This document shows, piece after piece, positions 1 through 56,723 of a stretch of 56,723 nt of DNA. The stretch spans positions 1 through 56,723 of the forward strand of contig JAKSLO010000003.1 in NCBI GenBank assembly GCA_024401185.1, given 5' to 3'. The position numbers and the translations under genes were made by a program. Positions within the stretch are counted from its first letter, which is position 1; each line of letters opens with the position of its first letter. The DNA comes from Bacteroidaceae bacterium (lineage in GTDB: Bacteria > Bacteroidota > Bacteroidia > Bacteroidales > Bacteroidaceae). A model generated the notes under the pieces. The model saw only the letters and a list, made by a program, of their open reading frames with translations. It was not told where the DNA came from and searched no databases.

Positions 1-123
1 GTAAGATGCATTCAAGGAGCAGGACATTTACTTTTGACCGTCGTCAAAAGTAACTCCCTTAGCTTCCTAACTCCTTTATCTCCCTAATACTGAAGCATGT
101 GAAGCTTGCGAAAGTTGAATTAA
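1..123. other. Noncoding left edge with hairpin and dispersed repeat end
   Basis: No gene is seen. Positions 30-38 and 43-51 form a perfect 9-bp inverted repeat (ACTTTTGAC / GTCAAAAGT) with a 4-nt loop. The right part ends with GCTTGCGAAAGTTGAAT at about 105-121, just outside the stop codon of the FHA gene. Near-copies of this end occur at several other gene boundaries in the window, so it is probably one end of a dispersed palindromic repeat. Confidence 0.5.
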
Positions 124-648
124 TTATTCATTTGCTGTGCGAAGAATGAGGGTGGTGGCACCGATGGTGATGATGCTACCTTCTTCCAGTCGGATGCGAT
201 CTTGATCCTTCAGGATGTCGTTCATGTAGAATGTGCCGGTATTGCTGGGAGCATCGCGCAGGATGTATTGCAAGTCACCGCGCTTGTTGCGCTGTACACG
301 AATGATGCAATGCTTGGTGTCCACGCTGGGATCGACCGTCTCGATGGGACAGTTAATGTTGTTGCCCAGCACCTTGCGGCCAAACACGTTGTCGCCCATG
401 TGCAAGGGAATGACCTGCTTGAAATGGAAACAGTTCTCCACCACAATGATGCTGCCCTGCTCCTCGGCATTCTCCTGCTCATCGAGCACTTCCTCCTTCT
501 GAGTGGAACGAAGCTTGCTCACACCCAGACGAATGGCAAACTGCTTTCTGCAATTCTCGCATTCGAATACCAACTGCTGTCCGTCTTGATATTTTGTTTC
601 GTCAAACGTGATGAAACTCTCGCATTTAGGGCACCTTACTCTTTTCAT
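124..648 (-). CDS. Zinc-ribbon plus FHA domain protein
   Basis: A 174-residue cytoplasmic protein with two parts. The N-terminus has CPKC (6-9) and CENC (30-33), a zinc-ribbon pattern. Residues about 85-170 fit a forkhead-associated domain: FGRK at 89-92, KH at 112-113 and SNTGTFYMN at 135-143. FHA domains bind phosphothreonine peptides, so this is likely a phospho-dependent adaptor, but no kinase is visible nearby and the partner is unknown. Its start overlaps the last 4 bases of the upstream HU/SPOR gene, which implies translational coupling and a shared role, perhaps in the cell envelope or division. Domain assignment is firm; the role is inferred. Confidence 0.85.
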   Translation of the reverse strand: MKRVRCPKCESFITFDETKYQDGQQLVFECENCRKQFAIRLGVSKLRSTQKEEVLDEQENAEEQGSIIVVENCFHFKQVIPLHMGDNVFGRKVLGNNINCPIETVDPSVDTKHCIIRVQRNKRGDLQYILRDAPSNTGTFYMNDILKDQDRIRLEEGSIITIGATTLILRTANE

Positions 649-1952
649 TTCTCTAATTCAATAACCCAGGCACTGGCGAAGTCGGAATGCGTCTTTCGCA
701 TGTCCTTGAGGTGTGTGCGTGCATCATCCTTGGTGGCAAATCCGCCTACCACGACACGGCGCATGCTTCCCTTCTCAAACAGCGAGGCTTTAACGCCTTT
801 CTTGCCTAAGTTGTCTATGTAGTTGAGGGCATTTGTCTTGGAAATGCTACTTGCCAGGACGATGAAGTAAGAACCCTTGCTGCTTGTTGCGATGCTCTGC
901 TTGTCCACCTTGCTGGCTGCGTTAGTGGCCGTTGCGGTGCTCTGCTTCTCGGCCTTAGAGGGGGTGCTTACTGCCGTTTCCGTGGCAGGGTTGGCAGGGG
1001 CAGCTGTGGTGCTCGACTCCACCTCGGTTACCTTTGTATCCTCGGTAAAGTCGTAACCCTCGTTCAAAGCCGTCTGCGTGATGTCCACGAGTACAGCATC
1101 AAAAGAGTCGGTTTCCTCCACGATGGCATTCTCGGCAAGGGGAGATGTGCTCTCGGCCTTGGCTTGCACCATGTGAGGTTGCAGGAATGGCATGGATGCC
1201 TGTGTGCTGCCCAACTTGTTGGTAACCATGGTAGGCTTAACCACAAAGAAAAGAGCTATGGTGGCTGCAATGGCTGCCACATACCTCACGATGCTTTTGC
1301 GAACGCGGAAGGTGACATGCTCGTTGTCATGGCTTTCGGCTACCGTTACCTCCTCATCGATAACCTGTGGTTGTTCAACTTCTTTACTCTCGCCAGCCAC
1401 AACCTCCTCGGTGGTTTCGGCTTGAGCTTCCTGCACCACTTCCACTTTCTCTTCTGCCTGAGGCACCTTTGTCTCTACAGGTTCGTGGGTGATGAAGGGC
1501 GCCTTCTCATCTTCCACTTCAACAGAATCTTGTAACCTATTGAAATGTATTGCGTCTAATCCATAATATGATGGGGTAGTGATGCCGCATTCGCATGAAG
1601 CCATAGTGACCTCTGCATCGTCTTCAAGAGAGAAGACACCGATGGAACCAAAGTCAACAGAACCCTCTGTAACAAGTGTCTTGTGGAACTCAGAAACCAT
1701 CTCTTCGCAGCGTTTCAATGCCTCTTCGGGAGAGAGATTGTAAATATTTGCCAATGACTGAAGGAAAATCTCCTCGGGGTCGAAGTTGATGGCAGAGTTA
1801 AAATGTACGTTGCGTACGGGAGGGATGAAGAGGTTCTCTCCAGCAATCCATCTTGCGGGTGTCTGCATGGTGCGGAACTCGCCAAGAGTGGGTACTATCA
1901 CAGTATCGTGTGACAGTAACAGGTATTCTATATGGATTGCCAATTCATTCAT
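645..1952 (-). CDS. HU/CCDC81-like and SPOR domain membrane protein
   Basis: A 435-residue protein. Residues 1-110 resemble the bacterial CCDC81/HU-like domain found ahead of SPOR domains in Bacteroidota (VIVPTLGEF at 18-26, GSIGVF at 102-107). An acidic linker follows, then one transmembrane segment at about 222-240, a low-complexity Ala/Thr/Ser linker, and a C-terminal SPOR domain (about 364-433). SPOR domains bind denuded septal peptidoglycan, so the C-terminus should be periplasmic and the HU-like part cytoplasmic. This architecture suggests a link between the cell interior and the division septum, which is inference. The start codon lies only a few bases downstream of a TACTTTTG promoter-like box, so the mRNA may have almost no leader. 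Confidence 0.85.
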   Translation of the reverse strand: MNELAIHIEYLLLSHDTVIVPTLGEFRTMQTPARWIAGENLFIPPVRNVHFNSAINFDPEEIFLQSLANIYNLSPEEALKRCEEMVSEFHKTLVTEGSVDFGSIGVFSLEDDAEVTMASCECGITTPSYYGLDAIHFNRLQDSVEVEDEKAPFITHEPVETKVPQAEEKVEVVQEAQAETTEEVVAGESKEVEQPQVIDEEVTVAESHDNEHVTFRVRKSIVRYVAAIAATIALFFVVKPTMVTNKLGSTQASMPFLQPHMVQAKAESTSPLAENAIVEETDSFDAVLVDITQTALNEGYDFTEDTKVTEVESSTTAAPANPATETAVSTPSKAEKQSTATATNAASKVDKQSIATSSKGSYFIVLASSISKTNALNYIDNLGKKGVKASLFEKGSMRRVVVGGFATKDDARTHLKDMRKTHSDFASAWVIELEK

Positions 1953-1956
1953 GCTG

Positions 1957-1964
1957 CAAAAGTA
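1957..1964 (-). promoter_or_regulatory. Candidate -7 box for the HU/SPOR-FHA operon
   Basis: Read on the minus strand this is TACTTTTG, a match to the Bacteroidota TAnnTTTG -7 element. It ends 4 bases before the ATG at 1952-1950. No clear TTG -33 element is found at the usual distance, so the call is tentative. Confidence 0.45.
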
Positions 1965-2082
1965 CTATATTTTATTGGTTTGTCCTAACGATAGCACTTA
2001 AATATGATTTTTTTTAAGTGTTTGGATTACTTTTGTAGCTTTGAATTTGGTGGGTATTTGAAAATGGTTATTTTATAGAAGT

Positions 2083-2111
2083 AAAAAAGGCAGCATTTAA
2101 AGTACTGCCTT
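2083..2111 (-). terminator. Intrinsic terminator after the DEAD-box helicase
   Basis: On the minus strand AAGGCAG and CTGCCTT form a 7-bp stem around an 11-nt loop, followed by a run of T. It lies about 75 bases past the helicase stop codon and before the HU/SPOR gene. Confidence 0.65.
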
Positions 2112-2184
2112 GAAATTGTATCTAATTACTGTATTTTAACAAATTGATATACAATGATATAATATCAGTAATTATCGTTTTGCT

Positions 2185-3735
2185 TTAATCTTGCTTGTCG
2201 GTGCTGGTAGGTTTTGCCACGGGCTTTTTTCTTCGCTTGCTCTTAGGCTTAGCGTCAGATTTTGGCTGGGCAGATTCTGTGGCTGAAGTCTTTGCAATAG
2301 GCTGTGCCACATGCTGTTGCTCTGCCTTCTCGCCCTTTTCCGCAGGAGTTTTTGAAGCCTTTCTTGGCTTCTTTTCGGCATTTTCTGCCTTAATGCTTTG
2401 CTTAGGGTGAGAGGCATTTTCTGCCTTGATGCCTTGTTTGGCACGAGAGGCTTTTTCTGTTTTTCCGCTATCCTTGGGGTGAGAGGCTTTTCCGTCCTTG
2501 CGCCCATGGGATTTGCCCTTGCCGTGGTTGCCCTTGGCACCACGTCTCGAATTACGATTGTCCTTGAAGCCTATCTTCTTGCCGGTGTATGCAGGTGCTT
2601 CGCCCAGTTCCTCGGGCATGGCACATTTTTCTACCTCCTTCTCCAGGAACGTCTCTATCTGCTTGAAGGCATACTGGTCTTTCTCGCTTACAAGCGTGAT
2701 GGCAGCACCCTCAGAGCCAGCTCTGGCAGTTCGACCGATGCGGTGCACATAATCCTCTGCATCGTGTGGTACGTCGAAGTTGATGACAAGCTGTATGTCG
2801 TCGATGTCGATGCCTCTCGACACAATGTCGGTGGCTATGAGTATGTCAATCTTCTGAGCCTTGAAACGATACATCACGTCGTCGCGCTGACTCTGCTCAA
2901 GATCGCTGTGCATGGCTTCGCAACTATAGCCGCGACGCTTCAGGGTGATGGCAATGTCCTTCACCTTAAGCTTGGAACCTGCAAAGATGATGACGCGCTT
3001 GGGAGCCTTCTGCTTGAAGAGGTGCTCCAGGATGGGCAGTTTCTGTGGTTCGTAGCAAACGAATGCACTCTGGTGAATGCCTTCGGCAGGCTTTGATACG
3101 GCAAGTTTAACCTGCACAGGGTCGTTCAAGATATTCTGAGCCAGCTTGATGATGTCGTTGGGCATGGTGGCGCTGAACATGATGGTTTGGCGCTCCTTGG
3201 GCAGGTATTTGGCAATTGTCATGATGTCGTCGCAGAAGCCCATGTCGAGCATGCGGTCAGCTTCGTCGAGAATAAAAAACGAAACACGCGACAAGTCGAT
3301 GTTGCCAAGACTCAGGTGACTGATGAGACGTCCGGGCGTGGCAATGAGCACGTCGGCACCCTTCTGCATCGCCTTCTTCTCCTGTTCGTATCTTATGCCA
3401 TCGTTACCACCATACACGGCCACGCTGCTGATGCCAGGGGTGTAGTATGCAAATCCCTGCATGGCTTGGTCGATTTGTTGTGCAAGCTCGCGTGTAGGAC
3501 TCATGATGATGCAGTTGATGGCATCCTTTGGAAAGCCGCCATCATCGAGCATGCTCAGCACCGGCAGCAAGTAGGCAGCTGTCTTTCCGGTACCGGTTTG
3601 TGCTACACCGATGATATCCCTGCCCTCAAGGATGGGGGGGATGGCATGCTCCTGAATGGGCGTGCAATCGGTGAAGTTCATATCGTCGAGTGCGTCAAGC
3701 ACGTTGTCGTTGAGATCTAAGTCGTAAAAATCCAT
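2185..3735 (-). CDS. DEAD-box ATP-dependent RNA helicase (RhlE-like)
   Basis: A 516-residue RNA helicase with all the core motifs: AQTGTGKT (45-52), PTRELAQQ (80-87), DEAD (157-160), SAT (188-190), ATDIVSRGIDID (301-312) and HRIGRTARAG (331-340). The last 120 or so residues are a Lys/Ala/Ser-rich basic tail with internal near-repeats (KASHPK, KAENASHPK), typical of the RNA-binding tails of RhlE/DeaD-type enzymes that act in ribosome assembly and RNA turnover. It is flanked upstream by a heptamer tandem repeat and downstream by an intrinsic terminator, so it is probably transcribed on its own. The helicase family is certain; the exact orthologue (rhlE versus deaD) is not. Confidence 0.93.
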   Translation of the reverse strand: MDFYDLDLNDNVLDALDDMNFTDCTPIQEHAIPPILEGRDIIGVAQTGTGKTAAYLLPVLSMLDDGGFPKDAINCIIMSPTRELAQQIDQAMQGFAYYTPGISSVAVYGGNDGIRYEQEKKAMQKGADVLIATPGRLISHLSLGNIDLSRVSFFILDEADRMLDMGFCDDIMTIAKYLPKERQTIMFSATMPNDIIKLAQNILNDPVQVKLAVSKPAEGIHQSAFVCYEPQKLPILEHLFKQKAPKRVIIFAGSKLKVKDIAITLKRRGYSCEAMHSDLEQSQRDDVMYRFKAQKIDILIATDIVSRGIDIDDIQLVINFDVPHDAEDYVHRIGRTARAGSEGAAITLVSEKDQYAFKQIETFLEKEVEKCAMPEELGEAPAYTGKKIGFKDNRNSRRGAKGNHGKGKSHGRKDGKASHPKDSGKTEKASRAKQGIKAENASHPKQSIKAENAEKKPRKASKTPAEKGEKAEQQHVAQPIAKTSATESAQPKSDAKPKSKRRKKPVAKPTSTDKQD

Positions 3736-3759
3736 TAATATTAAATATGTAGTATGTAA

Positions 3760-3893
3760 GAACTAAGCACTATGAACTGTAAAGAACTATGCACTATGAA
3801 CTATGCGCTATGAACTGTATTAGAACTACGCACTATGAACTATGCACTGTAAAAGAACTATGCACTGTAAAAGAACTAAGCACTATGAACTGT
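3760..3893. repeat. Heptamer-based tandem repeat
   Basis: About 134 bases built from variants of GCACTAT and GAACTAT or GAACTGT, with AAAG-type spacers giving a higher-order unit of roughly 18-24 bases (for example AGAACTATGCACTATGAACT). It fills the gap between the helicase start and the end of the lptF/G-type gene. The ORF that crosses it on the plus strand is repeat-derived and not a credible gene. Confidence 0.85.
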
Positions 3894-3898
3894 TTACG

Positions 3899-5017
3899 TC
3901 ATCTTGGGGCTTTCTTATACAGATACGCCGCGATGATAGTGAATAATATGTTGGGCAGCCATGCAGCGAGTAGCGGAGGCATGCCGGCATTGATACTGAA
4001 TGAGGATGTAATGGTTTGGAAGAGAATGTAGCCAGCACTCAATCCAAGACCAGTGCCCAGGGCAAGACCCATACCGTTCTTTCGCTTCTTGGCAGACAGC
4101 GTAAGGCCGATGGTGGCAAGTATGAAGCTGGCAAAAGGAGATGAGAAGCGTTTGTAGTATTCTATCTCGAACTGCGCACTTCGTCCGTTGCCTCGTATGC
4201 GTTGTTTCTCAATCTGGTCGAGCAGTTCCGCATTGGTCATCGCCTCCTCCATGTGCTTGGTAATCATGAAGTCGCGAGGTTCCATGATGATGACGGAGTC
4301 GAGCGATGGGTAGTGAGTGATAATCTCGCGGTTGGTGTGCATGTCGCGCACTGTGACATTATTTAGCTTCCAGTGGTAGCGCTCGTTGGAGATGGTGTCG
4401 TAGGTAAGGCTTGTGGCAGTAAGGTGCGACACCAGCTTCTTGTTGCGGAATTTGTCAAGGAAGAAGTGGTAACCCGTCTTGAAATTGTTGTCGTAGTGCT
4501 CAATGTAGGCAATAACACCCGTATCTACCTGCATCTGCACGTTGTCGGCATAAGTGGGGTCTTTCTTCTTTTTCTTATAGGAGTTTTCAAACTCAAGGCG
4601 ACGAACGCTGCCTCGGGGAATGACTTCGCTACCCAGATAGAACGTAATGGCTGCGATGATGGCTGCCGAAATCATGTAGGGCCGCATGATGCGACTAAAC
4701 TTCATACCCGCAGCTTGCATGGCAATAATCTCGCTGTTGCCTGCCAGTTTGGTGGTGAAGAAGATGACTGACAGGAAGATGAACAGGGCAGAGAAGAGGT
4801 TGGCGTAGTAGGGGATGAAGTTGAGGTAATAGACAAACAGGATGTCATGCAGCGTGGCATGGTTCTTGGTGAACTTGTCAATGTTGTCGTTGTAGTCGAA
4901 TACTACGGCAATGGTAATAATAAGTATGATGGAGAAGAAATACGTACCCAGGAACTTGCCGATGATGTATCGGTCAAGTCGGTTGAGGAAAGGTATCTTG
5001 AAATTGAACTTCTTCAT
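3899..5017 (-). CDS. LptF/LptG family permease (YjgP/YjgQ)
   Basis: A 372-residue inner-membrane protein with the LptF/LptG layout: three transmembrane segments in the first 120 residues, a large periplasmic beta-rich section of about 170 residues, and three more membrane segments at the C-terminus ending in a KKAPR tail. In LPS transport this family pairs with the LptB ATPase to extract lipopolysaccharide from the inner membrane. LptF and LptG cannot be told apart here. It lies 11 bases after tgt, in line with lon-tgt-lptF/G being one transcript. No lptB or lptA is in the window. Confidence 0.88.
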   Translation of the reverse strand: MKKFNFKIPFLNRLDRYIIGKFLGTYFFSIILIITIAVVFDYNDNIDKFTKNHATLHDILFVYYLNFIPYYANLFSALFIFLSVIFFTTKLAGNSEIIAMQAAGMKFSRIMRPYMISAAIIAAITFYLGSEVIPRGSVRRLEFENSYKKKKKDPTYADNVQMQVDTGVIAYIEHYDNNFKTGYHFFLDKFRNKKLVSHLTATSLTYDTISNERYHWKLNNVTVRDMHTNREIITHYPSLDSVIIMEPRDFMITKHMEEAMTNAELLDQIEKQRIRGNGRSAQFEIEYYKRFSSPFASFILATIGLTLSAKKRKNGMGLALGTGLGLSAGYILFQTITSSFSINAGMPPLLAAWLPNILFTIIAAYLYKKAPR

Positions 5018-5028
5018 CGTGAATTATT

Positions 5029-6159
5029 TTAAAGTCTGTTGGTTACCTTCTTAATCATTTGGTTCTTCCATGCACGGAAATCGCCTGCTATGATGTGCTG
5101 ACGTGCCTGTCCTACCAACCAGAGGTAGAAGGTGAGGTTGTGTATGCTGGCAATCTCCATGGCCAGAAGCTCCTGTGCCTTGAACAAGTGGTGCACGTAG
5201 GCCTTGCTGTAGAAAGTATCTACGCTGGCTGTACCGAAGGGGTCAAGGGGTGAGAAGTCGTCCTCCCACTTCTTGTTGCGCATGTTCATGATGCCCTCGG
5301 CGGTAAACAGCATGGCGTTGCGACCGTTACGGGTAGGCATCACGCAGTCGAACATGTCGATGCCGCGCTCAATGCCCTCCAGCAGGTTGGCAGGCGTTCC
5401 TACTCCCATCAGGTAGCGTGGCTTGTCCTTGGGCAGAATCTCGTTTACAACCTCAATCATCTCGTACATCACCTCGGCTGGTTCGCCTACAGCCAAACCG
5501 CCAATGGCATTTCCGTCGCACTCCTTGGATGCCACGAACTCAGCCGACTGGCGACGAAGCTCGGGGAAGGTGCAACCCTGTACGATAGGGAAGAGTGACT
5601 GCTGATAGCCGTACTTGGGCTCCGTCTCGTTGAACCTCTTGATGCAGCGATCGAGCCAGCGATGAGTCAATCCAAGGCTCTTCTTGGCATAGTCGAAGTC
5701 GCTTGTGCCTGGAGGGCATTCGTCAAGCGCCATCATGATGTCGGCACCGATGCTGCGCTCAATGTCCATCACTCCCTCGGGGGTGAAGAAATGCTTTGAA
5801 CCGTCGATGTGACTTCTGAACTCACAGCCTTCCTCTTTCAGCTTACGGATGCCGGTGAGCGAAAACACCTGAAAACCACCACTGTCCGTGAGGATGGGAC
5901 GATCCCAGCCATTGAACTTGTGCAAGCCACCAGCCTTCTCGAGCACCTGGGTGCCAGGACGCAGATAAAGATGGTAGGTGTTGCCCAGGATGATCTGTGC
6001 CTTCACCTCATCCTTCAGGTCGCGTTGCAGCACACCCTTTACCGTGCCCGCAGTTCCTACAGGCATGAAGATGGGCGTCTCGATGGTACCGTGATCGGTA
6101 GTCAGCAATCCCGCACGCGCATTGCTCTCGGCATCAGTATGTTGAAGTTGAAATTTCAT
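5029..6159 (-). CDS. tgt: tRNA-guanine transglycosylase
   Basis: A 376-residue enzyme that exchanges guanine-34 for preQ1 in tRNAs with GUN anticodons, on the queuosine path. The substrate-binding TDSGGFQVFS with Asp92 and the nucleophile region FDCVMPTRNGR with Asp271 are intact, as are VQGCTFPELR and GGLAVGEP. The part that in the Escherichia coli type carries the zinc ligands (CxCxxC then His) reads SPLDPFGTASVDTFYSKAYV here, with no cysteines, though the following His pair remains. The enzyme is still recognisable over its whole length. It starts 12 bases after the lon stop codon. Confidence 0.95.
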   Translation of the reverse strand: MKFQLQHTDAESNARAGLLTTDHGTIETPIFMPVGTAGTVKGVLQRDLKDEVKAQIILGNTYHLYLRPGTQVLEKAGGLHKFNGWDRPILTDSGGFQVFSLTGIRKLKEEGCEFRSHIDGSKHFFTPEGVMDIERSIGADIMMALDECPPGTSDFDYAKKSLGLTHRWLDRCIKRFNETEPKYGYQQSLFPIVQGCTFPELRRQSAEFVASKECDGNAIGGLAVGEPAEVMYEMIEVVNEILPKDKPRYLMGVGTPANLLEGIERGIDMFDCVMPTRNGRNAMLFTAEGIMNMRNKKWEDDFSPLDPFGTASVDTFYSKAYVHHLFKAQELLAMEIASIHNLTFYLWLVGQARQHIIAGDFRAWKNQMIKKVTNRL

Positions 6160-6171
6160 CTGTCTCTGCGT

Positions 6172-8631
6172 TTACTTCTTTTCGGCTGGTTCGTCGTAGG
6201 TGAATTGTATGGGGTTGCTCACTTTCTCCTTGAGCAGTGCAAAGTCGAACACGTCCGATACATTCTCTACGTAATGGAAGGTGACTCCGTTCAGGTACAT
6301 TTCGGGAATCTCCTCTATGTCTTTTCTGTTTTCGTTGCAAATCATGATGTCGGTGATGCCAGCACGCTTGGCAGCAAGAATCTTCTCCTTGATGCCACCC
6401 ACGGGCAGAACCTTACCCCTGAGGGTAATCTCTCCCGTCATAGCCACACGCTGACGCACCTTGCGCTGGGTGAGGGCAGAAGCCAATGAGGTGGCCATGG
6501 TTACACCGGCAGAGGGGCCATCCTTGGGTACGGCACCTTCGGGCACGTGGATGTGGATGTTGTAGTTGTCGAAGATGCGCATGTCAAGGTTCAGCATGTC
6601 GGCATGAGCCTTGATGTACTCCAAAGCCAGAACGGCACTCTCCTTCATCACGTCGCCCAGATTACCGGTAAGGGTGAGCTTGCCGCCCTTGCCCTTGCTA
6701 AGGCTGGTTTCGATGAAGAGAATCTCGCCACCCACGCTTGTCCATGCCAATCCGGTCACCACGCCGGCATTGTCATTGCCCTGGTACTTGTCGCGGTTGT
6801 AAGGAGGCTTGCCCAGAAGGTCGGGCAGCATGTCGGGAGTGATGGTCTTGAATTCCATCTTCTCGTCGCGAGCACACATAAGGGCTATCTTTCTGAAAAT
6901 CTTGCTGATTTGCTTCTCAAGGCCACGCACGCCACTTTCGCGTGTATAGTCCTCGATGATGCGTTCAAGGGCAGCCTTGTTGATCTTCAGGTCCTTTCGG
7001 TCAGCAAGACCGTTGTTCTCTTTCTCCTTGGGAACAAGGTGCTTGCGTGCTATCTCTATCTTCTCCTCGGTAATGTAGCCGCTCACCTCAATCAGTTCCA
7101 TTCTGTCCAACAGGGGTTGGGGGATGGTGCTCACATTGTTGGCCGTAGCGATGAACATTACCTTTGACAGGTCGTAGTCGATGTCGAGGTAGTTGTCGTG
7201 GAACGTGGTGTTCTGCTCGGGATCCAATACCTCAAGCAATGCCGATGAGGGATCGCCCTGCATGGTGTTCTGCGTCACCTTGTCCACCTCGTCGAGTATG
7301 AATACGGGGTTGGAAGAACCTGCCTTGATAATATTCTTGATAATGCGTCCGGGCATGGCACCGACGTAGGTCTTGCGATGACCGCGAATCTCCGACTCGT
7401 CGTGCAAACCACCCAGTGATACGCGCACATACTTACGCTTCAAACTGCTGGCAATGCTCTTTCCCAATGATGTCTTACCCACTCCTGGAGGGCCATACAG
7501 ACAGATGATGGGGCTTTTCAGGTCGCCACGCAGTTTCAGTACAGCCAGATGCTCCAGGATGCGCTCCTTCACCTTCTCCATGCCGTAATGGTCGCTGTTG
7601 AGCACTTTCTCGGCGGTGGAAAGCACGAGCTGATCCTTCGTATAGCTGTTCCAGGGCAGTTGCAGGATGGTTTGCAGGTAGGTGAGCTGCACGTTATAGT
7701 CGGGACTTGTGGGGTTGAGTCGCTCCAGCTTCTCTACCTCACGGGCAAAGATTTCATCCACCTCTTCCGACCAGTCCTTTTTGAGCGCCTTCTCGCGCAG
7801 CGACTGGCTGTCGCGCATAGAGTCAGAGGCATTGCCCAGCTCCTCCTGGATGTTGCGCATCTCCTGGTGAAGGAAATACTCGCGCTGCTGGTTGTTGAGG
7901 TCGGATTGTGTCTTTTGCTTCAACTGGTTGCGTATGTTGCTGAAGTTCAGTTCGCGGTTGATGATGCGCATCGTCTTCAGCGTGCGTTCCATGATGCTTG
8001 ACTCATAGAGCAATTCAATCTTCTCGATGGTCTTGAAGGGGAAGCAGCTGCACACGAAGTGCATGTAGAACAAGTCGTTTCGTATGTTCTTGATGGCATA
8101 CAGAGCGTCTCTGCCCATTTCGTCCGTCTCTTCCATCAAGCTTTCAGCATGTTTGCGGAAGTCGGTCATCAGCATGTCAAAATCAACGGATTCTGACTTT
8201 CTGGGCATCTTTTCGATTGCCTTCCTGACGCTGGCATACGTGATGGTTTGCTTGTCCAGGGTGGCTAAAAGCTTAATACGGCAAAGTCCCTGCAGTATCA
8301 CGGTTTGTGTCTTGTTGGGCATCTCAATGGTGCGCATTACGCGTGCCACCACACCCATCTTGTACAAGTCGCTGATATCAGGGCTCTCAATGTCGGATGC
8401 CTTCTGGCAGAAGACGGCAACAAATCCGTTTGACCTTTCGGCTTGCTGCACTACCCTCAGGGATGACTTGCGAGTGATGCTTACGGGAATCATCACGCTG
8501 GGGAAGAGTACCATGTTGCGAAGTGGCAGCAAAGGCATCTCGTCAGGGAAATCTACGTCTGTAAAAGTTGCGAAGTCACCATCGAAGTCGGCCACGAAGT
8601 TGACGTTCATGTTATTGTCTTTATCGCTCAT
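6172..8631 (-). CDS. lon: ATP-dependent protease Lon
   Basis: An 819-residue Lon protease that degrades misfolded and regulatory proteins in the cytoplasm. The N-terminal substrate domain spans about 30-230, followed by a coiled-coil stretch. The AAA+ module has Walker A GPPGVGKT (380-387) and Walker [10 protein letters not shown]. The C-terminal protease domain has the catalytic Ser707 in PKDGPSAG and Lys750 in GGIKEK. It is full length and is the first gene of the probable lon-tgt-lptF/G operon. A TACCTTTG box lies about 65 bases upstream. Confidence 0.97.
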
Positions 8632-8694
8632 TTTTTTTGCTTTATATGAGTGTATTTGCTATTCGTTAGATTTTGCTAAGTGCAAAAACGGCTG

Positions 8695-8702
8695 CAAAGG
8701 TA
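8695..8702 (-). promoter_or_regulatory. Candidate -7 box for lon
   Basis: The minus strand reads TACCTTTG, matching TAnnTTTG, about 64 bases upstream of the lon ATG. The -33 element is not clear. Confidence 0.45.
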
Positions 8703-8807
8703 GCGAAAAATATCGAATTTTAAAGGTTACTAAGGTATAAATTTCGTGAATAAATCTTAATTATTATTGTTTGTATGCGTATTCGCGCGTGATATTTTAT
8801 GTTTTTG

Positions 8808-8815
8808 TACTTTTG
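8808..8815 (+). promoter_or_regulatory. Candidate -7 box for the tRNA methyltransferase gene
   Basis: TACTTTTG, 28 bases ahead of the proposed TTG start at 8843. No TTG lies at the preferred -33 distance. Confidence 0.4.
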
Positions 8816-8842
8816 TGACGCTTTTTTAACAGATTTATTGTT

Positions 8843-9550
8843 TTGGCAAGTACGTATTTTGACTTTAAGAAGTTTCGCGTGTACCACGACCGGTGCGCAC
8901 AAAAGGTGGGCACCGATGGGGTAGTGCTTGGTGCCTGGGTGAACATAGAGGGTGCCAGGAGAATACTTGATATTGGTACGGGTAGCGGATTGATAGCGTT
9001 GATGGTGGCACAGCGTGAAGAGGATGCCACCGTCTATGGCGTGGATATTGACGAGAATGCCGTGGGACAAGCTCGCGAGAATGTGGCAGCAAGTCCTTTT
9101 GCAGGCAGGGTACAGATAGTGCACTATGATGTAAGGGAATTTGCAGAGCATTCCATGGAGCCGTTCGACCATATTATCTGCAATCCGCCCTTCTATACCG
9201 AAGACACCTTGCCACCCGATGCCACCAGGGCCTTGGCGCGTAATGCCTCGTTGCTGCCCTTCGAGGACTTGGTGGATGCTGCCTCACGTATGCTGGGCGA
9301 GGAAGGGTGTTTCAGCGTGATGCTGCCCATGTCATGCCGCGACTACTTCACGGTGCTGTGCGAGGCAAGTTCCATGCACCTTATCCGCCAGTGTACCGTT
9401 CAAACCGTACAGCGAAAAGCCCCCAAGCGCGTATTGATAACCTACTCTAAGAAGAGAGTGGAAAATGTTTTGAAAGAATCACTTATACTACAGGACGGAA
9501 ACGAAAAGAGCGAGGCATACAAATACCTCGCCCGTGATTTCTATCTCTAA
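8843..9550 (+). CDS. trmN6: tRNA1(Val) (adenine(37)-N6)-methyltransferase family protein
   Basis: A 235-residue class I SAM-dependent methyltransferase. The SAM site is ILDIGTGSGLIAL (residues about 40-52) and the catalytic N6-adenine motif is CNPPFY at about 112-117. The N-terminal FKKFRVYHDRCAQKVGTDGV is typical of the TrmN6/YfiC family, which methylates A37 of tRNA-Val. The start is a TTG; no in-frame ATG fits better because the family signature begins a few residues later. It converges with the lipid kinase gene, with 13 bases between the two stop codons. The methyltransferase family is firm; the exact tRNA target is by homology. Confidence 0.88.
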   Translation: MASTYFDFKKFRVYHDRCAQKVGTDGVVLGAWVNIEGARRILDIGTGSGLIALMVAQREEDATVYGVDIDENAVGQARENVAASPFAGRVQIVHYDVREFAEHSMEPFDHIICNPPFYTEDTLPPDATRALARNASLLPFEDLVDAASRMLGEEGCFSVMLPMSCRDYFTVLCEASSMHLIRQCTVQTVQRKAPKRVLITYSKKRVENVLKESLILQDGNEKSEAYKYLARDFYL

Positions 9551-9563
9551 GTATATTTGGGGT

Positions 9564-10460
9564 TTACAACTGGTTCTTCTTAGGTGTACCCACCACCATC
9601 TTGATGCCACCAGCCACGGCTTCCAGTACCACGTCCTTAGGACCATCTGCAGGGTCGCCATCCCATTGTATGGGACCTTCCTTCTCTCTGTGGATGGTGA
9701 TTCGACTGCACTTAACCATTTCCACTTTCTTACTGTGGTCGATGGTGGCTGTAGCCAGACGAATGCCTACCAAAGGGGAGGTGAGTTTGTTGAATACTGT
9801 CCAAATATTTACATCAAGCTTACCGTCGCAGACAGAAGCCTTGGGGGCAATGAAGAAGTCGTTGCCATACTGTGCGGCATTGGCTCCTGTAACGAGCCAG
9901 CACTTCTTGTGCTCGGTTCTGCCCTCGTCCTCAATGTCAATGTCGTAGGTCTCACCCTTGTACTTCAAGCCCACGCCAATGGTGGTTTTAAGATAGGTGG
10001 GTAATCCTCTTTTGCCGGCATGTGCAAAGGTGTAGCTTACCTGTGCATCGAATCCCACTCCTGCCGTGCAGAAGAAGGGGTGACCGCAAATCTTGCCATA
10101 GTCGCATTGGCGGATATCCATCTTTTTGAGGGTATCGAGTGCCTTCTCTGCCTTCATGGGCAAACCAATGTGACGAGCCAAACCATTGCCGCTGCCACAG
10201 GGGATGATGCCTAATGCCGTTTCGGTATGCACGATGCCTCGTGCCACCTCGTTCACGGTGCCATCGCCACCCACGGCGACAGCTACCAAGGCACCCTCCC
10301 TGGCTGCCTCCTGTGCCAGTTCCTCGGCATGGCCAGCTCGCTCGGTATGCTTTATTTCATATTCATACTCGCTGCCGTCGAAGTATTGGGGGATGAGGTC
10401 AAGGATGCGTTGCTTGCTTTTGGTTCCTGAAATAGGGTTGACTATAAATACTAATTTCAT
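9564..10460 (-). CDS. Diacylglycerol/sphingosine kinase family lipid kinase
   Basis: A 298-residue member of the DAGK catalytic-domain family, which phosphorylates lipid hydroxyls with ATP. Visible motifs are FIVNPISG near the N-terminus, VGGDGTVNEVARG (nucleotide-binding GGDGT) and PCGSGNGLARH. An in-frame ATG lies 48 bases further upstream (10508), but the conserved sequence begins at MKLVFIVNP, so 10460 is preferred. It is divergent from serine palmitoyltransferase across a short intergenic region with promoter boxes in both directions. That makes a sphingoid-base or ceramide substrate worth considering alongside diacylglycerol. The substrate is not determined by the sequence. Confidence 0.85.
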   Translation of the reverse strand: MKLVFIVNPISGTKSKQRILDLIPQYFDGSEYEYEIKHTERAGHAEELAQEAAREGALVAVAVGGDGTVNEVARGIVHTETALGIIPCGSGNGLARHIGLPMKAEKALDTLKKMDIRQCDYGKICGHPFFCTAGVGFDAQVSYTFAHAGKRGLPTYLKTTIGVGLKYKGETYDIDIEDEGRTEHKKCWLVTGANAAQYGNDFFIAPKASVCDGKLDVNIWTVFNKLTSPLVGIRLATATIDHSKKVEMVKCSRITIHREKEGPIQWDGDPADGPKDVVLEAVAGGIKMVVGTPKKNQL

Positions 10461-10524
10461 TTTGTTCAAGTTTTCAAAAAATTGTTGTAAGGCGAATGCT
10501 GAGTGCATGCTCTAAAATTGGCTG

Positions 10525-10532
10525 CAAAGTTA
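10525..10532 (-). promoter_or_regulatory. Candidate -7 box for the lipid kinase
   Basis: The minus strand reads TAACTTTG, an exact TAnnTTTG match, 65 bases upstream of the preferred start at 10460. Confidence 0.5.
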
Positions 10533-10607
10533 CTAAAAAAGACGTTATTCGGCATGATTTTACTTTAATAAAAGCCATAAATGATAGATTTTGTACAAAA
10601 AATGTAC

Positions 10608-10635
10608 TTGCTTATTCCTTTTTTTTGTATCTTTG
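10608..10635 (+). promoter_or_regulatory. Promoter of serine palmitoyltransferase
   Basis: TTG at 10608-10610 and TATCTTTG at 10628-10635, with a 17-base spacer. It lies 53 bases ahead of the ATG. A GTAC...GTAC inverted repeat at about 10593-10606 overlaps the upstream edge and could be an operator. Confidence 0.55.
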
Positions 10636-10688
10636 CCGAGAAATAAATGACAATCGAATAAAAACGATATAATTTTTCATACAATAAT

Positions 10689-11885
10689 ATGGGACTTTTA
10701 GATGAGAAACTTGCGAAACATCCTTTTTTTAGTTTAGCAAAGCAAGTAAAGGAACAGGGCATTTATCCCTATTTTCGTGAGATTGAAGGAAAACAAGGAA
10801 CAGAAGTAGAAATGGGTGGACATCACGTGCTGATGTTCGGTTCGAACGCTTACACCGGTTTGACAGGTGATGAGCGCATTATTGAGGCTGGCTGCAAGGC
10901 TATGAGACAGTATGGTAGCGGTTGCGCAGGTAGCCGTTTCCTCAATGGTACCCTCGACATTCATGTTCAGTTGGAGAAAGAGTTGGCCGAGTATGTAGGT
11001 AAGGATGATGCATTGTGCTTCTCTACTGGCTTTACTGTAAATAGTGGTGTCATTCCCCAGCTGGTAGGCAAGGACGATTACATTATCTGTGATGACCGCG
11101 ACCATGCAAGTATTATTGATGGACGTCGTTTGTCGTTTGCCACCCAGTTGCACTACAAGCACAACGACATGGCCGACCTGGAGCGTGTGCTGCAGCGTTG
11201 CGAACCCGACAAGGTGAAGCTCATCGTTGTGGATGGTGTATTCTCTATGGAGGGTGACCTTTGTAACTTGCCCGAGATCGTTAAGCTGAAGCATAAGTAC
11301 AATGCCTCAATCATGGTGGACGAAGCTCATGGCTTGGGTGTGTTTGGCCGTCAGGGACGCGGTGTTTGCGACCACTTTGGCTTGACCGACGAGGTTGACC
11401 TTATCATGGGTACCTTCTCTAAGTCATTGGCAAGTATTGGTGGTTTTATTGCTGCTAATCAAACCATTATCGATTCTTTGCGCCATACGGCTCGTACCTA
11501 TATCTTCTCTGCAAGCTGTACGCCTGCTGCTACGGCAGCTGCTCGTGAGGCTTTGCAGATTATCAAGAATGAACCCGAGCGCCTGGAGGCTTTGTGGGAC
11601 GTGACCAACTATGCCCTGAAGCGTTTCAAGGAAGAAGGCTTTGAGATTGGTGAGACGGAGAGTCCTATCATACCTCTTTATGTACGCGACCTTGAGAAGA
11701 CCTTTATCGTTGTGGCTCGTGCTTTCGAGGAGGGTGTTTTCATCAACCCCGTAATTCCTCCTGCATGTGCTCCTTCCGACACACTTGTTCGCTATGCCTT
11801 GATGGCTACTCACACTCACGAGCAGGTTGATCGTTCGGTTGTCATCCTGAAGAAGGTCTTCCAGGAGCTGGGTGTAATCAAGTAG
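10689..11885 (+). CDS. spt: Serine palmitoyltransferase
   Basis: A 398-residue PLP-dependent alpha-oxoamine synthase that condenses an amino acid with acyl-CoA. The PLP lysine is Lys245 in GTFSKSLASIGGF, His139 (DRDHASI) stacks on the cofactor and DEAH at 211-214 binds the pyridine nitrogen. The N-terminus (GSNAYTGLTGDERI, YGSGCAGSRFLNG) and the length fit the soluble bacterial serine palmitoyltransferase that starts sphingolipid synthesis in Bacteroidota. Related enzymes (KBL, BioF) are the main alternative, but no tdh or biotin genes are nearby, and the lipid kinase neighbour favours a lipid role. A strong terminator follows. Confidence 0.87.
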   Translation: MGLLDEKLAKHPFFSLAKQVKEQGIYPYFREIEGKQGTEVEMGGHHVLMFGSNAYTGLTGDERIIEAGCKAMRQYGSGCAGSRFLNGTLDIHVQLEKELAEYVGKDDALCFSTGFTVNSGVIPQLVGKDDYIICDDRDHASIIDGRRLSFATQLHYKHNDMADLERVLQRCEPDKVKLIVVDGVFSMEGDLCNLPEIVKLKHKYNASIMVDEAHGLGVFGRQGRGVCDHFGLTDEVDLIMGTFSKSLASIGGFIAANQTIIDSLRHTARTYIFSASCTPAATAAAREALQIIKNEPERLEALWDVTNYALKRFKEEGFEIGETESPIIPLYVRDLEKTFIVVARAFEEGVFINPVIPPACAPSDTLVRYALMATHTHEQVDRSVVILKKVFQELGVIK

Positions 11886-11926
11886 AATGTGATGTTTAAT
11901 TCACTGATATTTTTATGTTTTGGGAC

Positions 11927-11962
11927 GGGGGGAGCTGCAGTGATGCAGGTCCCCCTTTTTTT
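11927..11962 (+). terminator. Intrinsic terminator after serine palmitoyltransferase
   Basis: GGGGGAGCTGCA pairs with TGCAGGTCCCCC (one mismatch) around a GTGA GNRA-type loop and is followed by seven T. Confidence 0.9.
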
Positions 11963-12190
11963 CGTTGTTCCCCCGAGGTTCCCCTGATGTTCCTACACAA
12001 ATCCGTGTAGAATTGTGTGCGCACTACGGGGGATCTACGTGTAAACCTCGAACAATTCACGTTAACGTGCCTGCTTCTACTGCAATCCGTGCGTGTAAAC
12101 GGTTGTTTGGGGAGGGTAATAGGGGAGAGATTGACAGATTTTTGTTAAAATAATACCTTTTTATCCGAAAACACGATATTTTGTGTTTAT
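11963..12190. other. GC-rich intergenic stretch with palindromes
   Basis: No convincing gene is seen between the terminator and the tRNA promoter. It holds CTACAC/GTGTAG-type inverted repeats near 11993-12010 and a perfect 12-bp palindrome CACGTTAACGTG at about 12058-12069. A 62-codon plus-strand frame spans it but has no family signature and consists of repeat-like sequence. Confidence 0.5.
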
Positions 12191-12194
12191 CTTT

Positions 12195-12225
12195 TTTGTT
12201 TTGTGTTTATTATTTTGTAACTTTG
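12195..12225 (+). promoter_or_regulatory. tRNA-Gly promoter
   Basis: TTTG at 12195-12198, a 19-base spacer and TAACTTTG at 12218-12225: a full match to the Bacteroidota consensus, 10 bases ahead of the mature tRNA 5' end. Confidence 0.8.
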
Positions 12226-12235
12226 CGTAGCAAAT

Positions 12236-12311
12236 GCGATAATAGCTCAGTTGGTAGAGCATTGGCTTCCCAAGCCGAGGGTCGCGGGTTCGAGTCCCGT
12301 TTATCGCTCCA
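12236..12311 (+). tRNA. tRNA-Gly (anticodon CCC)
   Basis: A full cloverleaf: acceptor GCGATAA/TTATCGC, D-arm GCTC...GAGC, anticodon stem TTGGC/GCCGA with loop TTCCCAA (anticodon CCC, reads GGG), and T-arm GCGGG TTCGAGT CCCGT. The 3' CCA is encoded. Bases 12236-12308 are the tRNA body and 12309-12311 the CCA. Confidence 0.96.
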
Positions 12312-12398
12312 GTTAACCTTTTTGATTAAGGATGTTTCGTAAGAGCACTCCAAAAATCATCAAAACGACTTTTTAAGGAACAAACAAAGCCAGAACGG

Positions 12399-12809
12399 AT
12401 GGTTGAGACTATCAGGCATCAAGGAAAAATAGAAGGCATAGCCGACGGTATTGTTAAGGTAAGAATCTTGCAGTCGTCGGCTTGTAGTGGTTGTAGCGCA
12501 GCCAAGTTGTGCCAGTCGAGCGAGACGAAGGAGAAATTCGTAGATGTGCGGGTTGCCGATGTCTCATCGTATCAGGTGGGTGACAACGTGGTGCTTTGTG
12601 GTTCGCTCACCCAGGGGCTTAAGGCAACATGGTGGGCTTACGCGCTGCCTCTGCTGCTTGTCATCTCTTCGGTGGTCGTGGCATTCAACCTCACGCAGAG
12701 TGACGGAATAGCAGCTGCGGTGGCTCTCTTGGTGCTTGTGGCTTATTATGGTGGCATGTATGCCATGCGCTCCAAGTTTGAGAAGCGTTTTTCTTTTACC
12801 ATTGAATGA
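12399..12809 (+). CDS. rseC: RseC/SoxR-reducing system family protein
   Basis: A 136-residue membrane protein. Residues 1-70 form the cytoplasmic part with the cysteine motif ACSGCSAAKLC, and two transmembrane segments follow (about 78-95 and 102-120). This is the RseC family, encoded beside rnf/rsx genes in many bacteria, where it helps the Rnf/Rsx complex, for example in SoxR reduction in Escherichia coli. Its place directly ahead of rnfB supports the call. A SoxR target here is not implied. About 100 bases separate it from rnfB. Confidence 0.88.
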   Translation: MVETIRHQGKIEGIADGIVKVRILQSSACSGCSAAKLCQSSETKEKFVDVRVADVSSYQVGDNVVLCGSLTQGLKATWWAYALPLLLVISSVVVAFNLTQSDGIAAAVALLVLVAYYGGMYAMRSKFEKRFSFTIE

Positions 12810-12911
12810 CGATTGGTTGGATGAAAACACGCTAATGAAAAAAGTACTTTTGAAACTACCGATACTAACAATAATTGAATAGAAATAATAACTTAATAAA
12901 ATTAAAACAAC

Positions 12912-13853
12912 ATGAATGTAATTCTGATTGCAGTAATCGTTCTGGGTGGCATCGGCTTGATATCAGCGCTGATATTGTACGTTGCCTCGAAGAAGTTTGC
13001 TGTTCATGAAGATCCACGCATTGCACAGGTTTCTGAGGTGTTGCCACAGGCAAACTGTGGTGGTTGCGGTTACCCTGGTTGTAGCGGTTTTGCTACGGCT
13101 TGTGTGAAGGCAGCCGATGGTGGTTCTTTGGGCGATTTGAATTGTGCTCCTGGAGGCAAGGCCGTTATGGAGAAAGTGGCTGGCATTCTTGGCCTTCAGG
13201 CAGGAGAAGCTGCTCCCAAGGTGGCTGTGGTTCGTTGTAACGGTACCTGCGAGGCGCGTCCCCGCGTGGTAGAGTTCAACGGTGCTTCAAGCTGTAAGAT
13301 CCAGCAGATGACCGGTATGGGCGAAACCATGTGCGGTTATGGATGCCTGGGTGGTGGCGACTGTGTGAGCGCCTGTCTCTTTGCTGCCATCACCGTCAAT
13401 CCTCAGACAGGTCTTGCCGAGGTGGACGAGAGTAAGTGTACCGCTTGTGGAGCCTGCGCAAAGGCTTGTCCCCGTGGCATCATCGAAATTCGTCCTGCTG
13501 GTCCTAAGGGACGTCGCATGGTGGTTCTCTGCAACAACAAGGACAAGGGTGCTGTGGCCAACAAGGCTTGTAAGTCTGCTTGTATCGGCTGTGGCAAGTG
13601 CGTGAAGACTTGCGATAAGTTCGAAGCCATCACCCTGGAGAACAACCTGGCATGGATCGACCCAGAGAAGTGCAAGATGTGCCGTAAGTGTGAAGAGGCT
13701 TGTCCCAAGGGTGCTATCCGTGGTTTCAACTTCCCTCCCCGCAAGCCTAAGGCAGAGACAGCCGACAACGCTCAGCAGGCAGCAGCTCCTAAGGCTGAAG
13801 CACCTGTAGCAGCTAAGGCAGAGACACCTGCAACAGAAGTTAAACAAGATTAA
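12912..13853 (+). CDS. rnfB: Rnf complex subunit RnfB (polyferredoxin)
   Basis: A 313-residue subunit with an N-terminal membrane anchor (about 4-25), then the [4Fe-4S] motif CGGCGYPGC with further cysteines, and several ferredoxin-type motifs (CTACGACAKACP, CIGCGKCVKTC, CKMCRKCEEACP). RnfB takes electrons from ferredoxin at the cytoplasmic face of the Rnf complex. The C-terminal 45 residues are an Ala/Lys/Pro-rich tail. It is the first structural gene of rnfBCDGEA. Confidence 0.96.
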   Translation: MNVILIAVIVLGGIGLISALILYVASKKFAVHEDPRIAQVSEVLPQANCGGCGYPGCSGFATACVKAADGGSLGDLNCAPGGKAVMEKVAGILGLQAGEAAPKVAVVRCNGTCEARPRVVEFNGASSCKIQQMTGMGETMCGYGCLGGGDCVSACLFAAITVNPQTGLAEVDESKCTACGACAKACPRGIIEIRPAGPKGRRMVVLCNNKDKGAVANKACKSACIGCGKCVKTCDKFEAITLENNLAWIDPEKCKMCRKCEEACPKGAIRGFNFPPRKPKAETADNAQQAAAPKAEAPVAAKAETPATEVKQD

Positions 13854-13869
13854 AGAACAGTAAGCAGAT

Positions 13870-15222
13870 ATGAAGACTTTTAGATTAGGCGGTGTACATC
13901 CCGCAGAAAACAAACTGTCTGCTGGCAGCCCTATTCGTGAGGCCGCTCTGCCTAAGCAGGCTGTTTTCAGTATGTTCCAGCACATTGGTGCTCCTGCCAA
14001 GCCTGTGGTTCAGAAGGGCGACGTGGTCAAGGTAGGTACACTTCTGGGTGAAGCTGGAGGTTTTGTAAGTGCTCCCATCTACAGTTCAGTAAGTGGTAAG
14101 GTGGCAAAGGTAGATGCTGCTCTCGATGCCAGTGGTACTCGCCGCTTGGCAGTGTATGTGGATGTAGAGGGTGATGAGTGGGAAGAGTCAATCGACCGCT
14201 CTACCGAACTTGTAAAGCTTAGCGAGCGTCCCGAACTGGATGCCAAGACCATCGTAGAGAAAATCAAGAACGCTGGTATCGTAGGTATGGGCGGTGCAAC
14301 CTTCCCCTGCCACGTCAAGCTTTGTCCTCCTCCCGGATGCAAGGCAGAGTGCGTTATCATCAACGCTGTAGAGTGTGAGCCCTATCTTACTGCTGACCAT
14401 CGTCTTATGCTTGAGCATGCCGACGAGATTCTGGAAGGTGTGGAGCTGATTATGAAGGCTGTGGACGTTACTCGTGGCTACGTGGGCATTGAGAACAATA
14501 AGCCTGATGCCATTGCCCTGATGCAGGAGAAGGCTCAGAGCCATCCCAATATTGAGATTGTACCCTTGAAGGTGAAATATCCTCAGGGTGGTGAGAAGCA
14601 GCTCATCGATGCTGTCATCGGTCGTCAGGTTCCTGCTCCTCCTGCCATCCCCATCAACGTGGGTGCTGTGGTGCAGAATGTTGGTACGGCTTTCGCCATC
14701 TATCAGGCAGTCATGAAGAACAAGCCTCTTATCGACCGTGTGATTACCGTCACAGGTAAGAGCGTGAAGAATCCTTCGAATCTGATGGCCCGTCTGGGTA
14801 CTCCCTTCCAGCAGCTTATTGATGAGTGTGGTGGATTGCCCGAAGATACTGGCAAGATCATTGGCGGTGGTCCTATGATGGGTAAGGCACTCATGTCGCT
14901 TGAGGTTCCCATGACCAAGGGTTCGAGCGGCTTGCTCATCATGAATAAGAAGGAGGCTCGTCGTAGTGAACCCGATCCCTGTATCCGTTGCGCCAAGTGT
15001 GTGAGCGCTTGTCCTATGGGACTTGAACCTTATCTCCTGGCTTCGGTAAGTGCACAGCACGATTGGGAGACAGCCGAGAATAACGATATCGTAAGTTGCA
15101 TCGAGTGCGGTAGCTGCCAGTTCACCTGTCCCAGCCGTCGTCCTTTGCTCGACAATATTCGTTTGGGCAAGTCAACCGTGATGGGCATCATTCGCAGTAG
15201 AGCAGCTGCGGCTAAGAAGTAA
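13870..15222 (+). CDS. rnfC: Rnf complex subunit RnfC (NADH-binding)
   Basis: A 450-residue peripheral subunit that carries the NAD(H)/FMN site and two [4Fe-4S] clusters. Diagnostic parts are IVGMGGATFPCHVKL, NAVECEPYLTADHRLM (Nuo51/RnfC-like fold), an SLBB region and the C-terminal cluster motifs CIRCAKCVSACPMG and CIECGSCQFTCPSR. It follows rnfB by 16 bases. Length matches the short RnfC form. Confidence 0.96.
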   Translation: MKTFRLGGVHPAENKLSAGSPIREAALPKQAVFSMFQHIGAPAKPVVQKGDVVKVGTLLGEAGGFVSAPIYSSVSGKVAKVDAALDASGTRRLAVYVDVEGDEWEESIDRSTELVKLSERPELDAKTIVEKIKNAGIVGMGGATFPCHVKLCPPPGCKAECVIINAVECEPYLTADHRLMLEHADEILEGVELIMKAVDVTRGYVGIENNKPDAIALMQEKAQSHPNIEIVPLKVKYPQGGEKQLIDAVIGRQVPAPPAIPINVGAVVQNVGTAFAIYQAVMKNKPLIDRVITVTGKSVKNPSNLMARLGTPFQQLIDECGGLPEDTGKIIGGGPMMGKALMSLEVPMTKGSSGLLIMNKKEARRSEPDPCIRCAKCVSACPMGLEPYLLASVSAQHDWETAENNDIVSCIECGSCQFTCPSRRPLLDNIRLGKSTVMGIIRSRAAAAKK

Positions 15223-15361
15223 TTTTGCCTTTTCTCTCACTAAAGAAATAAGGTGTTAGAAATACTCGAGATTATTTATATATATAATAATGTATTAAAA
15301 CAACTCCCCTAACACATCTTGGCCTTCCGAACGAGGAGGGTAGGATGGGGGTCAGTATTCT
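15223..15361 (+). other. Gap within the rnf operon
   Basis: The only sizeable gap in the rnf cluster after rnfB (139 bases). GTGTTAG (about 15252-15258) and CTAACAC can pair over an AT-rich loop of about 55 bases. There is no T-run after it and no clear TAnnTTTG promoter. It may be an mRNA processing or spacing element. Confidence 0.3.
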
Positions 15362-16345
15362 ATGAGTAAATTAATTGTTTCACTATCACCCCATGTTCAC
15401 GGAGGCGACTCTGTGCAGAAGAACATGTATGGTGTTTGCATCGCATTGGTTCCTGCTTTGTTGGCCAGCCTTTGGTTCTTTGGCCTTGGAGCAGCCATTG
15501 TGCTTGCCACTTCGGTGCTGGCTTGCGTGTTTTTTGAGTGGGCCATTGCCAAATTCTTGCTCAAGACCAATCGTTGTACCATTTGCGATGGTTCTGCCAT
15601 CCTCACCGGTTTGCTTCTTGGTTTCAACCTTCCCAGTAATCTTCCTATCTGGATTATCATTATTGGTGCTCTTGTAGCGATTGGCGTAGGTAAGATGACT
15701 TTCGGCGGTTTGGGTTGCAATCCTTTCAACCCTGCATTGGTAGGTCGTGTGTTCCTTTTGATTTCATTCCCTGTGCAGATGACCAGCTGGCCCGTTCCCG
15801 GTCAGCTTACAGCAGTAGGTGCTGATGCCGTTACTGGTGCAACTCCTCTTGCTTTGATTAGTGCAGGTCAGCTTGACAAGCTCCCTGAAACTACCGATCT
15901 GCTGTTTGGTCAGGTAGGTGGTTCTCTGGGTGAGGTAAGTGCCTTGGCACTCTTGCTCGGTTTGGCTTTCATGCTTTGGCGTAAGATCATTACATGGCAC
16001 ATTCCCGTGAGCATCCTGGGTACTGTGGCTGTCTTTACCGGCATCCTCTACCTTATCGACCCCACTACATTTGTCAATCCTTTGACTCATCTGCTGACGG
16101 GTGGTATGATGCTCGGTGCCTGCTACATGGCAACCGACTATGTGACCTCGCCTATGACGAAGAAGGGTCAGATTATCTATAGTATCTGCATCGGTTTCCT
16201 CACCGTTGTCATCCGTCTCTGGGGTGCTTACCCTGAGGGTATGTCGTTCGCTATTCTCATCATGAATGCTTTTACTCCTCTTATTAATACTTATTGCAAA
16301 CCCAAGCGCTTTGGCGAAGTGGTTAGAAAGGAGGCTGCAAAATGA
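15362..16345 (+). CDS. rnfD: Rnf complex subunit RnfD
   Basis: A 327-residue integral membrane subunit, homologous to NqrB, with about 8-9 hydrophobic segments. The covalent FMN attachment motif is DAVTGATPLAL, with the modified threonine expected at Thr161. FGGLGCNPFNPALVGRVF is the conserved stretch ahead of it. It overlaps rnfG by 4 bases (ATGA). Confidence 0.96.
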   Translation: MSKLIVSLSPHVHGGDSVQKNMYGVCIALVPALLASLWFFGLGAAIVLATSVLACVFFEWAIAKFLLKTNRCTICDGSAILTGLLLGFNLPSNLPIWIIIIGALVAIGVGKMTFGGLGCNPFNPALVGRVFLLISFPVQMTSWPVPGQLTAVGADAVTGATPLALISAGQLDKLPETTDLLFGQVGGSLGEVSALALLLGLAFMLWRKIITWHIPVSILGTVAVFTGILYLIDPTTFVNPLTHLLTGGMMLGACYMATDYVTSPMTKKGQIIYSICIGFLTVVIRLWGAYPEGMSFAILIMNAFTPLINTYCKPKRFGEVVRKEAAK

Positions 16346-17019
16346 AAAAGTTGAAGTCAACATGGTATAACATGGCCATTGTGCTGACGCTGATAGCCGT
16401 CATCGCAGGTGGTTTGCTGGCATACGTAAACAGCATTACCGAAGGCCCTATTGCTGAGATCAATCAGAAGAATGAGGACCAGGCAAAGAAAGATGTGCTT
16501 TGTACCGACGAAATTGAGATTCTCAATGAGACAACCATCAACCTTGATGGTAAGGAATTTATTGTGTACAACGCTGGCGAGAAGGGTTGTGCGGTAAAGG
16601 CCGTTGACCCTAATAATGCAAGTTTTGGTGGTGACCTGACCATCATGGTAGGTTTTGACCCCGATGGCAACGTTCTCGGTTATAGCATTCTCAATACCAA
16701 CGAAACTCCCGGTTTGGGTGCCAAGGCTGCCGACTGGTTCCAGAAGGACGGAAAGGGTAGCATCATAGGCATGAACCCTGGCGCAAAGGAACTTACTGTC
16801 AGGAAGGATGGTGGCGATGTAGATGCTATTACTGCAAGTACTATTACCTCACGCTCATTCCTACGTGCGGTGAACGCAGCTTACGATGCTTATCGTCAAT
16901 CGTTGGGTCGTGGCCCTATACCCGCTCCCGACACACAGACAGGTGCTACCCAGCAGGCAAGTGCCAACGAGGTAGTGGAAGTCGTGGAAGAGGTTGTGGA
17001 TTCAGTTGAACTTAACTAA
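16342..17019 (+). CDS. rnfG: Rnf complex subunit RnfG
   Basis: A 225-residue subunit with one N-terminal membrane helix (about 11-29) and a periplasmic FMN-binding domain. The flavinylation motif reads DAITASTITS (161-170), with Thr167 the expected FMN-phosphodiester site; the usual Gly-Ala is Ala-Ser here. ETPGLGAKA is also typical. Maturation needs an ApbE flavin transferase, which is not in this window. Confidence 0.95.
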   Translation: MKKLKSTWYNMAIVLTLIAVIAGGLLAYVNSITEGPIAEINQKNEDQAKKDVLCTDEIEILNETTINLDGKEFIVYNAGEKGCAVKAVDPNNASFGGDLTIMVGFDPDGNVLGYSILNTNETPGLGAKAADWFQKDGKGSIIGMNPGAKELTVRKDGGDVDAITASTITSRSFLRAVNAAYDAYRQSLGRGPIPAPDTQTGATQQASANEVVEVVEEVVDSVELN

Positions 17020-17034
17020 TAAGGAGGAAACAAT

Positions 17035-17616
17035 ATGAACTACTTGAAAGTATTATTAAATGGTATCGTCAAGGAGAATCCTACCTTCGTACTCCTCCTT
17101 GGTATGTGTCCCACTCTGGGTACAACGAGTAGCGCGTTGAATGGTATGTCAATGGGTTTGGCTACCATGGCCGTGCTGATTTGCTCTAACTTTGTAATCT
17201 CACTCGTCAAGAATGTCATTCCCGACATGGTGCGTATTCCTTCGTTCATCGTGGTAATCGCATCGTTGGTGACAGTATTGCAGATGCTCATCAAGGCTTA
17301 TGCACCCGACATCGACAAGAGCCTGGGTCTTTTCATCCCTCTTATTGTGGTGAACTGTATCATTCTGGGTCGTGCCGAGGCATTCGCAGCCAAGAACAAT
17401 CCTGTAGCCAGCATCTTTGATGGTATTGGTATGGGTCTTGGTTTCTCAATTGCCCTCACTCTTCTGGGTGCAGTTCGTGAGATTCTGGGTACCGGTCATG
17501 TGTTTGGCGTTGAACTCTTCAGTGACAGCTATGGTGCCTTGATCTTCGTACTCGCTCCTGGTGCATTCATTGCCCTGGGTTATCTTATTGCGATTATCAA
17601 CAAGATTAAAAACTGA
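17035..17616 (+). CDS. rnfE: Rnf complex subunit RnfE
   Basis: A 193-residue membrane protein with six hydrophobic helices of the RnfA/RnfE/NqrD/NqrE family. KENPTFVLLLGMCPTLGTT near the N-terminus and IVVNCIILGRAEAFA in the middle are the mirrored cysteine-bearing segments that hold the intramembrane Fe-S cluster. It is 15 bases downstream of rnfG, with a GGAGG ribosome site just ahead (AAGGAGGAAACA). Confidence 0.95.
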   Translation: MNYLKVLLNGIVKENPTFVLLLGMCPTLGTTSSALNGMSMGLATMAVLICSNFVISLVKNVIPDMVRIPSFIVVIASLVTVLQMLIKAYAPDIDKSLGLFIPLIVVNCIILGRAEAFAAKNNPVASIFDGIGMGLGFSIALTLLGAVREILGTGHVFGVELFSDSYGALIFVLAPGAFIALGYLIAIINKIKN

Positions 17617-17633
17617 TTTAATTTCGCAACATT

Positions 17634-18254
17634 ATGGGTTACATATTAATATTTATTACCGCCATCTTCGTTAACAACGTTGTCTTGTCTCAGTTCCTGG
17701 GCATTTGCCCCTTCCTGGGCGTAAGTAAGAAGGTTGAGACGGCTTCGGGTATGGCGGCTGCGGTAGCTTTCGTGTTGACGATTGCAACCATTGTGACTTA
17801 CCTCATCCAGATTTACCTGCTTGAGCCTTTCCATTTGGCATATTTGCAAACCATTGCCTTCATCTTGGTGATTGCAGCCCTTGTGCAGATGGTTGAGATT
17901 GTGTTAAAGAAAGTGAGCCCCAGCCTTTATCAGGCATTGGGTGTTTTCCTTCCCCTCATCACCACCAACTGCTGTATTCTGGGTGTAGCCATTCAGGTGG
18001 CAAGTGGTACTTATGCAGCTCCCGGTCTTGAACATAATTTACTTACCGGTATCGTCTATGCTGTCAGCACGGCATTGGGTTTCGGTTTGGCACTTATCGT
18101 ATTTGCCGGCATTCGCGAACAATTGGCTCGTGTAGCAGTACCCAAGGGTGTGCAGGGCATGAGTATTGCGTTGATTACTGCAGGTTTGTTGGCAATGGCC
18201 TTCATGGGCTTTAGTGGTGTCAATAATGGTTTGCAGAAGCTTTTTGGCATCTAA
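17634..18254 (+). CDS. rnfA: Rnf complex subunit RnfA
   Basis: A 206-residue membrane protein with six helices. NNVVLSQFLGICPFLGVS and LITTNCCILGVAIQ are the RnfA hallmarks, with the cysteines that ligate the membrane-embedded [2Fe-2S] cluster with RnfE. It is the last gene of the rnf operon, and a terminator follows about 200 bases later. Confidence 0.96.
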   Translation: MGYILIFITAIFVNNVVLSQFLGICPFLGVSKKVETASGMAAAVAFVLTIATIVTYLIQIYLLEPFHLAYLQTIAFILVIAALVQMVEIVLKKVSPSLYQALGVFLPLITTNCCILGVAIQVASGTYAAPGLEHNLLTGIVYAVSTALGFGLALIVFAGIREQLARVAVPKGVQGMSIALITAGLLAMAFMGFSGVNNGLQKLFGI

Positions 18255-18449
18255 ATTGCAAGATTTATGCAGTAAATAGCTTGCTGATAATTGAAAATAG
18301 GACATTTGAAGTAGTAGAATTATATATTTATAATTAAAGTGGCTTTTCGTACTTTCTCGAATTCTTAATAATCAATTAAAAGTATAAATTTAGCTTGTAT
18401 TTACGCATATTTTCGTCAAAAAATGGCTTACTTATCGTCATTTTCAATA

Positions 18450-18485
18450 AAAAATGGAGGGTTTTGAAAAAAACTCTCCATTTTT
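18450..18485 (+). terminator. Intrinsic terminator after rnfA
   Basis: AAAAATGGAG pairs with CTCCATTTTT (18450-18459 / 18476-18485), extended by two more pairs, with an A/T-rich loop. It works in the rnf direction through its own T-rich 3' arm and lies just ahead of the galE promoter. The AT-rich DNA at 18255-18449 shows no gene. Confidence 0.75.
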
Positions 18486-18486
18486 C

Positions 18487-18517
18487 TTGCACAATATTTA
18501 AAAAAGATTTAACTTTG
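18487..18517 (+). promoter_or_regulatory. galE promoter
   Basis: TTG at 18487-18489, a 20-base spacer and TAACTTTG at 18510-18517; the ATG follows 26 bases later. Confidence 0.75.
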
Positions 18518-18543
18518 CACAAAGCAATTAAGAAAACATCGTC

Positions 18544-19581
18544 ATGAAAGAAACTATCTTGGTTACCGGAGGAACTGGTTTTATCGGATCTCATACAACT
18601 GTTGAATTACAGAATGCTGGATATGATGTTGTCATTGTTGACAATCTTTCAAACTCAAGCGTTGATGTATTGGATGGTATTGAGAAGATTACTGGCATTC
18701 GTCCTGCATTCGAAAAGGTGGATCTTCGTGATTATGATGCTACAGAATCTGTATTCAAGAAATATCCTACCATTAAGGGTATAATCCACTTCGCTGCAAG
18801 TAAGGCTGTAGGTGAGAGCGTAGAGAAACCTTTGCTTTATTATCGTAACAATATAATAAGTTTGGTTAATCTGCTTGAGTTGATGCCTAAGTATGATGTT
18901 AAGGGTATTATTTTCTCTTCAAGTTGTACCGTTTATGGTCAGCCAAGTGCAGAAAACTTGCCTGTAACTGAGGATGCTCCCATCCAGAAGGCCATGTCAC
19001 CCTATGGTAACACAAAGCAGGTAAACGAGGAGATTATCCAGGATTACATTCATTCTGGTGCTAACATCAAGAGTGTTATTCTTAGATACTTCAATCCCAT
19101 TGGTGCACATCCCACCGCTTACATTGGTGAATTGCCAAATGGTGTGCCCATGAATTTGATTCCTTTTGTTACCCAAACTGCTATTGGTATCCGCAAGGAA
19201 CTTAAGATTTTTGGTAACGATTACAATACACCCGATGGAACATGTATCCGTGATTACATCTATGTAGTGGATTTGGCCGTCGCTCATGTAAAAGCTATGG
19301 AGCGTGTGTTGGAAAAGGAAACTGATCCTGTTGAGATTTTCAACATTGGTACTGGTAATGGTCTTTCAACCCTTGAAGTAATTCAGGGCTTCGAAAAAGC
19401 AACTGGTGTGAAATTGCCCTGGAGCTATGCTCCTCGTCGCGAAGGCGATATCGAGAAGGTTTGGGGTAATGTTGACAAGGCCAACAAGGTTTTAGGCTGG
19501 AAAGCTGATACTCCATTGGAGGAAGTACTTGCTTCTGCATGGAAGTGGCAATGTGCTCTCCGCGAAAGGGGTATAATGTAA
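18544..19581 (+). CDS. galE: UDP-glucose 4-epimerase
   Basis: A 345-residue extended short-chain dehydrogenase. The NAD-binding site is TGGTGFIGSH (8-17), the catalytic Ser/Tyr/Lys set is SSSC (125-128), Tyr154 and Lys158 in SPYGNTK, and the substrate region contains RYFNPIGAHP. It interconverts UDP-glucose and UDP-galactose (or the N-acetyl forms) for polysaccharide and galactose metabolism. It has its own promoter and is single-gene in layout. Confidence 0.95.
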   Translation: MKETILVTGGTGFIGSHTTVELQNAGYDVVIVDNLSNSSVDVLDGIEKITGIRPAFEKVDLRDYDATESVFKKYPTIKGIIHFAASKAVGESVEKPLLYYRNNIISLVNLLELMPKYDVKGIIFSSSCTVYGQPSAENLPVTEDAPIQKAMSPYGNTKQVNEEIIQDYIHSGANIKSVILRYFNPIGAHPTAYIGELPNGVPMNLIPFVTQTAIGIRKELKIFGNDYNTPDGTCIRDYIYVVDLAVAHVKAMERVLEKETDPVEIFNIGTGNGLSTLEVIQGFEKATGVKLPWSYAPRREGDIEKVWGNVDKANKVLGWKADTPLEEVLASAWKWQCALRERGIM

Positions 19582-19583
19582 AA

Positions 19584-19613
19584 TTGAATAAGTTTTTGTT
19601 ATCCTGATATTTG
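19584..19613 (+). promoter_or_regulatory. Possible promoter of the structured RNA
   Basis: TTG at 19584-19586, a 19-base spacer and GATATTTG at 19606-19613, one base off TAnnTTTG. The box abuts the first helix of the RNA, so transcription from it would start inside that helix. Processing from the galE transcript is an alternative. Confidence 0.35.
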
Positions 19614-19745
19614 TTAGCTTGGTGGGCGCCAAAGGTCCGGTGTGAATCGTACCCTCGCTGCTTCTAAAGCAACACTAAGTTAATCGTGTTTTATTTTGTG
19701 TTTGTGTAAGTTGTCCTTCGACGCGAGTTGAGGGACAATTTTTTT
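19614..19745 (+). ncRNA. Unassigned structured RNA with intrinsic terminator
   Basis: Bases 19614-19624 (TTAGCTTGGTG) pair over 11 bp, with G-U wobbles only, with 19673-19683 (CACTAAGTTAA). The enclosed 48 bases are GC-rich and can form smaller hairpins, such as TGCT/AGCA near 19659-19671 and GGT/ACC pairs around 19634-19652. A perfect terminator hairpin follows. The region has no credible ORF. I could not match it to SRP RNA, tmRNA, 6S RNA, RNase P or a common riboswitch. It could be a small RNA gene, a galE 3' UTR element, or a cis element without a downstream gene, since the next gene is on the other strand. Confidence 0.55.
19711..19745 (+). terminator. Intrinsic terminator after galE and the structured RNA
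   Basis: A 12-bp stem TTGTCCTTCGAC / GTTGAGGGACAA (including G-U pairs), a GCGA GNRA-type tetraloop and seven T. Confidence 0.92.
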
Positions 19746-19823
19746 GTAATAAATACAACATTGCTATCTCGATACGCATACAAATACGATGTTATTTTAA
19801 TCAATATAAGATCTAAAGATTTC

Positions 19824-19839
19824 GAGTTTTCGAAAACTC
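19824..19839. repeat. Perfect 16-bp palindrome
   Basis: GAGTTTTCGAAAACTC is an exact palindrome in the AT-rich gap 19746-19948, which has no gene. It may be an operator or part of a repeat. Confidence 0.4.
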
Positions 19840-19948
19840 AATCATTAATTTCTACTATCCTTTGGCTTCTGAGTTCATAATGGTAACATTGTGTATATGT
19901 GACCGACTTCATTTCCAAGCCACTTATTTTCTCATTATCATGGATGAA

Positions 19949-19979
19949 CAAAAAAAAGAAGTAGGTTTTGCCTACTTCT
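19949..19979 (-). terminator. Intrinsic terminator of the YtxH/holin-like operon
   Basis: On the minus strand AGAAGTAGG, a CAAAA loop and CCTACTTCT form a 9-bp stem followed by eight T. The stem contains the stop codon of the 108-residue gene. Confidence 0.88.
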
Positions 19980-20298
19980 CTTTATTCTTATTTTTCCTGT
20001 TTTTAATCATTTGCTTGATTACATCACTAATCTTCACTCCCCATTTCACACCCTGAATGATTTGTGAGCCACGGTTTATGAGTAAGTTAACCATGCCCCA
20101 TTTAGTGGTGATTGGCTGAGGTTGAGTGAGCGACTCATAAACTTGTTTCATCCTTTTTTTGGATTTATCAAGCTGTTTCTTGGTGTGTTGTCGCTTATAC
20201 TCCAACCATTGCAACTCGTCCATAGGCCTGAAACGATGAGTCTTTTCATTCAATCGACGGTTGATGAGCTCGTCGATGCGCTGTTGTTCAGTCTTCAT
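19972..20298 (-). CDS. Small basic hypothetical protein
   Basis: A 108-residue protein rich in Lys, Arg and Gln, with a predicted helical N-terminal half (many EL.NRRL / KRQHTKKQLDKSKK segments) and a Lys/Asn-rich end. No family is recognised with certainty. It overlaps the start of the holin-like gene by 11 bases and shares its terminator, so it is very likely the third gene of a YtxH-holin-hypothetical operon, a set often seen together in Bacteroidota. Such operons are linked to envelope stress, which is an inference here. Confidence 0.7.
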   Translation of the reverse strand: MKTEQQRIDELINRRLNEKTHRFRPMDELQWLEYKRQHTKKQLDKSKKRMKQVYESLTQPQPITTKWGMVNLLINRGSQIIQGVKWGVKISDVIKQMIKNRKNKNKEK

Positions 20299-20692
20299 CT
20301 TCGTCGTCTTCTTTTTCGTCTTGAATAAAAATGTCCGTCATCATTCGCGCAAGAGGAAGGATGACCCAACGTCTTCTGTTGCAATAAAACACGATTAACA
20401 GGAGCAGCAAGAACAAGGCATACAAAGCATAGCACAATGCCATGTTGTTGATGATTGACCCCAACCAATGTACTAATGCCATTCCAGCAAATACAAATAT
20501 AATCAGAGCCAGTAGTGCAACGACTGCTGCAATGGCAATCTTACTGATCAATTTTGTTAGTTGCTCAGCAGCCGAATACCGTAAGTATTGCTTTTGCAAG
20601 CCATAATACTTCTTGGCTTCATTGAAAAGTCCTGCAAAGCTTGCCTGAGATTCTTTTTCGTTTTGCATTTTCTTGAGATGGTTTGGGTTCAT
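20288..20692 (-). CDS. Phage holin superfamily III-like membrane protein
   Basis: A 134-residue protein with two transmembrane helices (about 50-75 and 83-105) and an acidic tail ending EKEDDEDED. This fits the chromosomal phage_holin_3_6 family, which is not a phage gene in this context. A second in-frame ATG at 20665 is an alternative start. It lies between the YtxH gene and the basic hypothetical. Confidence 0.75.
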   Translation of the reverse strand: MNPNHLKKMQNEKESQASFAGLFNEAKKYYGLQKQYLRYSAAEQLTKLISKIAIAAVVALLALIIFVFAGMALVHWLGSIINNMALCYALYALFLLLLLIVFYCNRRRWVILPLARMMTDIFIQDEKEDDEDED

Positions 20693-20757
20693 TTAGCCAA
20701 CATTTCTTCCAAGGAATGATTACTGGCTATAGTAGAGTGGGGCGTTTATCCCAACTG

Positions 20758-20964
20758 TTATTCTTCTTCCGTCTGAATCTCTTCTGCGATCTCATCTACG
20801 AGATTATCCATCTCTTTATGATTGAGGCGAATACCACGCTTTCTGAGCGATTCCATAATCTTCTTACGCAAATCAGAACCCTTTTGAGGAGCGAAAAGCA
20901 AACCTGCTGCAGCACCAACAATTGCTCCACCTACAAATGCTGCGATAACATTAAAATTCTTCAT
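20758..20964 (-). CDS. YtxH domain small membrane protein
   Basis: A 68-residue protein: one glycine-rich membrane helix (AFVGGAIVGAAAGLLFAPQKG at about 9-29, the YtxH hallmark) then a charged helical tail rich in Glu. The start at 20964 is chosen because the YtxH signature begins there and the promoter lies 30 bases upstream. A longer frame would run through the promoter. Related YtxH proteins are general-stress proteins. Confidence 0.82.
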   Translation of the reverse strand: MKNFNVIAAFVGGAIVGAAAGLLFAPQKGSDLRKKIMESLRKRGIRLNHKEMDNLVDEIAEEIQTEEE

Positions 20965-20994
20965 GATAACACTTGTTTTTTGTTTGTTTGTACA

Positions 20995-21025
20995 CAAAGT
21001 TACTTGTTTTTTCTTAATATACAAA
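20995..21025 (-). promoter_or_regulatory. Promoter of the YtxH operon
   Basis: On the minus strand TTTG (21025-21022), a 19-base spacer and TAACTTTG (21002-20995): a full consensus match, 31 bases from the ATG. Confidence 0.8.
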
Positions 21026-21066
21026 GAAGTTTCGTATTTTTTAACTTTTTTTTTATGCAATACACT

Positions 21067-21096
21067 TTTGTTATTCGTGAAAAATGAGTAACTTTG
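21067..21096 (+). promoter_or_regulatory. Promoter of the SPOR lipoprotein gene
   Basis: TTTG at 21067-21070, an 18-base spacer and TAACTTTG at 21089-21096; the ATG is at 21130. Confidence 0.75.
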
Positions 21097-21129
21097 CACA
21101 AAATAAACTAATAACTAAAAACTTGGATT

Positions 21130-21705
21130 ATGAAGAAAATTTTCTTTATGGCTATTGCTTTGACAGCTGCTTTTACATTTACATCATGTAGAAGTAGTGA
21201 AAGTGCTTATAAGAAGGCATACGAGAAGGCACAAGCCGCTCAGAACACTAACCAACAGTACACACAGAATAATGCTCAATACAATTATAGTGCACAGCAA
21301 ACCACTCCTGTTGAGGTGACTCCTGTGACTCCTACTACAACTTATACTACTCCTACCACTACGGTAAATACTACTCCCACCACTCAGCCAGTTCAGAGTC
21401 AGCAGCCTAAGACTGACTATTCTAACGTGACTGTTCGTACTGAGAAGGTAACTGTGGTAAGCGGTAACAACCTTAAGGATTACAGTGTAGTTGTAGGTAG
21501 CTTTAGTGTAAAAGCTAATGCTGATGCTCTGAAGACCAAGTTGAGTAATGCAGGCTTTTCTTCACGTGTTATCAAGGCTCAGGTAAACGGTGCCGACTGG
21601 TATCGTGTAGTTGCAGCAAGCTATGACACAAAGGACGAGGCAGCTGCATTCCGTGCTTCACAGCAGGGCACTTATCCTGACGCTTGGTTGCTCTACGCAA
21701 AATAA
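21130..21705 (+). CDS. SPOR domain lipoprotein
   Basis: A 191-residue exported protein. The signal peptide ends in a lipobox (FTSC, Cys20). A Gln/Asn-rich stretch is followed by a Thr/Pro-rich linker (about 60-95) and a C-terminal SPOR domain (DYSVVVGSFSVKANADALK to the end). It should sit in a membrane on the periplasmic side and bind septal peptidoglycan. The linker is low-complexity and repetitive. Promoter and terminator frame it as a single gene. Confidence 0.88.
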   Translation: MKKIFFMAIALTAAFTFTSCRSSESAYKKAYEKAQAAQNTNQQYTQNNAQYNYSAQQTTPVEVTPVTPTTTYTTPTTTVNTTPTTQPVQSQQPKTDYSNVTVRTEKVTVVSGNNLKDYSVVVGSFSVKANADALKTKLSNAGFSSRVIKAQVNGADWYRVVAASYDTKDEAAAFRASQQGTYPDAWLLYAK

Positions 21706-21729
21706 ATAATTCGTTAAGTCATTATATTT

Positions 21730-21760
21730 GGAGTTAGCGCCGGCGTGCTAACTCCTTTTT
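21730..21760 (+). terminator. Intrinsic terminator after the SPOR lipoprotein
   Basis: GGAGTTAGC (21730-21738) pairs with GCTAACTCC (21747-21755) and is followed by five T. A GTG at 21745 lies inside this hairpin, which argues against it as the ruvX start. Confidence 0.85.
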
Positions 21761-21771
21761 ATTACCAAAAC

Positions 21772-22194
21772 GTGTCAAGATTACTATCCATTGATTATGG
21801 CGCTAAGCGTACTGGCTTGGCTGTTACCGATCCGGCTCAGATTGTGCCCGGAGGACTTTGCACGGTTCTGACGAAAGACCTGTTGAAGTTTCTACTCGAT
21901 TATGTGAAACGTGAACCAGTTGAGCGCTTTATTGTGGGGTTGCCCAAACAGACAAACGGGCAAGATAGCGAGAATCTTAATCGGGTGAGAAGCTTTGTAG
22001 GACAGTTGCAAAAAGCATTACCAGACATTCCTGTTACCTGGTACGATGAGCGTTACACGAGTGTGATGGCGCATCAAACCATGCTTGATGCAGGATTGGG
22101 AAAGAAGGCTCGCCAAAACAAAGCGCTTGTAGATGAGATCAGCGCTACCATCATTCTAAGAGATTATATGGATAGTATAAAGTTTAAGTTTTAA
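21772..22194 (+). CDS. ruvX: Putative Holliday junction resolvase RuvX (YqgF)
   Basis: A 140-residue RNase H-fold protein of the YqgF/RuvX family, implicated in pre-16S rRNA 5' end processing. Motifs: LSIDYGAKRTGLAVTD at the N-terminus (first catalytic Asp), VGLPKQTNG in the middle, WYDERYTSVMAH and the C-terminal VDEISATIIL (last acidic residue). I chose the GTG at 21772 because it comes directly ahead of the family start and is clear of the upstream terminator. def follows after an AT-rich gap of 143 bases. Confidence 0.9.
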   Translation: MSRLLSIDYGAKRTGLAVTDPAQIVPGGLCTVLTKDLLKFLLDYVKREPVERFIVGLPKQTNGQDSENLNRVRSFVGQLQKALPDIPVTWYDERYTSVMAHQTMLDAGLGKKARQNKALVDEISATIILRDYMDSIKFKF

Positions 22195-22337
22195 GTGCTT
22201 AATTTATAATTTTATATACATTTATAATTTTTATAAATTCATTTCGAGTTTAGATGTTATTTTGATTGATAAATTGACTATACAGATTACTTTCATTTTG
22301 CTTTCTGTATTTTCATCACAAAAAAAAAATATAATAA

Positions 22338-22895
22338 ATGATTTTACCTATTTATACTTTCGGTCAGCCAGTTCTTCGTAAGATGGCAGAGGATATCACA
22401 AAGGATTATCCTGAGTTGGATAAACTTATACAAGACATGTACGACACGCTCGATAAGAGTGAGGGTATCGGTTTGGCTGCCCCTCAGATAGGTCTTGCCA
22501 TCCGTCTTGTAGTGATTAACCTTGACCTCATTAGCGAAGACTTTCCTGAGTACAAAGGATTTATTCACACCTTCATCAATCCTCATATCCTGGAGTATGA
22601 CGACACAGAGAAAGACAGTTCGGAGGAAGGTTGCCTCTCTCTGCCCGGTATTCATGAGAAAGTAGTTCGTCCTACACGTATCCGTGTGCAGTATCTCGAT
22701 GAAGAGTTTAATGCACATGATGAGTGGGTAGGTGGTTATTTGGCTCGCGTGATGCAGCATGAGTTTGATCATCTCGATGGTAAGGTGTTTACAGATCACC
22801 TCACTGGCTTACGTAAATCGCTTGTCAAAGGAAAGCTTAACCAATTGCTGAAGGGTAATTTCAGTTGTGCCTATAAGGTAAAGGTAAAGCGTTAA
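22338..22895 (+). CDS. def: Peptide deformylase
   Basis: A 185-residue enzyme that removes the formyl group from nascent proteins. All three motifs are present: GIGLAAPQIG (43-52), EEGCLSLP with metal ligand Cys99, and QHEFDHLDGK with ligands His141 and His145 and catalytic Glu142. It follows ruvX, an order common in Bacteroidota. Confidence 0.97.
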   Translation: MILPIYTFGQPVLRKMAEDITKDYPELDKLIQDMYDTLDKSEGIGLAAPQIGLAIRLVVINLDLISEDFPEYKGFIHTFINPHILEYDDTEKDSSEEGCLSLPGIHEKVVRPTRIRVQYLDEEFNAHDEWVGGYLARVMQHEFDHLDGKVFTDHLTGLRKSLVKGKLNQLLKGNFSCAYKVKVKR

Positions 22896-22925
22896 CCGCT
22901 GGCATATCCTTTTGCATTGAGTATC

Positions 22926-24908
22926 ATGAAACAAATGCTGAATCGTACATTCTGCCTCCTTGTCTTGATGGCATCCTTGTGTATGCCCGTCAAGGCACAG
23001 TTTAATGCCGAGAGGGTGTTGCTGATGGGGCGTAATGCCTTGTACTATGAGGATTATGTACTCAGCATTCAGCGTTTTAACATGGTCATCAATGCAAAGC
23101 CCAATATGGCAGAAGCCTATTTCTATCGTGCCCTGGCTAAGTTCTACCTTGAGGATTATGCAGGTGCTGAGGGAGATTGTTCTTCCGCCATCAGTCGGAA
23201 TCCGTATGCTGATAACTATTATGTTCTCAGAGGACTTTGTCGCATACACTTGAATCATTTTGACATGGCTGAGGCAGATTATGCCAAAGCCATAGAACAG
23301 AATCCCATGGAGAGTGGTTATTGGCATAACATGGTGCTGTGCCAGATAGAACAGGATGCTTATACGCAAGCCGACTCTTGTCTGGAGATAATGATTCGTA
23401 AATGGCCCAAGAACAGCAGTCACTACACGATGCGTGCCCAGGTCAAGATGGCTGAGAAGGATTCCTTGCAAGCTGAGCAATGGATTGACAAGGCACTTGA
23501 CATTAACAACTTCGATGGTAATGCATTAAGCCTCAAGGCCATGTTTCTTTTGCAACGTAATGACTACGCAGAGGGAGAAACCATGCTTGACAAAGCTATA
23601 GTTCAGTTGCCTCGTAATGCAGACCTCTACATCAATCGTGCCTTAGCGCGTTATAATCAAGAGAATCTTAGAGGTGCCATGAACGACTATGATGCTGCCC
23701 TTGAACTGAATGAGAACAGTTTCCTGGGTCATTTCAACCGTGGACTTCTCCGTGCTCAGGTAGGTGATGATAATCGTGCCATCGAGGACTTTGATTTTGT
23801 TATCAAGCGAGATTCTGATAATTACATCGCGATATACAACCGTGCCCTCCTTTTGAACAATGTGGGTGACTACAAAGGAGCATTGCGCGACCTAAGCACC
23901 TTGCTGAAGGAGTATCCCGAGTTCTGGGATGGTTACTCTATGCGTGCCCAGATACGGCGTAGGATAGGAGACACCTATGGCGCAGAGCGTGACGAGTTTA
24001 AGGTGATGAAGGCCCGTATTGAAGGTACTTCTCACAAGAAAAAATCCACCAAGAAGACACGAAAGGTTGATGATAATAATCTGGATGACTACAACAAGCT
24101 TGTAGAGGATGATTCTCAGGAAGTTGTGCAGGAATATGCCTCTGCTTATCGTGGCAAGGTGCAAGATAAGTCATCTTCGCTTACCCCTATGCCGTTGTTT
24201 GTCTTTTGTTACTTCGTCCGTCCTCTTGGCATCAACCATTATGTAGCGTTCATGCAAGAGGTAGAGAATCTCAATAACTCCCACGCATTCTTTGCTCCCT
24301 TGCAGGTTACGAACCACGAAGACGCCGTTGTAGAGACTTCGCTTTCCAAGCTTTTCGATGACATCAGTTCGCTGGAGGGAAAGGTCAGTCAGGAGTCCTT
24401 CCTACTGTTGCGCCGGGCCGTGGATTACTATCACGTTCGCGATTTTGAGAGTGGTATAGCCGATGTTGATGCCTTCCTGGCTGCACATCCCCAGCATCAG
24501 CTGGCATTGTTCCTTCGTGCCCAGTTACGGTATTCGCTTTTGATGGCCAATAACGAAGGGTTGTCATCAGCACTCAATCCACGTCAGATACCCTCCAATG
24601 AGGTGCGTATGTCCTTCCGCCAGGTGTTAGATGACTATACTTCTATTATCAAAAACGATGCCCAGCAGCAATATGCGTTGTTCAACAAGGGCAATGTTCA
24701 CTTGCTGCTTCATGAGTTCGACCTTGCCGTAGAGTGCTACACGCAGGTTATTGCCATTGATGCTGCCTTGCCCGATGCGTTCTATAACCGTGGTTTGGCT
24801 TACATTATGATGGGTGATGTGCAGAAGGGTTTAGCCGACCTCTCACAAGCAGGAGAACTCGGCCTCTATTCAGCGTATAGCCTTATCAAGCAGTATTCTA
24901 AGAAGTAA
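22926..24908 (+). CDS. Exported TPR repeat protein
   Basis: A 660-residue protein with a signal peptide (MKQMLNRTFCLLVLMASLCM, cleavage near VKA-Q) and many tetratricopeptide repeats, visible as AEAYFYRALAKFYLEDYAGA-type units, in two blocks separated by a Lys-rich linker (about 360-400). TPR arrays bind peptides or proteins, so this is probably a periplasmic scaffold; no enzyme motif is seen. The ATG at 22926 is preferred over the TTG nine bases upstream. Its end overlaps the end of prmA on the other strand by 11 bases. Confidence 0.85.
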   Translation: MKQMLNRTFCLLVLMASLCMPVKAQFNAERVLLMGRNALYYEDYVLSIQRFNMVINAKPNMAEAYFYRALAKFYLEDYAGAEGDCSSAISRNPYADNYYVLRGLCRIHLNHFDMAEADYAKAIEQNPMESGYWHNMVLCQIEQDAYTQADSCLEIMIRKWPKNSSHYTMRAQVKMAEKDSLQAEQWIDKALDINNFDGNALSLKAMFLLQRNDYAEGETMLDKAIVQLPRNADLYINRALARYNQENLRGAMNDYDAALELNENSFLGHFNRGLLRAQVGDDNRAIEDFDFVIKRDSDNYIAIYNRALLLNNVGDYKGALRDLSTLLKEYPEFWDGYSMRAQIRRRIGDTYGAERDEFKVMKARIEGTSHKKKSTKKTRKVDDNNLDDYNKLVEDDSQEVVQEYASAYRGKVQDKSSSLTPMPLFVFCYFVRPLGINHYVAFMQEVENLNNSHAFFAPLQVTNHEDAVVETSLSKLFDDISSLEGKVSQESFLLLRRAVDYYHVRDFESGIADVDAFLAAHPQHQLALFLRAQLRYSLLMANNEGLSSALNPRQIPSNEVRMSFRQVLDDYTSIIKNDAQQQYALFNKGNVHLLLHEFDLAVECYTQVIAIDAALPDAFYNRGLAYIMMGDVQKGLADLSQAGELGLYSAYSLIKQYSKK

Positions 24909-25752
24909 GTACTACCATGGCCCACTCCCCATTATGTCGTTCGTGCGAGAGGGTGAAACCATATTGCCGAGCTTCCTCCAGAATATAGTGGATGTCATCG
25001 TTATAGAATCCACTCATAATCATCTTGCTTCCTTTTTTCTTTAGTGTGGATGCAAAAGCCTTTATGTCACCTAAAAGAATGTTACGGTTGATATTGGCAA
25101 TCAAGAGGTCGTAGTTCGCTTCACCTTGCAGCACCGCAGCATCGCCCAGTCTTACCTGTAGTTTGTTGTCCACGTTTTCAAAGTTCAGCCTGGCATTGTC
25201 CAAAGTGTTCTGCACGCTCCATTCATCAATGTCGTAAGCCAGAACCTTATCAGCACCCTGCAGAAGGCAGAGGAAGCCAAGAATACCTGTACCGCATCCT
25301 GCATCTATCACGCTCATTCCTTCAAGAGGTGTCTCAAGCAACTCTGTCAGTATCATTTGGGTGGTTTGATGCGAACCCGTGCCAAAAGCCTGACGTGGAT
25401 GAATCAGTATCCGGGTAGGGTAGTTCTCTACCACGTGATGCGTGTCGCACACCACCAACCGGTCATCTATACAGATAGGCTCAAAACCTTCTGCTTCCCA
25501 TGTCTCATTCCAGTCCTTGTCCTCTGGTTCGAGTAGAGAGTATGTAATCTGTATGCCGGGAATGGGGAATGATTCTATGGTAGTCTTCAGATTGTCTTCG
25601 TCGTAGAATGTCTGCTGTACATAAGCCTTTAGTGTATCATCCTCACCAGGCATAAAGGTTTCGAAACCTATCTCTGCCAAGAGGGCAGAAAGTACGTCTG
25701 AGATATCTTCTGAGTAAGGTGTAAACTTGAAAGTTAGCTCGAAATATTTCAT
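24898..25752 (-). CDS. prmA: Ribosomal protein L11 methyltransferase
   Basis: A 284-residue SAM-dependent methyltransferase that modifies ribosomal protein L11. The N-terminal substrate domain begins MKYFELTFKF, the central linker has RILIHPRQAFGTGSHQTT (typical of PrmA), the SAM site is VIDAGCGTGILGF and the catalytic loop is LLIANINRNIL. The start at 25752 is set by the family N-terminus; longer frames run through the promoter. It converges with the TPR gene. Confidence 0.93.
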   Translation of the reverse strand: MKYFELTFKFTPYSEDISDVLSALLAEIGFETFMPGEDDTLKAYVQQTFYDEDNLKTTIESFPIPGIQITYSLLEPEDKDWNETWEAEGFEPICIDDRLVVCDTHHVVENYPTRILIHPRQAFGTGSHQTTQMILTELLETPLEGMSVIDAGCGTGILGFLCLLQGADKVLAYDIDEWSVQNTLDNARLNFENVDNKLQVRLGDAAVLQGEANYDLLIANINRNILLGDIKAFASTLKKKGSKMIMSGFYNDDIHYILEEARQYGFTLSHERHNGEWAMVVLTS

Positions 25753-25773
25753 TTGTTTAGCATTTTGAATATG

Positions 25774-25781
25774 CAAATTTA
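25774..25781 (-). promoter_or_regulatory. Candidate -7 box for prmA
   Basis: The minus strand reads TAAATTTG, matching TAnnTTTG, 22 bases from the ATG. Confidence 0.5.
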
Positions 25782-25856
25782 CATAAAAAAATATTAAAAG
25801 GGGGAATTCCCTACCTAAAATGAGGAAAATCCTATGGTAGTATCGCATAATTTGTG

Positions 25857-25864
25857 TACATTTG
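25857..25864 (+). promoter_or_regulatory. Candidate -7 box for the Tyr/Gly-rich protein gene
   Basis: TACATTTG, 28 bases ahead of the ATG. The -33 region is weak. Confidence 0.5.
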
Positions 25865-25892
25865 CAACAGTTAAACAAAAACCAAGTACATT

Positions 25893-26963
25893 ATGAAGAC
25901 GAACATTTTACTCACCGCATTACTGGTAGCGCTTCCTTTCCAAGCTATGGCGCAAGACGATGACATGTACTTCGTTCCAAGCAAGAAGTCAAAGACTACC
26001 AAAACTGTAAAGCAAGATAACTATTATGCTCCCGAGTTTGATGAAAGCGTGATGGACAATGGCGTGGCACCCGACTACCATGTAGGTAAGTTGCGTGATG
26101 AAGACGAGTACAACCGCCGTGGCCATGGTCACACCTATGGTATCGTAACAGAAGGCAACGATACCCTGTACATTGACGAGGAAGATCTGAAGACACAGGA
26201 TGCTAAGCAGTCACGTTTCCTTGAAGACGAGGACGACTATAGCTACAGCAACCGCTTGGTGCGCTTCCATGGTGGCATCCGCAGTCCTTATTACTGGGAT
26301 TTGTACTACAACTGGACATACGACCCCTGGTACTATGATCCTTGGTACTACGACCCTTGGTATTATGGTGGATACTATAGCTGGCACTATCCCTACTACT
26401 ACAGCTCATGGCATCACTATGGATATTATGGCTGGTACGATCCTTGGTATCATCCAGGTTATTACTACGGTGGCTATTACGGAGGCTATTGGGGTGGTCA
26501 CTACAGCAGTACTTATGCTCATCGCAATGGTGGTGGCATCTATGGTTCGCGCTATGGTGGCATGCGAGCAGGTTCAAGCATCTCTGCCTCACGTGCAGGT
26601 CGCACAAACAATGGTCTCTCTCTGGGTCGCAGTACACGCATGGGCACTTCTACCACACGCAGTTCACGCTTCGAGAATGTCAATACCAACTCCAACACTC
26701 GCAGTTCGCGTGTAGGCAACTCACAATCTGTCAGCAACACACGCAGCACACGTGTTATCAACAGCAACAATAACACAACGACGCGTAGCACTCGCGACTA
26801 TACCCCCAGTCGTTCTACCGAGAGCTATACTCCTGCACGCAGCAGTAGTTCGTCAAGCAGCTCATTCGGCGGTAGCAGCAGTTCACGCGGTGGCGGTGGC
26901 GGCTTCGGTGGAGGCGGTGGTTCACGCGGTGGCGGTGGCGGCGGTGGCCGTGCCGGAAGATAA
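25893..26963 (+). CDS. Exported Tyr/Trp- and Gly/Ser-rich low-complexity protein
   Basis: A 356-residue protein with a signal peptide (MKTNILLTALLVALPFQAMA-Q). Residues about 140-210 are packed with Tyr, Trp, Gly and His, including tandem DPWYY units. Residues about 215-320 are Ser/Arg/Thr/Asn-rich with repeated TRSS/NTRSTR motifs, and the last 35 are almost all Gly, Ser and Arg. No catalytic domain is seen. Composition suggests a surface, matrix or adhesion material, which is a guess. It may be co-transcribed with the barrel protein 44 bases downstream. Confidence 0.8.
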   Translation: MKTNILLTALLVALPFQAMAQDDDMYFVPSKKSKTTKTVKQDNYYAPEFDESVMDNGVAPDYHVGKLRDEDEYNRRGHGHTYGIVTEGNDTLYIDEEDLKTQDAKQSRFLEDEDDYSYSNRLVRFHGGIRSPYYWDLYYNWTYDPWYYDPWYYDPWYYGGYYSWHYPYYYSSWHHYGYYGWYDPWYHPGYYYGGYYGGYWGGHYSSTYAHRNGGGIYGSRYGGMRAGSSISASRAGRTNNGLSLGRSTRMGTSTTRSSRFENVNTNSNTRSSRVGNSQSVSNTRSTRVINSNNNTTTRSTRDYTPSRSTESYTPARSSSSSSSSFGGSSSSRGGGGGFGGGGGSRGGGGGGGRAGR

Positions 26964-27007
26964 TGGTAACGTGTGAAGTTCTCATATAAATGCAAATACA
27001 TAAAACA

Positions 27008-28549
27008 ATGAAAAAGATTATTTTTACCTCAATGATGCTGGGCATTGCTACATTTGCTCAGGCACAGGATACATATTTCAATGATCAACTGACAAACAAC
27101 GCAGGTGATGTATATGGAAGCGCTCGATTTGTAGGTATGGGCGGTGCCATGGGTGCTCTCGGAGCCGATATCTCGACCATTAGCTGGAACCCCGCAGGTT
27201 TAGGTCTTATGCGCAAGAACGATGTTTCTCTCACCTTTGGTGCCATTTGGGACAAGGATGGTGTAGCAGGACTTCCTAAGGCTCACGGCACACTCGATCA
27301 ACTGGGTGGCGTGATGTCCTTGAACCTCGACGACGACAATGTGCCCTACGTTAACTTTGCCTTCAACTACAACAAAAAGAAGAACTTCAACAATGCCTTC
27401 GCCTTGCAGAATAATAACCTGGGTGGTCTTTCTCAGATGACCGGATTGGCAGACATGGCTGTGAATGGATATGATACGGACAATAACCTGGCAGGTGTGG
27501 CTGTAGATAACAAGTTCCTTGACAAGGATGACAATGGCAATTTCTACAATCGATATGCAGGAAGCGGTTACGCCTATACCCAGAAGACATGGGGTTCGCT
27601 CAATGCTTTGGATTTTAATATTTCTACCAACATCAAGGATCGCTTTTACCTTGGTTTCACCCTGGGTGTTGAAACCATGAATTATAACGGTCAGACAGAT
27701 TATTATGAGAGTAGTAAGGCTGTGGATAATGGTGCGTCGGGCGATTATTCCGTCTATAATGATCAGCAAGTAGATGGTACAGGCATCAATTTTAAGTTCG
27801 GTGCTATCGTTCGTCCTTTCGAATATAATGCCTTGCGCATAGCTTTGGCCATCGAGACACCCACATGGTCACAGTATAAGAGTTCTACCTATTGCACCCT
27901 TACCGACTGGGTTGACAATAAGGCATACACTCCGTATTACCCTGAGACCTACCTGGAGTATGCCGTACGCACTCCCTGGAAGATTCGTTTAGGTGTGGGT
28001 TCTACCATTGATCGCTATTTTGCATGGGATGTAGATTATGAGTATGCCAACTACAGCGCTACCAAGATGGGATATCCTGATTCTGGCATTGATGACTATC
28101 GTGGTTCATTGTTCAATAACACCTGGGACGTGGACATGAACGTCCAAACCGAGAATAACCTCAAGGCCACCCATAACGTGCGTGCCGGTATTGAAATCAA
28201 GCCAGTGGACAATCTTGCCTTCCGAGTTGGTTACAACTTTGCCACCTCAGCTTATAAAGAGAATGCCAGCTTTGACCAGCTGAATCTCAACAGCTACGCC
28301 ATGGATTATTCCACCAAGACCAGTTACCTGACATTAGGTGCGTTCAATTCTGTTACGCTTGGTATGGGCTATCGCTGGAAGAAGGCTTACCTTGATGTAG
28401 CCTACAAGCTTTCCAGCCAGAAGGGTGATTTCTATGCTTTCTATGAGCCAGCTAATACAACGGTTGCACATTGCCCCAACTTGCTCAAGCCTGTCAATGT
28501 AGATTTCGTTAAGCATCAGTTAACTGCCACTTTAGGTGTTCGCTTCTGA
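27008..28549 (+). CDS. Outer-membrane barrel protein (OmpP1/FadL or PorV-like)
   Basis: A 513-residue exported protein. The signal peptide is MKKIIFTSMMLGIATFAQA. GSARFVGMGGAMGALGADIS followed by WNPAGLG is the signature of OMPP1/FadL/TodX and PorV-type barrels. Alternating hydrophobic strands run to a C-terminal Phe (LGVRF), as expected for outer-membrane insertion. Likely roles are uptake of hydrophobic compounds or part of an export platform. An upstream in-frame ATG at 26990 is less likely than 27008. Confidence 0.85.
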   Translation: MKKIIFTSMMLGIATFAQAQDTYFNDQLTNNAGDVYGSARFVGMGGAMGALGADISTISWNPAGLGLMRKNDVSLTFGAIWDKDGVAGLPKAHGTLDQLGGVMSLNLDDDNVPYVNFAFNYNKKKNFNNAFALQNNNLGGLSQMTGLADMAVNGYDTDNNLAGVAVDNKFLDKDDNGNFYNRYAGSGYAYTQKTWGSLNALDFNISTNIKDRFYLGFTLGVETMNYNGQTDYYESSKAVDNGASGDYSVYNDQQVDGTGINFKFGAIVRPFEYNALRIALAIETPTWSQYKSSTYCTLTDWVDNKAYTPYYPETYLEYAVRTPWKIRLGVGSTIDRYFAWDVDYEYANYSATKMGYPDSGIDDYRGSLFNNTWDVDMNVQTENNLKATHNVRAGIEIKPVDNLAFRVGYNFATSAYKENASFDQLNLNSYAMDYSTKTSYLTLGAFNSVTLGMGYRWKKAYLDVAYKLSSQKGDFYAFYEPANTTVAHCPNLLKPVNVDFVKHQLTATLGVRF

Positions 28550-29238
28550 TGGTCGACAAGCATTATAATCCTGCCATTGCCTCTCGTCTGCGTGTTCTTG
28601 TGGACGGGCGGCAATGGTCTTTTATTACCCAGTACCTGTCCAAGCTGAGCAATGCCCAGTTTCGCACGGCAGGTTACATGTTGGGCGAGGAGTTTATGAC
28701 GCAATTGCCCGATGCTGACTTCTGGGCATTGGCACAGCACCTTGTGGAGTATGACGCCAAAGCCTTTCTCATCACCGTTCTCAAGAGTTGGGTTCGCAGT
28801 CAGTCAGGTCGTTCGCTCACACCCGTTCCGTCCTTCTTTCCCATGTTGCAGGGTAGGGAGGAAGATCAGCGCAAGACGCTCATGGTACTTCTTCCGTCAC
28901 TAACCTCTCCCGAGTTGGTACTGACGCTTGTATCTGCCATGGGCATCACACAACCCAGTGTGCGCATCAATGCCTACCTTCGAAGCCTTACTCCCACCAC
29001 AGCCTTTCTGCTCACCAAGACGTTGCAAGAGGTGGAAGACGATCGTCCGCTACTAATCCGTACCGCGTCTTTCCTTGTCAAGCTCAACATGGACATCGCC
29101 TTCAATCTGGCATCCATGCTTTGCTCCCTTTTCAACCTTGAGGAAGTGAAAGGCACGTTCTCGCTCAAAGTGCAGCCATACGAATTGTCCTACCTTACTT
29201 CCGATTTCGAAGCGTTCAAGAAAGCGTTGTCTTTTTAG
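28549..29238 (+). CDS. Hypothetical helical protein
   Basis: A 229-residue protein with no family I recognise. It is almost entirely helical in appearance, with repeated amphipathic segments of about 35 residues that could be HEAT-like (for example DADFWALAQHLVEYDAKAFL and AFLLTKTLQEVEDDRPLLIR). It lacks a signal peptide and long hydrophobic stretches. Its ATG overlaps the barrel protein stop (TGATGG), so translation is likely coupled, and it may act in the same pathway in the cytoplasm. Confidence 0.75.
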   Translation: MVDKHYNPAIASRLRVLVDGRQWSFITQYLSKLSNAQFRTAGYMLGEEFMTQLPDADFWALAQHLVEYDAKAFLITVLKSWVRSQSGRSLTPVPSFFPMLQGREEDQRKTLMVLLPSLTSPELVLTLVSAMGITQPSVRINAYLRSLTPTTAFLLTKTLQEVEDDRPLLIRTASFLVKLNMDIAFNLASMLCSLFNLEEVKGTFSLKVQPYELSYLTSDFEAFKKALSF

Positions 29239-29360
29239 GACGGAATAATAATAATTCAAGTTTCGCAAGCTCAAATTGTGGAAGTTATGCGCCTTCGGCG
29301 CGGTAACTCCTCATAGTGGAACATGCGAACCTTTTGAAAGTTGAATAAAAATAATCTACT
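29239..29360. repeat. Dispersed palindromic element, family 2
   Basis: It starts with ATTCAAGTTTCGCAAG (about 29256) and ends with TTTTGAAAGTTGAATAA, which are inverted near-copies, and has a strong central hairpin GCGCC TTC GGCGC (29289-29301) followed by GGTAACTCC. Related ends or centres lie at about 70-121, 35066-35130, 39331-39366 and 48890-48966. Confidence 0.6.
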
Positions 29361-29777
29361 ATGGAAAAAATTAAAAAAGCATTGATGGATGCGAGTGATG
29401 CAATGGTCGCCAAGGCCAAGTCAATGAACATGAAAGGAGTGGTAGTTGCTTCGGTATTGAGCAAGCAATCCCAGGCAGATTGGTTGAGCGAGATGAGGGT
29501 AGTAGAGACCACGTATAATATTGACGAGAGTGGTAATGGATGGAACCTTGTTGCCATTGCCTGGTCAAAAGCTGGTGAGGTAATGGTATCGGGTGCCGAT
29601 AGTGGCAATCCTGAGAGAAAGTGCATGGTGGGTGAATTGAATTACACCGGTGGTGCCTACGATGAGTCAGAAAACTACAAGTATGCCTTTGCCTTCAGTG
29701 GTGGCATCTCCGAGGATGACTATATGGTGGCAAAACATGGCATCAACCATCTCAAAACCTTGTTGGGCGAAAATTGA
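29361..29777 (+). CDS. Hypothetical protein, possibly GlcG/HbpS-like
   Basis: A 138-residue soluble protein. ASDAMVAKAKSM at the N-terminus and the later AFSGGISEDDYMVAKHGI are reminiscent of the small GlcG/HbpS (DUF336) fold, but the match is weak. No signal peptide or metal motif stands out. It is a single gene between two noncoding stretches and the function is unknown. Confidence 0.7.
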   Translation: MEKIKKALMDASDAMVAKAKSMNMKGVVVASVLSKQSQADWLSEMRVVETTYNIDESGNGWNLVAIAWSKAGEVMVSGADSGNPERKCMVGELNYTGGAYDESENYKYAFAFSGGISEDDYMVAKHGINHLKTLLGEN

Positions 29778-30303
29778 CATTAAAGCCAGTCAGCATATCT
29801 TAGTAATGGTAAGATAATAACTTCCTAAGGTTCATAGTATGATTCCTTACTTCTGAGTTTATTGTTTTGCGATTATTTGATGACAGATGATTTAGCAGCT
29901 TCATATTGTTGAATTATTTCGTATAAATTCATTGGCAAGAACTTCATAGAGAATATCATAAAGATACAATTCCTATGTAAAACACACTATATCAAGTAAA
30001 TATATTGATTTTAGGCAGTTTTTGCTTATATGTTTCTTAAAGTTTGCGAATATAAGTTGCTTGATTATAACTTATTAAACTATAAGATTATACAGAAAAT
30101 TATTCAAGAAGTTATTACCAGAATCCTGTGTTCCTACTTGTTTCACATTAGTTTCACTCGATTGGCTTACGTCTGGCTTACGTCAAAACACGTAAGCCAG
30201 ACGTAAGCAAACTGTGTGAAACTCGAGCGCTCATAGTAGGATGATAAATGTATAAAAAAATGATTATAGGTTCTGCCCTAAAAGTCGGTTGCATTTACTT
30301 ACT
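29778..30303. other. Intergenic region with large palindrome
   Basis: No gene is seen in these 526 bases. The left part is AT-rich. At 30131-30240 lies a nested inverted repeat with a perfect 19-bp core. Confidence 0.6.
30165..30208. repeat. Perfect 19-bp inverted repeat built from GCTTACGT units
   Basis: Arm 30165-30183 (GCTTACGTCTGGCTTACGT) is the exact reverse complement of arm 30190-30208, with a 6-base loop. Each arm holds two copies of GCTTACGT. Flanking AGTTTCAC / GTGAAACT and TCCTACT / AGTAGGA pairs extend the symmetry outward to about 30131-30242. There is no T-run, so it is not a simple terminator. Confidence 0.9.
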
Positions 30304-30912
30304 TTAGCATGTCTCCTTCAATGCTTTGTTCAAGTCGGCCTCGAATTGTGCTGTGTTCTCGAACAGTATTGCATGCATACCAGCATTGAGAGCACCCTGA
30401 ACATTGATGGCTTTGTCATCAGTAAAGAGGCATTCTTCAGGATGCAGGTTGTACTTTTGGCACAAACGCTGATAGATGGCTATTTCGGGTTTGATGAGAT
30501 GCTCTTCCGACGAGATGACGCGACCGTCGAGCAAATGCAGTATGTCATACCTTGCGATGACTTTGTGCACCTCGCTGCACCAGTTGGTAAGTCCGTAAAG
30601 CTTGAAGCCTTGCTCCTTAAGCTTGCACAGCAAATCCTTCATACCTGGCACTTCGCCAATGACATATTCCTGGTAATGATCATAGAATAGCTGCAACTCG
30701 CGTTCCCATTGAGGATATTCCTTTTGGGTTTGACGTATCAGTTCGGCAAAAGGTACAAGTTCCTTATCGCACTTGTCAATAAAATCTTGTCCGCATACCA
30801 GTTTCTCAAACTCAGAGAGCTTCTCTTGACTGTCAAAGAATGTCTTTAGTACGGCTATGAAGTCATAGTCGATGAGTACTTTTCCAAAGTCGAATATCAG
30901 GTTTTTAATCAT
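30304..30912 (-). CDS. HAD family hydrolase (YihX-like)
   Basis: A 202-residue HAD-superfamily phosphatase. The nucleophile motif is IFDFGKVLIDYD (Asp8), where the usual second Asp is replaced by Gly as in the YihX/alpha-glucose-1-phosphatase group (DLGNV type). A helical cap follows, then LTNW with the Thr/Ser of motif II, a Lys in SSEEHLIKPE (motif III) and FTDDKAINVQGA (motif IV). The substrate is probably a small sugar or nucleotide phosphate. Confidence 0.88.
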   Translation of the reverse strand: MIKNLIFDFGKVLIDYDFIAVLKTFFDSQEKLSEFEKLVCGQDFIDKCDKELVPFAELIRQTQKEYPQWERELQLFYDHYQEYVIGEVPGMKDLLCKLKEQGFKLYGLTNWCSEVHKVIARYDILHLLDGRVISSEEHLIKPEIAIYQRLCQKYNLHPEECLFTDDKAINVQGALNAGMHAILFENTAQFEADLNKALKETC

Positions 30913-30957
30913 TGGTTTTCGTCAAATGTATTTTCGGCACAATTTGTTTTCTGACTA

Positions 30958-30965
30958 CAAAGGTA
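30958..30965 (-). promoter_or_regulatory. Candidate -7 box for the HAD hydrolase
   Basis: The minus strand reads TACCTTTG, 46 bases upstream of the ATG. Confidence 0.45.
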
Positions 30966-31072
30966 TGAAAAAGTTCTGAATAGTGATGGAGAAAAACGGG
31001 GTTAAAAATCGGCATTGAACGTGTTTTTTGCGTTTTCATGCGCATAATTTATTATATATGGATTAAAGATTG

Positions 31073-31080
31073 TATTTTTG
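31073..31080 (+). promoter_or_regulatory. Candidate -7 box for the two-component genes
   Basis: TATTTTTG, about 105 bases ahead of the histidine kinase ATG. A dispersed family-1 repeat (31091-31175) lies in the leader between them. Confidence 0.4.
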
Positions 31081-31090
31081 CAGTAAAATA

Positions 31091-31175
31091 GTAGTCCCCC
31101 TAACCCCCGACTTTTGACTACGGTCAAAATGTAGGGAATAATAGCAATGTAGAAACAACAACCTGTTATCTATTG
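31091..31175 (+). repeat. Dispersed element, family 1, copy A
   Basis: Starts TAGTCCCCCTAACCCCCGAC, holds a TTTTGAC/GGTCAAAA hairpin, then TGTAGGGAATAATAGCAATG, then an AT-rich end. Copy B at 32218-32320 follows the same plan, and shorter copies lie at 37440-37500, 37525-37590 and 50828-50880. Confidence 0.65.
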
Positions 31176-31184
31176 AAAACAACT

Positions 31185-32207
31185 ATGTCCGATTATAAAT
31201 CTATCTCAAGAGTGCTGCTGATAAGTTTGGTGTGTACCATCTTTGCCAGCTATCCCAATCTGCTCTTTCTGAGCAGCGATTGGCAACATGTGAGTGAAGC
31301 ATGCCGAGGTAGTTATATCAACAGCACCTTGATTCGCATTCTTCTATTCTGGGGCTTTACTCTCGGATTGCTGCTGTTCAACCAGCGAGTGCTGTTGTCG
31401 CAGGGACTCAAAGGACGTATCTTGCCAAACATCCTGCTCACGGTGGCTGCTTTCGGAGCCTACAAGGGCATCACATCGCTTATCTGCTCGGGATTCGACT
31501 GTCGCCCCATCATCCTTACGTTCCAGTTCATCGTAATGGGTATGATGGGTGTATTTCTGGGTTATACCGACCACTTGAACCGAGTGCGACAGAAGGCATT
31601 TGCCGACCGTCAGAAGGCAGAGGAGGAGTTGAAGTCGCTGAGAATCGAGAGTTTGCAAAGCCGATGCACGGCGCTGACCAACCAGATTAACCCACACTTC
31701 TTCTTCAACTCGCTGAACGGCATCAGCAGTTTGGTGCGAAAGAAGGATGACAAGCTGACCATCTGCTACATTGACCACCTGAGCGACATCTTCCGCTACA
31801 TCCTGCAGAGCGAGCACAAGGGACTTGTGACGCTTGAGGAGGAACTGGAGTTTGCCCGCTCGTTTGGTGAGGTGATGCAGGTGCGCTATGCCGGCAAACT
31901 GGATGTGTGCTTTGAGGTGCCCAACGAGTACATGCACCTGCAGATTCCCGTACTGGCGTTGCTGCCATTGATTGAGAACGTGACCGTGCACAACATGATT
32001 GACAGCGACCACCACATGAATGTGCTTATCAGCATGAACGAGAACAAGGAACTTGTGGTAAGAAACCCGCTCTTCCCCAAGCACTACAAGCAGGAGACGC
32101 ATGGCACCGGATTGAAGAACCTGGAGAAGCGTTTTGCCTTGCTTATGGATAAGCAGATAAGGGTAGAGAAGACAGCAGACGAGTTTGTGGTGACGATGCC
32201 ATTGTGA
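31185..32207 (+). CDS. LytS-type sensor histidine kinase
   Basis: A 340-residue membrane kinase of the His_kinase (PF06580) type. Four hydrophobic helices fill the first 125 residues, followed by a coiled coil (about 130-160), the phospho-acceptor NQINPHFFFNSLNG and the C-terminal ATPase motif GTGLKNLEKRF. The start is taken at the ATG at 31185; a TTG four codons upstream is possible. It is the first gene of a long block that runs in one direction to 55.6 kb, with its LytTR partner next, so it probably senses the signal that controls that block. The signal is unknown. Confidence 0.92.
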   Translation: MSDYKSISRVLLISLVCTIFASYPNLLFLSSDWQHVSEACRGSYINSTLIRILLFWGFTLGLLLFNQRVLLSQGLKGRILPNILLTVAAFGAYKGITSLICSGFDCRPIILTFQFIVMGMMGVFLGYTDHLNRVRQKAFADRQKAEEELKSLRIESLQSRCTALTNQINPHFFFNSLNGISSLVRKKDDKLTICYIDHLSDIFRYILQSEHKGLVTLEEELEFARSFGEVMQVRYAGKLDVCFEVPNEYMHLQIPVLALLPLIENVTVHNMIDSDHHMNVLISMNENKELVVRNPLFPKHYKQETHGTGLKNLEKRFALLMDKQIRVEKTADEFVVTMPL

Positions 32208-32217
32208 TAAAAAAGTA

Positions 32218-32320
32218 CGCCTCCTAACCCAAGACTTTTTACAAAGGTCAAAATGTAGGGAATAAGAGCAATGCTGAAATAACAAAATTGTTATATAGAA
32301 GTCAAGGTTTGGCTTTATAA
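32218..32320 (+). repeat. Dispersed element, family 1, copy B
   Basis: CCTCCTAACCCAAGAC, then TTTTTAC/GGTCAAAA, then TGTAGGGAATAAGAGCAATG and AACAAAATTGTTATATAGAA. It closely parallels copy A and separates the kinase from the regulator. Confidence 0.65.
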
Positions 32321-32331
32321 AAAAGTAGAGA

Positions 32332-33093
32332 ATGAAAGTATTGATAATAGAGGACGAAACGGCTGCCAGCGAGAACCTCATCGCCATGCTGCAAGAGATA
32401 GATGGCGAGATAGAAGTGCTGAAGGTGCTTGAGAGCGTTCAGCAAAGCGTGAGGTGGCTGAGCAGTAATCCGGCTCCCGACCTGATATTCATGGATATCC
32501 ATCTGAGTGACGGGTCGGCCTTTACTCTATTTCAAGAGATTGACGTCAAGACACCCATCGTGTTTACCACCGCCTACGACCAGTATGCCCTTGATGCCTT
32601 TACCGTGAACAGCGTGGATTATCTGCTGAAGCCAATCAAGACATCGGAACTGGCTCGTGCGCTCAACAAGTTCAAGCAATGGGGTAAGGCAGACGTAATG
32701 GCGTATCTGGAGCGAATGGTAAATATGATACCCGCCAAGAAGCAGGAGCAGGAGTATCAGTCGCTCCTGTTGGTGCCCGTGCGCGACAAGCTGGTGCCAG
32801 TGGAACTGAATGAGGTGGTTTGCATCTACAATACCGGTCGTAAGACGCAGATATACTTGCAGGACGGACAGGTGATGGTGTACAATAAGTCGCTCGACTC
32901 AATTGTTGCTACACTTAACCCCTCCAAGTTCTTCCGTGCCAACAAGCAGTACATCGTGGCGCGAAAATTTATTAAGGAAATAGTAATATGGTTTGATAGC
33001 CGACTGTTGGTGAGCATGCCCATAGAACTACCCGAACCCTTGTTCGTAAGCAAAAACAGGGCATCGGAGTTCAAGATGTGGATGACAATGTAA
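32332..33093 (+). CDS. LytTR family response regulator
   Basis: A 253-residue regulator. The receiver domain (1-120) has the acidic pair EDE at 7-9, phospho-acceptor Asp55 in LIFMDIHLSDGS and Lys in LLKPIKTSEL. The LytTR DNA-binding domain (about 150-253) has LVPVRDKLVPVELNEVVCIY and FFRANKQYIV. It pairs with the upstream LytS-type kinase. The polyferredoxin gene begins 28 bases later, so it may be in the same transcript and autoregulated. Its DNA targets are probably paired direct repeats, not identified here. Confidence 0.94.
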   Translation: MKVLIIEDETAASENLIAMLQEIDGEIEVLKVLESVQQSVRWLSSNPAPDLIFMDIHLSDGSAFTLFQEIDVKTPIVFTTAYDQYALDAFTVNSVDYLLKPIKTSELARALNKFKQWGKADVMAYLERMVNMIPAKKQEQEYQSLLLVPVRDKLVPVELNEVVCIYNTGRKTQIYLQDGQVMVYNKSLDSIVATLNPSKFFRANKQYIVARKFIKEIVIWFDSRLLVSMPIELPEPLFVSKNRASEFKMWMTM

Positions 33094-33121
33094 GACACCA
33101 GCGGTTAATAAAATTTTGTAA

Positions 33122-33817
33122 ATGAATAAAATAACAATATGCGCATGTTCATCGCGCACGTTTATCCGCAAGGAGACGGTAGCTCGACTGGCAGCGTCTG
33201 CCCAAAAGGCAGGTGTGCAGGTTGAACTGGTTGACGACTTGTGCGAGATGTGCGAGGACAAGGCAGAAGCCGTGCACGAGGTGGCCAAGAGCGTAATCTG
33301 TGCCTGCCATGTACGTGCCGTGAAGAGTTTGATGGCTTTTGTCGGCGAGGACAACGTGGAGCACATCGACCTCAGGGGCGATGATGCCATGGTGCGCACC
33401 CAGCTGGACGAGAAGATGGCTAGCGCATGGGATGGCGTGACCGAAGGGGAGATGGCAGAGTGGCTGACAAAGTTGGAGGCCATGCCCCGAAAACTGGGTG
33501 AGGATGCCTGGTATCCTACAATCGACAAAAACGTGTGCTGCGAGTGTGGCAAGTGCCTTGAGTTCTGTCCGTTTGGGGTGTATGAAATGGTGGATGACCG
33601 TATTCGCGTGGTGCATCCCCATCATTGCAAGAATAATTGTCCGGCTTGTGCCCGTACCTGTCCTGCAAGTGCCATCATCTTCCCCAAGTACGACAGAAGT
33701 CCGATAAACGGAGGAGAGGAACAGCAGGAGCAAGCCGTGCAGCTGGACACCAAGACGCTCTATAATGAAACCTTCCGTCAGAAACTGGCTTTGCGAAAGT
33801 TGAAGATAGAGAAATAA
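33122..33817 (+). CDS. Cysteine-rich 4Fe-4S ferredoxin-type protein
   Basis: A 231-residue protein in two parts. The first 110 residues have cysteine sets at CAC (7-9), LCEMC (about 40-44) and ICACH (about 60-64) in an arrangement reminiscent of HdrA-type N-terminal regions. Residues about 139-196 form a dicluster ferredoxin: CCECGKCLEFCP and CKNNCPACARTCP. It has no signal peptide, so it should act in the cytoplasm as an electron donor. It lies 18 bases ahead of the radical SAM gene, so feeding electrons to that enzyme is a sensible idea. The exact family is not known to me. Confidence 0.8.
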   Translation: MNKITICACSSRTFIRKETVARLAASAQKAGVQVELVDDLCEMCEDKAEAVHEVAKSVICACHVRAVKSLMAFVGEDNVEHIDLRGDDAMVRTQLDEKMASAWDGVTEGEMAEWLTKLEAMPRKLGEDAWYPTIDKNVCCECGKCLEFCPFGVYEMVDDRIRVVHPHHCKNNCPACARTCPASAIIFPKYDRSPINGGEEQQEQAVQLDTKTLYNETFRQKLALRKLKIEK

Positions 33818-33835
33818 AAGATATCAGAATAGACA

Positions 33836-35053
33836 ATGGCGCTGAAAGATTATACATCGATCATGAAAGTAGGATGGCGTGTGATGCGTCAGACACCTGC
33901 CAGATTGCTGTGGAAGTTTGCATGGAACTTTGGTTGGCGAAGCCTCAAGAACATGCATGCTTTCAAGAAGAGGCAGAAGCGTGGCGGCGCCTTCTTCCCA
34001 GCCTTCAACATGATATCGGTCACCGAGACGTGCAACCTGGCTTGCCGAGGATGCTGGGTAACAGCGGGAGGCAGAAAGAGTTTGACGCTGGAACAGCTGG
34101 ATGGCATCATCAACGAAAGCAAGCGCCACGGCTCATACTTTTTTGGCATTCTGGGTGGCGAACCCCTGATGTACAAGGGATTGATAGACATCTTCGTTAA
34201 GCATAGCGATTGCTACTTCCAGCTTTTCACCAATGGCACCTTGCTGGATGATAATGTGGCTCAGCAACTGCGCAAGGCAGGCAATGTGACGCCACTCATC
34301 AGCATAGAAGGCCTGGAGGAGGAGAGCGACAGACGACGTCAGCGCGACGAGGTGTACAAACGCACCCTGCGAGGGGTAAAGGCTTGCCGTAAGGCCGGCT
34401 TGATATTTGGCGTGGCAGCCAGCATCTGCCAATCCAACTTCAACGACCTGGTGACACGTGAGCACATACTTCGCGTGGCGAAGGAAGGAGCTGCCTATCT
34501 CTGGTACTACATCTACCGTCCGGTAGGTGCCGATGCCAATCCCGAGAATGCACTTACCTGGGAGCAGATACGACAGTTGAGACAGTTCCTGGTGGACGAA
34601 CGACGGAACTCTCCTGTGGTGCTTATCGACGTGTATTGGGACGACAAGGGCAAGGCCATGTGTCCAGGAGCCACGGGAATGAGTCATCACATCTCACCCT
34701 CAGGAGCGCTGGAGTTCTGTCCTGTGATACAGATGGCAACCGACTTCCTGAACAAGGATGCAAGCAACCTTTCGGCCTTATATGAGCACTCAAAATATCT
34801 TGCAGGTATGCGCCAGCAAGTGGCGGCTGCCACACGAGGTTGCATCCTCATGGAAGATCCACAGCTCATGGCCAAGATAATAGCACAATACCCTGTGAGC
34901 GAAACCACCACAAGGGCAACAGCCATGCAGGAGTATACCAGGATGTCGCACGTGCCAGGTCACGACATGGGGGACGATGCCATACCGGAAAAGAGCGGAC
35001 CCTATCGCTGGCTGAAAAAGAATTATTTCTTTGGATTTGGCGCTTATGGATAG
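33836..35053 (+). CDS. Radical SAM/SPASM-type protein
   Basis: A 405-residue radical SAM enzyme. The [4Fe-4S]-SAM motif is CNLACRGC (Cys66, Cys70, Cys73), followed by GGEP (107-110). C-terminal cysteines in CPGATGMSHHISPSGALEFC and later TRGC resemble a SPASM-like auxiliary cluster site. The basic N-terminus rich in Trp and Arg may associate with the membrane. The gene sits between a ferredoxin and an isoprenoid synthase/cyclase set, so a terpenoid or lipid substrate (compare HpnH, which modifies hopanoids) is as likely as a peptide. The substrate is unproven. Confidence 0.88.
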   Translation: MALKDYTSIMKVGWRVMRQTPARLLWKFAWNFGWRSLKNMHAFKKRQKRGGAFFPAFNMISVTETCNLACRGCWVTAGGRKSLTLEQLDGIINESKRHGSYFFGILGGEPLMYKGLIDIFVKHSDCYFQLFTNGTLLDDNVAQQLRKAGNVTPLISIEGLEEESDRRRQRDEVYKRTLRGVKACRKAGLIFGVAASICQSNFNDLVTREHILRVAKEGAAYLWYYIYRPVGADANPENALTWEQIRQLRQFLVDERRNSPVVLIDVYWDDKGKAMCPGATGMSHHISPSGALEFCPVIQMATDFLNKDASNLSALYEHSKYLAGMRQQVAAATRGCILMEDPQLMAKIIAQYPVSETTTRATAMQEYTRMSHVPGHDMGDDAIPEKSGPYRWLKKNYFFGFGAYG

Positions 35054-35279
35054 AGATTAATTAACTTCCGCCGTAGGCGAGCTGCGAAGCGGCAAGCCGA
35101 ACAGAGCTTGCGAAACTTGAAGAGATTAATTTAGAATCAATGATAGAAAGAAGAAACAATACAGAACAGTCACACACAATGATGAATGAAAGCATGCGGG
35201 CAGAAAGCCAAGATGTACGGATAATCGGAAAAAGATAAGTCGCTTTCAAAACTACAACTATGAATTTAATGTAAATGTA
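35054..35279 (+). other. Spacer with repeat-like sequence
   Basis: The gap before the isoprenoid synthase. It has a family-2 repeat end (GCTTGCGAAACTTGAAG at about 35107-35123) and a 32-codon frame at 35140-35238 with no recognised similarity and no strong ribosome site. No clear promoter is seen. Confidence 0.4.
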
Positions 35280-36770
35280 ATGATGAATTGTGAAATGACT
35301 CAAATACCTCGTACGCTTGAAGAGCGTATGCTTCTGCGCAGAGCATTGAAGGACTTTGTGCAGTCGAAGCATTTGTGTCCGCCCATCTCGCTGAAGCACC
35401 TGGAGATGCTTGCTACAGAGTTTGTGTCGCAGCAGGAGAAGGGCTCACAGTTCTTCAACTGGTTGATGGTGGAGATAAACAACCAGTTGTGGCTCCGTAC
35501 CGTGGCAGGCATTCCCTATGACCGCCGTCTGCTGATGCTGCCCAAATGCCTGAGCCGACATGGAGAGTGCCGTGCAGAATTTGATGAGTATGGTCTTTTG
35601 TGTCATCGATGTGGCAAGTGCTTCATCCCTTCCTTGCAGGACAAGGCAGAGGCGTTGGGAAGCCTTAGCATCGTGGCAGAGGGCTTTACACAGGTCATAG
35701 AACTGATAGAAAACCATGTAGTGGATGCCGTGATAGGTGTAAGCTGCCTTGACTCGCTTGAGAAGGCTTTCCCACTACTGGTTCGTCATGCTGTGCCAGG
35801 ATTGGCCATTGTGCTCAATGATTCCGGTTGTCGTGACACCCATGTGGATATGGATTATGTGGAAGAACTTCTTTCTATGATTGATGACGTAAAACCCGTG
35901 CTGCTTGACCACGATGCCTTGCACCAACAGGTAAACCGATGGTTCAGCAAGGCAGAGCTTGAACAACTGATGAAGCCCGTTACCGATGCCACAGCACACG
36001 TTTGCCTGGAGTGGATGAGCGGTGAGGGCAAGCGCTGGCGTCCGTATCTGCTGGCTGCCGTATGGCAGTCGATAACCGGCAAGAGCGAGATGACAGAAGA
36101 CGTGCATCGTGCTGCCGTGGCTGTGGAGTGTTTCCACAAGGCATCACTCATTCATGATGACATTGAGGACCAAGACCTCACACGCTACGGACAACCTACC
36201 GTGAATGCCATCTATGGAGATGCCTTTGCCATCAATGCCGGTGATGCCTTGCTGGGCGAGGGTTATCGCATACTGGCAGACAGTAACAATGCCGAGTTGG
36301 TTCGTCTTATTGCCGATGCCCATCTGCGATTGTGCAAGGGTCAGGGCATGGAACTGCTCTGGTGCCAGCATCGCACGCCCATCACGCTCAATGAGGTGCT
36401 CGACATCTTCCGGCATAAGACGGTTCCCGCCTTTGAGGTGTCACTCATGCTGGGATTGGCTTGCACGGGCAATTATGTTCACCTTCGTCCTTTGTTACGT
36501 TCCTATTCCGAAGCGTTAGGCATTGCCTATCAGCTGAAGGATGATTTGGAGGACTTTGAAGCCGACAATGAGCTGGCACATCGTCCGTCGGCTGCTCTGG
36601 CATTGTACAATGAGCATCCCGACTGGGACAAGGCGAAGGTTCAGGAGGAACTGAAGCGCCTCATAGGTTTGTACCATCAGAGGGCATTGGATTCGCTTGC
36701 CGAGATGGATCAGATAGAACTGAAAAGGTTGCTCTTCCAGGTTATCAACGAATTGAAAATAGAAAGTTAG
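35280..36770 (+). CDS. DUF116-like domain fused to polyprenyl synthase
   Basis: A 496-residue fusion. Residues about 60-200 resemble DUF116, with clustered cysteines (Cys90, Cys97, then LLCHRCGKC at 106-114) and GVSCLDSLEKAFPL. Residues about 215-496 are a trans-isoprenyl diphosphate synthase: GEGKRWRP (248-255), first Asp-rich motif DDIED (293-297), KGQGMEL (353-359) and second motif DDLED (421-425). Small residues (Ala288, Ser289) precede the first motif, which hints at a product longer than C15. It should supply the prenyl chain for the two cyclase-like proteins downstream. The fusion is unusual; the cysteine domain may bind a metal or Fe-S cluster. Confidence 0.88.
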   Translation: MMNCEMTQIPRTLEERMLLRRALKDFVQSKHLCPPISLKHLEMLATEFVSQQEKGSQFFNWLMVEINNQLWLRTVAGIPYDRRLLMLPKCLSRHGECRAEFDEYGLLCHRCGKCFIPSLQDKAEALGSLSIVAEGFTQVIELIENHVVDAVIGVSCLDSLEKAFPLLVRHAVPGLAIVLNDSGCRDTHVDMDYVEELLSMIDDVKPVLLDHDALHQQVNRWFSKAELEQLMKPVTDATAHVCLEWMSGEGKRWRPYLLAAVWQSITGKSEMTEDVHRAAVAVECFHKASLIHDDIEDQDLTRYGQPTVNAIYGDAFAINAGDALLGEGYRILADSNNAELVRLIADAHLRLCKGQGMELLWCQHRTPITLNEVLDIFRHKTVPAFEVSLMLGLACTGNYVHLRPLLRSYSEALGIAYQLKDDLEDFEADNELAHRPSAALALYNEHPDWDKAKVQEELKRLIGLYHQRALDSLAEMDQIELKRLLFQVINELKIES

Positions 36771-36774
36771 AAAT

Positions 36775-37467
36775 ATGAAACTGCCTTTGATGCTGAAAGT
36801 GTATCGCACGTTGCGTAAGGGGTGGCAGAAGCTTACCCCCGAGGCACAGCAGGCTTTGCGTGCATTTGTGATGTCGCAGAAGTCGGCTGGAGGATACTTG
36901 AATGCAGGAGGCAAGGAGGATGAATATTATACACAGTTTGGTGGTGTGCTTGAGGCGGTAATATCGCCCTCGCCAACGAAACTGATGCATGGTTTAAGTC
37001 TTGGAGTAAAGGAACATACCCGTAAAAGCGATGTCTATGGAGTATTCTTCCAGTTTCTTACAGACGAGTGGCGACCTTGGCGCAGGTTGAATGGAAAGGC
37101 AGATGAACCCATGTCCATGATGACCAATGCCACATGCTGCAAACTGGCCATGCAATACCAGATGGGAGAAGTTTGCGATTCCCGCCTCGTGGAATGGCTG
37201 GTGCAGAGACAGGATGAAACAGGAGGTTTCTATGCCAGCGAAGTGGCTCCCATACCCGACATGCTCAGTACTGCGGTGGCGCTCTTCACCCTGCAACTGA
37301 TAGGAGAGAAGCCTCACTATGTGGCATCCGACTTCATCGAGGCACATTGGCTGGAGAACGGCTCTTTTGCCCCAACGGTATTTGATGAGTATAGTGATGT
37401 GGAATATGCCTTCTATGGGCTTCTGGCATTAGGGGCAAAAGCCCCCCTAACCCTCGAAGGGGAATAA
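36775..37467 (+). CDS. Short terpene cyclase/prenyltransferase-like alpha-barrel protein
   Basis: A 230-residue protein whose repeats (for example VEWLVQRQDETGGFYASEV, and DMLSTAVALFTLQLIG later) match half of the alpha/alpha barrel of prenyltransferase and squalene cyclase families. No DxDD motif is seen, so it may be a partner or second domain for the larger cyclase rather than an enzyme alone. It begins 4 bases after the synthase stop codon. The last residues (KAPLTLEGE) are encoded inside a family-1 repeat. Confidence 0.75.
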   Translation: MKLPLMLKVYRTLRKGWQKLTPEAQQALRAFVMSQKSAGGYLNAGGKEDEYYTQFGGVLEAVISPSPTKLMHGLSLGVKEHTRKSDVYGVFFQFLTDEWRPWRRLNGKADEPMSMMTNATCCKLAMQYQMGEVCDSRLVEWLVQRQDETGGFYASEVAPIPDMLSTAVALFTLQLIGEKPHYVASDFIEAHWLENGSFAPTVFDEYSDVEYAFYGLLALGAKAPLTLEGE

Positions 37468-37592
37468 GAAAAATGTTTAAGTAACAAACTTGTTATATAG
37501 AAACATAACAGATTGAATGAAAAGTAGCCCTTTAACCCCTTAAGGGGGAATAAGAGAAATGTAGAAATAACAAATTGTTATATAGAGGATTT
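37440..37592 (+). repeat. Two adjacent family-1 elements, copies C and D
   Basis: Copy C: GCCCCCCTAACCCTCGAAGG, then GGAATAAGAAAAATG and ACTTGTTATATAGAAA. Copy D: GCCCTTTAACCCCTTAAGGG, then GGAATAAGAGAAATGTAG and AATTGTTATATAGAGG. They are near-duplicates and fill the gap before the large cyclase. Each has a small CCC.../...GGG hairpin. Confidence 0.75.
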
Positions 37593-39356
37593 ATGAACAA
37601 GATATTGAACGAACTGCATGAAGATGCCATGAAGCGACTTATGGACAGTCGCTGTGGCGATGGCATGTGGAGAGGGTGGCTGTCAAGCAGCGCCATTTCC
37701 ACATCTGTCAGCGTATTCGCCTTGCAGCGTATCGATGCTCATAAATACAAGAAGCAGATTGATGACGGCGTGCGCTGGTTGCACCAAACCATGAAGCCAG
37801 ACGGCTCGTGGGGCGACAGCATAGAAAGCCCGTCAAACATGACTGCCACCCTGCTTACCTATGTGTCGCTTTATGCCGTAGGACAGGCACCTAAAGATGC
37901 ACGTGACTTTCTGAACCGGGAGTTAGGAGGCGATACGTCAGAGGCACTCGTGAAGGGGGTACTGAACTATTACGGCAAGGATCTCACGTTCTCCGTACCC
38001 ATCCTGATGATGTGTGCTTTGGCAGGTGTGATTGACAGTTGGAAGAAGATACCCACCTTTCCGTTCGAGTTGGCCACCATGCCACAAAGCATGTTCCGCC
38101 ACCTCAACCTGCCAGTTGTAAGCTATGCCATACCGGCACTCATAGCCATCGGCATCTGTCAGTTAAAGAAGAAAGGAGGATTTTTCTCTCCTCTGCGTCG
38201 TCGGTTCATCCCCAAGGCACTTCGAGTGCTGCAGAAGATGCAACCGAAGGACGGCGGTTTCCTGGAGGCTGCTCCTCTTACCGCATTTGTCAGCATGTGC
38301 ATGGCAGAGGGTGGCTATCGTGAACATGCCGTAACACAGCGATGTGCAGAATTCCTTGTCGCAACGGTTCGTGAGGACGGTTCGTGGCCCATCGACACCA
38401 ATCTGTCGTGTTGGGTAACCAGCCTTTCAACGAAGGTTCTACCTGCCGACGAAGCCTTGACGGACATCATCAAACGTAATGCCACCCAAGAGGTTCACCC
38501 CTTTACGGGAGCCATGCCTGGAGGATGGGGATGGAGTGACCTCAGTGGTTCTGTTCCCGATGGCGATGATACCAGTGGTGCATTGGTGGCCTTGCACAAA
38601 TCTGCCGCTGGCGTATGTAGCCAGGAGGTGGAGAATGGTTTGAAATGGCTGATGGGATTGCAAAACCATGACGGAGGTATGCCGACGTTCTGCAAAGGGT
38701 GGGGTAAACTCCCCTTTGACCGTAGTTCGCCAGATATCACGGCACATGCCATCCTCGCTATGGGGTTATGGCTACCCACTTTACATGGTGACCTGAAGTG
38801 TCGTGTGGAGAAGAGTTTGGAGCGCATGATACGATGGATGGAGCGCATGGTGAAACGTGACGAGGAGAACCAGTCAGAAGGATGGATTCCCTTGTGGTTT
38901 GGCGACCAGGATGCCGAGGATGAGAAAGCTCCGGTTTACGGTACGAGCACGGCCATTGACTACCTGATGGAATCACGTCATGAGAAAGCCATGCAGATGG
39001 CATCCAAGCAGATAGAGTTCGTAGCGTCAGCTCAGAATCCCGATGGAGGATGGGGGGGTAACAAAGGAGTACGTTCCAAGGTTACATACACCTGTCGTGC
39101 GCTGTCAGCTTTGGCGCATTTCCCCAAGGAATATGCAAATGTCAGGGAGAGAGGTTGGAAATACCTTTATGAATGCCTAAAGAATGGCACATTGTACAAG
39201 CGAGAACCCATAGGGTTGTATTTCTCACGTCTGTGGTATTCTGAGGATTTGTACAACGTAACCTTCCTGCTGAGGGCAATAGAGGTGGAAAGAAGAAATC
39301 ACACCTGCTCTGCAGCAGAGGATGAACAGCCGGACGTTCGTCCGATAACTCCTTGA
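37593..39356 (+). CDS. Squalene-hopene cyclase-like class II terpene cyclase
   Basis: A 587-residue protein. The class II acid motif is present as PDGDDTSGAL, with the DxDD catalytic set at Asp323-Asp326, preceded by PGGWGWSDL (309-317), the same local order as in squalene-hopene cyclases. QW-type repeats occur at RWLHQTMKPDGSW (61-73), RVLQKMQPKDGGF (211-223), VREDGSW (259-265), MGLQNHDGG (354-362) and SAQNPDGGWGG. Such enzymes protonate and cyclise a linear polyprene at the membrane surface. The substrate may be squalene or the product of the adjacent polyprenyl synthase. The ATG at 37593 is preferred to a TTG upstream in a repeat. The last 20 or so residues are repeat-derived. Confidence 0.85.
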   Translation: MNKILNELHEDAMKRLMDSRCGDGMWRGWLSSSAISTSVSVFALQRIDAHKYKKQIDDGVRWLHQTMKPDGSWGDSIESPSNMTATLLTYVSLYAVGQAPKDARDFLNRELGGDTSEALVKGVLNYYGKDLTFSVPILMMCALAGVIDSWKKIPTFPFELATMPQSMFRHLNLPVVSYAIPALIAIGICQLKKKGGFFSPLRRRFIPKALRVLQKMQPKDGGFLEAAPLTAFVSMCMAEGGYREHAVTQRCAEFLVATVREDGSWPIDTNLSCWVTSLSTKVLPADEALTDIIKRNATQEVHPFTGAMPGGWGWSDLSGSVPDGDDTSGALVALHKSAAGVCSQEVENGLKWLMGLQNHDGGMPTFCKGWGKLPFDRSSPDITAHAILAMGLWLPTLHGDLKCRVEKSLERMIRWMERMVKRDEENQSEGWIPLWFGDQDAEDEKAPVYGTSTAIDYLMESRHEKAMQMASKQIEFVASAQNPDGGWGGNKGVRSKVTYTCRALSALAHFPKEYANVRERGWKYLYECLKNGTLYKREPIGLYFSRLWYSEDLYNVTFLLRAIEVERRNHTCSAAEDEQPDVRPITP

Positions 39357-39366
39357 AAGTGAATAA
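39305..39366 (+). repeat. Family-2 repeat forming the end of the cyclase gene
   Basis: Hairpins CTGCT CTGC AGCAG (39305-39318) and CGGACG TT CGTCCG (39331-39344) are followed by ATAACTCCTTGAAAGTGAAT. The stop codon lies within it, so the cyclase C-terminus is encoded by repeat DNA. Confidence 0.6.
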
Positions 39367-39423
39367 GTGTCCACTTGCTTACTTGAATTATTTAAGAAAC
39401 AACATAATGCGAAGATACAGAAT

Positions 39424-40857
39424 ATGACATCGAAAAAGATAAAATGGATTACCCTTGGCGTGGCAGCCTTCTATATGGTGTTGCTCATTGCATGGCATCT
39501 GTATGATCCCAGCAGCAACTTTACGGAGGCTGTGCCCGGTGCAGATAATCGTCCACAAGGGAATGCACGCAAGGCTGATGACGTGCTGATTGGTGAGTTC
39601 TTCATGAAGGACAGTACGGATGTGTCTCGCAGCTCACTGACGGGTGAATGGCCTTGTTTCCGTGGTGCGAATCATGACAACCAAGCAGTCAATGCACAAC
39701 CTATGAAGTTGGTGGAAGGCAACTTCAAGGAGTTGTGGACGGTTGAGACGGGCGAAGGTCATGCTGCCCCTGTCATCTCGGAAGGCAAAGTGTATGTGCT
39801 TGACTATGACGAACGCATGAGTGCCGATGCCCTTCGATGCCTTGACCTGGAGTCGGGCAGACAACTATGGCGTCGTTGGTACCGCGTGCCTATGAAGCGC
39901 AATCACGGTTTCTCACGAACCATCCCTGCCATCAGCGACGGATTGGTGGTGACCGTTGGCCCTGAGGGTCATGTGATGTGCTGCGACAAGGAGACGGGCG
40001 ACATGAAGTGGAGCATCGACATGAAGAAACGCTTTGAGACAGAGATTCCCTTCTGGTACACAGGTCAATGTCCCTTGATAGACAACGGAGTACTGGTACT
40101 GGCACCTGCCGGCAAAGACACATTGATGGTTGGCGTTGATGTAAAGACAGGTATCACCCTATGGGGAACTCCCAACACTATAGGGTTCAAGATGTCGCAC
40201 TCATCCATCATGCCTATGACTTTAGGCGGCACTCGTACTTACACATATATTGGCGTGGGTGGTGTGTGCGGCGTGTCGGCCGAACCTGAGAGTCAGGGCA
40301 AGCTGTTGTGGAGTGCCGACAAGTGGCAACCTTCAGTAGTGGCTCCTTCGCCCGTACAGATAAGCAATAACCAAGTGTTCCTCGTGGCTGGCTATGGCGC
40401 TGGTGGTGCTTTACTGCAGGTAGATAGGCAGGGTAGTGGATGGAATGCCACCATCAAGGAAAGCTATAAGGCACAAGAGGGAATGTCGAGCGAGCAGCAA
40501 ACGCCCATCAACTATAAGGGCAACCTCATTACCATCCTGCCTAAAGATGGTGGTGGCATGCGTGAGCGACTGGCCATCTTCCAGCCTTCCAACTTGCACA
40601 AACCCGTATGGACATCGGCTTCCGATGAACGCTTCGGCTTGGGTCCATATCTGGCGGTGGATGACAAACTCTTTGCCTTTAAGGAAGATGGCGAGTTGTA
40701 TGTTTATGCCATTGAAAAGAGTGCTATGAAGTTACTTAAGAAACAACGAATCATGGAAGAGGGCATCGACGGATGGGGACCTTTGGCTTATGCTGACGGC
40801 ATCCTGATTGTTCGTGACTCCAAAACCATCAAAGCCTTACGGGTAGGCAATTTCTAA
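39424..40857 (+). CDS. Membrane-anchored PQQ-like beta-propeller protein
   Basis: A 477-residue protein with one N-terminal membrane anchor (about 6-27) and a periplasmic beta-propeller made of PQQ-enzyme/BamB-like repeats. EWPCFRGANHDN near residue 80 is the shared WPxFRG entry motif of this locus, and repeats show GRQLWRRW, GDMKWS and similar Gly...Trp signatures. There is no CxxCH haem motif and I see no clear PQQ-dehydrogenase active site, so a scaffold or binding role is as likely as catalysis. The GTG at 39367 is a less likely start than the ATG at 39424. Confidence 0.82.
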   Translation: MTSKKIKWITLGVAAFYMVLLIAWHLYDPSSNFTEAVPGADNRPQGNARKADDVLIGEFFMKDSTDVSRSSLTGEWPCFRGANHDNQAVNAQPMKLVEGNFKELWTVETGEGHAAPVISEGKVYVLDYDERMSADALRCLDLESGRQLWRRWYRVPMKRNHGFSRTIPAISDGLVVTVGPEGHVMCCDKETGDMKWSIDMKKRFETEIPFWYTGQCPLIDNGVLVLAPAGKDTLMVGVDVKTGITLWGTPNTIGFKMSHSSIMPMTLGGTRTYTYIGVGGVCGVSAEPESQGKLLWSADKWQPSVVAPSPVQISNNQVFLVAGYGAGGALLQVDRQGSGWNATIKESYKAQEGMSSEQQTPINYKGNLITILPKDGGGMRERLAIFQPSNLHKPVWTSASDERFGLGPYLAVDDKLFAFKEDGELYVYAIEKSAMKLLKKQRIMEEGIDGWGPLAYADGILIVRDSKTIKALRVGNF

Positions 40858-40905
40858 TGTAATGCAATTGATGATTTCCTTGAATTCGGTAAAAGATTTA
40901 TAAAT

Positions 40906-41931
40906 ATGGATGCGAAAAGACGTAAATTCTTAAAGATATCGGGATCGCTTGCCGTGGGAGGCTTGATTTTCTCGGCTGTGGGTAGCAGCTTGTGGAAGAT
41001 GTTTACCCATCCCGAACAGATTTTTTACGACAGCAAGCGTGCCAAGGCAGACAAGCTTATTGACGATGAGGAAGACTTTGTGTCACCCTACCGACGTACG
41101 TTTGGCTTCGAGGTGCCCGACGAGATAACTGCTTTCGAGGTGTCTGAGGGTAGCTTGTATGTAGCCATGCCCAACCTCATCTGCGTGTATGGTATGAGTG
41201 GCGAGATTCAAAACAGTTTCCCCATACCCAGCGATTTGCGCGATCTCACCGTGCATAACGGACTTATCTATGCTCTCTTTGCCACTCGTATTGAGGTGTA
41301 TAGCCGTGAAGGCGACTTGCAGCAACAATGGGAGGCTTGTAGTGAGAACTCTGACTATTGTGCCTTTGCCGTATGTGAAGAGGGTGTTTTCGTAACCGAT
41401 GCCTACAACAAGAACATCTGTAAGTACAATGTGGATGGAACGCTTAACCGCTTCATTAACAGCCCTGATGGATTCATCGTTCCAAGCTATAGTTTTGCCA
41501 TCACGGTTATGAACGGAAAGGTGTTCTGTTCAAATCCCGGACGCCATAAAGTGGAGCAGTACGATACCAATGGCAACTACCTGGCATCGTTTGGCAAGTC
41601 GGGACACGAACCCGGTGCTTTCAGCGGATGCTGTAACCCGGTAATACTTACCCCTGCTAATAATGGTGAACTATTGACCTCTGAGAAAGGCATCCCTCGT
41701 ATCAGCTGCTATTCTGAGAGTGGCAAGTTCCGTAGTGTACTGCTTGACACCAAGGCTCTGGGTGGTGGTAGTGCGGCATACGATGTGAGAATACTAAACG
41801 ACAAGCTTGTGGTAGCTGGTGGCAATAAGGTGTCGGTGTTCCAATACAACCGTCATCAAAGCCAGCAAACCGCTTGTGGTCAATGTGATAAGGATTGTCC
41901 TTTGAAGGAGGGCATGAATAATGCAATTTAG
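40906..41931 (+). CDS. Tat-signal NHL-like beta-propeller with C-terminal cysteine motif
   Basis: A 341-residue protein. The N-terminus KRRKFLKISGSLAVGG is a good twin-arginine signal (RRxFLK followed by a hydrophobic stretch), so it is probably exported folded, perhaps with a cofactor. The body looks like a six-bladed NHL/SMP-30-type propeller (HKVEQYDTNGNYLASFGKSG). The end carries ACGQCDKDC (CxxCxxxC), a possible Fe-S or metal site. It is immediately ahead of the Tat ferredoxin gene (2 bases between). Confidence 0.78.
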   Translation: MDAKRRKFLKISGSLAVGGLIFSAVGSSLWKMFTHPEQIFYDSKRAKADKLIDDEEDFVSPYRRTFGFEVPDEITAFEVSEGSLYVAMPNLICVYGMSGEIQNSFPIPSDLRDLTVHNGLIYALFATRIEVYSREGDLQQQWEACSENSDYCAFAVCEEGVFVTDAYNKNICKYNVDGTLNRFINSPDGFIVPSYSFAITVMNGKVFCSNPGRHKVEQYDTNGNYLASFGKSGHEPGAFSGCCNPVILTPANNGELLTSEKGIPRISCYSESGKFRSVLLDTKALGGGSAAYDVRILNDKLVVAGGNKVSVFQYNRHQSQQTACGQCDKDCPLKEGMNNAI

Positions 41932-41933
41932 AC

Positions 41934-42512
41934 ATGAATATGGACAAGGATAAACTGAAAAGCCCGATGGATCGCAGAAACTTTCTGCGTACTTGTGGCT
42001 CATTGTTAGCTGGTGGCGTGGCATTGGCTACCGGTGGCATACTGGCCACAAAGATGAAAGGCGAGGAAGGCGATGTCTTCTGGCAGATCGACCCCTTTGC
42101 CTGTACACAATGTGGACGTTGTGAAACCGATTGCGTATTGCCTGTGTCGGCAGTCAAATGCTTTCATGCCAACAAGGTGTGTGGCTATTGCGACCTTTGC
42201 GGTGGCTATTACCGTCCAAGTGTGAAGGACTTGAATACGGCTGCCGAGAACCAGATGTGTCCCACGGGAGCCATACAGCGTAAGTTTGTGGAAGAACCCT
42301 ATTTTGAGTACACCATTGATGAGAACCTGTGCAACGGATGTGGCAAATGCGTCAAGGGATGTACGTCATTTGGCAACGGCTCGCTGTTTCTGCAAGTACA
42401 GCAGGATCTTTGTCAGCAATGCAACGAGTGCCAGATAGCGCGTGTATGTCCTTCAGATGCCATTAAACGTGTTTCTTACAAAGATGCTTATAAACTGAAA
42501 GATCATGCGTAG
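41934..42512 (+). CDS. Tat-signal periplasmic ferredoxin (NapG-like)
   Basis: A 192-residue protein. MDRRNFLRTCGSLLAGG is a twin-arginine signal. It then has CTQCGRCETDC, CGYCDLC, CPTGAI, CNGCGKCVKGC and CQQCNECQIARVCP, enough for three to four [4Fe-4S] clusters in a NapG-like arrangement. NapG-type ferredoxins pass electrons from a NapH-type quinol-linked membrane protein to a periplasmic partner, and a NapH-like gene overlaps it by 8 bases here. The terminal acceptor is not a nitrate reductase in this window. Confidence 0.87.
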   Translation: MNMDKDKLKSPMDRRNFLRTCGSLLAGGVALATGGILATKMKGEEGDVFWQIDPFACTQCGRCETDCVLPVSAVKCFHANKVCGYCDLCGGYYRPSVKDLNTAAENQMCPTGAIQRKFVEEPYFEYTIDENLCNGCGKCVKGCTSFGNGSLFLQVQQDLCQQCNECQIARVCPSDAIKRVSYKDAYKLKDHA

Positions 42513-43767
42513 AAGAGTATTTCTTTCCATATTTGGAATCCTGTCATGCCTTATGGTCATGGCCGAGGCACGATTCCCCAAGCCCGATTTCACCTCTGGC
42601 TACGAATATCCCAACATCTCTCATGGGGTGCCCATGGAACAGTTCTGGAATGTGCTCGACATTGTTTTACTTGTGGGCATGATGTCACTCGTGGTGTGGG
42701 CAGCTTATAAGAAGCGCAGTCGTGCTGTCATCTATTCCACTTCACTCGTATCGGTTGGCTACTTTGGCTTCTTCCGTTCTGGTTGTGTATGCAGCGTGGG
42801 CTCCTTGCAGAATGTGACTCTGGCTTTGACCGATTCAGATTACCATCTGCCTTGGTACGTGCTGCTTATCTTCCTGCTGCCCATTGTCTTCGCATTGCTC
42901 TTCGGCCGTGTGTTCTGTTCGGGCGTATGTCCCTTGGGGGCTTTGCAGGAACTTGTCAATGTGCGTAATTTCCGTTTGTCAAGAGCCGTATCATCGGCTT
43001 TGACCACAATACCTTGGATTTATCTGGCTTTCACCATACTCTATGCCGCTACACGCAGCCAGTTCCTGGTTTGCCGTCTCGACCCTTTCATTGGCATCTT
43101 CCGTTTGGGAGGTGACTTGGGCATGATTGTCTTTGGTGTTATCCTGCTGATCATGTCGGTATTCATTGGCCGTCCGTTCTGTCAGTTCCTGTGTCCTTAC
43201 GGTGCGGTGTTGAGTGTGTTCAGTTCTCTTTCATGGAAGAAAATGGAAATCACTCAGAAGTCTTGCATCAATTGCGCCTTGTGTGACAAGTCGTGCCCTG
43301 TGGACGCTATTCATCAGCCGCAATCCAGCAAGACGAAGGAGAGCCGCTCTACTGGCGTTCGCAGAATAGTTTTGATGAGCATCCTACTTCCTCTGTTCAC
43401 TATTGCCTGTGGCATACTGCTTCGTCAGAACAGCGATGCACTCAGCCGTGCCCACAAGGATGTGTATCTGTATGAGCTTGTCATGGCTCAGCAGAACAAT
43501 CCCGACATGGATGAATGCCTTGAGGTGGAAACCTTCAACGCGATGGGTGGAAACATTGACGAGCTGAAAGCCAAGGTGGAAAAGGTGCGTGAAGACTATG
43601 CCTTCTATGCCACCCTTGCAGGATGTCTGATGGGCTTCGTGATTGGCTTCAAGTTGCTGAAATGGTCTTTGAAGCGTTCACGCAAGACGTATGAGATTGA
43701 TTCTGCACGATGCACGATGTGTGGTAAGTGTTTTAATTATTGTCCGCAAAACCTAACTAAAAAATGA
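42505..43767 (+). CDS. NapH/NosR-type membrane polyferredoxin
   Basis: A 420-residue membrane protein with about seven hydrophobic segments. The CxxxCP pairs at CSGVCP (138-143) and CQFLCP (226-231) and the CVC at 94-96 are hallmarks of the NapH/NosR C-terminal/RdhC group. A cytoplasmic dicluster set follows: CINCALCDKSCP (254-265) and the C-terminal CTMCGKCFNYCP (403-414). The FMN-binding periplasmic domain of NosR is absent. It is likely to pass electrons across the membrane from the cytoplasmic NADH-linked proteins downstream to the Tat ferredoxin. It overlaps the next gene by 4 bases. Confidence 0.88.
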   Translation: MRRRVFLSIFGILSCLMVMAEARFPKPDFTSGYEYPNISHGVPMEQFWNVLDIVLLVGMMSLVVWAAYKKRSRAVIYSTSLVSVGYFGFFRSGCVCSVGSLQNVTLALTDSDYHLPWYVLLIFLLPIVFALLFGRVFCSGVCPLGALQELVNVRNFRLSRAVSSALTTIPWIYLAFTILYAATRSQFLVCRLDPFIGIFRLGGDLGMIVFGVILLIMSVFIGRPFCQFLCPYGAVLSVFSSLSWKKMEITQKSCINCALCDKSCPVDAIHQPQSSKTKESRSTGVRRIVLMSILLPLFTIACGILLRQNSDALSRAHKDVYLYELVMAQQNNPDMDECLEVETFNAMGGNIDELKAKVEKVREDYAFYATLAGCLMGFVIGFKLLKWSLKRSRKTYEIDSARCTMCGKCFNYCPQNLTKK

Positions 43768-45530
43768 AAAAACTATATCGTAACATTGCCCTTGTGACAG
43801 CTATTTTCATGTTGGCCCTGGGCGCCATGCTTGCAGTCAGCTATTATCAGATGCGCCAGGTATCTCCCTTGGAATCGGGGGTGATGCAGACGCTCAAGGA
43901 GATGAATGACAGTAATGCTGATAATGAGTCATTGCAAAAGCAGATTCGTGAGTTGGATTTGATTTCACGCAAGGCGTATTTCGTCCAGGAGGGTCAGCTG
44001 AAAACTGGTACCTATTTGCTTCTGGGCATGGCTTGCGTACTGATAGTTTGCCTCAACCTTTATTTCAAGGAGTCGAAGAACCTGCCCGAAAAGGAACTTG
44101 ACCCCATTGACGAATGGATGAGTAAGACCAAGGCACGTAAGTACCTTACCATTGCCTCCATTGCGGCTCTTGCTTTGACCATCCTCTTCATTCTGCTTCA
44201 GCATTTCAATGTTAAGGGTTCCTCTGGGGCTGATGATGGGACAGACAGCTTGGCTGTTGCCAACGAAGACATGCTGCCAGCAGATGAGTCAGACGCTGAT
44301 GCTGTTGTTGTGGCATCGTCCGACTCCATCGCCAATGACTCTGTTCAGGCAGGTGCAGAGGATGCTGCAAACGACAGCTTACCCATCCCCAAGATAACCT
44401 CTAAGGCATTCCGTGGCAATAATTCGAGTGCTACCTCATCGGCAAGAGGCATTGCCACCTCATGGAACCTGAAGAGCAAGAAGAACATTCTCTGGCAATC
44501 CTCTATCCCCAAGCATGGCTACAATTCTCCCATCATAAGTGGACGTAATGTGTTCATCACCGGTGCCGATAATAGCGCTCGCGAATTGTATTGCTATGAC
44601 GTTTACACGGGCGAACTGAAGTGGACGCTGAAGGCGAACAACATTCCCGGTTCTCCTTCTACCATGCCCAAGGTAAATGCCGATACAGGTTTGGCAGCCA
44701 GCACGGCAGCCACCAATGGCGAACAGGTATGCGCTATCTTTGCCACAGGCGACATCATCTGCGCGGATATGGAGGGAAATCGTCTGTGGGCCAAGAACAT
44801 CGGTTTACCCGACAATCATTATGGCTACGCCTCTTCGTTGCTGATGTATGGCAACAACGTGATTATACAGTATCAGAATAATGGCAGCTCCAAGATTATT
44901 GCCTTGAATGCCAAGACGGGCAACCAGTCGTGGAGCAAGTCAACAAGCGACAAGATAGCATGGAGTTCTCCCATCATTGCCACACTGGGCGGCAAGTCAG
45001 CACTCGTGGTTATGGGTAATCCTGCCATTGCCGCCTACAACCCAAGCAATGGTAGCGAACTATGGCGTGTGGAGTGCATGAGTGGTGAGGTGGGTTCAAG
45101 TCCTACCAGTGCAGGTGGCATCGTGTATGGTGCCAGCGAATACGCTAAGTGTATTGCCATCAATGGTGCAACAGGCGAAACCCTGTGGGAGGCATCCGAC
45201 TATCTGCCTGAGTGCTCAAGCTTGGCTGCCACAAAGAACCTTGTGTTCTGTGCCACAAGCTACGGCATGGTGTGTGCTTATGATGCGCAGACAGGCGAGG
45301 TGAAGAAGGAGCACGACTTGAGTACACCCTTCTACTCTTCACCCGTGGTTGCAGATGGCAAGGTCTTCCTCTTCAGCAATAGTGGCAAGGCTTACATCTT
45401 CTCATCAAGCACCTTTGACCTTATCACCTCATTCGATACGGGCGAGAAGACGTTTGCCACACCTGCCTTCACCGATGGCATGATGATTGTGCGTACCGAC
45501 AAGTCGATTTATTGTGTAAAGAAGAATTAA
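43764..45530 (+). CDS. Three-pass membrane protein with PQQ-like beta-propeller
   Basis: A 588-residue protein. Membrane segments are predicted at about 8-27, 83-98 and 130-147, with a coiled-coil-like stretch between the first two. An acidic Asp/Ala/Ser linker (about 150-215) leads to a C-terminal propeller of PQQ/BamB-like repeats (GELKWTLKANN, GETLWEASDY). The combination of a membrane domain and propeller between a NapH-like gene and NADH-oxidising genes suggests a structural part of a membrane redox assembly. Overlap with the upstream gene supports co-translation. Confidence 0.83.
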   Translation: MKKLYRNIALVTAIFMLALGAMLAVSYYQMRQVSPLESGVMQTLKEMNDSNADNESLQKQIRELDLISRKAYFVQEGQLKTGTYLLLGMACVLIVCLNLYFKESKNLPEKELDPIDEWMSKTKARKYLTIASIAALALTILFILLQHFNVKGSSGADDGTDSLAVANEDMLPADESDADAVVVASSDSIANDSVQAGAEDAANDSLPIPKITSKAFRGNNSSATSSARGIATSWNLKSKKNILWQSSIPKHGYNSPIISGRNVFITGADNSARELYCYDVYTGELKWTLKANNIPGSPSTMPKVNADTGLAASTAATNGEQVCAIFATGDIICADMEGNRLWAKNIGLPDNHYGYASSLLMYGNNVIIQYQNNGSSKIIALNAKTGNQSWSKSTSDKIAWSSPIIATLGGKSALVVMGNPAIAAYNPSNGSELWRVECMSGEVGSSPTSAGGIVYGASEYAKCIAINGATGETLWEASDYLPECSSLAATKNLVFCATSYGMVCAYDAQTGEVKKEHDLSTPFYSSPVVADGKVFLFSNSGKAYIFSSSTFDLITSFDTGEKTFATPAFTDGMMIVRTDKSIYCVKKN

Positions 45531-45531
45531 G

Positions 45532-47922
45532 ATGAAAGATATGAATGGTTGTAACTGCGACTGTGCATCGAATGGGTTGGAGGCCATGGTGCGACGTACC
45601 GATGCCATCATAGATCGTACGGGTACCACTCGCGATAAACTCATTCCTTTGCTGCAAGCCATACAGCAAGAGTTCAACTACTTGCCTTCGGATGCCCTGA
45701 ACCGTTTGTATGAGCGAACCGAGATAGATCGTTCCCAATTGATAAGCGTATCTACGTTCTATTCGCAATTCCGCCTTGTTCCCTACGGAAAACACATCAT
45801 TAAGGTTTGCATCGGAACGGCATGTCATGTGAAGGGAGCCAATACCGTGTACGACGCTTTCAAGCGTGAACTGGGATTGGGCGACGACTCCATCACCACG
45901 GCCGACCAGCAATACTCCATTGAACGAGTGGCTTGCCTGGGATGCTGTGCCTTGGCTCCCGTGGTTCAGATTGACAACAAGATATTTGGTCATGTGCAAC
46001 CCGGACGTGTGCGTGACGTGCTCGATGAGTTTGAGTCGTTGACAGCAAGTCAGGCATCCGAGGAGGCGAAGGAACAGAGCCATGAGGTACAGGGAGAGGT
46101 GCGTCTGGGCATGGAGAACTGCTGCCAAGCCAGTGGTACGGCCGAAGTACATGCAGCGGTGGTGCAGGCATGTAGCGATTTGGGCATTCATATACGCATA
46201 AAGCCCATTTCCTGTGTGGGTGCCTGCAATCAGGTTCCTCTTATTGACGTGGCCACACCCGACGGAAACATCGTACGTTATCCCAACATCAAACCCGATG
46301 AGGTGAAGGAGATTCTGCTTCATCATTTCCGTCCTGCCAGCCGTTTGCGACGCCTGCGCAATGCCATCCTCAACCACATCGATACCTTCCATACCGACCA
46401 GACATGGGACAACATTCTCTTTACCCCCGAGAAAGAACGTACACAAAGCATCAACACGTTCCTGGACGGACAACACCGTATATCGACAGAAGGCTTCGGC
46501 CATCTTAATCCCCTCGACATTGACGAATACATTTCTCTGGGTGGCTTTGAAGCATTGCGTAAGGCGTTGACAGCCATGAACCGCCAGCAGATCATTGACG
46601 AGGTGCTGAAGAGTGGCTTGCGTGGCCGAGGCGGAGGTGGTTTCCCCACTGGCCGTAAGTGGCAGATGGTAAGTCAGGCTTCGGGAACTGCAAAATACGT
46701 CATCTGTAATGGCGACGAAGGCGACCCTGGTGCTTTCATGGATCGCATACTCTTGGAATCCTATCCATTGCGTGTCATTGAGGGCATGATCATAGCTGGT
46801 TATGCCGTGGGAGCTACCGAGGGCATTTTCTATATTCGTGCTGAATACCCACAAGCCGTTATACGCATCCGCAAGGCTCTCGATATGTGTCGCCAGAAGC
46901 AACTCTTGGGACAGAACATCCTGGGTACCGATTTCTCTTTCAATATAAGGGTATTTGAGGGGGCAGGTGCCTTTGTGTGTGGCGAGGAAACGGCACTCAT
47001 TGCCTCTATCGAGGGTAAGCGTGGCTTCCCCCATCTTCGTCCGCCTTACCCTGCTCAGTCGGGATTATTCGGAAAGCCCACCTTGATAAACAATGTAGAA
47101 ACCCTTAGCCAGATTTCCTACATCGTTCGTCATGGAGCTGACGAGTATGCCAAGGTGGGTACCGAGGGCAGTCGTGGAACCAAGGTGTTTGCCCTGGCAG
47201 GCAAGGTTAACCATGGCGGCCTTATTGAAGTGCCCATGGGCACTACCTTGCGTCAGATTGTAGAGAAGATTGGTGGAGGCGTGGAAGGCGGCGAAGCCCT
47301 GAAAGCCGTTCAGACGGGTGGCCCTTCGGGTGGTTGCATTCCTGCGGAGCTGTGCGATGCCGAGGTTGACTTTGATGCGTTGAACAAGATGGGGGCCATC
47401 ATGGGTTCGGGTGGCCTTGTTGTGCTTAGCGAGTCAAGTTGCATGGTGGACGTGGCTCGTTACTTCCTCAACTTTACTTGCGAGGAGTCGTGTGGCAAGT
47501 GCACCTTCTGCCGTGTAGGAATCCGTCGCATGCTCGACATCCTTGACCGCTTGTCAACCGGACAAGCCAAGATGGAAGACATTGACCGACTGGAGGAACT
47601 TGCCCTGAGCATCAAGCGTTCGGCACTCTGCGGATTGGGAAAGACGGCTCCCAACCCGGTTCTTTCCACCTTACGCTATTTCCGCCACGAATACGAGGAA
47701 CACGTACAGGGCATCTGCCGTACGGGTTCGTGCAAACAGATGGTGAAGTTTCAAATCACGGACGACTGCGTGGGATGTACCAAGTGTGCTCGCTCATGTC
47801 CGAGCGAAGCCATTGCCTATACACCGTATGAGAAGCATGTCATCGATGCCTCACGCTGCACGCAATGTGGTTTGTGCATCGACGAATGTGACTATCATGC
47901 CATAAAGAAAGTGAAAAAATGA
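45532..47922 (+). CDS. NuoE-NuoF-like NADH-oxidising Fe-S flavoprotein
   Basis: A 796-residue multidomain protein. Residues 1-160 are a NuoE-like thioredoxin-fold [2Fe-2S] domain with ligands Cys93, Cys98, Cys135 and Cys139. A second thioredoxin-like ferredoxin follows (about 185-265, CVGACNQVP). Next is a NuoF module: GLRGRGGGGFPTGRKW, GDEGDPGAFMDR, GAGAFVCGEETALIASIEGK and the N3 cluster CEESCGKCTFCRVG...CGLGKTAPNPV. The end is a dicluster ferredoxin (CVGCTKCARSCP, CTQCGLCIDEC). This order resembles HydB/HndC-type subunits of bifurcating hydrogenases, yet no hydrogenase is present. It should feed NADH electrons to the Fe-S partner encoded next. Confidence 0.92.
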   Translation: MKDMNGCNCDCASNGLEAMVRRTDAIIDRTGTTRDKLIPLLQAIQQEFNYLPSDALNRLYERTEIDRSQLISVSTFYSQFRLVPYGKHIIKVCIGTACHVKGANTVYDAFKRELGLGDDSITTADQQYSIERVACLGCCALAPVVQIDNKIFGHVQPGRVRDVLDEFESLTASQASEEAKEQSHEVQGEVRLGMENCCQASGTAEVHAAVVQACSDLGIHIRIKPISCVGACNQVPLIDVATPDGNIVRYPNIKPDEVKEILLHHFRPASRLRRLRNAILNHIDTFHTDQTWDNILFTPEKERTQSINTFLDGQHRISTEGFGHLNPLDIDEYISLGGFEALRKALTAMNRQQIIDEVLKSGLRGRGGGGFPTGRKWQMVSQASGTAKYVICNGDEGDPGAFMDRILLESYPLRVIEGMIIAGYAVGATEGIFYIRAEYPQAVIRIRKALDMCRQKQLLGQNILGTDFSFNIRVFEGAGAFVCGEETALIASIEGKRGFPHLRPPYPAQSGLFGKPTLINNVETLSQISYIVRHGADEYAKVGTEGSRGTKVFALAGKVNHGGLIEVPMGTTLRQIVEKIGGGVEGGEALKAVQTGGPSGGCIPAELCDAEVDFDALNKMGAIMGSGGLVVLSESSCMVDVARYFLNFTCEESCGKCTFCRVGIRRMLDILDRLSTGQAKMEDIDRLEELALSIKRSALCGLGKTAPNPVLSTLRYFRHEYEEHVQGICRTGSCKQMVKFQITDDCVGCTKCARSCPSEAIAYTPYEKHVIDASRCTQCGLCIDECDYHAIKKVKK

Positions 47923-48887
47923 TGAAGATAACTGTAAATGACAAAATATTAGAGGTATCGGGCGAATTGACCTTGCTGGAGGAGTTGCGAAATGCTGGGT
48001 ATGACGTACCGTCGCTTTGCTATGCCAACAAGGCCAGGCACCAGGCATCGTGCATGGTTTGCATGGTTCGCAATGTGGCCAACGACCAGATGCTTCCGAG
48101 CTGTTCCACCTATCCGACAGAAGGCATGCATATTGATACCGAGTCGGATGATGTAAGGAACATGCGTCGCATGTCGCTCGAACTGCTTCTCAGCGACCAT
48201 CGTGCTGATTGCGAAGCGCCCTGCGTCGTGGTGTGTCCTGCCAAGATCGATGTGGCTCGCCTCATTCTGTACTATGACCGCGGTCAGATGGACAAGGCCA
48301 AGTCGGTGTTGCGCGAGGCGGTTGCATCTGAGCAGTTGCCATGCCAGGATTGTAAGGCTTCGTGCGAGAAGGCTTGCCGTCGTGGAACCGTTGACACACG
48401 GGTGTCGGTACGCGAGATTATAGCAGAGGTGGCTAAGCACAAGGACAGCACAGACAATGTAGCACCCGTTTCCACCAAGAGCACGCATACCTTCTCGTCC
48501 AAGCTGGGACGTTATTCCGAGGCAGAGAAGGAATGGCTCAAGGAAGTGTACAACCAACCCTCACGCTGCCTGCATTGTGCCTGCGAGGGCAAAGACAAGT
48601 GTAAGCTGCGTGAATACGCCTCACAGACAGGCATCAAGTCGCTTCGCTACGGGGTGTCGTCACGTCAGGTTGTGAAGGAGCAGCAGCATGTTTGCGGCCG
48701 CCTCTACTTCGAACCTGCCAAATGTGTGCGTTGTGGTTTGTGTGTGTATAATTCGCAGGATGGATTCACCTTCCAGCATCGTGGATTTGACATGCAAGTC
48801 ATCATTCCCGAAGAGAGTAAGTCACATGCCAGCGAACACCTGGCAGAGCTTTGTCCTACAGGTGCCTTGTTCCTTAGAGAAGAGTAG
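47919..48887 (+). CDS. NuoG N-terminal-like Fe-S protein
   Basis: A 322-residue cytoplasmic protein. The N-terminal [2Fe-2S] ferredoxin motif runs through PSLCYANKARHQASCMVCMV and LPSCSTYPTEGM, followed by DHRADCEAPC. The middle (CVVVCPAKIDVARLI, CQDCKASCEKACRR) is like the Fer4_20 module of GltD/DPYD-type proteins. The end has CLHCACEGKDKC and CVRCGLCVYNSQDG. It lacks the molybdopterin domain of NuoG or formate dehydrogenase. It overlaps the NuoEF-like gene by 4 bases, so the two probably form one enzyme. Confidence 0.87.
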   Translation: MMKITVNDKILEVSGELTLLEELRNAGYDVPSLCYANKARHQASCMVCMVRNVANDQMLPSCSTYPTEGMHIDTESDDVRNMRRMSLELLLSDHRADCEAPCVVVCPAKIDVARLILYYDRGQMDKAKSVLREAVASEQLPCQDCKASCEKACRRGTVDTRVSVREIIAEVAKHKDSTDNVAPVSTKSTHTFSSKLGRYSEAEKEWLKEVYNQPSRCLHCACEGKDKCKLREYASQTGIKSLRYGVSSRQVVKEQQHVCGRLYFEPAKCVRCGLCVYNSQDGFTFQHRGFDMQVIIPEESKSHASEHLAELCPTGALFLREE

Positions 48888-48889
48888 TC

Positions 48890-48966
48890 AATCAAGTTTC
48901 GTATGAATAAGGAGTTAATAGGGAGCTAACTCCCTAAAAAACTTGAGATTGCTAAAGTTGAATAAA
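48890..48966. repeat. Nested palindrome, family 2
   Basis: ATCAAGTTT and AAACTTGAGAT are outer arms; TAGGGAG CTAA CTCCCTA is a perfect inner 7-bp hairpin. It ends CTAAAGTTGAATAAAG. It may also act as a weak terminator or mRNA stabiliser between the Fe-S gene and the lipoprotein gene. Confidence 0.55.
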
Positions 48967-48980
48967 GAATAGAAAGAATA

Positions 48981-50171
48981 TTGAAAAAGTCATTCTACAT
49001 ATTAGTCAATGTATGCGCCATCGTAGTGATGACCTTACTAAGTTCTTGTGCTACGGTACAGGAGTTTAGTGATGGTGATAAGAATCAGCACGACTGGCCC
49101 ATATTCCGTGGTTCCCCGTCCTTGTGCGGCTTCACCGATTGCGCTTTGCCTCAGAACCCAAAGTTGTTGTGGAGTCGTTCGTCAAAAAGCCGTACGGTAG
49201 CATCTCCCATTGTTTTCAACTCTGTGGTTTACATGCTCAATCGCAAGGGCGAGTTACGCGGTTATACCATGGATGGCGACTCATGCATATACTACGATTT
49301 GCAGACACCTGTCGAAGCCTCCTTCATAGCCAGCGACACGGTATTGTACATTGGCCGTATCGATGGCTTCGTCACGGCATTGAGCATCAAGCGCCTCATG
49401 GCTCGTCGCCCCAATGAGAAGAAGATTGAACCTCTTTGGCAATACGAGACGCTCGGACAGATCTCGGGTTCGCCCAATCTTGTGGGCGACAATCTGCTTG
49501 TAGGCAGCTACGACAATAGCATGTACACCTTCAAGGCACTTACCGGACGCAAGACGGGGCAGTTTGAAACGGGATATTACATCAACGGCACGGCAGCTGT
49601 GTGGTATCGCTACATGATGTTTGGCGGATGCGATGCATGGGTGCGTGTAGTGGACACCGTAACGGGCGAAATCACCGATTCGCTGGAGCTCGACACATAT
49701 GTGCCTGCCTCTCCTGCCATACTCGACGGCGTGGCTTGTGCCTGCGACTATAACGGCAATGTGTATGAGATGCAGCTCAAGAGTGGCAAGATAACCGAGC
49801 ATCGCAAGCTTCACTCCACGGATGCCAATAAGGACGGGCAGGATGGGGGAGCGGTATCGATGCCGACGCTTACTCACGATGCCGCATATTTTCTCTCGGG
49901 AGACAGATACATCACCTGCATTGACCGCACTACCGGAGAAGTCAGGTGGAAGAAGATGCTACGCGGTCAGACGGGCGAATGCTCTCCCTTAGTGGCACAA
50001 GACAAGGTGTTGGTGTGCACCAAGGATGGCCATGTGTCAATACTCAGCAGCGAGGATGGCACAGAACTGTGGCACTATGAGGCAGGCGAACAAATCATTG
50101 CCTCACCTGCCATCATCAGCGATCGTTTTTTCATATTAACCAGTAGAGGAACATTGTTATGCTTCGGTTAA
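48981..50171 (+). CDS. PQQ-like beta-propeller lipoprotein
   Basis: A 396-residue lipoprotein. The signal ends at LLSSC (Cys23). HDWPIFRGSPSLCG is the shared entry motif. The rest is a beta-propeller of PQQ/BamB-like repeats (GEVRWKKMLRG, GTELWHYEAGEQ). The start is TTG, with an AAAGAA-type purine stretch ahead of it. It should be tethered to the inner or outer membrane on the periplasmic side. The ABC ATPase gene overlaps its end by 13 bases. Confidence 0.82.
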   Translation: MKKSFYILVNVCAIVVMTLLSSCATVQEFSDGDKNQHDWPIFRGSPSLCGFTDCALPQNPKLLWSRSSKSRTVASPIVFNSVVYMLNRKGELRGYTMDGDSCIYYDLQTPVEASFIASDTVLYIGRIDGFVTALSIKRLMARRPNEKKIEPLWQYETLGQISGSPNLVGDNLLVGSYDNSMYTFKALTGRKTGQFETGYYINGTAAVWYRYMMFGGCDAWVRVVDTVTGEITDSLELDTYVPASPAILDGVACACDYNGNVYEMQLKSGKITEHRKLHSTDANKDGQDGGAVSMPTLTHDAAYFLSGDRYITCIDRTTGEVRWKKMLRGQTGECSPLVAQDKVLVCTKDGHVSILSSEDGTELWHYEAGEQIIASPAIISDRFFILTSRGTLLCFG

Positions 50172-50836
50172 ACAATATAAATAAGCAGTTTGAGGATGGA
50201 AAACGCATGTTGACCGTCCTCGACAACCTCTCGCTCGTGGTGCAGAAGGGTGAGTTTGTGGCCATTAAGGGCGAGTCGGGTGCAGGCAAAACCACCTTGC
50301 TGAATATACTCGGCACATTGTTGCCACCAGACAGCGGTAACTATGTGCTCGACGGCAAGGAGGTAAGGGCAGACGAAGTGGCTGAGATACGCAACAAGAA
50401 GATTGGCATGGTGTTTCAGGATCATCGTCTGATGCCTCAATTCACCGTAATGCAAAATGTGCTGCTTCCCTTGCTGGCCGAAAAGAATGCCACCACGTTC
50501 GATGAAGTGCAGCGTGCCGAGCGCCTGCTGGCATTCATGGACATTGCAGAGCTTAAAGGCAGCTCCGTCAACCAGCTTTCGGGCGGTGAGAAGACACGTG
50601 TTGCCATCTGCCGCGCACTCATTAACCAACCTTCGGTGCTTCTGGCTGACGAACCTACCGGACAGTTGGATGCACGCAATGCCCGCATCATTGCCGAACT
50701 GTTTCAGAAGGTAAACCGTGAGATGCAGACAACCATTGTCATGGTGACACACTCCGACGAAATGACAAAGGCAGCACAGAAAACTTACGTGCTTAGAGAT
50801 GGGAAGGTAAAGGTGGAAGAAAAAGAAGCCCCCTAA
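50159..50836 (+). CDS. ABC transporter ATP-binding protein (LolD/MacB type)
   Basis: A 225-residue ATPase: Walker A GESGAGKTT, Q-loop VFQDHRLMPQ, signature LSGGEKTRV and Walker B VLLADEPTGQLD. It belongs to the LolD/FtsE/MacB group that powers FtsX-type permeases. The start overlaps the lipoprotein gene, and the permease is next. The last residues (KEAP) run into a family-1 repeat. Confidence 0.93.
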   Translation: MLRLNNINKQFEDGKRMLTVLDNLSLVVQKGEFVAIKGESGAGKTTLLNILGTLLPPDSGNYVLDGKEVRADEVAEIRNKKIGMVFQDHRLMPQFTVMQNVLLPLLAEKNATTFDEVQRAERLLAFMDIAELKGSSVNQLSGGEKTRVAICRALINQPSVLLADEPTGQLDARNARIIAELFQKVNREMQTTIVMVTHSDEMTKAAQKTYVLRDGKVKVEEKEAP

Positions 50837-50880
50837 CCTAGAGAAAAGCCCCCCTAACCCCCGAGGGGGAAAAAGAAAAA
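50828..50880 (+). repeat. Dispersed element, family 1, copy E
   Basis: GCCCCCTAACC, then GCCCCCCTAACCCCCGAGGG and an A-rich end. CCCCC/GGGGG can pair as a small hairpin. It overlaps the 3' end of the ATPase gene. Confidence 0.65.
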
Positions 50881-50897
50881 GGTTAGCTTTTGAAATC

Positions 50898-50981
50898 TCG
50901 AAAAATCGAGAAAAAAATCGAAACCTCGAAATTTCGATATCTCGAATAATCGAATTTTCGAAAAGCCGAATAATCGAAAAA
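50898..50981. repeat. TCGA array with 8-bp period
   Basis: TCGA occurs at 50898, 50906, 50918, 50926, 50934, 50942, 50950, 50958, 50974, with CCGA at 50966: exact 8-bp spacing from 50918 on, in units such as TCGAAACC and TCGAATTT. It separates the ABC ATPase from its permease and ends 14 bases before the permease start. Confidence 0.9.
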
Positions 50982-50994
50982 AAACAAAAATAAC

Positions 50995-53900
50995 TTGACC
51001 ACACAATCATTCATAAGCCAAAGTCGTCGCCATTTCAGGTCATACTACCGGTTGGTGATAATAGCCGTTATCTTGATGATGGCTGTCATTACGGGTAGTT
51101 TGTTGCTGGGCGATTCGGTACGCGGAACATTGGTTCGGCGTGTCGAGGAACGTCTTGGCCGTACGGAGAGCATACTCACCAGTGGCACGGGCTTTATGAG
51201 CGATAGCATCATGCTGCATTCCTTGTTCGACGATGCTCAGGGAGTGCTTTTGATTGATGGCTTTATCTCGTTGAACGACAAGCTGATACCCGTTTACGTT
51301 TGGGGCATCGACAACGATTCGCTTTCAGCCGGACAGACGTGGGTGAATGAACCCTTGTCGGCCAAGCTACTGGGTGCCGACGAGATCGTCTTGCATCTGC
51401 CTTCGCACAACATGGTTCCCTCTGGCACTTTGTTCGTCACGCAAAGCTATTCCACCCAGATGCGACTCACCGTGAGCGGATGCAGAACCGTGGAGCAAGG
51501 AGGCAACCTGTTGCTTAAGAACGAACAAACCCTGCCTTTGAACCTCTTTGTCAGTCGTGCCCAGCTGGGTGAGGTGATGGAGCTGGATGGCAAGATCAAC
51601 CTCATTCTCTCCGCCTCGCGCATCACGCCTGCCGAACTTCGCAGCGCATGGAAGCCATCCTATTCGGGCATTCATGTCAACGATTCCTCGCTTACCTATG
51701 AGGGCGTCTTCATCCCTTCCGAGATTGTTGATACGCTTGCCCCATGTGCACGCTATTTCTCCTATCTGGTCAACGACCTGAGTCGCCTTGCCGACACAGC
51801 TGCTGTTTCGGCCAACGACGAAGCGTCGCGCAAGAGCCTTCCTTACTCCTTTGTCACGGCCGTGGACGAATGGCAGGGCGAAGCGCTCTCCGCTCGCGAC
51901 ATCATCCTTTCTGACTATGCCGCGCAACGCCTGCAAGCCAAGGTGGGCGACTCCATCAGCATGACTTACTATCTGGCCAAGGACCTGAAGAACCTCGAAA
52001 CGGCTTCGTGCACCTTATGCGTCAAGCAGGTAGTGCCCCTGAATAAGTTGAAGGGCGACAGCCTCCTGGTGGCTGACTTCCCCGGTTTGAGCCATGTGGA
52101 GAAGTGTGCCGACTGGGACAGCGACCTGCCCATTGACATGAACCGCATAGAGAAGGTGGACGAGGAATACTGGTACCAGCATCAGCAGACGCCCAAAGCC
52201 GTAGTGGCCTATCAAGCCATCTGCCAGGATTGGAGCAATGCCTTCGGTTCTGCTACTGCCGTGCGTCTGAAATCGGGCAGAGGCGAGGCAGAAGCACGCC
52301 TGTCGGCCGATGCGTTCATCACCATCGTCTCTCCGCGTGCAGAGGGCTTGTTTGCTGCCAACAATGGTACCGACTTTGCCAGTTTGTTCATGGCACTTGG
52401 CTTCTTCATCATTGTCAGCGGCATCATGCTCATGCTCAACCCCATTGTGGAGATGCTTCATGAACGAAGTGCCGAACTGGCGCTCTATCAGCAGTTGGGC
52501 TTTACTCGCAAACGGGTGCAGCGTCAGCTCTTCCGCGAGGTCTTTGGCATCATGGCACTGGTGTCTCCCTTAGGCGTGGCAGCTGGTGTGCTGTATGCTG
52601 GCATTACACTCTGGCTCCTGGGCAACGTGTGGAGTGGAGCCACGCATACCGAGGGGTTTGGGCTCCATGTGCAGATGCCCACGCTTCTCATAAGCTGGCT
52701 CGTGGGCATAGTCATTTGTGCCGTCTCGCTGTGGTATCTGCTTCGCAAGCTGCTGAGGGAAGCAGAAGGCAAGCAGCGCGTAAAACCTGCCTCTTCATCC
52801 TTCGCTTCTACAGCCATCGTGCTCCTTGTCACCCTTGGCTTGTTTGCCTACAATCTGTGTTGGCTGCATAGCATGATAGCATTCATTGTGTGTGGCATAA
52901 CGTGGATAGTGGGCATGGGCATGCTGCTGCGCGTGTGGCTGGTACGCCGCAAGCTGGCAGCCGACACCCTCCATTGCCACCGGGCACAGCTCATCTGGCA
53001 AACCATCTATGCATCGTGCCGTCAGCATTTGCTTTCCTACTGGACACTTTCCCTGGGTGTGTTCACCGTCTTCGCCGTGGGCTTGAACCGTCCTGATTTC
53101 ACGGATAGCCAGCTCATGGCACAATCTACGGGCAACTACCAGCTGTACGTGGATTGCCGGGTACCTGTGCAGTACGACCTTAACCATCCCGATGTGCGCC
53201 GCAAGCTCTTGCTTACTGAGCTGCCTGATAGCACCTGCATCCTTTCATTCCTGCGCCATTCGCAGGACGAAGCCAGCTGCCTCAACCTCAACAGGGTTTC
53301 TACGCCTTCTGTGCTGGGTGTTGACCTTGACGAGATGTCATCGTTTGGCTTGCAGGCCGACACGCTTTCACACTCCATTCCTTGTGTCTATATTGACCAG
53401 GAGTCCCTGATATGGAGTTTGATGAAATCCGTTGGCGACACCTTGTATTACGACACGCATCTGGGCACGCACACCCCGGTGCTGATAGCGGGTTCTTATC
53501 CCACGGGCATTTTCCATGGCAACGCAATCATGGCAGCCGACCAGTTCCGCAAGCTTTGGCCAAAGCAGAGTGGGGTAGAGGTGCTGCTCGTCAAGTCGTC
53601 ACGTCCCGACGATGCTGCCGACCTTCTGGCCATGGCCATGGGGGAATATGGTTTGAACATCCAGACAACGCAGGAGCGCATACAGATGTTCTTCGAGGTT
53701 ACCGACACCTACCTTGTCATCTTCCTCACCCTGGGAGCCCTGGGCATGCTGCTGGGCATCTTCAGCCTTTTTGTCATCGTCCGCAAGAACCTCACGGCCA
53801 GCCACTATGCCATCATGCTCTATCGTTCGCTGGGTTACCGTGAGCAGCTTATTCGCACATTGCTTGTTCGCGAAAACCTGCTCGTACCCTTCTACGCCAT

Positions 53901-54057
53901 TCTCACAGGTGCATTGGGGTCGGTCATTAGCATTAGTGCCAATGTCTCGGGAGCCGGTTTCAGCACCCTTCTGCTTGCCTTGGCATGCCTGGTGGTGCTG
54001 AGCGCCACACTCTACATAGGAATACATTTATTAATTAAGAAGAATATTAAACCATAA
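50995..54057 (+). CDS. Large FtsX-type ABC permease
   Basis: A 1020-residue membrane protein with about ten transmembrane helices: one at 20-38 and then an extracytoplasmic domain of over 400 residues, three near 460-600, several near 620-720, another extracytoplasmic section, and three at the C-terminus (YLVIFLTLGALGMLLGIF and following). This is the two-FtsX-domain layout of large permeases. The start is a TTG directly after the 8-bp array and no ATG is better placed. With the upstream ATPase it would export or extract a lipid or peptide, or act as a mechanotransmitter. The substrate is unknown; the isoprenoid made by this locus is one candidate. Confidence 0.85.
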   Translation: MTTQSFISQSRRHFRSYYRLVIIAVILMMAVITGSLLLGDSVRGTLVRRVEERLGRTESILTSGTGFMSDSIMLHSLFDDAQGVLLIDGFISLNDKLIPVYVWGIDNDSLSAGQTWVNEPLSAKLLGADEIVLHLPSHNMVPSGTLFVTQSYSTQMRLTVSGCRTVEQGGNLLLKNEQTLPLNLFVSRAQLGEVMELDGKINLILSASRITPAELRSAWKPSYSGIHVNDSSLTYEGVFIPSEIVDTLAPCARYFSYLVNDLSRLADTAAVSANDEASRKSLPYSFVTAVDEWQGEALSARDIILSDYAAQRLQAKVGDSISMTYYLAKDLKNLETASCTLCVKQVVPLNKLKGDSLLVADFPGLSHVEKCADWDSDLPIDMNRIEKVDEEYWYQHQQTPKAVVAYQAICQDWSNAFGSATAVRLKSGRGEAEARLSADAFITIVSPRAEGLFAANNGTDFASLFMALGFFIIVSGIMLMLNPIVEMLHERSAELALYQQLGFTRKRVQRQLFREVFGIMALVSPLGVAAGVLYAGITLWLLGNVWSGATHTEGFGLHVQMPTLLISWLVGIVICAVSLWYLLRKLLREAEGKQRVKPASSSFASTAIVLLVTLGLFAYNLCWLHSMIAFIVCGITWIVGMGMLLRVWLVRRKLAADTLHCHRAQLIWQTIYASCRQHLLSYWTLSLGVFTVFAVGLNRPDFTDSQLMAQSTGNYQLYVDCRVPVQYDLNHPDVRRKLLLTELPDSTCILSFLRHSQDEASCLNLNRVSTPSVLGVDLDEMSSFGLQADTLSHSIPCVYIDQESLIWSLMKSVGDTLYYDTHLGTHTPVLIAGSYPTGIFHGNAIMAADQFRKLWPKQSGVEVLLVKSSRPDDAADLLAMAMGEYGLNIQTTQERIQMFFEVTDTYLVIFLTLGALGMLLGIFSLFVIVRKNLTASHYAIMLYRSLGYREQLIRTLLVRENLLVPFYAILTGALGSVISISANVSGAGFSTLLLALACLVVLSATLYIGIHLLIKKNIKP

Positions 54058-54069
54058 AAATACTTGGCT

Positions 54070-54225
54070 ATGAATCGCATACTGTTTCTATCCGTCATTT
54101 CAGCCTTTGCCCTGCAGGCATCGGCTCAGAAGGTCACTTTCCGTGGGGTTAACCATTGCGGCATCTATCCTAATGAGAAGAATCTCTTGAAGGAATGGCC
54201 CGCAGAGGGTAAAAATCTACCCTAA
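54070..54225 (+). pseudogene. Truncated PQQ-like propeller remnant
   Basis: A 51-codon frame begins with a signal peptide (MNRILFLSVISAFALQASA-Q) then FRGVNHCGIYPNEKNLLKEW. This aligns with WRGPNHNGYYPDKGLLAQW at the same place in the complete gene 137 bases downstream. The frame stops shortly after EWPAEGK, where similarity ends, and the rest of the propeller is missing. It is best read as the 5' remnant of a duplicated gene. An expressed small exported peptide is possible but less likely. Confidence 0.75.
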
Positions 54226-54361
54226 AAATAGATGAACGATAAAATTAGGGGTCGCTCGCGCGCTCGCTTAAAATCCAGGTAAAAATCTCTAAGAAAATCT
54301 AGGTAGAAATCATATAATTAGAAAACTAAAAACAAAATAAATTTTTAAATTATTTAAACGT
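54226..54361 (+). other. Spacer with short repeats
   Basis: It holds a direct repeat CGCTCGCG/CGCTCGC (about 54253-54267) and copies of GGTAAAAATCT (54209-54219 at the remnant's end and about 54278) plus a variant GGTAGAAAT (54301 onward). These may mark the junction where the rest of the truncated gene was lost. Confidence 0.35.
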
Positions 54362-55630
54362 ATGGACAAAAAACTATTCACATTACTGTTTGGCAGTATG
54401 TTGGCAGTAAGTGCTTCGGCACAGGTTACCCCTTACGGATGGCGTGGCCCTAATCACAATGGTTATTATCCCGACAAGGGCTTGCTGGCACAATGGCCAG
54501 AGGAAGGCCCTCAGATGGTATTCGAGACGTTAGATGCCGGTAAGGGTTACTCTTCTCCCCTCGTAGTGGGCGACAAGGTCTATCTCACCGGTATGAACGA
54601 GGACCAAACCAAGGAGGTGTTCCAATGCTACAACCTCAAGGGCGAGAAGCAATACACCATCGAGTATGGCAATCCCTGGAAGCAGTCGTACCCCGAGACG
54701 CGCACCACTCCTGCCATTGCCAATGGCAAGGCTTATGTTATCAGCGGTATGGGCGAGATTGTCTGCATCAACATCGCTGATGGCAAGATTGTATGGACGG
54801 TTGACGGTGGCAGCAAGTATGGTCGCAAGACGGGTATGTGGGGCACTTCCGAGTGTCCTCTCGTCTATGACAACAAGGTTATCTACACCCCCTGTGGCGA
54901 CCAGACAACGATGGTTGCCCTCAATTGCGAGACGGGCGAGGAGGTTTGGAAGTCACGTGCCTTGGGCGACATGTCTGGCTATGTATCACCCATCATGATC
55001 GAGTATAAGGGCAAGCGTCAGATCATCGGTTCTACGGCTTTCAACGTCATTGGCGTGAATCCCGAGAATGGCGAGATAGAATGGACCTTCGACGACTGGG
55101 GACCCAAGCATACTGGCAAACCCAGCAACTTCCAGAACATCGCTCCCAACTCTGCCTTGTATGAGGATGGCAAGATCTTCTTCTGCCATGGCTACGACAT
55201 CAACGGCTTCCAGCTTCAGTTGGCCGACGACCTCAAGAGCGTTACCTGCACATGGCGCACCGAGACACTCGACACCCACCACGGTGGCTACGTCCTGGTC
55301 AATGGCAAGATCTATGGTTCCAACTGGGTCAACAACAACGATGGCAACTGGTGCTGCGTTGACTGGAACACCGGTAAGACGGATTACGAAGAGAAGTGGA
55401 GTGGTGGTGCCGGCAAGGGTAGCATCATTGCAGCCGATGGCAAGCTCTATGCCTACGACGAGCGCCGTGGCTTCGTAGGCCTTGTCAATGCCACTTCCGA
55501 CAAGTTCGACGTTGTCAGCAAGTTCCGTGTAGCCAAAGGTAGTGGTCCTTACTGGGCACACATGGCTATCGACAATGGCATCCTCTACCTTCGCCACGGA
55601 GAGTACTTCGCTGCCTATAAGATTAAGTAG
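54362..55630 (+). CDS. Secreted PQQ-like beta-propeller protein
   Basis: A 422-residue protein with a signal peptide (MDKKLFTLLFGSMLAVSASA-Q) and a full beta-propeller. YGWRGPNHNGYYPDKG is the shared entry motif, and repeats include GKIVWTVDGG, GEEVWKSRAL and GEIEWTFDDWG. No membrane anchor or lipobox is present, so it is probably periplasmic. It is the last gene of the 24-kb block and the intact relative of the upstream remnant. BamB-like scaffolding or ligand binding is likely; enzyme activity is open. Confidence 0.85.
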   Translation: MDKKLFTLLFGSMLAVSASAQVTPYGWRGPNHNGYYPDKGLLAQWPEEGPQMVFETLDAGKGYSSPLVVGDKVYLTGMNEDQTKEVFQCYNLKGEKQYTIEYGNPWKQSYPETRTTPAIANGKAYVISGMGEIVCINIADGKIVWTVDGGSKYGRKTGMWGTSECPLVYDNKVIYTPCGDQTTMVALNCETGEEVWKSRALGDMSGYVSPIMIEYKGKRQIIGSTAFNVIGVNPENGEIEWTFDDWGPKHTGKPSNFQNIAPNSALYEDGKIFFCHGYDINGFQLQLADDLKSVTCTWRTETLDTHHGGYVLVNGKIYGSNWVNNNDGNWCCVDWNTGKTDYEEKWSGGAGKGSIIAADGKLYAYDERRGFVGLVNATSDKFDVVSKFRVAKGSGPYWAHMAIDNGILYLRHGEYFAAYKIK

Positions 55631-55708
55631 GAGAACGCCACCCCTTACCCCCGGGAGCTTCATTTTTCTCTCCTCTTTTATTTTGGGGTAGGGGGCAAAA
55701 AAAATAAT

Positions 55709-55745
55709 GAGGTCGTGTCAAAAGTAACTGGCACGACCTCTTTTT
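55709..55745. terminator. Bidirectional intrinsic terminator at the IS edge
   Basis: GAGGTCGTGTC (55709-55719) pairs with GGCACGACCTC (55730-55740), with T-runs on both strands. It can stop both the propeller gene and the transposase, and may also be part of the IS end. Confidence 0.88.
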
Positions 55746-55782
55746 AGTTTTATACATCAAGTTTCTTTGTAAGGTCACATTT

Positions 55783-56723
55783 TTAGGCTGCTATCCTAAA
55801 ATTGCGATTTTTAGCTTCGAGGCGCGTTATATGAGGTCTATTGGGCCTGTATAGGCGTGATAAATGTGCGAAAATCCCCTCCATTAGCTCATTTTGGGCT
55901 TTTCGCATGAGTTTTCTCAGATTATGAGCCATGGCGAGTATGGCAAAGTCCATATAGACCTTGTCTTTTCCCCTGTGGCGAAAACGTCTGTAGTGCCAGT
56001 CGAATTTGATCTGTCCGAAAACAGCCTCCGGCTCTATCGGTCTTCGGCTTCTGTGCCTTAGCCCTTCCTCTGAGGTGAGCATTTCCCTTGCCTTTTGTTT
56101 ATGTTCATTGAGATTGTGGTTCACCTCTATCGTCCTTTGTTCTGACTTTGCCTTGTAGCATTGTGACCTCAGTGGACATCCTGTACATCGTTGTGCCCGG
56201 TACCTGTGAGAATAGGAGGCAAAGCCATTGTCGGAAACCTTTCTCGTCACTCCCACCAGCGTCATGTGCTGTCCCATCGGGCATACATAGTAGTCTTCCT
56301 CCTTATTGTAATAGAGATTCTCCTGACGGAAGGGATCATCACGGAATGGGCGGTGCTGCTCCTTGTGGAACCAGTTGTACTTTACATAGGCTGCGATATC
56401 GTTCTGCAGCATGAATTCATAGTTCTCCTCGCTGCCGTAGCCAGAGTCAGCGGTACATTCCTTTGGCATGGCGCCGGTCAGTTCCTTGCCGTGCATGAGG
56501 AAGTCTGGCAGTGTTGTCGTATCCGTCGGGTTCCAGTACATCTGCAAGTTCACGACATACTGGTTCTCTGTCGCAATCTGCACATTGTATCCTGGTTTCG
56601 TCTGACCGTTGTTCATTGCATCCTCCTTCATGCGCATGAACGTGGCATCCGGATCCGTCTTGGAATAACTGTTTCGGGGACCGAGGGTTTCGAGATGCTG
56701 CTCATATTCCTCCATCTTCGCCT
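55783..56723 (-). mobile_element. IS1182-type transposase, 5' part cut by window edge
   Basis: At least 310 residues of a DDE transposase. SYSKTDPDATFMRMK, KPGYNVQIATENQY, TADSGYGSEENYEF, CPMGQ...CPLRSQC and the C-terminal EPEAVFGQIKFDWHYRRF are typical of the IS1182 family; the last contains the final catalytic Glu. The frame stays open past the right edge, so the N-terminus is missing and the true start cannot be given. The terminal inverted repeats are not identified. The insertion lies next to the end of the terpenoid/redox block. Confidence 0.9.

Follow-up and report, generated by a model that had tools for sequence, protein, structure and literature searches.

Putative terpenoid-synthesis and electron-transfer modules co-occur in Bacteroidales and are fused in one clade

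A block of genes from a Bacteroidaceae bacterium (contig JAKSLO010000003.1 of assembly GCA_024401185.1) consists of two modules that co-occur across genomes, carry conserved sequence motifs and are fused in a single clade. Module T (B1-B2-C1-C2-C3) encodes a ferredoxin, a radical SAM protein, a DUF116-prenyl synthase fusion and two toroid/cyclase proteins. Module R (D1-D2-E1-E2-D3-E3-E4-D4-F1-F2-D5) contains propellers, a Tat ferredoxin, a NapH-like protein, a NuoEF/NuoG-like pair and an ABC pair, and often a glycosyltransferase too. Because R occurs without T and T rarely without R, we read the T product as a candidate client of R, and we put the chance that the modules co-operate in this way at about even. 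In the following, "the window" denotes the whole 56,723-nucleotide stretch that was analyzed.

The preliminary description, made from the sequence alone, listed 17 genes running in the same direction, many of them overlapping. Direction and positions hold, and the open reading frames were found as described, but the run from 31173 to 55630 contains 18 intact genes and a single propeller remnant (Table 1). E1/E2, E2/D3, E3/E4 and D4/F1 do overlap, and the remnant is real; in genome G081, two D5 copies are found at its place. Pfam backs most of the family names given. Domains over cut-off are His_kinase, Response_reg with LytTR, Radical_SAM, DUF116 and polyprenyl_synt in a single protein, the N and C domains of SQHop_cyclase, PQQ_2 in the propellers D1, D3, D4 and D5, Fer4 in E1, Fer4_5 in E2, ABC_tran, FtsX, 2Fe2S_thioredx with Complex1_51K and NADH_4Fe-4S in E3, and Fer2_4 in E4. 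The matches of B1 to Fer4 and of C2 to Prenyltrans are weak and below cut-off, D2 has no Pfam match above a cut-off, and none of the 18 proteins of the block contains the haem motif CxxCH.

Table 1. Features of the gene block, with positions in the window
Name	Feature	Position	Strand	Basis
A1	LytS-type membrane histidine kinase	31173..32207	+	PF06580, 81.4 bits; four hydrophobic segments
A2	LytTR response regulator	32332..33093	+	PF00072 and PF04397 over cut-off
B1	N-terminal CxC...DLC...C pattern and two-cluster ferredoxin domain	33122..33817	+	Fer4 below cut-off
B2	Radical SAM protein	33836..35053	+	PF04055, 74.4 bits; CxxxCxxC and three C-terminal Cys
C1	DUF116 fused to trans-isoprenyl diphosphate synthase	35280..36770	+	PF01976, 105.2 bits; PF00348, 150.1 bits
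C2	Small alpha-alpha toroid protein	36775..37467	+	PF00432 below cut-off, E 1e-4
C3	Class II (protonation type) terpene cyclase, squalene-hopene cyclase superfamily	37575..39356	+	PF13243/PF13249
D1	Membrane-anchored beta-propeller	39367..40857	+	PF13360; hydrophobic segment 25-43
D2	Tat-exported propeller with C-terminal CxxCxxxCP tail	40906..41931	+	Sequence
E1	Tat-exported multi-cluster ferredoxin	41934..42512	+	Fer4
E2	NapH/NosR-like membrane Fe-S protein	42505..43767	+	PF12801, 64.6 bits; TIGR02163, 67 bits
D3	Propeller with three hydrophobic segments	43764..45530	+	PF13360, 121.3 bits
E3	Fused NuoE and NuoF protein, BfuBC-type core	45532..47922	+	Solved-structure matches; ligand positions
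E4	BfuA-like protein, short form without FAD/NAD(P) domain	47919..48887	+	PF13510 over cut-off
D4	Propeller lipoprotein	48981..50171	+	PF13360; lipobox by eye
F1	ABC ATPase	50159..50836	+	PF00005, 125.1 bits
F2	FtsX-type permease	50995..54057	+	PF02687, two stretches; ten hydrophobic segments
	Remnant of second D5 propeller gene, start only	54070..54219	+	53 aa, 43% identity to D5 start, E 6.5e-8
D5	Secreted propeller	54362..55630	+	PF13360
	Probable intrinsic terminator	55709..55740	+	12-pair stem, 7 G-C pairs, then T run

A1 is a probable regulator of T. Together with A2 it is found in 25 of the 57 named loci in which 4.3 kb or more precede C1, and in G411 the pair also adjoins a T unit that stands apart from R. 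The transcript probably ends at the terminator listed last in Table 1, whose stem is the longest of 19 terminator-like sites in 37400-56723, the region scanned (downstream of 31173-37399), with 16.4 such sites expected by chance.

Since E3 has the ligands of a Bfu core, R is best read as a chain of Fe-S clusters, linked to NADH and ferredoxin, that crosses the membrane and leads to periplasmic propellers. Among solved proteins, E3 matches bifurcating subunits best, namely NfnB 9N5U (684.7 bits), 9BOV, 8OH5 and HydB. A comparison of ligand positions in 19 sequences from two phyla, based on the Bfu definition of PMC9304861, revealed conservation of the signature His and of almost every ligand position. 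The positions of clusters C1, B3 and B4 are Cys in all 19 sequences, as are those of B1 except C660 (17/19). We presume this assignment of residues to clusters, which comes from alignments and known motifs. For B5, C197, C228 and C232 align with Cys residues of NfnB and are kept in 19/19; C198 is kept too, and the alignment does not fix the fourth ligand. E3 would thereby have a BfuBC core with clusters B1, B3, B4, B5 and C1. Cluster B2 is likewise predicted: C637, H724 (the signature His), C729 and C734 are present in 19/19, and its fifth place, position 675, is C, T or S in 18 sequences and R in one. In the window this residue is Ser, whereas PMC9304861 lists Cys or Thr, and not Ser, at this place.

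E4 matches the solved proteins 9BOV_A and NfnA 9N5U_A. With 322 amino acids, the window's E4 has no NADP-binding FAD domain detectable by Pfam and thus falls outside type 1 Nfn-Bfu. In R clusters not linked to T, E4 mostly has a 515-562 amino acid form; the long form that was scanned (L168) has Pyr_redox_2, and a FAD/NAD(P) domain is likely, by length only, in E4 of most unlinked clusters. Rnf genes within the window and, as judged by eye, directly after R in G565 fit a ferredoxin link.

The remaining parts suggest how R could work as a NADH- and ferredoxin-linked electron-transfer machine. Electrons would leave a cytoplasmic Bfu-type flavin/Fe-S core formed by E3-E4, pass through the Fe-S clusters of E2, a membrane protein, and reach the propellers D1 and D2 by way of the exported ferredoxin E1; either direction is possible because Bfu chemistry is reversible. 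E2 combines a CxC, two CxxxCP and two ferredoxin motifs, with 15 listed Cys invariant in 20 sequences. Its Fer4_5 membrane domain was confirmed in two stretches (cut-off 22 bits), and its score against the NapH/MauN model TIGR02163 stays below the cut-off of 213.05. E1 carries the twin-arginine signal RRNFLR (by eye), and 16 of its 17 aligned Cys are invariant in 18 sequences, the remaining one being present in 17. D1, which is probably periplasmic, has H180, C205, C235 and H278 invariant in 23 aligned homologues from two phyla. The Tat signal of D2 (RRKFLK, by eye) and its Cys tail are both present in L087 (C. linearis) and both missing in L094, L097, L098, L107 and all 12 unlinked R clusters listed. 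The F1-F2 pair may act on a hydrophobic compound on the outer side of the inner membrane. F2 fits a YbbP-like type VII ABC permease by its FtsX domains and by ten membrane segments counted in a simple, crude hydropathy scan. No part of R resembles a known terminal reductase.

The same parts could instead serve periplasmic maturation or reductant supply, with E1 and E2 acting like NapGH or MauMN to keep the propellers or an envelope component reduced and T providing a lipid anchor or scaffold instead of a redox substrate. This would suit the top score of E2, which is to the NapH/MauN subfamily model, the conserved His and Cys residues of D1, and the abundance of propellers, the most numerous parts of R (six D5-type ORFs precede D1 in G594). 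We nevertheless regard it as rather unlikely, since no cofactor-bearing partner enzyme was recognised within the block and the association of T with R would be left unexplained.

Conservation of gene order goes far beyond chance. From B1 on, none of the 14 related genomes departs from the order within the contig sequence fetched, despite identities down to 31% (C2) and of 44-50% for several other proteins; of the 12 for which upstream sequence was available, six also carry A1-A2. Among 80 named loci, B1-B2 precede C1 in all 71 cases that allow a test, C2-C3 lie downstream, with C2 between C1 and C3, in 67 of 69, and D1-D2-E1-E2 follow in this order in 26 of the 29 loci whose downstream sequence spans 11.5 kb or more. 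Fused clusters group in a single clade in the trees of D1 (100/100) and C3 (100/99), which indicate that the fused form is derived and crosses families; Parabacteroides distasonis An897 carries it. Within the window's lineage, T and R have merged into what would be one operon and one transcript, E4 is short, and D2 has the Tat signal and Cys tail.

The association is also seen across genomes, mostly metagenome assemblies. Among 344 genomes of the order, T is found in 16, R in 58 (three by weak matches of 123-137 bits) and both in 14 (Fisher p 3e-10); at genus level, R is present in 12/12 T genera and 29/183 others (p 2e-9), all Fisher values being inflated by shared descent. Neither C1 nor E1 turned up in a further 246 genomes sampled from the phylum. 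T stands apart from R in G399, G411, G465, G495, G565, G627 and the Planctomycete Rhodopirellula. In five of the six genomes where T is clearly apart, its C3 end being flanked by other genes, R is present elsewhere (p 3e-4), and a looser count by contig gives 8/10 (p 7e-6); the T contigs of G316, G358, G625 and G463 are too short to judge linkage. E1 was found in 10 of 11 further T genomes, in Rhodopirellula on another contig. Exceptions are G465 (97% complete), which has T plus GT-F1-F2 and no E1, and G463 (82%) and G648, also T genomes without E1. Conversely, 44 of the 58 E1-positive genomes lack C1, and no C3 profile match (E up to 1e-10) was obtained in these 44; no T was present around E1 in 14 of 14 such genomes fetched. 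R itself varies: D5-D1 are missing in G337, D3-E3-E4 at that place in G444, and E4 after E3 in G495.

These data bear on the earlier claim that the block forms one system. The unit is conserved, and the two halves belong together because they co-occur even where T is clearly apart from R; they are not indivisible, and the 44 genomes with R but without T show that R serves another purpose beyond T. Location at unrelated places with no co-occurrence had been named as the finding that would speak against a single system; unrelated places are indeed seen in some genomes, but co-occurrence persists. T and R might still be functionally independent, their proximity being due solely to joint spread of the fused operon, as the patchy distribution (15 of 301 genomes of the family), a fused clade that crosses families and the 44 genomes holding R alone would allow. 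We consider this improbable, because the modules co-occur when not neighbors, in five of six clear cases and in a Planctomycete, and gene order survives large divergence.

The preliminary description had offered two models. In the first, the T product is a dedicated quinone-like lipid electron carrier within R, between NADH and the periplasm. The rarity of T without R, the retention of both modules in fused clusters, and a menB (a marker of classical menaquinone synthesis) that is below cut-off or missing in 20 of the 32 T genomes examined are consistent with such a carrier. The model has been weakened, and we consider it improbable: R dispenses with C1 in most of its genomes and with C3 in the same ones, menB is equally common with T (6/16) and without (108/328; p 0.79), so that T is no commoner where menB is missing among the 344 genomes, and Pfam recognises no UbiA-type prenyltransferase among the T proteins. 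The second model, a hopanoid-like lipid that is made, redox-modified and exported, comes closer, given that T is rare without R and that R includes the ABC pair; its hopanoid-like nature is questionable, as 20 of the 32 T genomes examined show no squalene/phytoene synthase over cut-off.

T probably makes a ring-closed terpenoid. C1 has the polyprenyl_synt domain and both Asp-rich motifs (D293 D294 D297; D421 D422 D425) of a trans-isoprenyl diphosphate synthase and retains seven DUF116 Cys; its nearest solved proteins include, by label, geranylgeranyl, farnesyl-type (geranyltranstransferase) and longer-chain synthases. C3, whose annotated start is TTG and whose real start may lie some codons downstream, belongs to the class II terpene cyclase superfamily by its SQHop_cyclase domains and an intact DxDD acid motif (D329xD331D332T, invariant in 14 aligned homologues). 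It scores 64.7 bits against the squalene-hopene cyclase equivalog TIGR01507 (cut-off 431.1). Around these enzymes, the Cys pattern of B1 is invariant across eight aligned homologues, including Rhodopirellula, and B2, which might modify the terpenoid, is 45-63% identical to its counterparts in seven other T units (one a Planctomycete) and scores 44.6 bits against the HpnH equivalog TIGR03470 (cut-off 225.05). SQS_PSY (squalene/phytoene synthase) was over cut-off in only 12 of the 32 T genomes examined (out of 41), which makes a hopanoid derived from squalene unlikely for the majority; the window's own genome (83% complete) shows no SQS_PSY match. The substrate would most simply be a prenyl diphosphate rather than squalene. 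Two observations run counter to this: those 12 genomes do carry the synthase, and 5BP8, the sole solved match of C3 labelled as a prenyl-diphosphate cyclase, scores 28.6 bits, below the 101.7 bits of the closest solved structure, squalene-hopene cyclase 1GSZ. That T is an ordinary hopanoid pathway beside a respiratory operon by chance is very improbable given the synthase counts and the scores of C3 and B2, even though C3 belongs to the squalene-hopene cyclase superfamily and HpnH-type hopanoid pathways include a radical SAM enzyme.

We return to the reading of the T product as a client of R. The terpenoid would be built inside the cell and passed on by the ABC pair; on the periplasmic side it would be reduced or put to use. 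In its full form, which we put forward tentatively as possible rather than probable, R would be a new Bfu type with a third partner outside the cytoplasm, in which NADH and reduced ferredoxin drive electrons along a membrane path made up wholly of Fe-S clusters to propellers in the periplasm. In the fused lineage, these electrons would reduce, or be carried by, a new cyclised non-squalene terpenoid exported by its own ABC pair. If so, many gut and rumen Bacteroidales, including the cultured P. distasonis An897, would use a new transmembrane electron route with a NADH- and ferredoxin-linked core, no haem-binding CxxCH motif and no obvious need for quinone. The DUF116-prenyl synthase fusion would gain a role, and an undescribed bacterial terpenoid would be predicted.

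Several known systems resemble parts of the block. With the Bfu family (HydABC, Nfn-Bfu; PMC9304861), of which 17 clades were left without obvious function, R shares the BfuBC-type core with its signature His and an E4 that aligns with the N-termini of NfnA and HydA; as in Nfn-Bfu, the scanned long E4 carries the FAD/NAD(P) domain that the window's E4 lacks. In contrast to that family, BfuB and BfuC are fused in E3, and adjacent genes encode an exported ferredoxin and a NapH-like membrane protein; the terms "NapH" and "propeller" are absent from the main text of PMC9304861. An exported multi-cluster ferredoxin (E1) paired with a CxxxCP-type membrane Fe-S protein (E2) resembles NapGH, MauMN and NosR, but scores stay below the family cut-offs, E2 has an extra CxC and a C-terminal ferredoxin motif, the pair is tied to NADH/ferredoxin proteins and propellers, and no Nap, Nos or Mau enzyme was recognised in the block. 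C3 resembles squalene-hopene cyclase and other class II terpene cyclases in its domains and invariant DxDDT, but remains below the squalene-hopene cyclase model and is encoded beside a second small toroid protein (C2), in an operon with its own prenyl synthase and without squalene synthase. F2 is FtsX-type with ten membrane segments like YbbP of the type VII ABC system YbbAP-TesA (PMC12646458), a likeness in these features; the block differs from that system in having propellers and no recognised TesA-like esterase. Finally, the five-gene T unit and R are not described in the available part of the account of Psta_0175 of Pirellula staleyi (PMC5898192), but that protein has the same DUF116-polyprenyl synthetase domain fusion as C1, and its authors suggested electron transfer for DUF116.

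The block between positions 31173 and 55630 of the window was confirmed by the ORF map as a tightly packed run of genes in a single direction, and domain searches backed most of the gene names proposed in the preliminary description. The one-directional set claimed there stands, but its count of 17 genes has to be corrected to 18 intact genes and one remnant. None of the 18 proteins contains a CxxCH motif. In a scan of positions 37400 to 56723, sites resembling promoters or terminators occurred at background frequency. The window is contig C104 of a genome with 180 contigs that is 83% complete, and a DDE transposase gene lies at the contig end, directly beyond the block terminator.

Features located in and around the block
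Feature	Position (strand)	Basis or remark
Rnf operon	12912-18254 (+)	about 13 kb upstream; Pfam matches for RnfB, C, D and E, with RnfG and RnfA assigned from their position
Short NuoG-like gene (E4)	47919-48887	no FAD/NAD(P) domain
Remnant of a second copy of the D5 propeller gene	54070-54219	sequence; genome G081 retains two copies at the same place
Terminator after the last gene	55709-55740	longest terminator stem in the scanned stretch 37400-56723
DDE transposase gene	55783-56715 (-)	contig end

We are almost certain that the block consists of two separable modules. Behind two regulatory genes (A1-A2), module T encodes a ferredoxin (B1), a radical SAM protein (B2), a DUF116-prenyl synthase fusion (C1), a small toroid protein (C2) and a cyclase (C3). 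Module R follows in the order D1-D2-E1-E2-D3-E3-E4-D4-F1-F2-D5, with five propellers (D1 to D5), a Tat ferredoxin (E1), NapH-like, NuoEF-like and NuoG-like proteins (E2, E3 and E4) and an ABC pair (F1-F2). Across 344 genomes sampled evenly from the order, a search for C1 with profile A3 (E up to 1e-60) and for E1 with profile A2 (E up to 1e-25) found C1 in 16 genomes, E1 in 58 (three of them weak) and both in 14. The surroundings of E1 were fetched for 14 of the 44 genomes with E1 only, and T genes adjoined R in none of these 14. Twelve of them were followed further downstream and show the order D5 (one to six copies), D1, D2, E1, E2, D3, E3, E4, D4. A glycosyltransferase gene comes after D4 in 11 and, in a separate reading, in the twelfth (G424), and F1 and/or F2 are present in all 12. 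Variants of R include G337, without D5-D1 at that place, and G444 (not among the 12), without D3-E3-E4 after E2; in G371 an antisense ORF masks E1. Six tandem D5-type propeller ORFs precede D1 in an unlinked R cluster of G594 (L174), the outermost being truncated where the stretch ends, and an R cluster of G495 (L224) reads E1-E2-D3-E3 with no E4 after E3.

Conversely, T units with other genes and no R on the C3 side were found in G399, G411, G465, G495, G565, G627 and Rhodopirellula. In G555 the two modules are neighbours, separated by a CobW GTPase gene. CobW-type GTPase genes adjoin T in a Planctomycete (L124:6279-7397) and in one Bacteroidales genome (L177:14054-15277), and the region upstream of the G555 T unit (L177:1-7200) contains genes that resemble, by eye, an operon for arsenic resistance. 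A hidden T in the R-only genomes was rejected, as the C3 profile matched in none of the 44, in a search that had no positive control. The idea that the glycosyltransferase stands in for T was dropped, since the same family adjoins R in T-positive genomes (P. distasonis, Carboxylicivirga, Labilibacter, G323 and G297). In G608 a squalene/phytoene synthase and an amine-oxidase-type flavoprotein adjoin R (L163:3598-6024, minus strand); this genome has no C3 match.

Within the family, the distribution of C1 is patchy: it occurs in 15 of 301 genomes and in 2 of the 22 listed genomes of the same genus. The gene order from B1 onward is identical in the 14 other family genomes, as far as the fetched contigs extend; of the 12 in which the upstream side could be read, 6 have A1-A2. 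When the C1 alignment was used to search a named genome collection, at least 556 candidate relatives emerged, of which the best 80 were analysed. The hosts of these 80 include rumen and gut Prevotella-like assemblies, Parabacteroides (among them P. distasonis An897), Tannerella, Alistipes, Carboxylicivirga, Labilibacter and others, together with one Rhodopirellula assembly. Among the same best 80, B1-B2 lie upstream of C1 in all 71 testable loci, C2-C3 are present in 67 of 69 (the misses being L092 and L123), and 26 of 29 have D1-D2-E1-E2 in that order. The exceptions are the Rhodopirellula locus L124 and two loci (L074 and L086) in which D1-D2 are present and the stretch ends or the order is unreadable. 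P. distasonis An897 carries everything from B1 to F2, followed by a glycosyltransferase gene and D5. A further 246 genomes sampled from the phylum, of which two or more belong to the same family as the window, yielded neither C1 nor E1, and a search for plasmid carriage of C1 gave no match.

The fused form, in which T and R adjoin, makes up one clade in the trees of both D1 (11 rows, 100/100) and C3 (12 rows, 100/99). Inside this clade, Labilibacter groups with Parabacteroides of another family in the D1 tree (95/90), and the Labilibacter grouping of the C3 tree includes Carboxylicivirga (85/82). Since the Labilibacter-Parabacteroides grouping crosses families, the trees suggest that the fused block moved between lineages as a unit. 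In most of the clade, D2 combines a Tat signal with a CxxCxxxCP tail; the two are jointly absent from L094, L097, L098, L107 and the 12 unlinked R clusters that were printed.

The two modules are nevertheless coupled, in one direction. In the order-level sample, E1 is present in 14 of 16 T genomes versus 44 of 328 others (p 3e-10) and, counted by genus, R is present in 12 of 12 T genera versus 29 of 183 others (p 2e-9); because the genomes are related, both values are lower than they should be, yet it is clear which way the dependence runs. Of the 14 genomes with both, 10 carry T and E1 on separate contigs, including two fused-type clusters split by contig ends (G436 and G633) and three T contigs too short to judge linkage (G316, G358 and G625). 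Where T is clearly apart from R, five of six genomes hold R elsewhere (p 3e-4); this is the stricter count, a looser one by contig giving 8 of 10. Further T genomes reached via named loci contain E1 in 10 of 11 cases, G648 being the one without it, and Rhodopirellula has D1, E2, D3, E3, E4 and E1 on a contig other than that of T. T without E1 was seen in G463 (82% complete) and G465 (97% complete), the latter retaining the glycosyltransferase gene with F1-F2 (L218:10029-15485) without the electron-transfer core of R. Thus R occurs independently of T, and T seldom without R. Of the earlier proposal that all these genes form one system, the co-occurrence holds even where the modules are apart, but separate places do exist and 44 R genomes lack T.

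The E3 protein of module R joins a NuoE-type to a NuoF-type part, and its closest solved relatives are NfnB 9N5U, 9BOV, 8OH5 and HydB. What defines the Bfu family is a signature His at B2 and a BfuBC core that carries cluster C1 and clusters B1-B5 (PMC9304861). These positions are kept in E3 and its homologues (19 sequences, two phyla) with two exceptions: one B1 Cys, kept in 17 of the 19, and the fifth position of B2, where 18 of the 19 have C, T or S; the alignment leaves the fourth B5 ligand unfixed. For E4, the matches are to the N-termini of 9BOV_A, NfnA and HydA. E4 is short in the window, P. distasonis, G389 and G411, and its middle part (residues 99-220) is unmatched in G141, G081, G014 and G274; in unlinked R it mostly has 515-562 amino acids, and one such protein that was scanned carries an FAD/NAD(P) domain (L168:16182-17750). 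The CxC, the two CxxxCP and the two ferredoxin motifs of E2 are invariant in 20 sequences, as are 16 Cys of E1 in 18. An iron-sulphur path between NADH or ferredoxin and the periplasm is probable. Rnf genes, read by eye, directly follow R in G565, and together with those in the window they make a ferredoxin link of R plausible. A PQQ-type vicinal disulphide in D1 was dropped, as its second Cys is mostly not conserved in unlinked R.

In module T, the prenyl synthase motifs of C1 are intact and its seven DUF116 Cys conserved; no solved relative of DUF116 was found by sequence. An earlier report noted this fusion in 2015 in Pirellula staleyi and suggested electron transfer for DUF116 (PMC5898192). 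C3 has DxDDT in 14 of 14 aligned sequences. A squalene/phytoene synthase, surveyed in 32 of the 41 T genomes, exceeded the cut-off in only 12, so squalene from such an enzyme is not a general substrate. No match was obtained in nine T genomes at least 96% complete (G141, G081, G014, G238, G274, G503, G316, G411 and G399) or in Parabacteroides G641 and G642, and the weak match of G633 overlaps C1 itself. Prenyl diphosphate from C1 would be the simplest alternative substrate for C3. B2 is kept across phyla at 45-63% identity and fails HpnH by score. An HdrA-like pattern at the N-terminus of B1 was considered and set aside, as comparison with an L169 protein, taken by eye as HdrA, yielded nothing.

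Two models had been put forward for the block. The one in which a hopanoid-like lipid is made, redox-modified and exported survives in part: the dependence of T on R and the presence of the ABC pair fit a terpenoid that is a client of R, which we consider possible, at slightly less than even chances. Its hopanoid component was rejected as first choice, with most T genomes lacking a squalene synthase and scores under cut-off. The other model, a terpenoid acting as the general membrane electron carrier of R, requires T wherever R works, and the 44 R-only genomes argue against it in that general role, though not against an add-on role. So does the frequency of menB, which shows no association (6 of 16 T genomes versus 108 of 328 others; 16 of 58 R genomes). 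The T product as a quinone substitute was rejected on the same lack of association with menB.

Within the literature in reach of our search, which left most subscription papers and preprints outside, we found no description of this gene set, whether of a Bfu core accompanied by NapH-like proteins and propellers, of the T unit with its five genes or of the union of T and R. The component families are already known. The ten hydrophobic segments of F2 resemble the ten membrane helices of YbbP, and YbbAP is proposed to extract hydrophobic compounds (PMC12646458).
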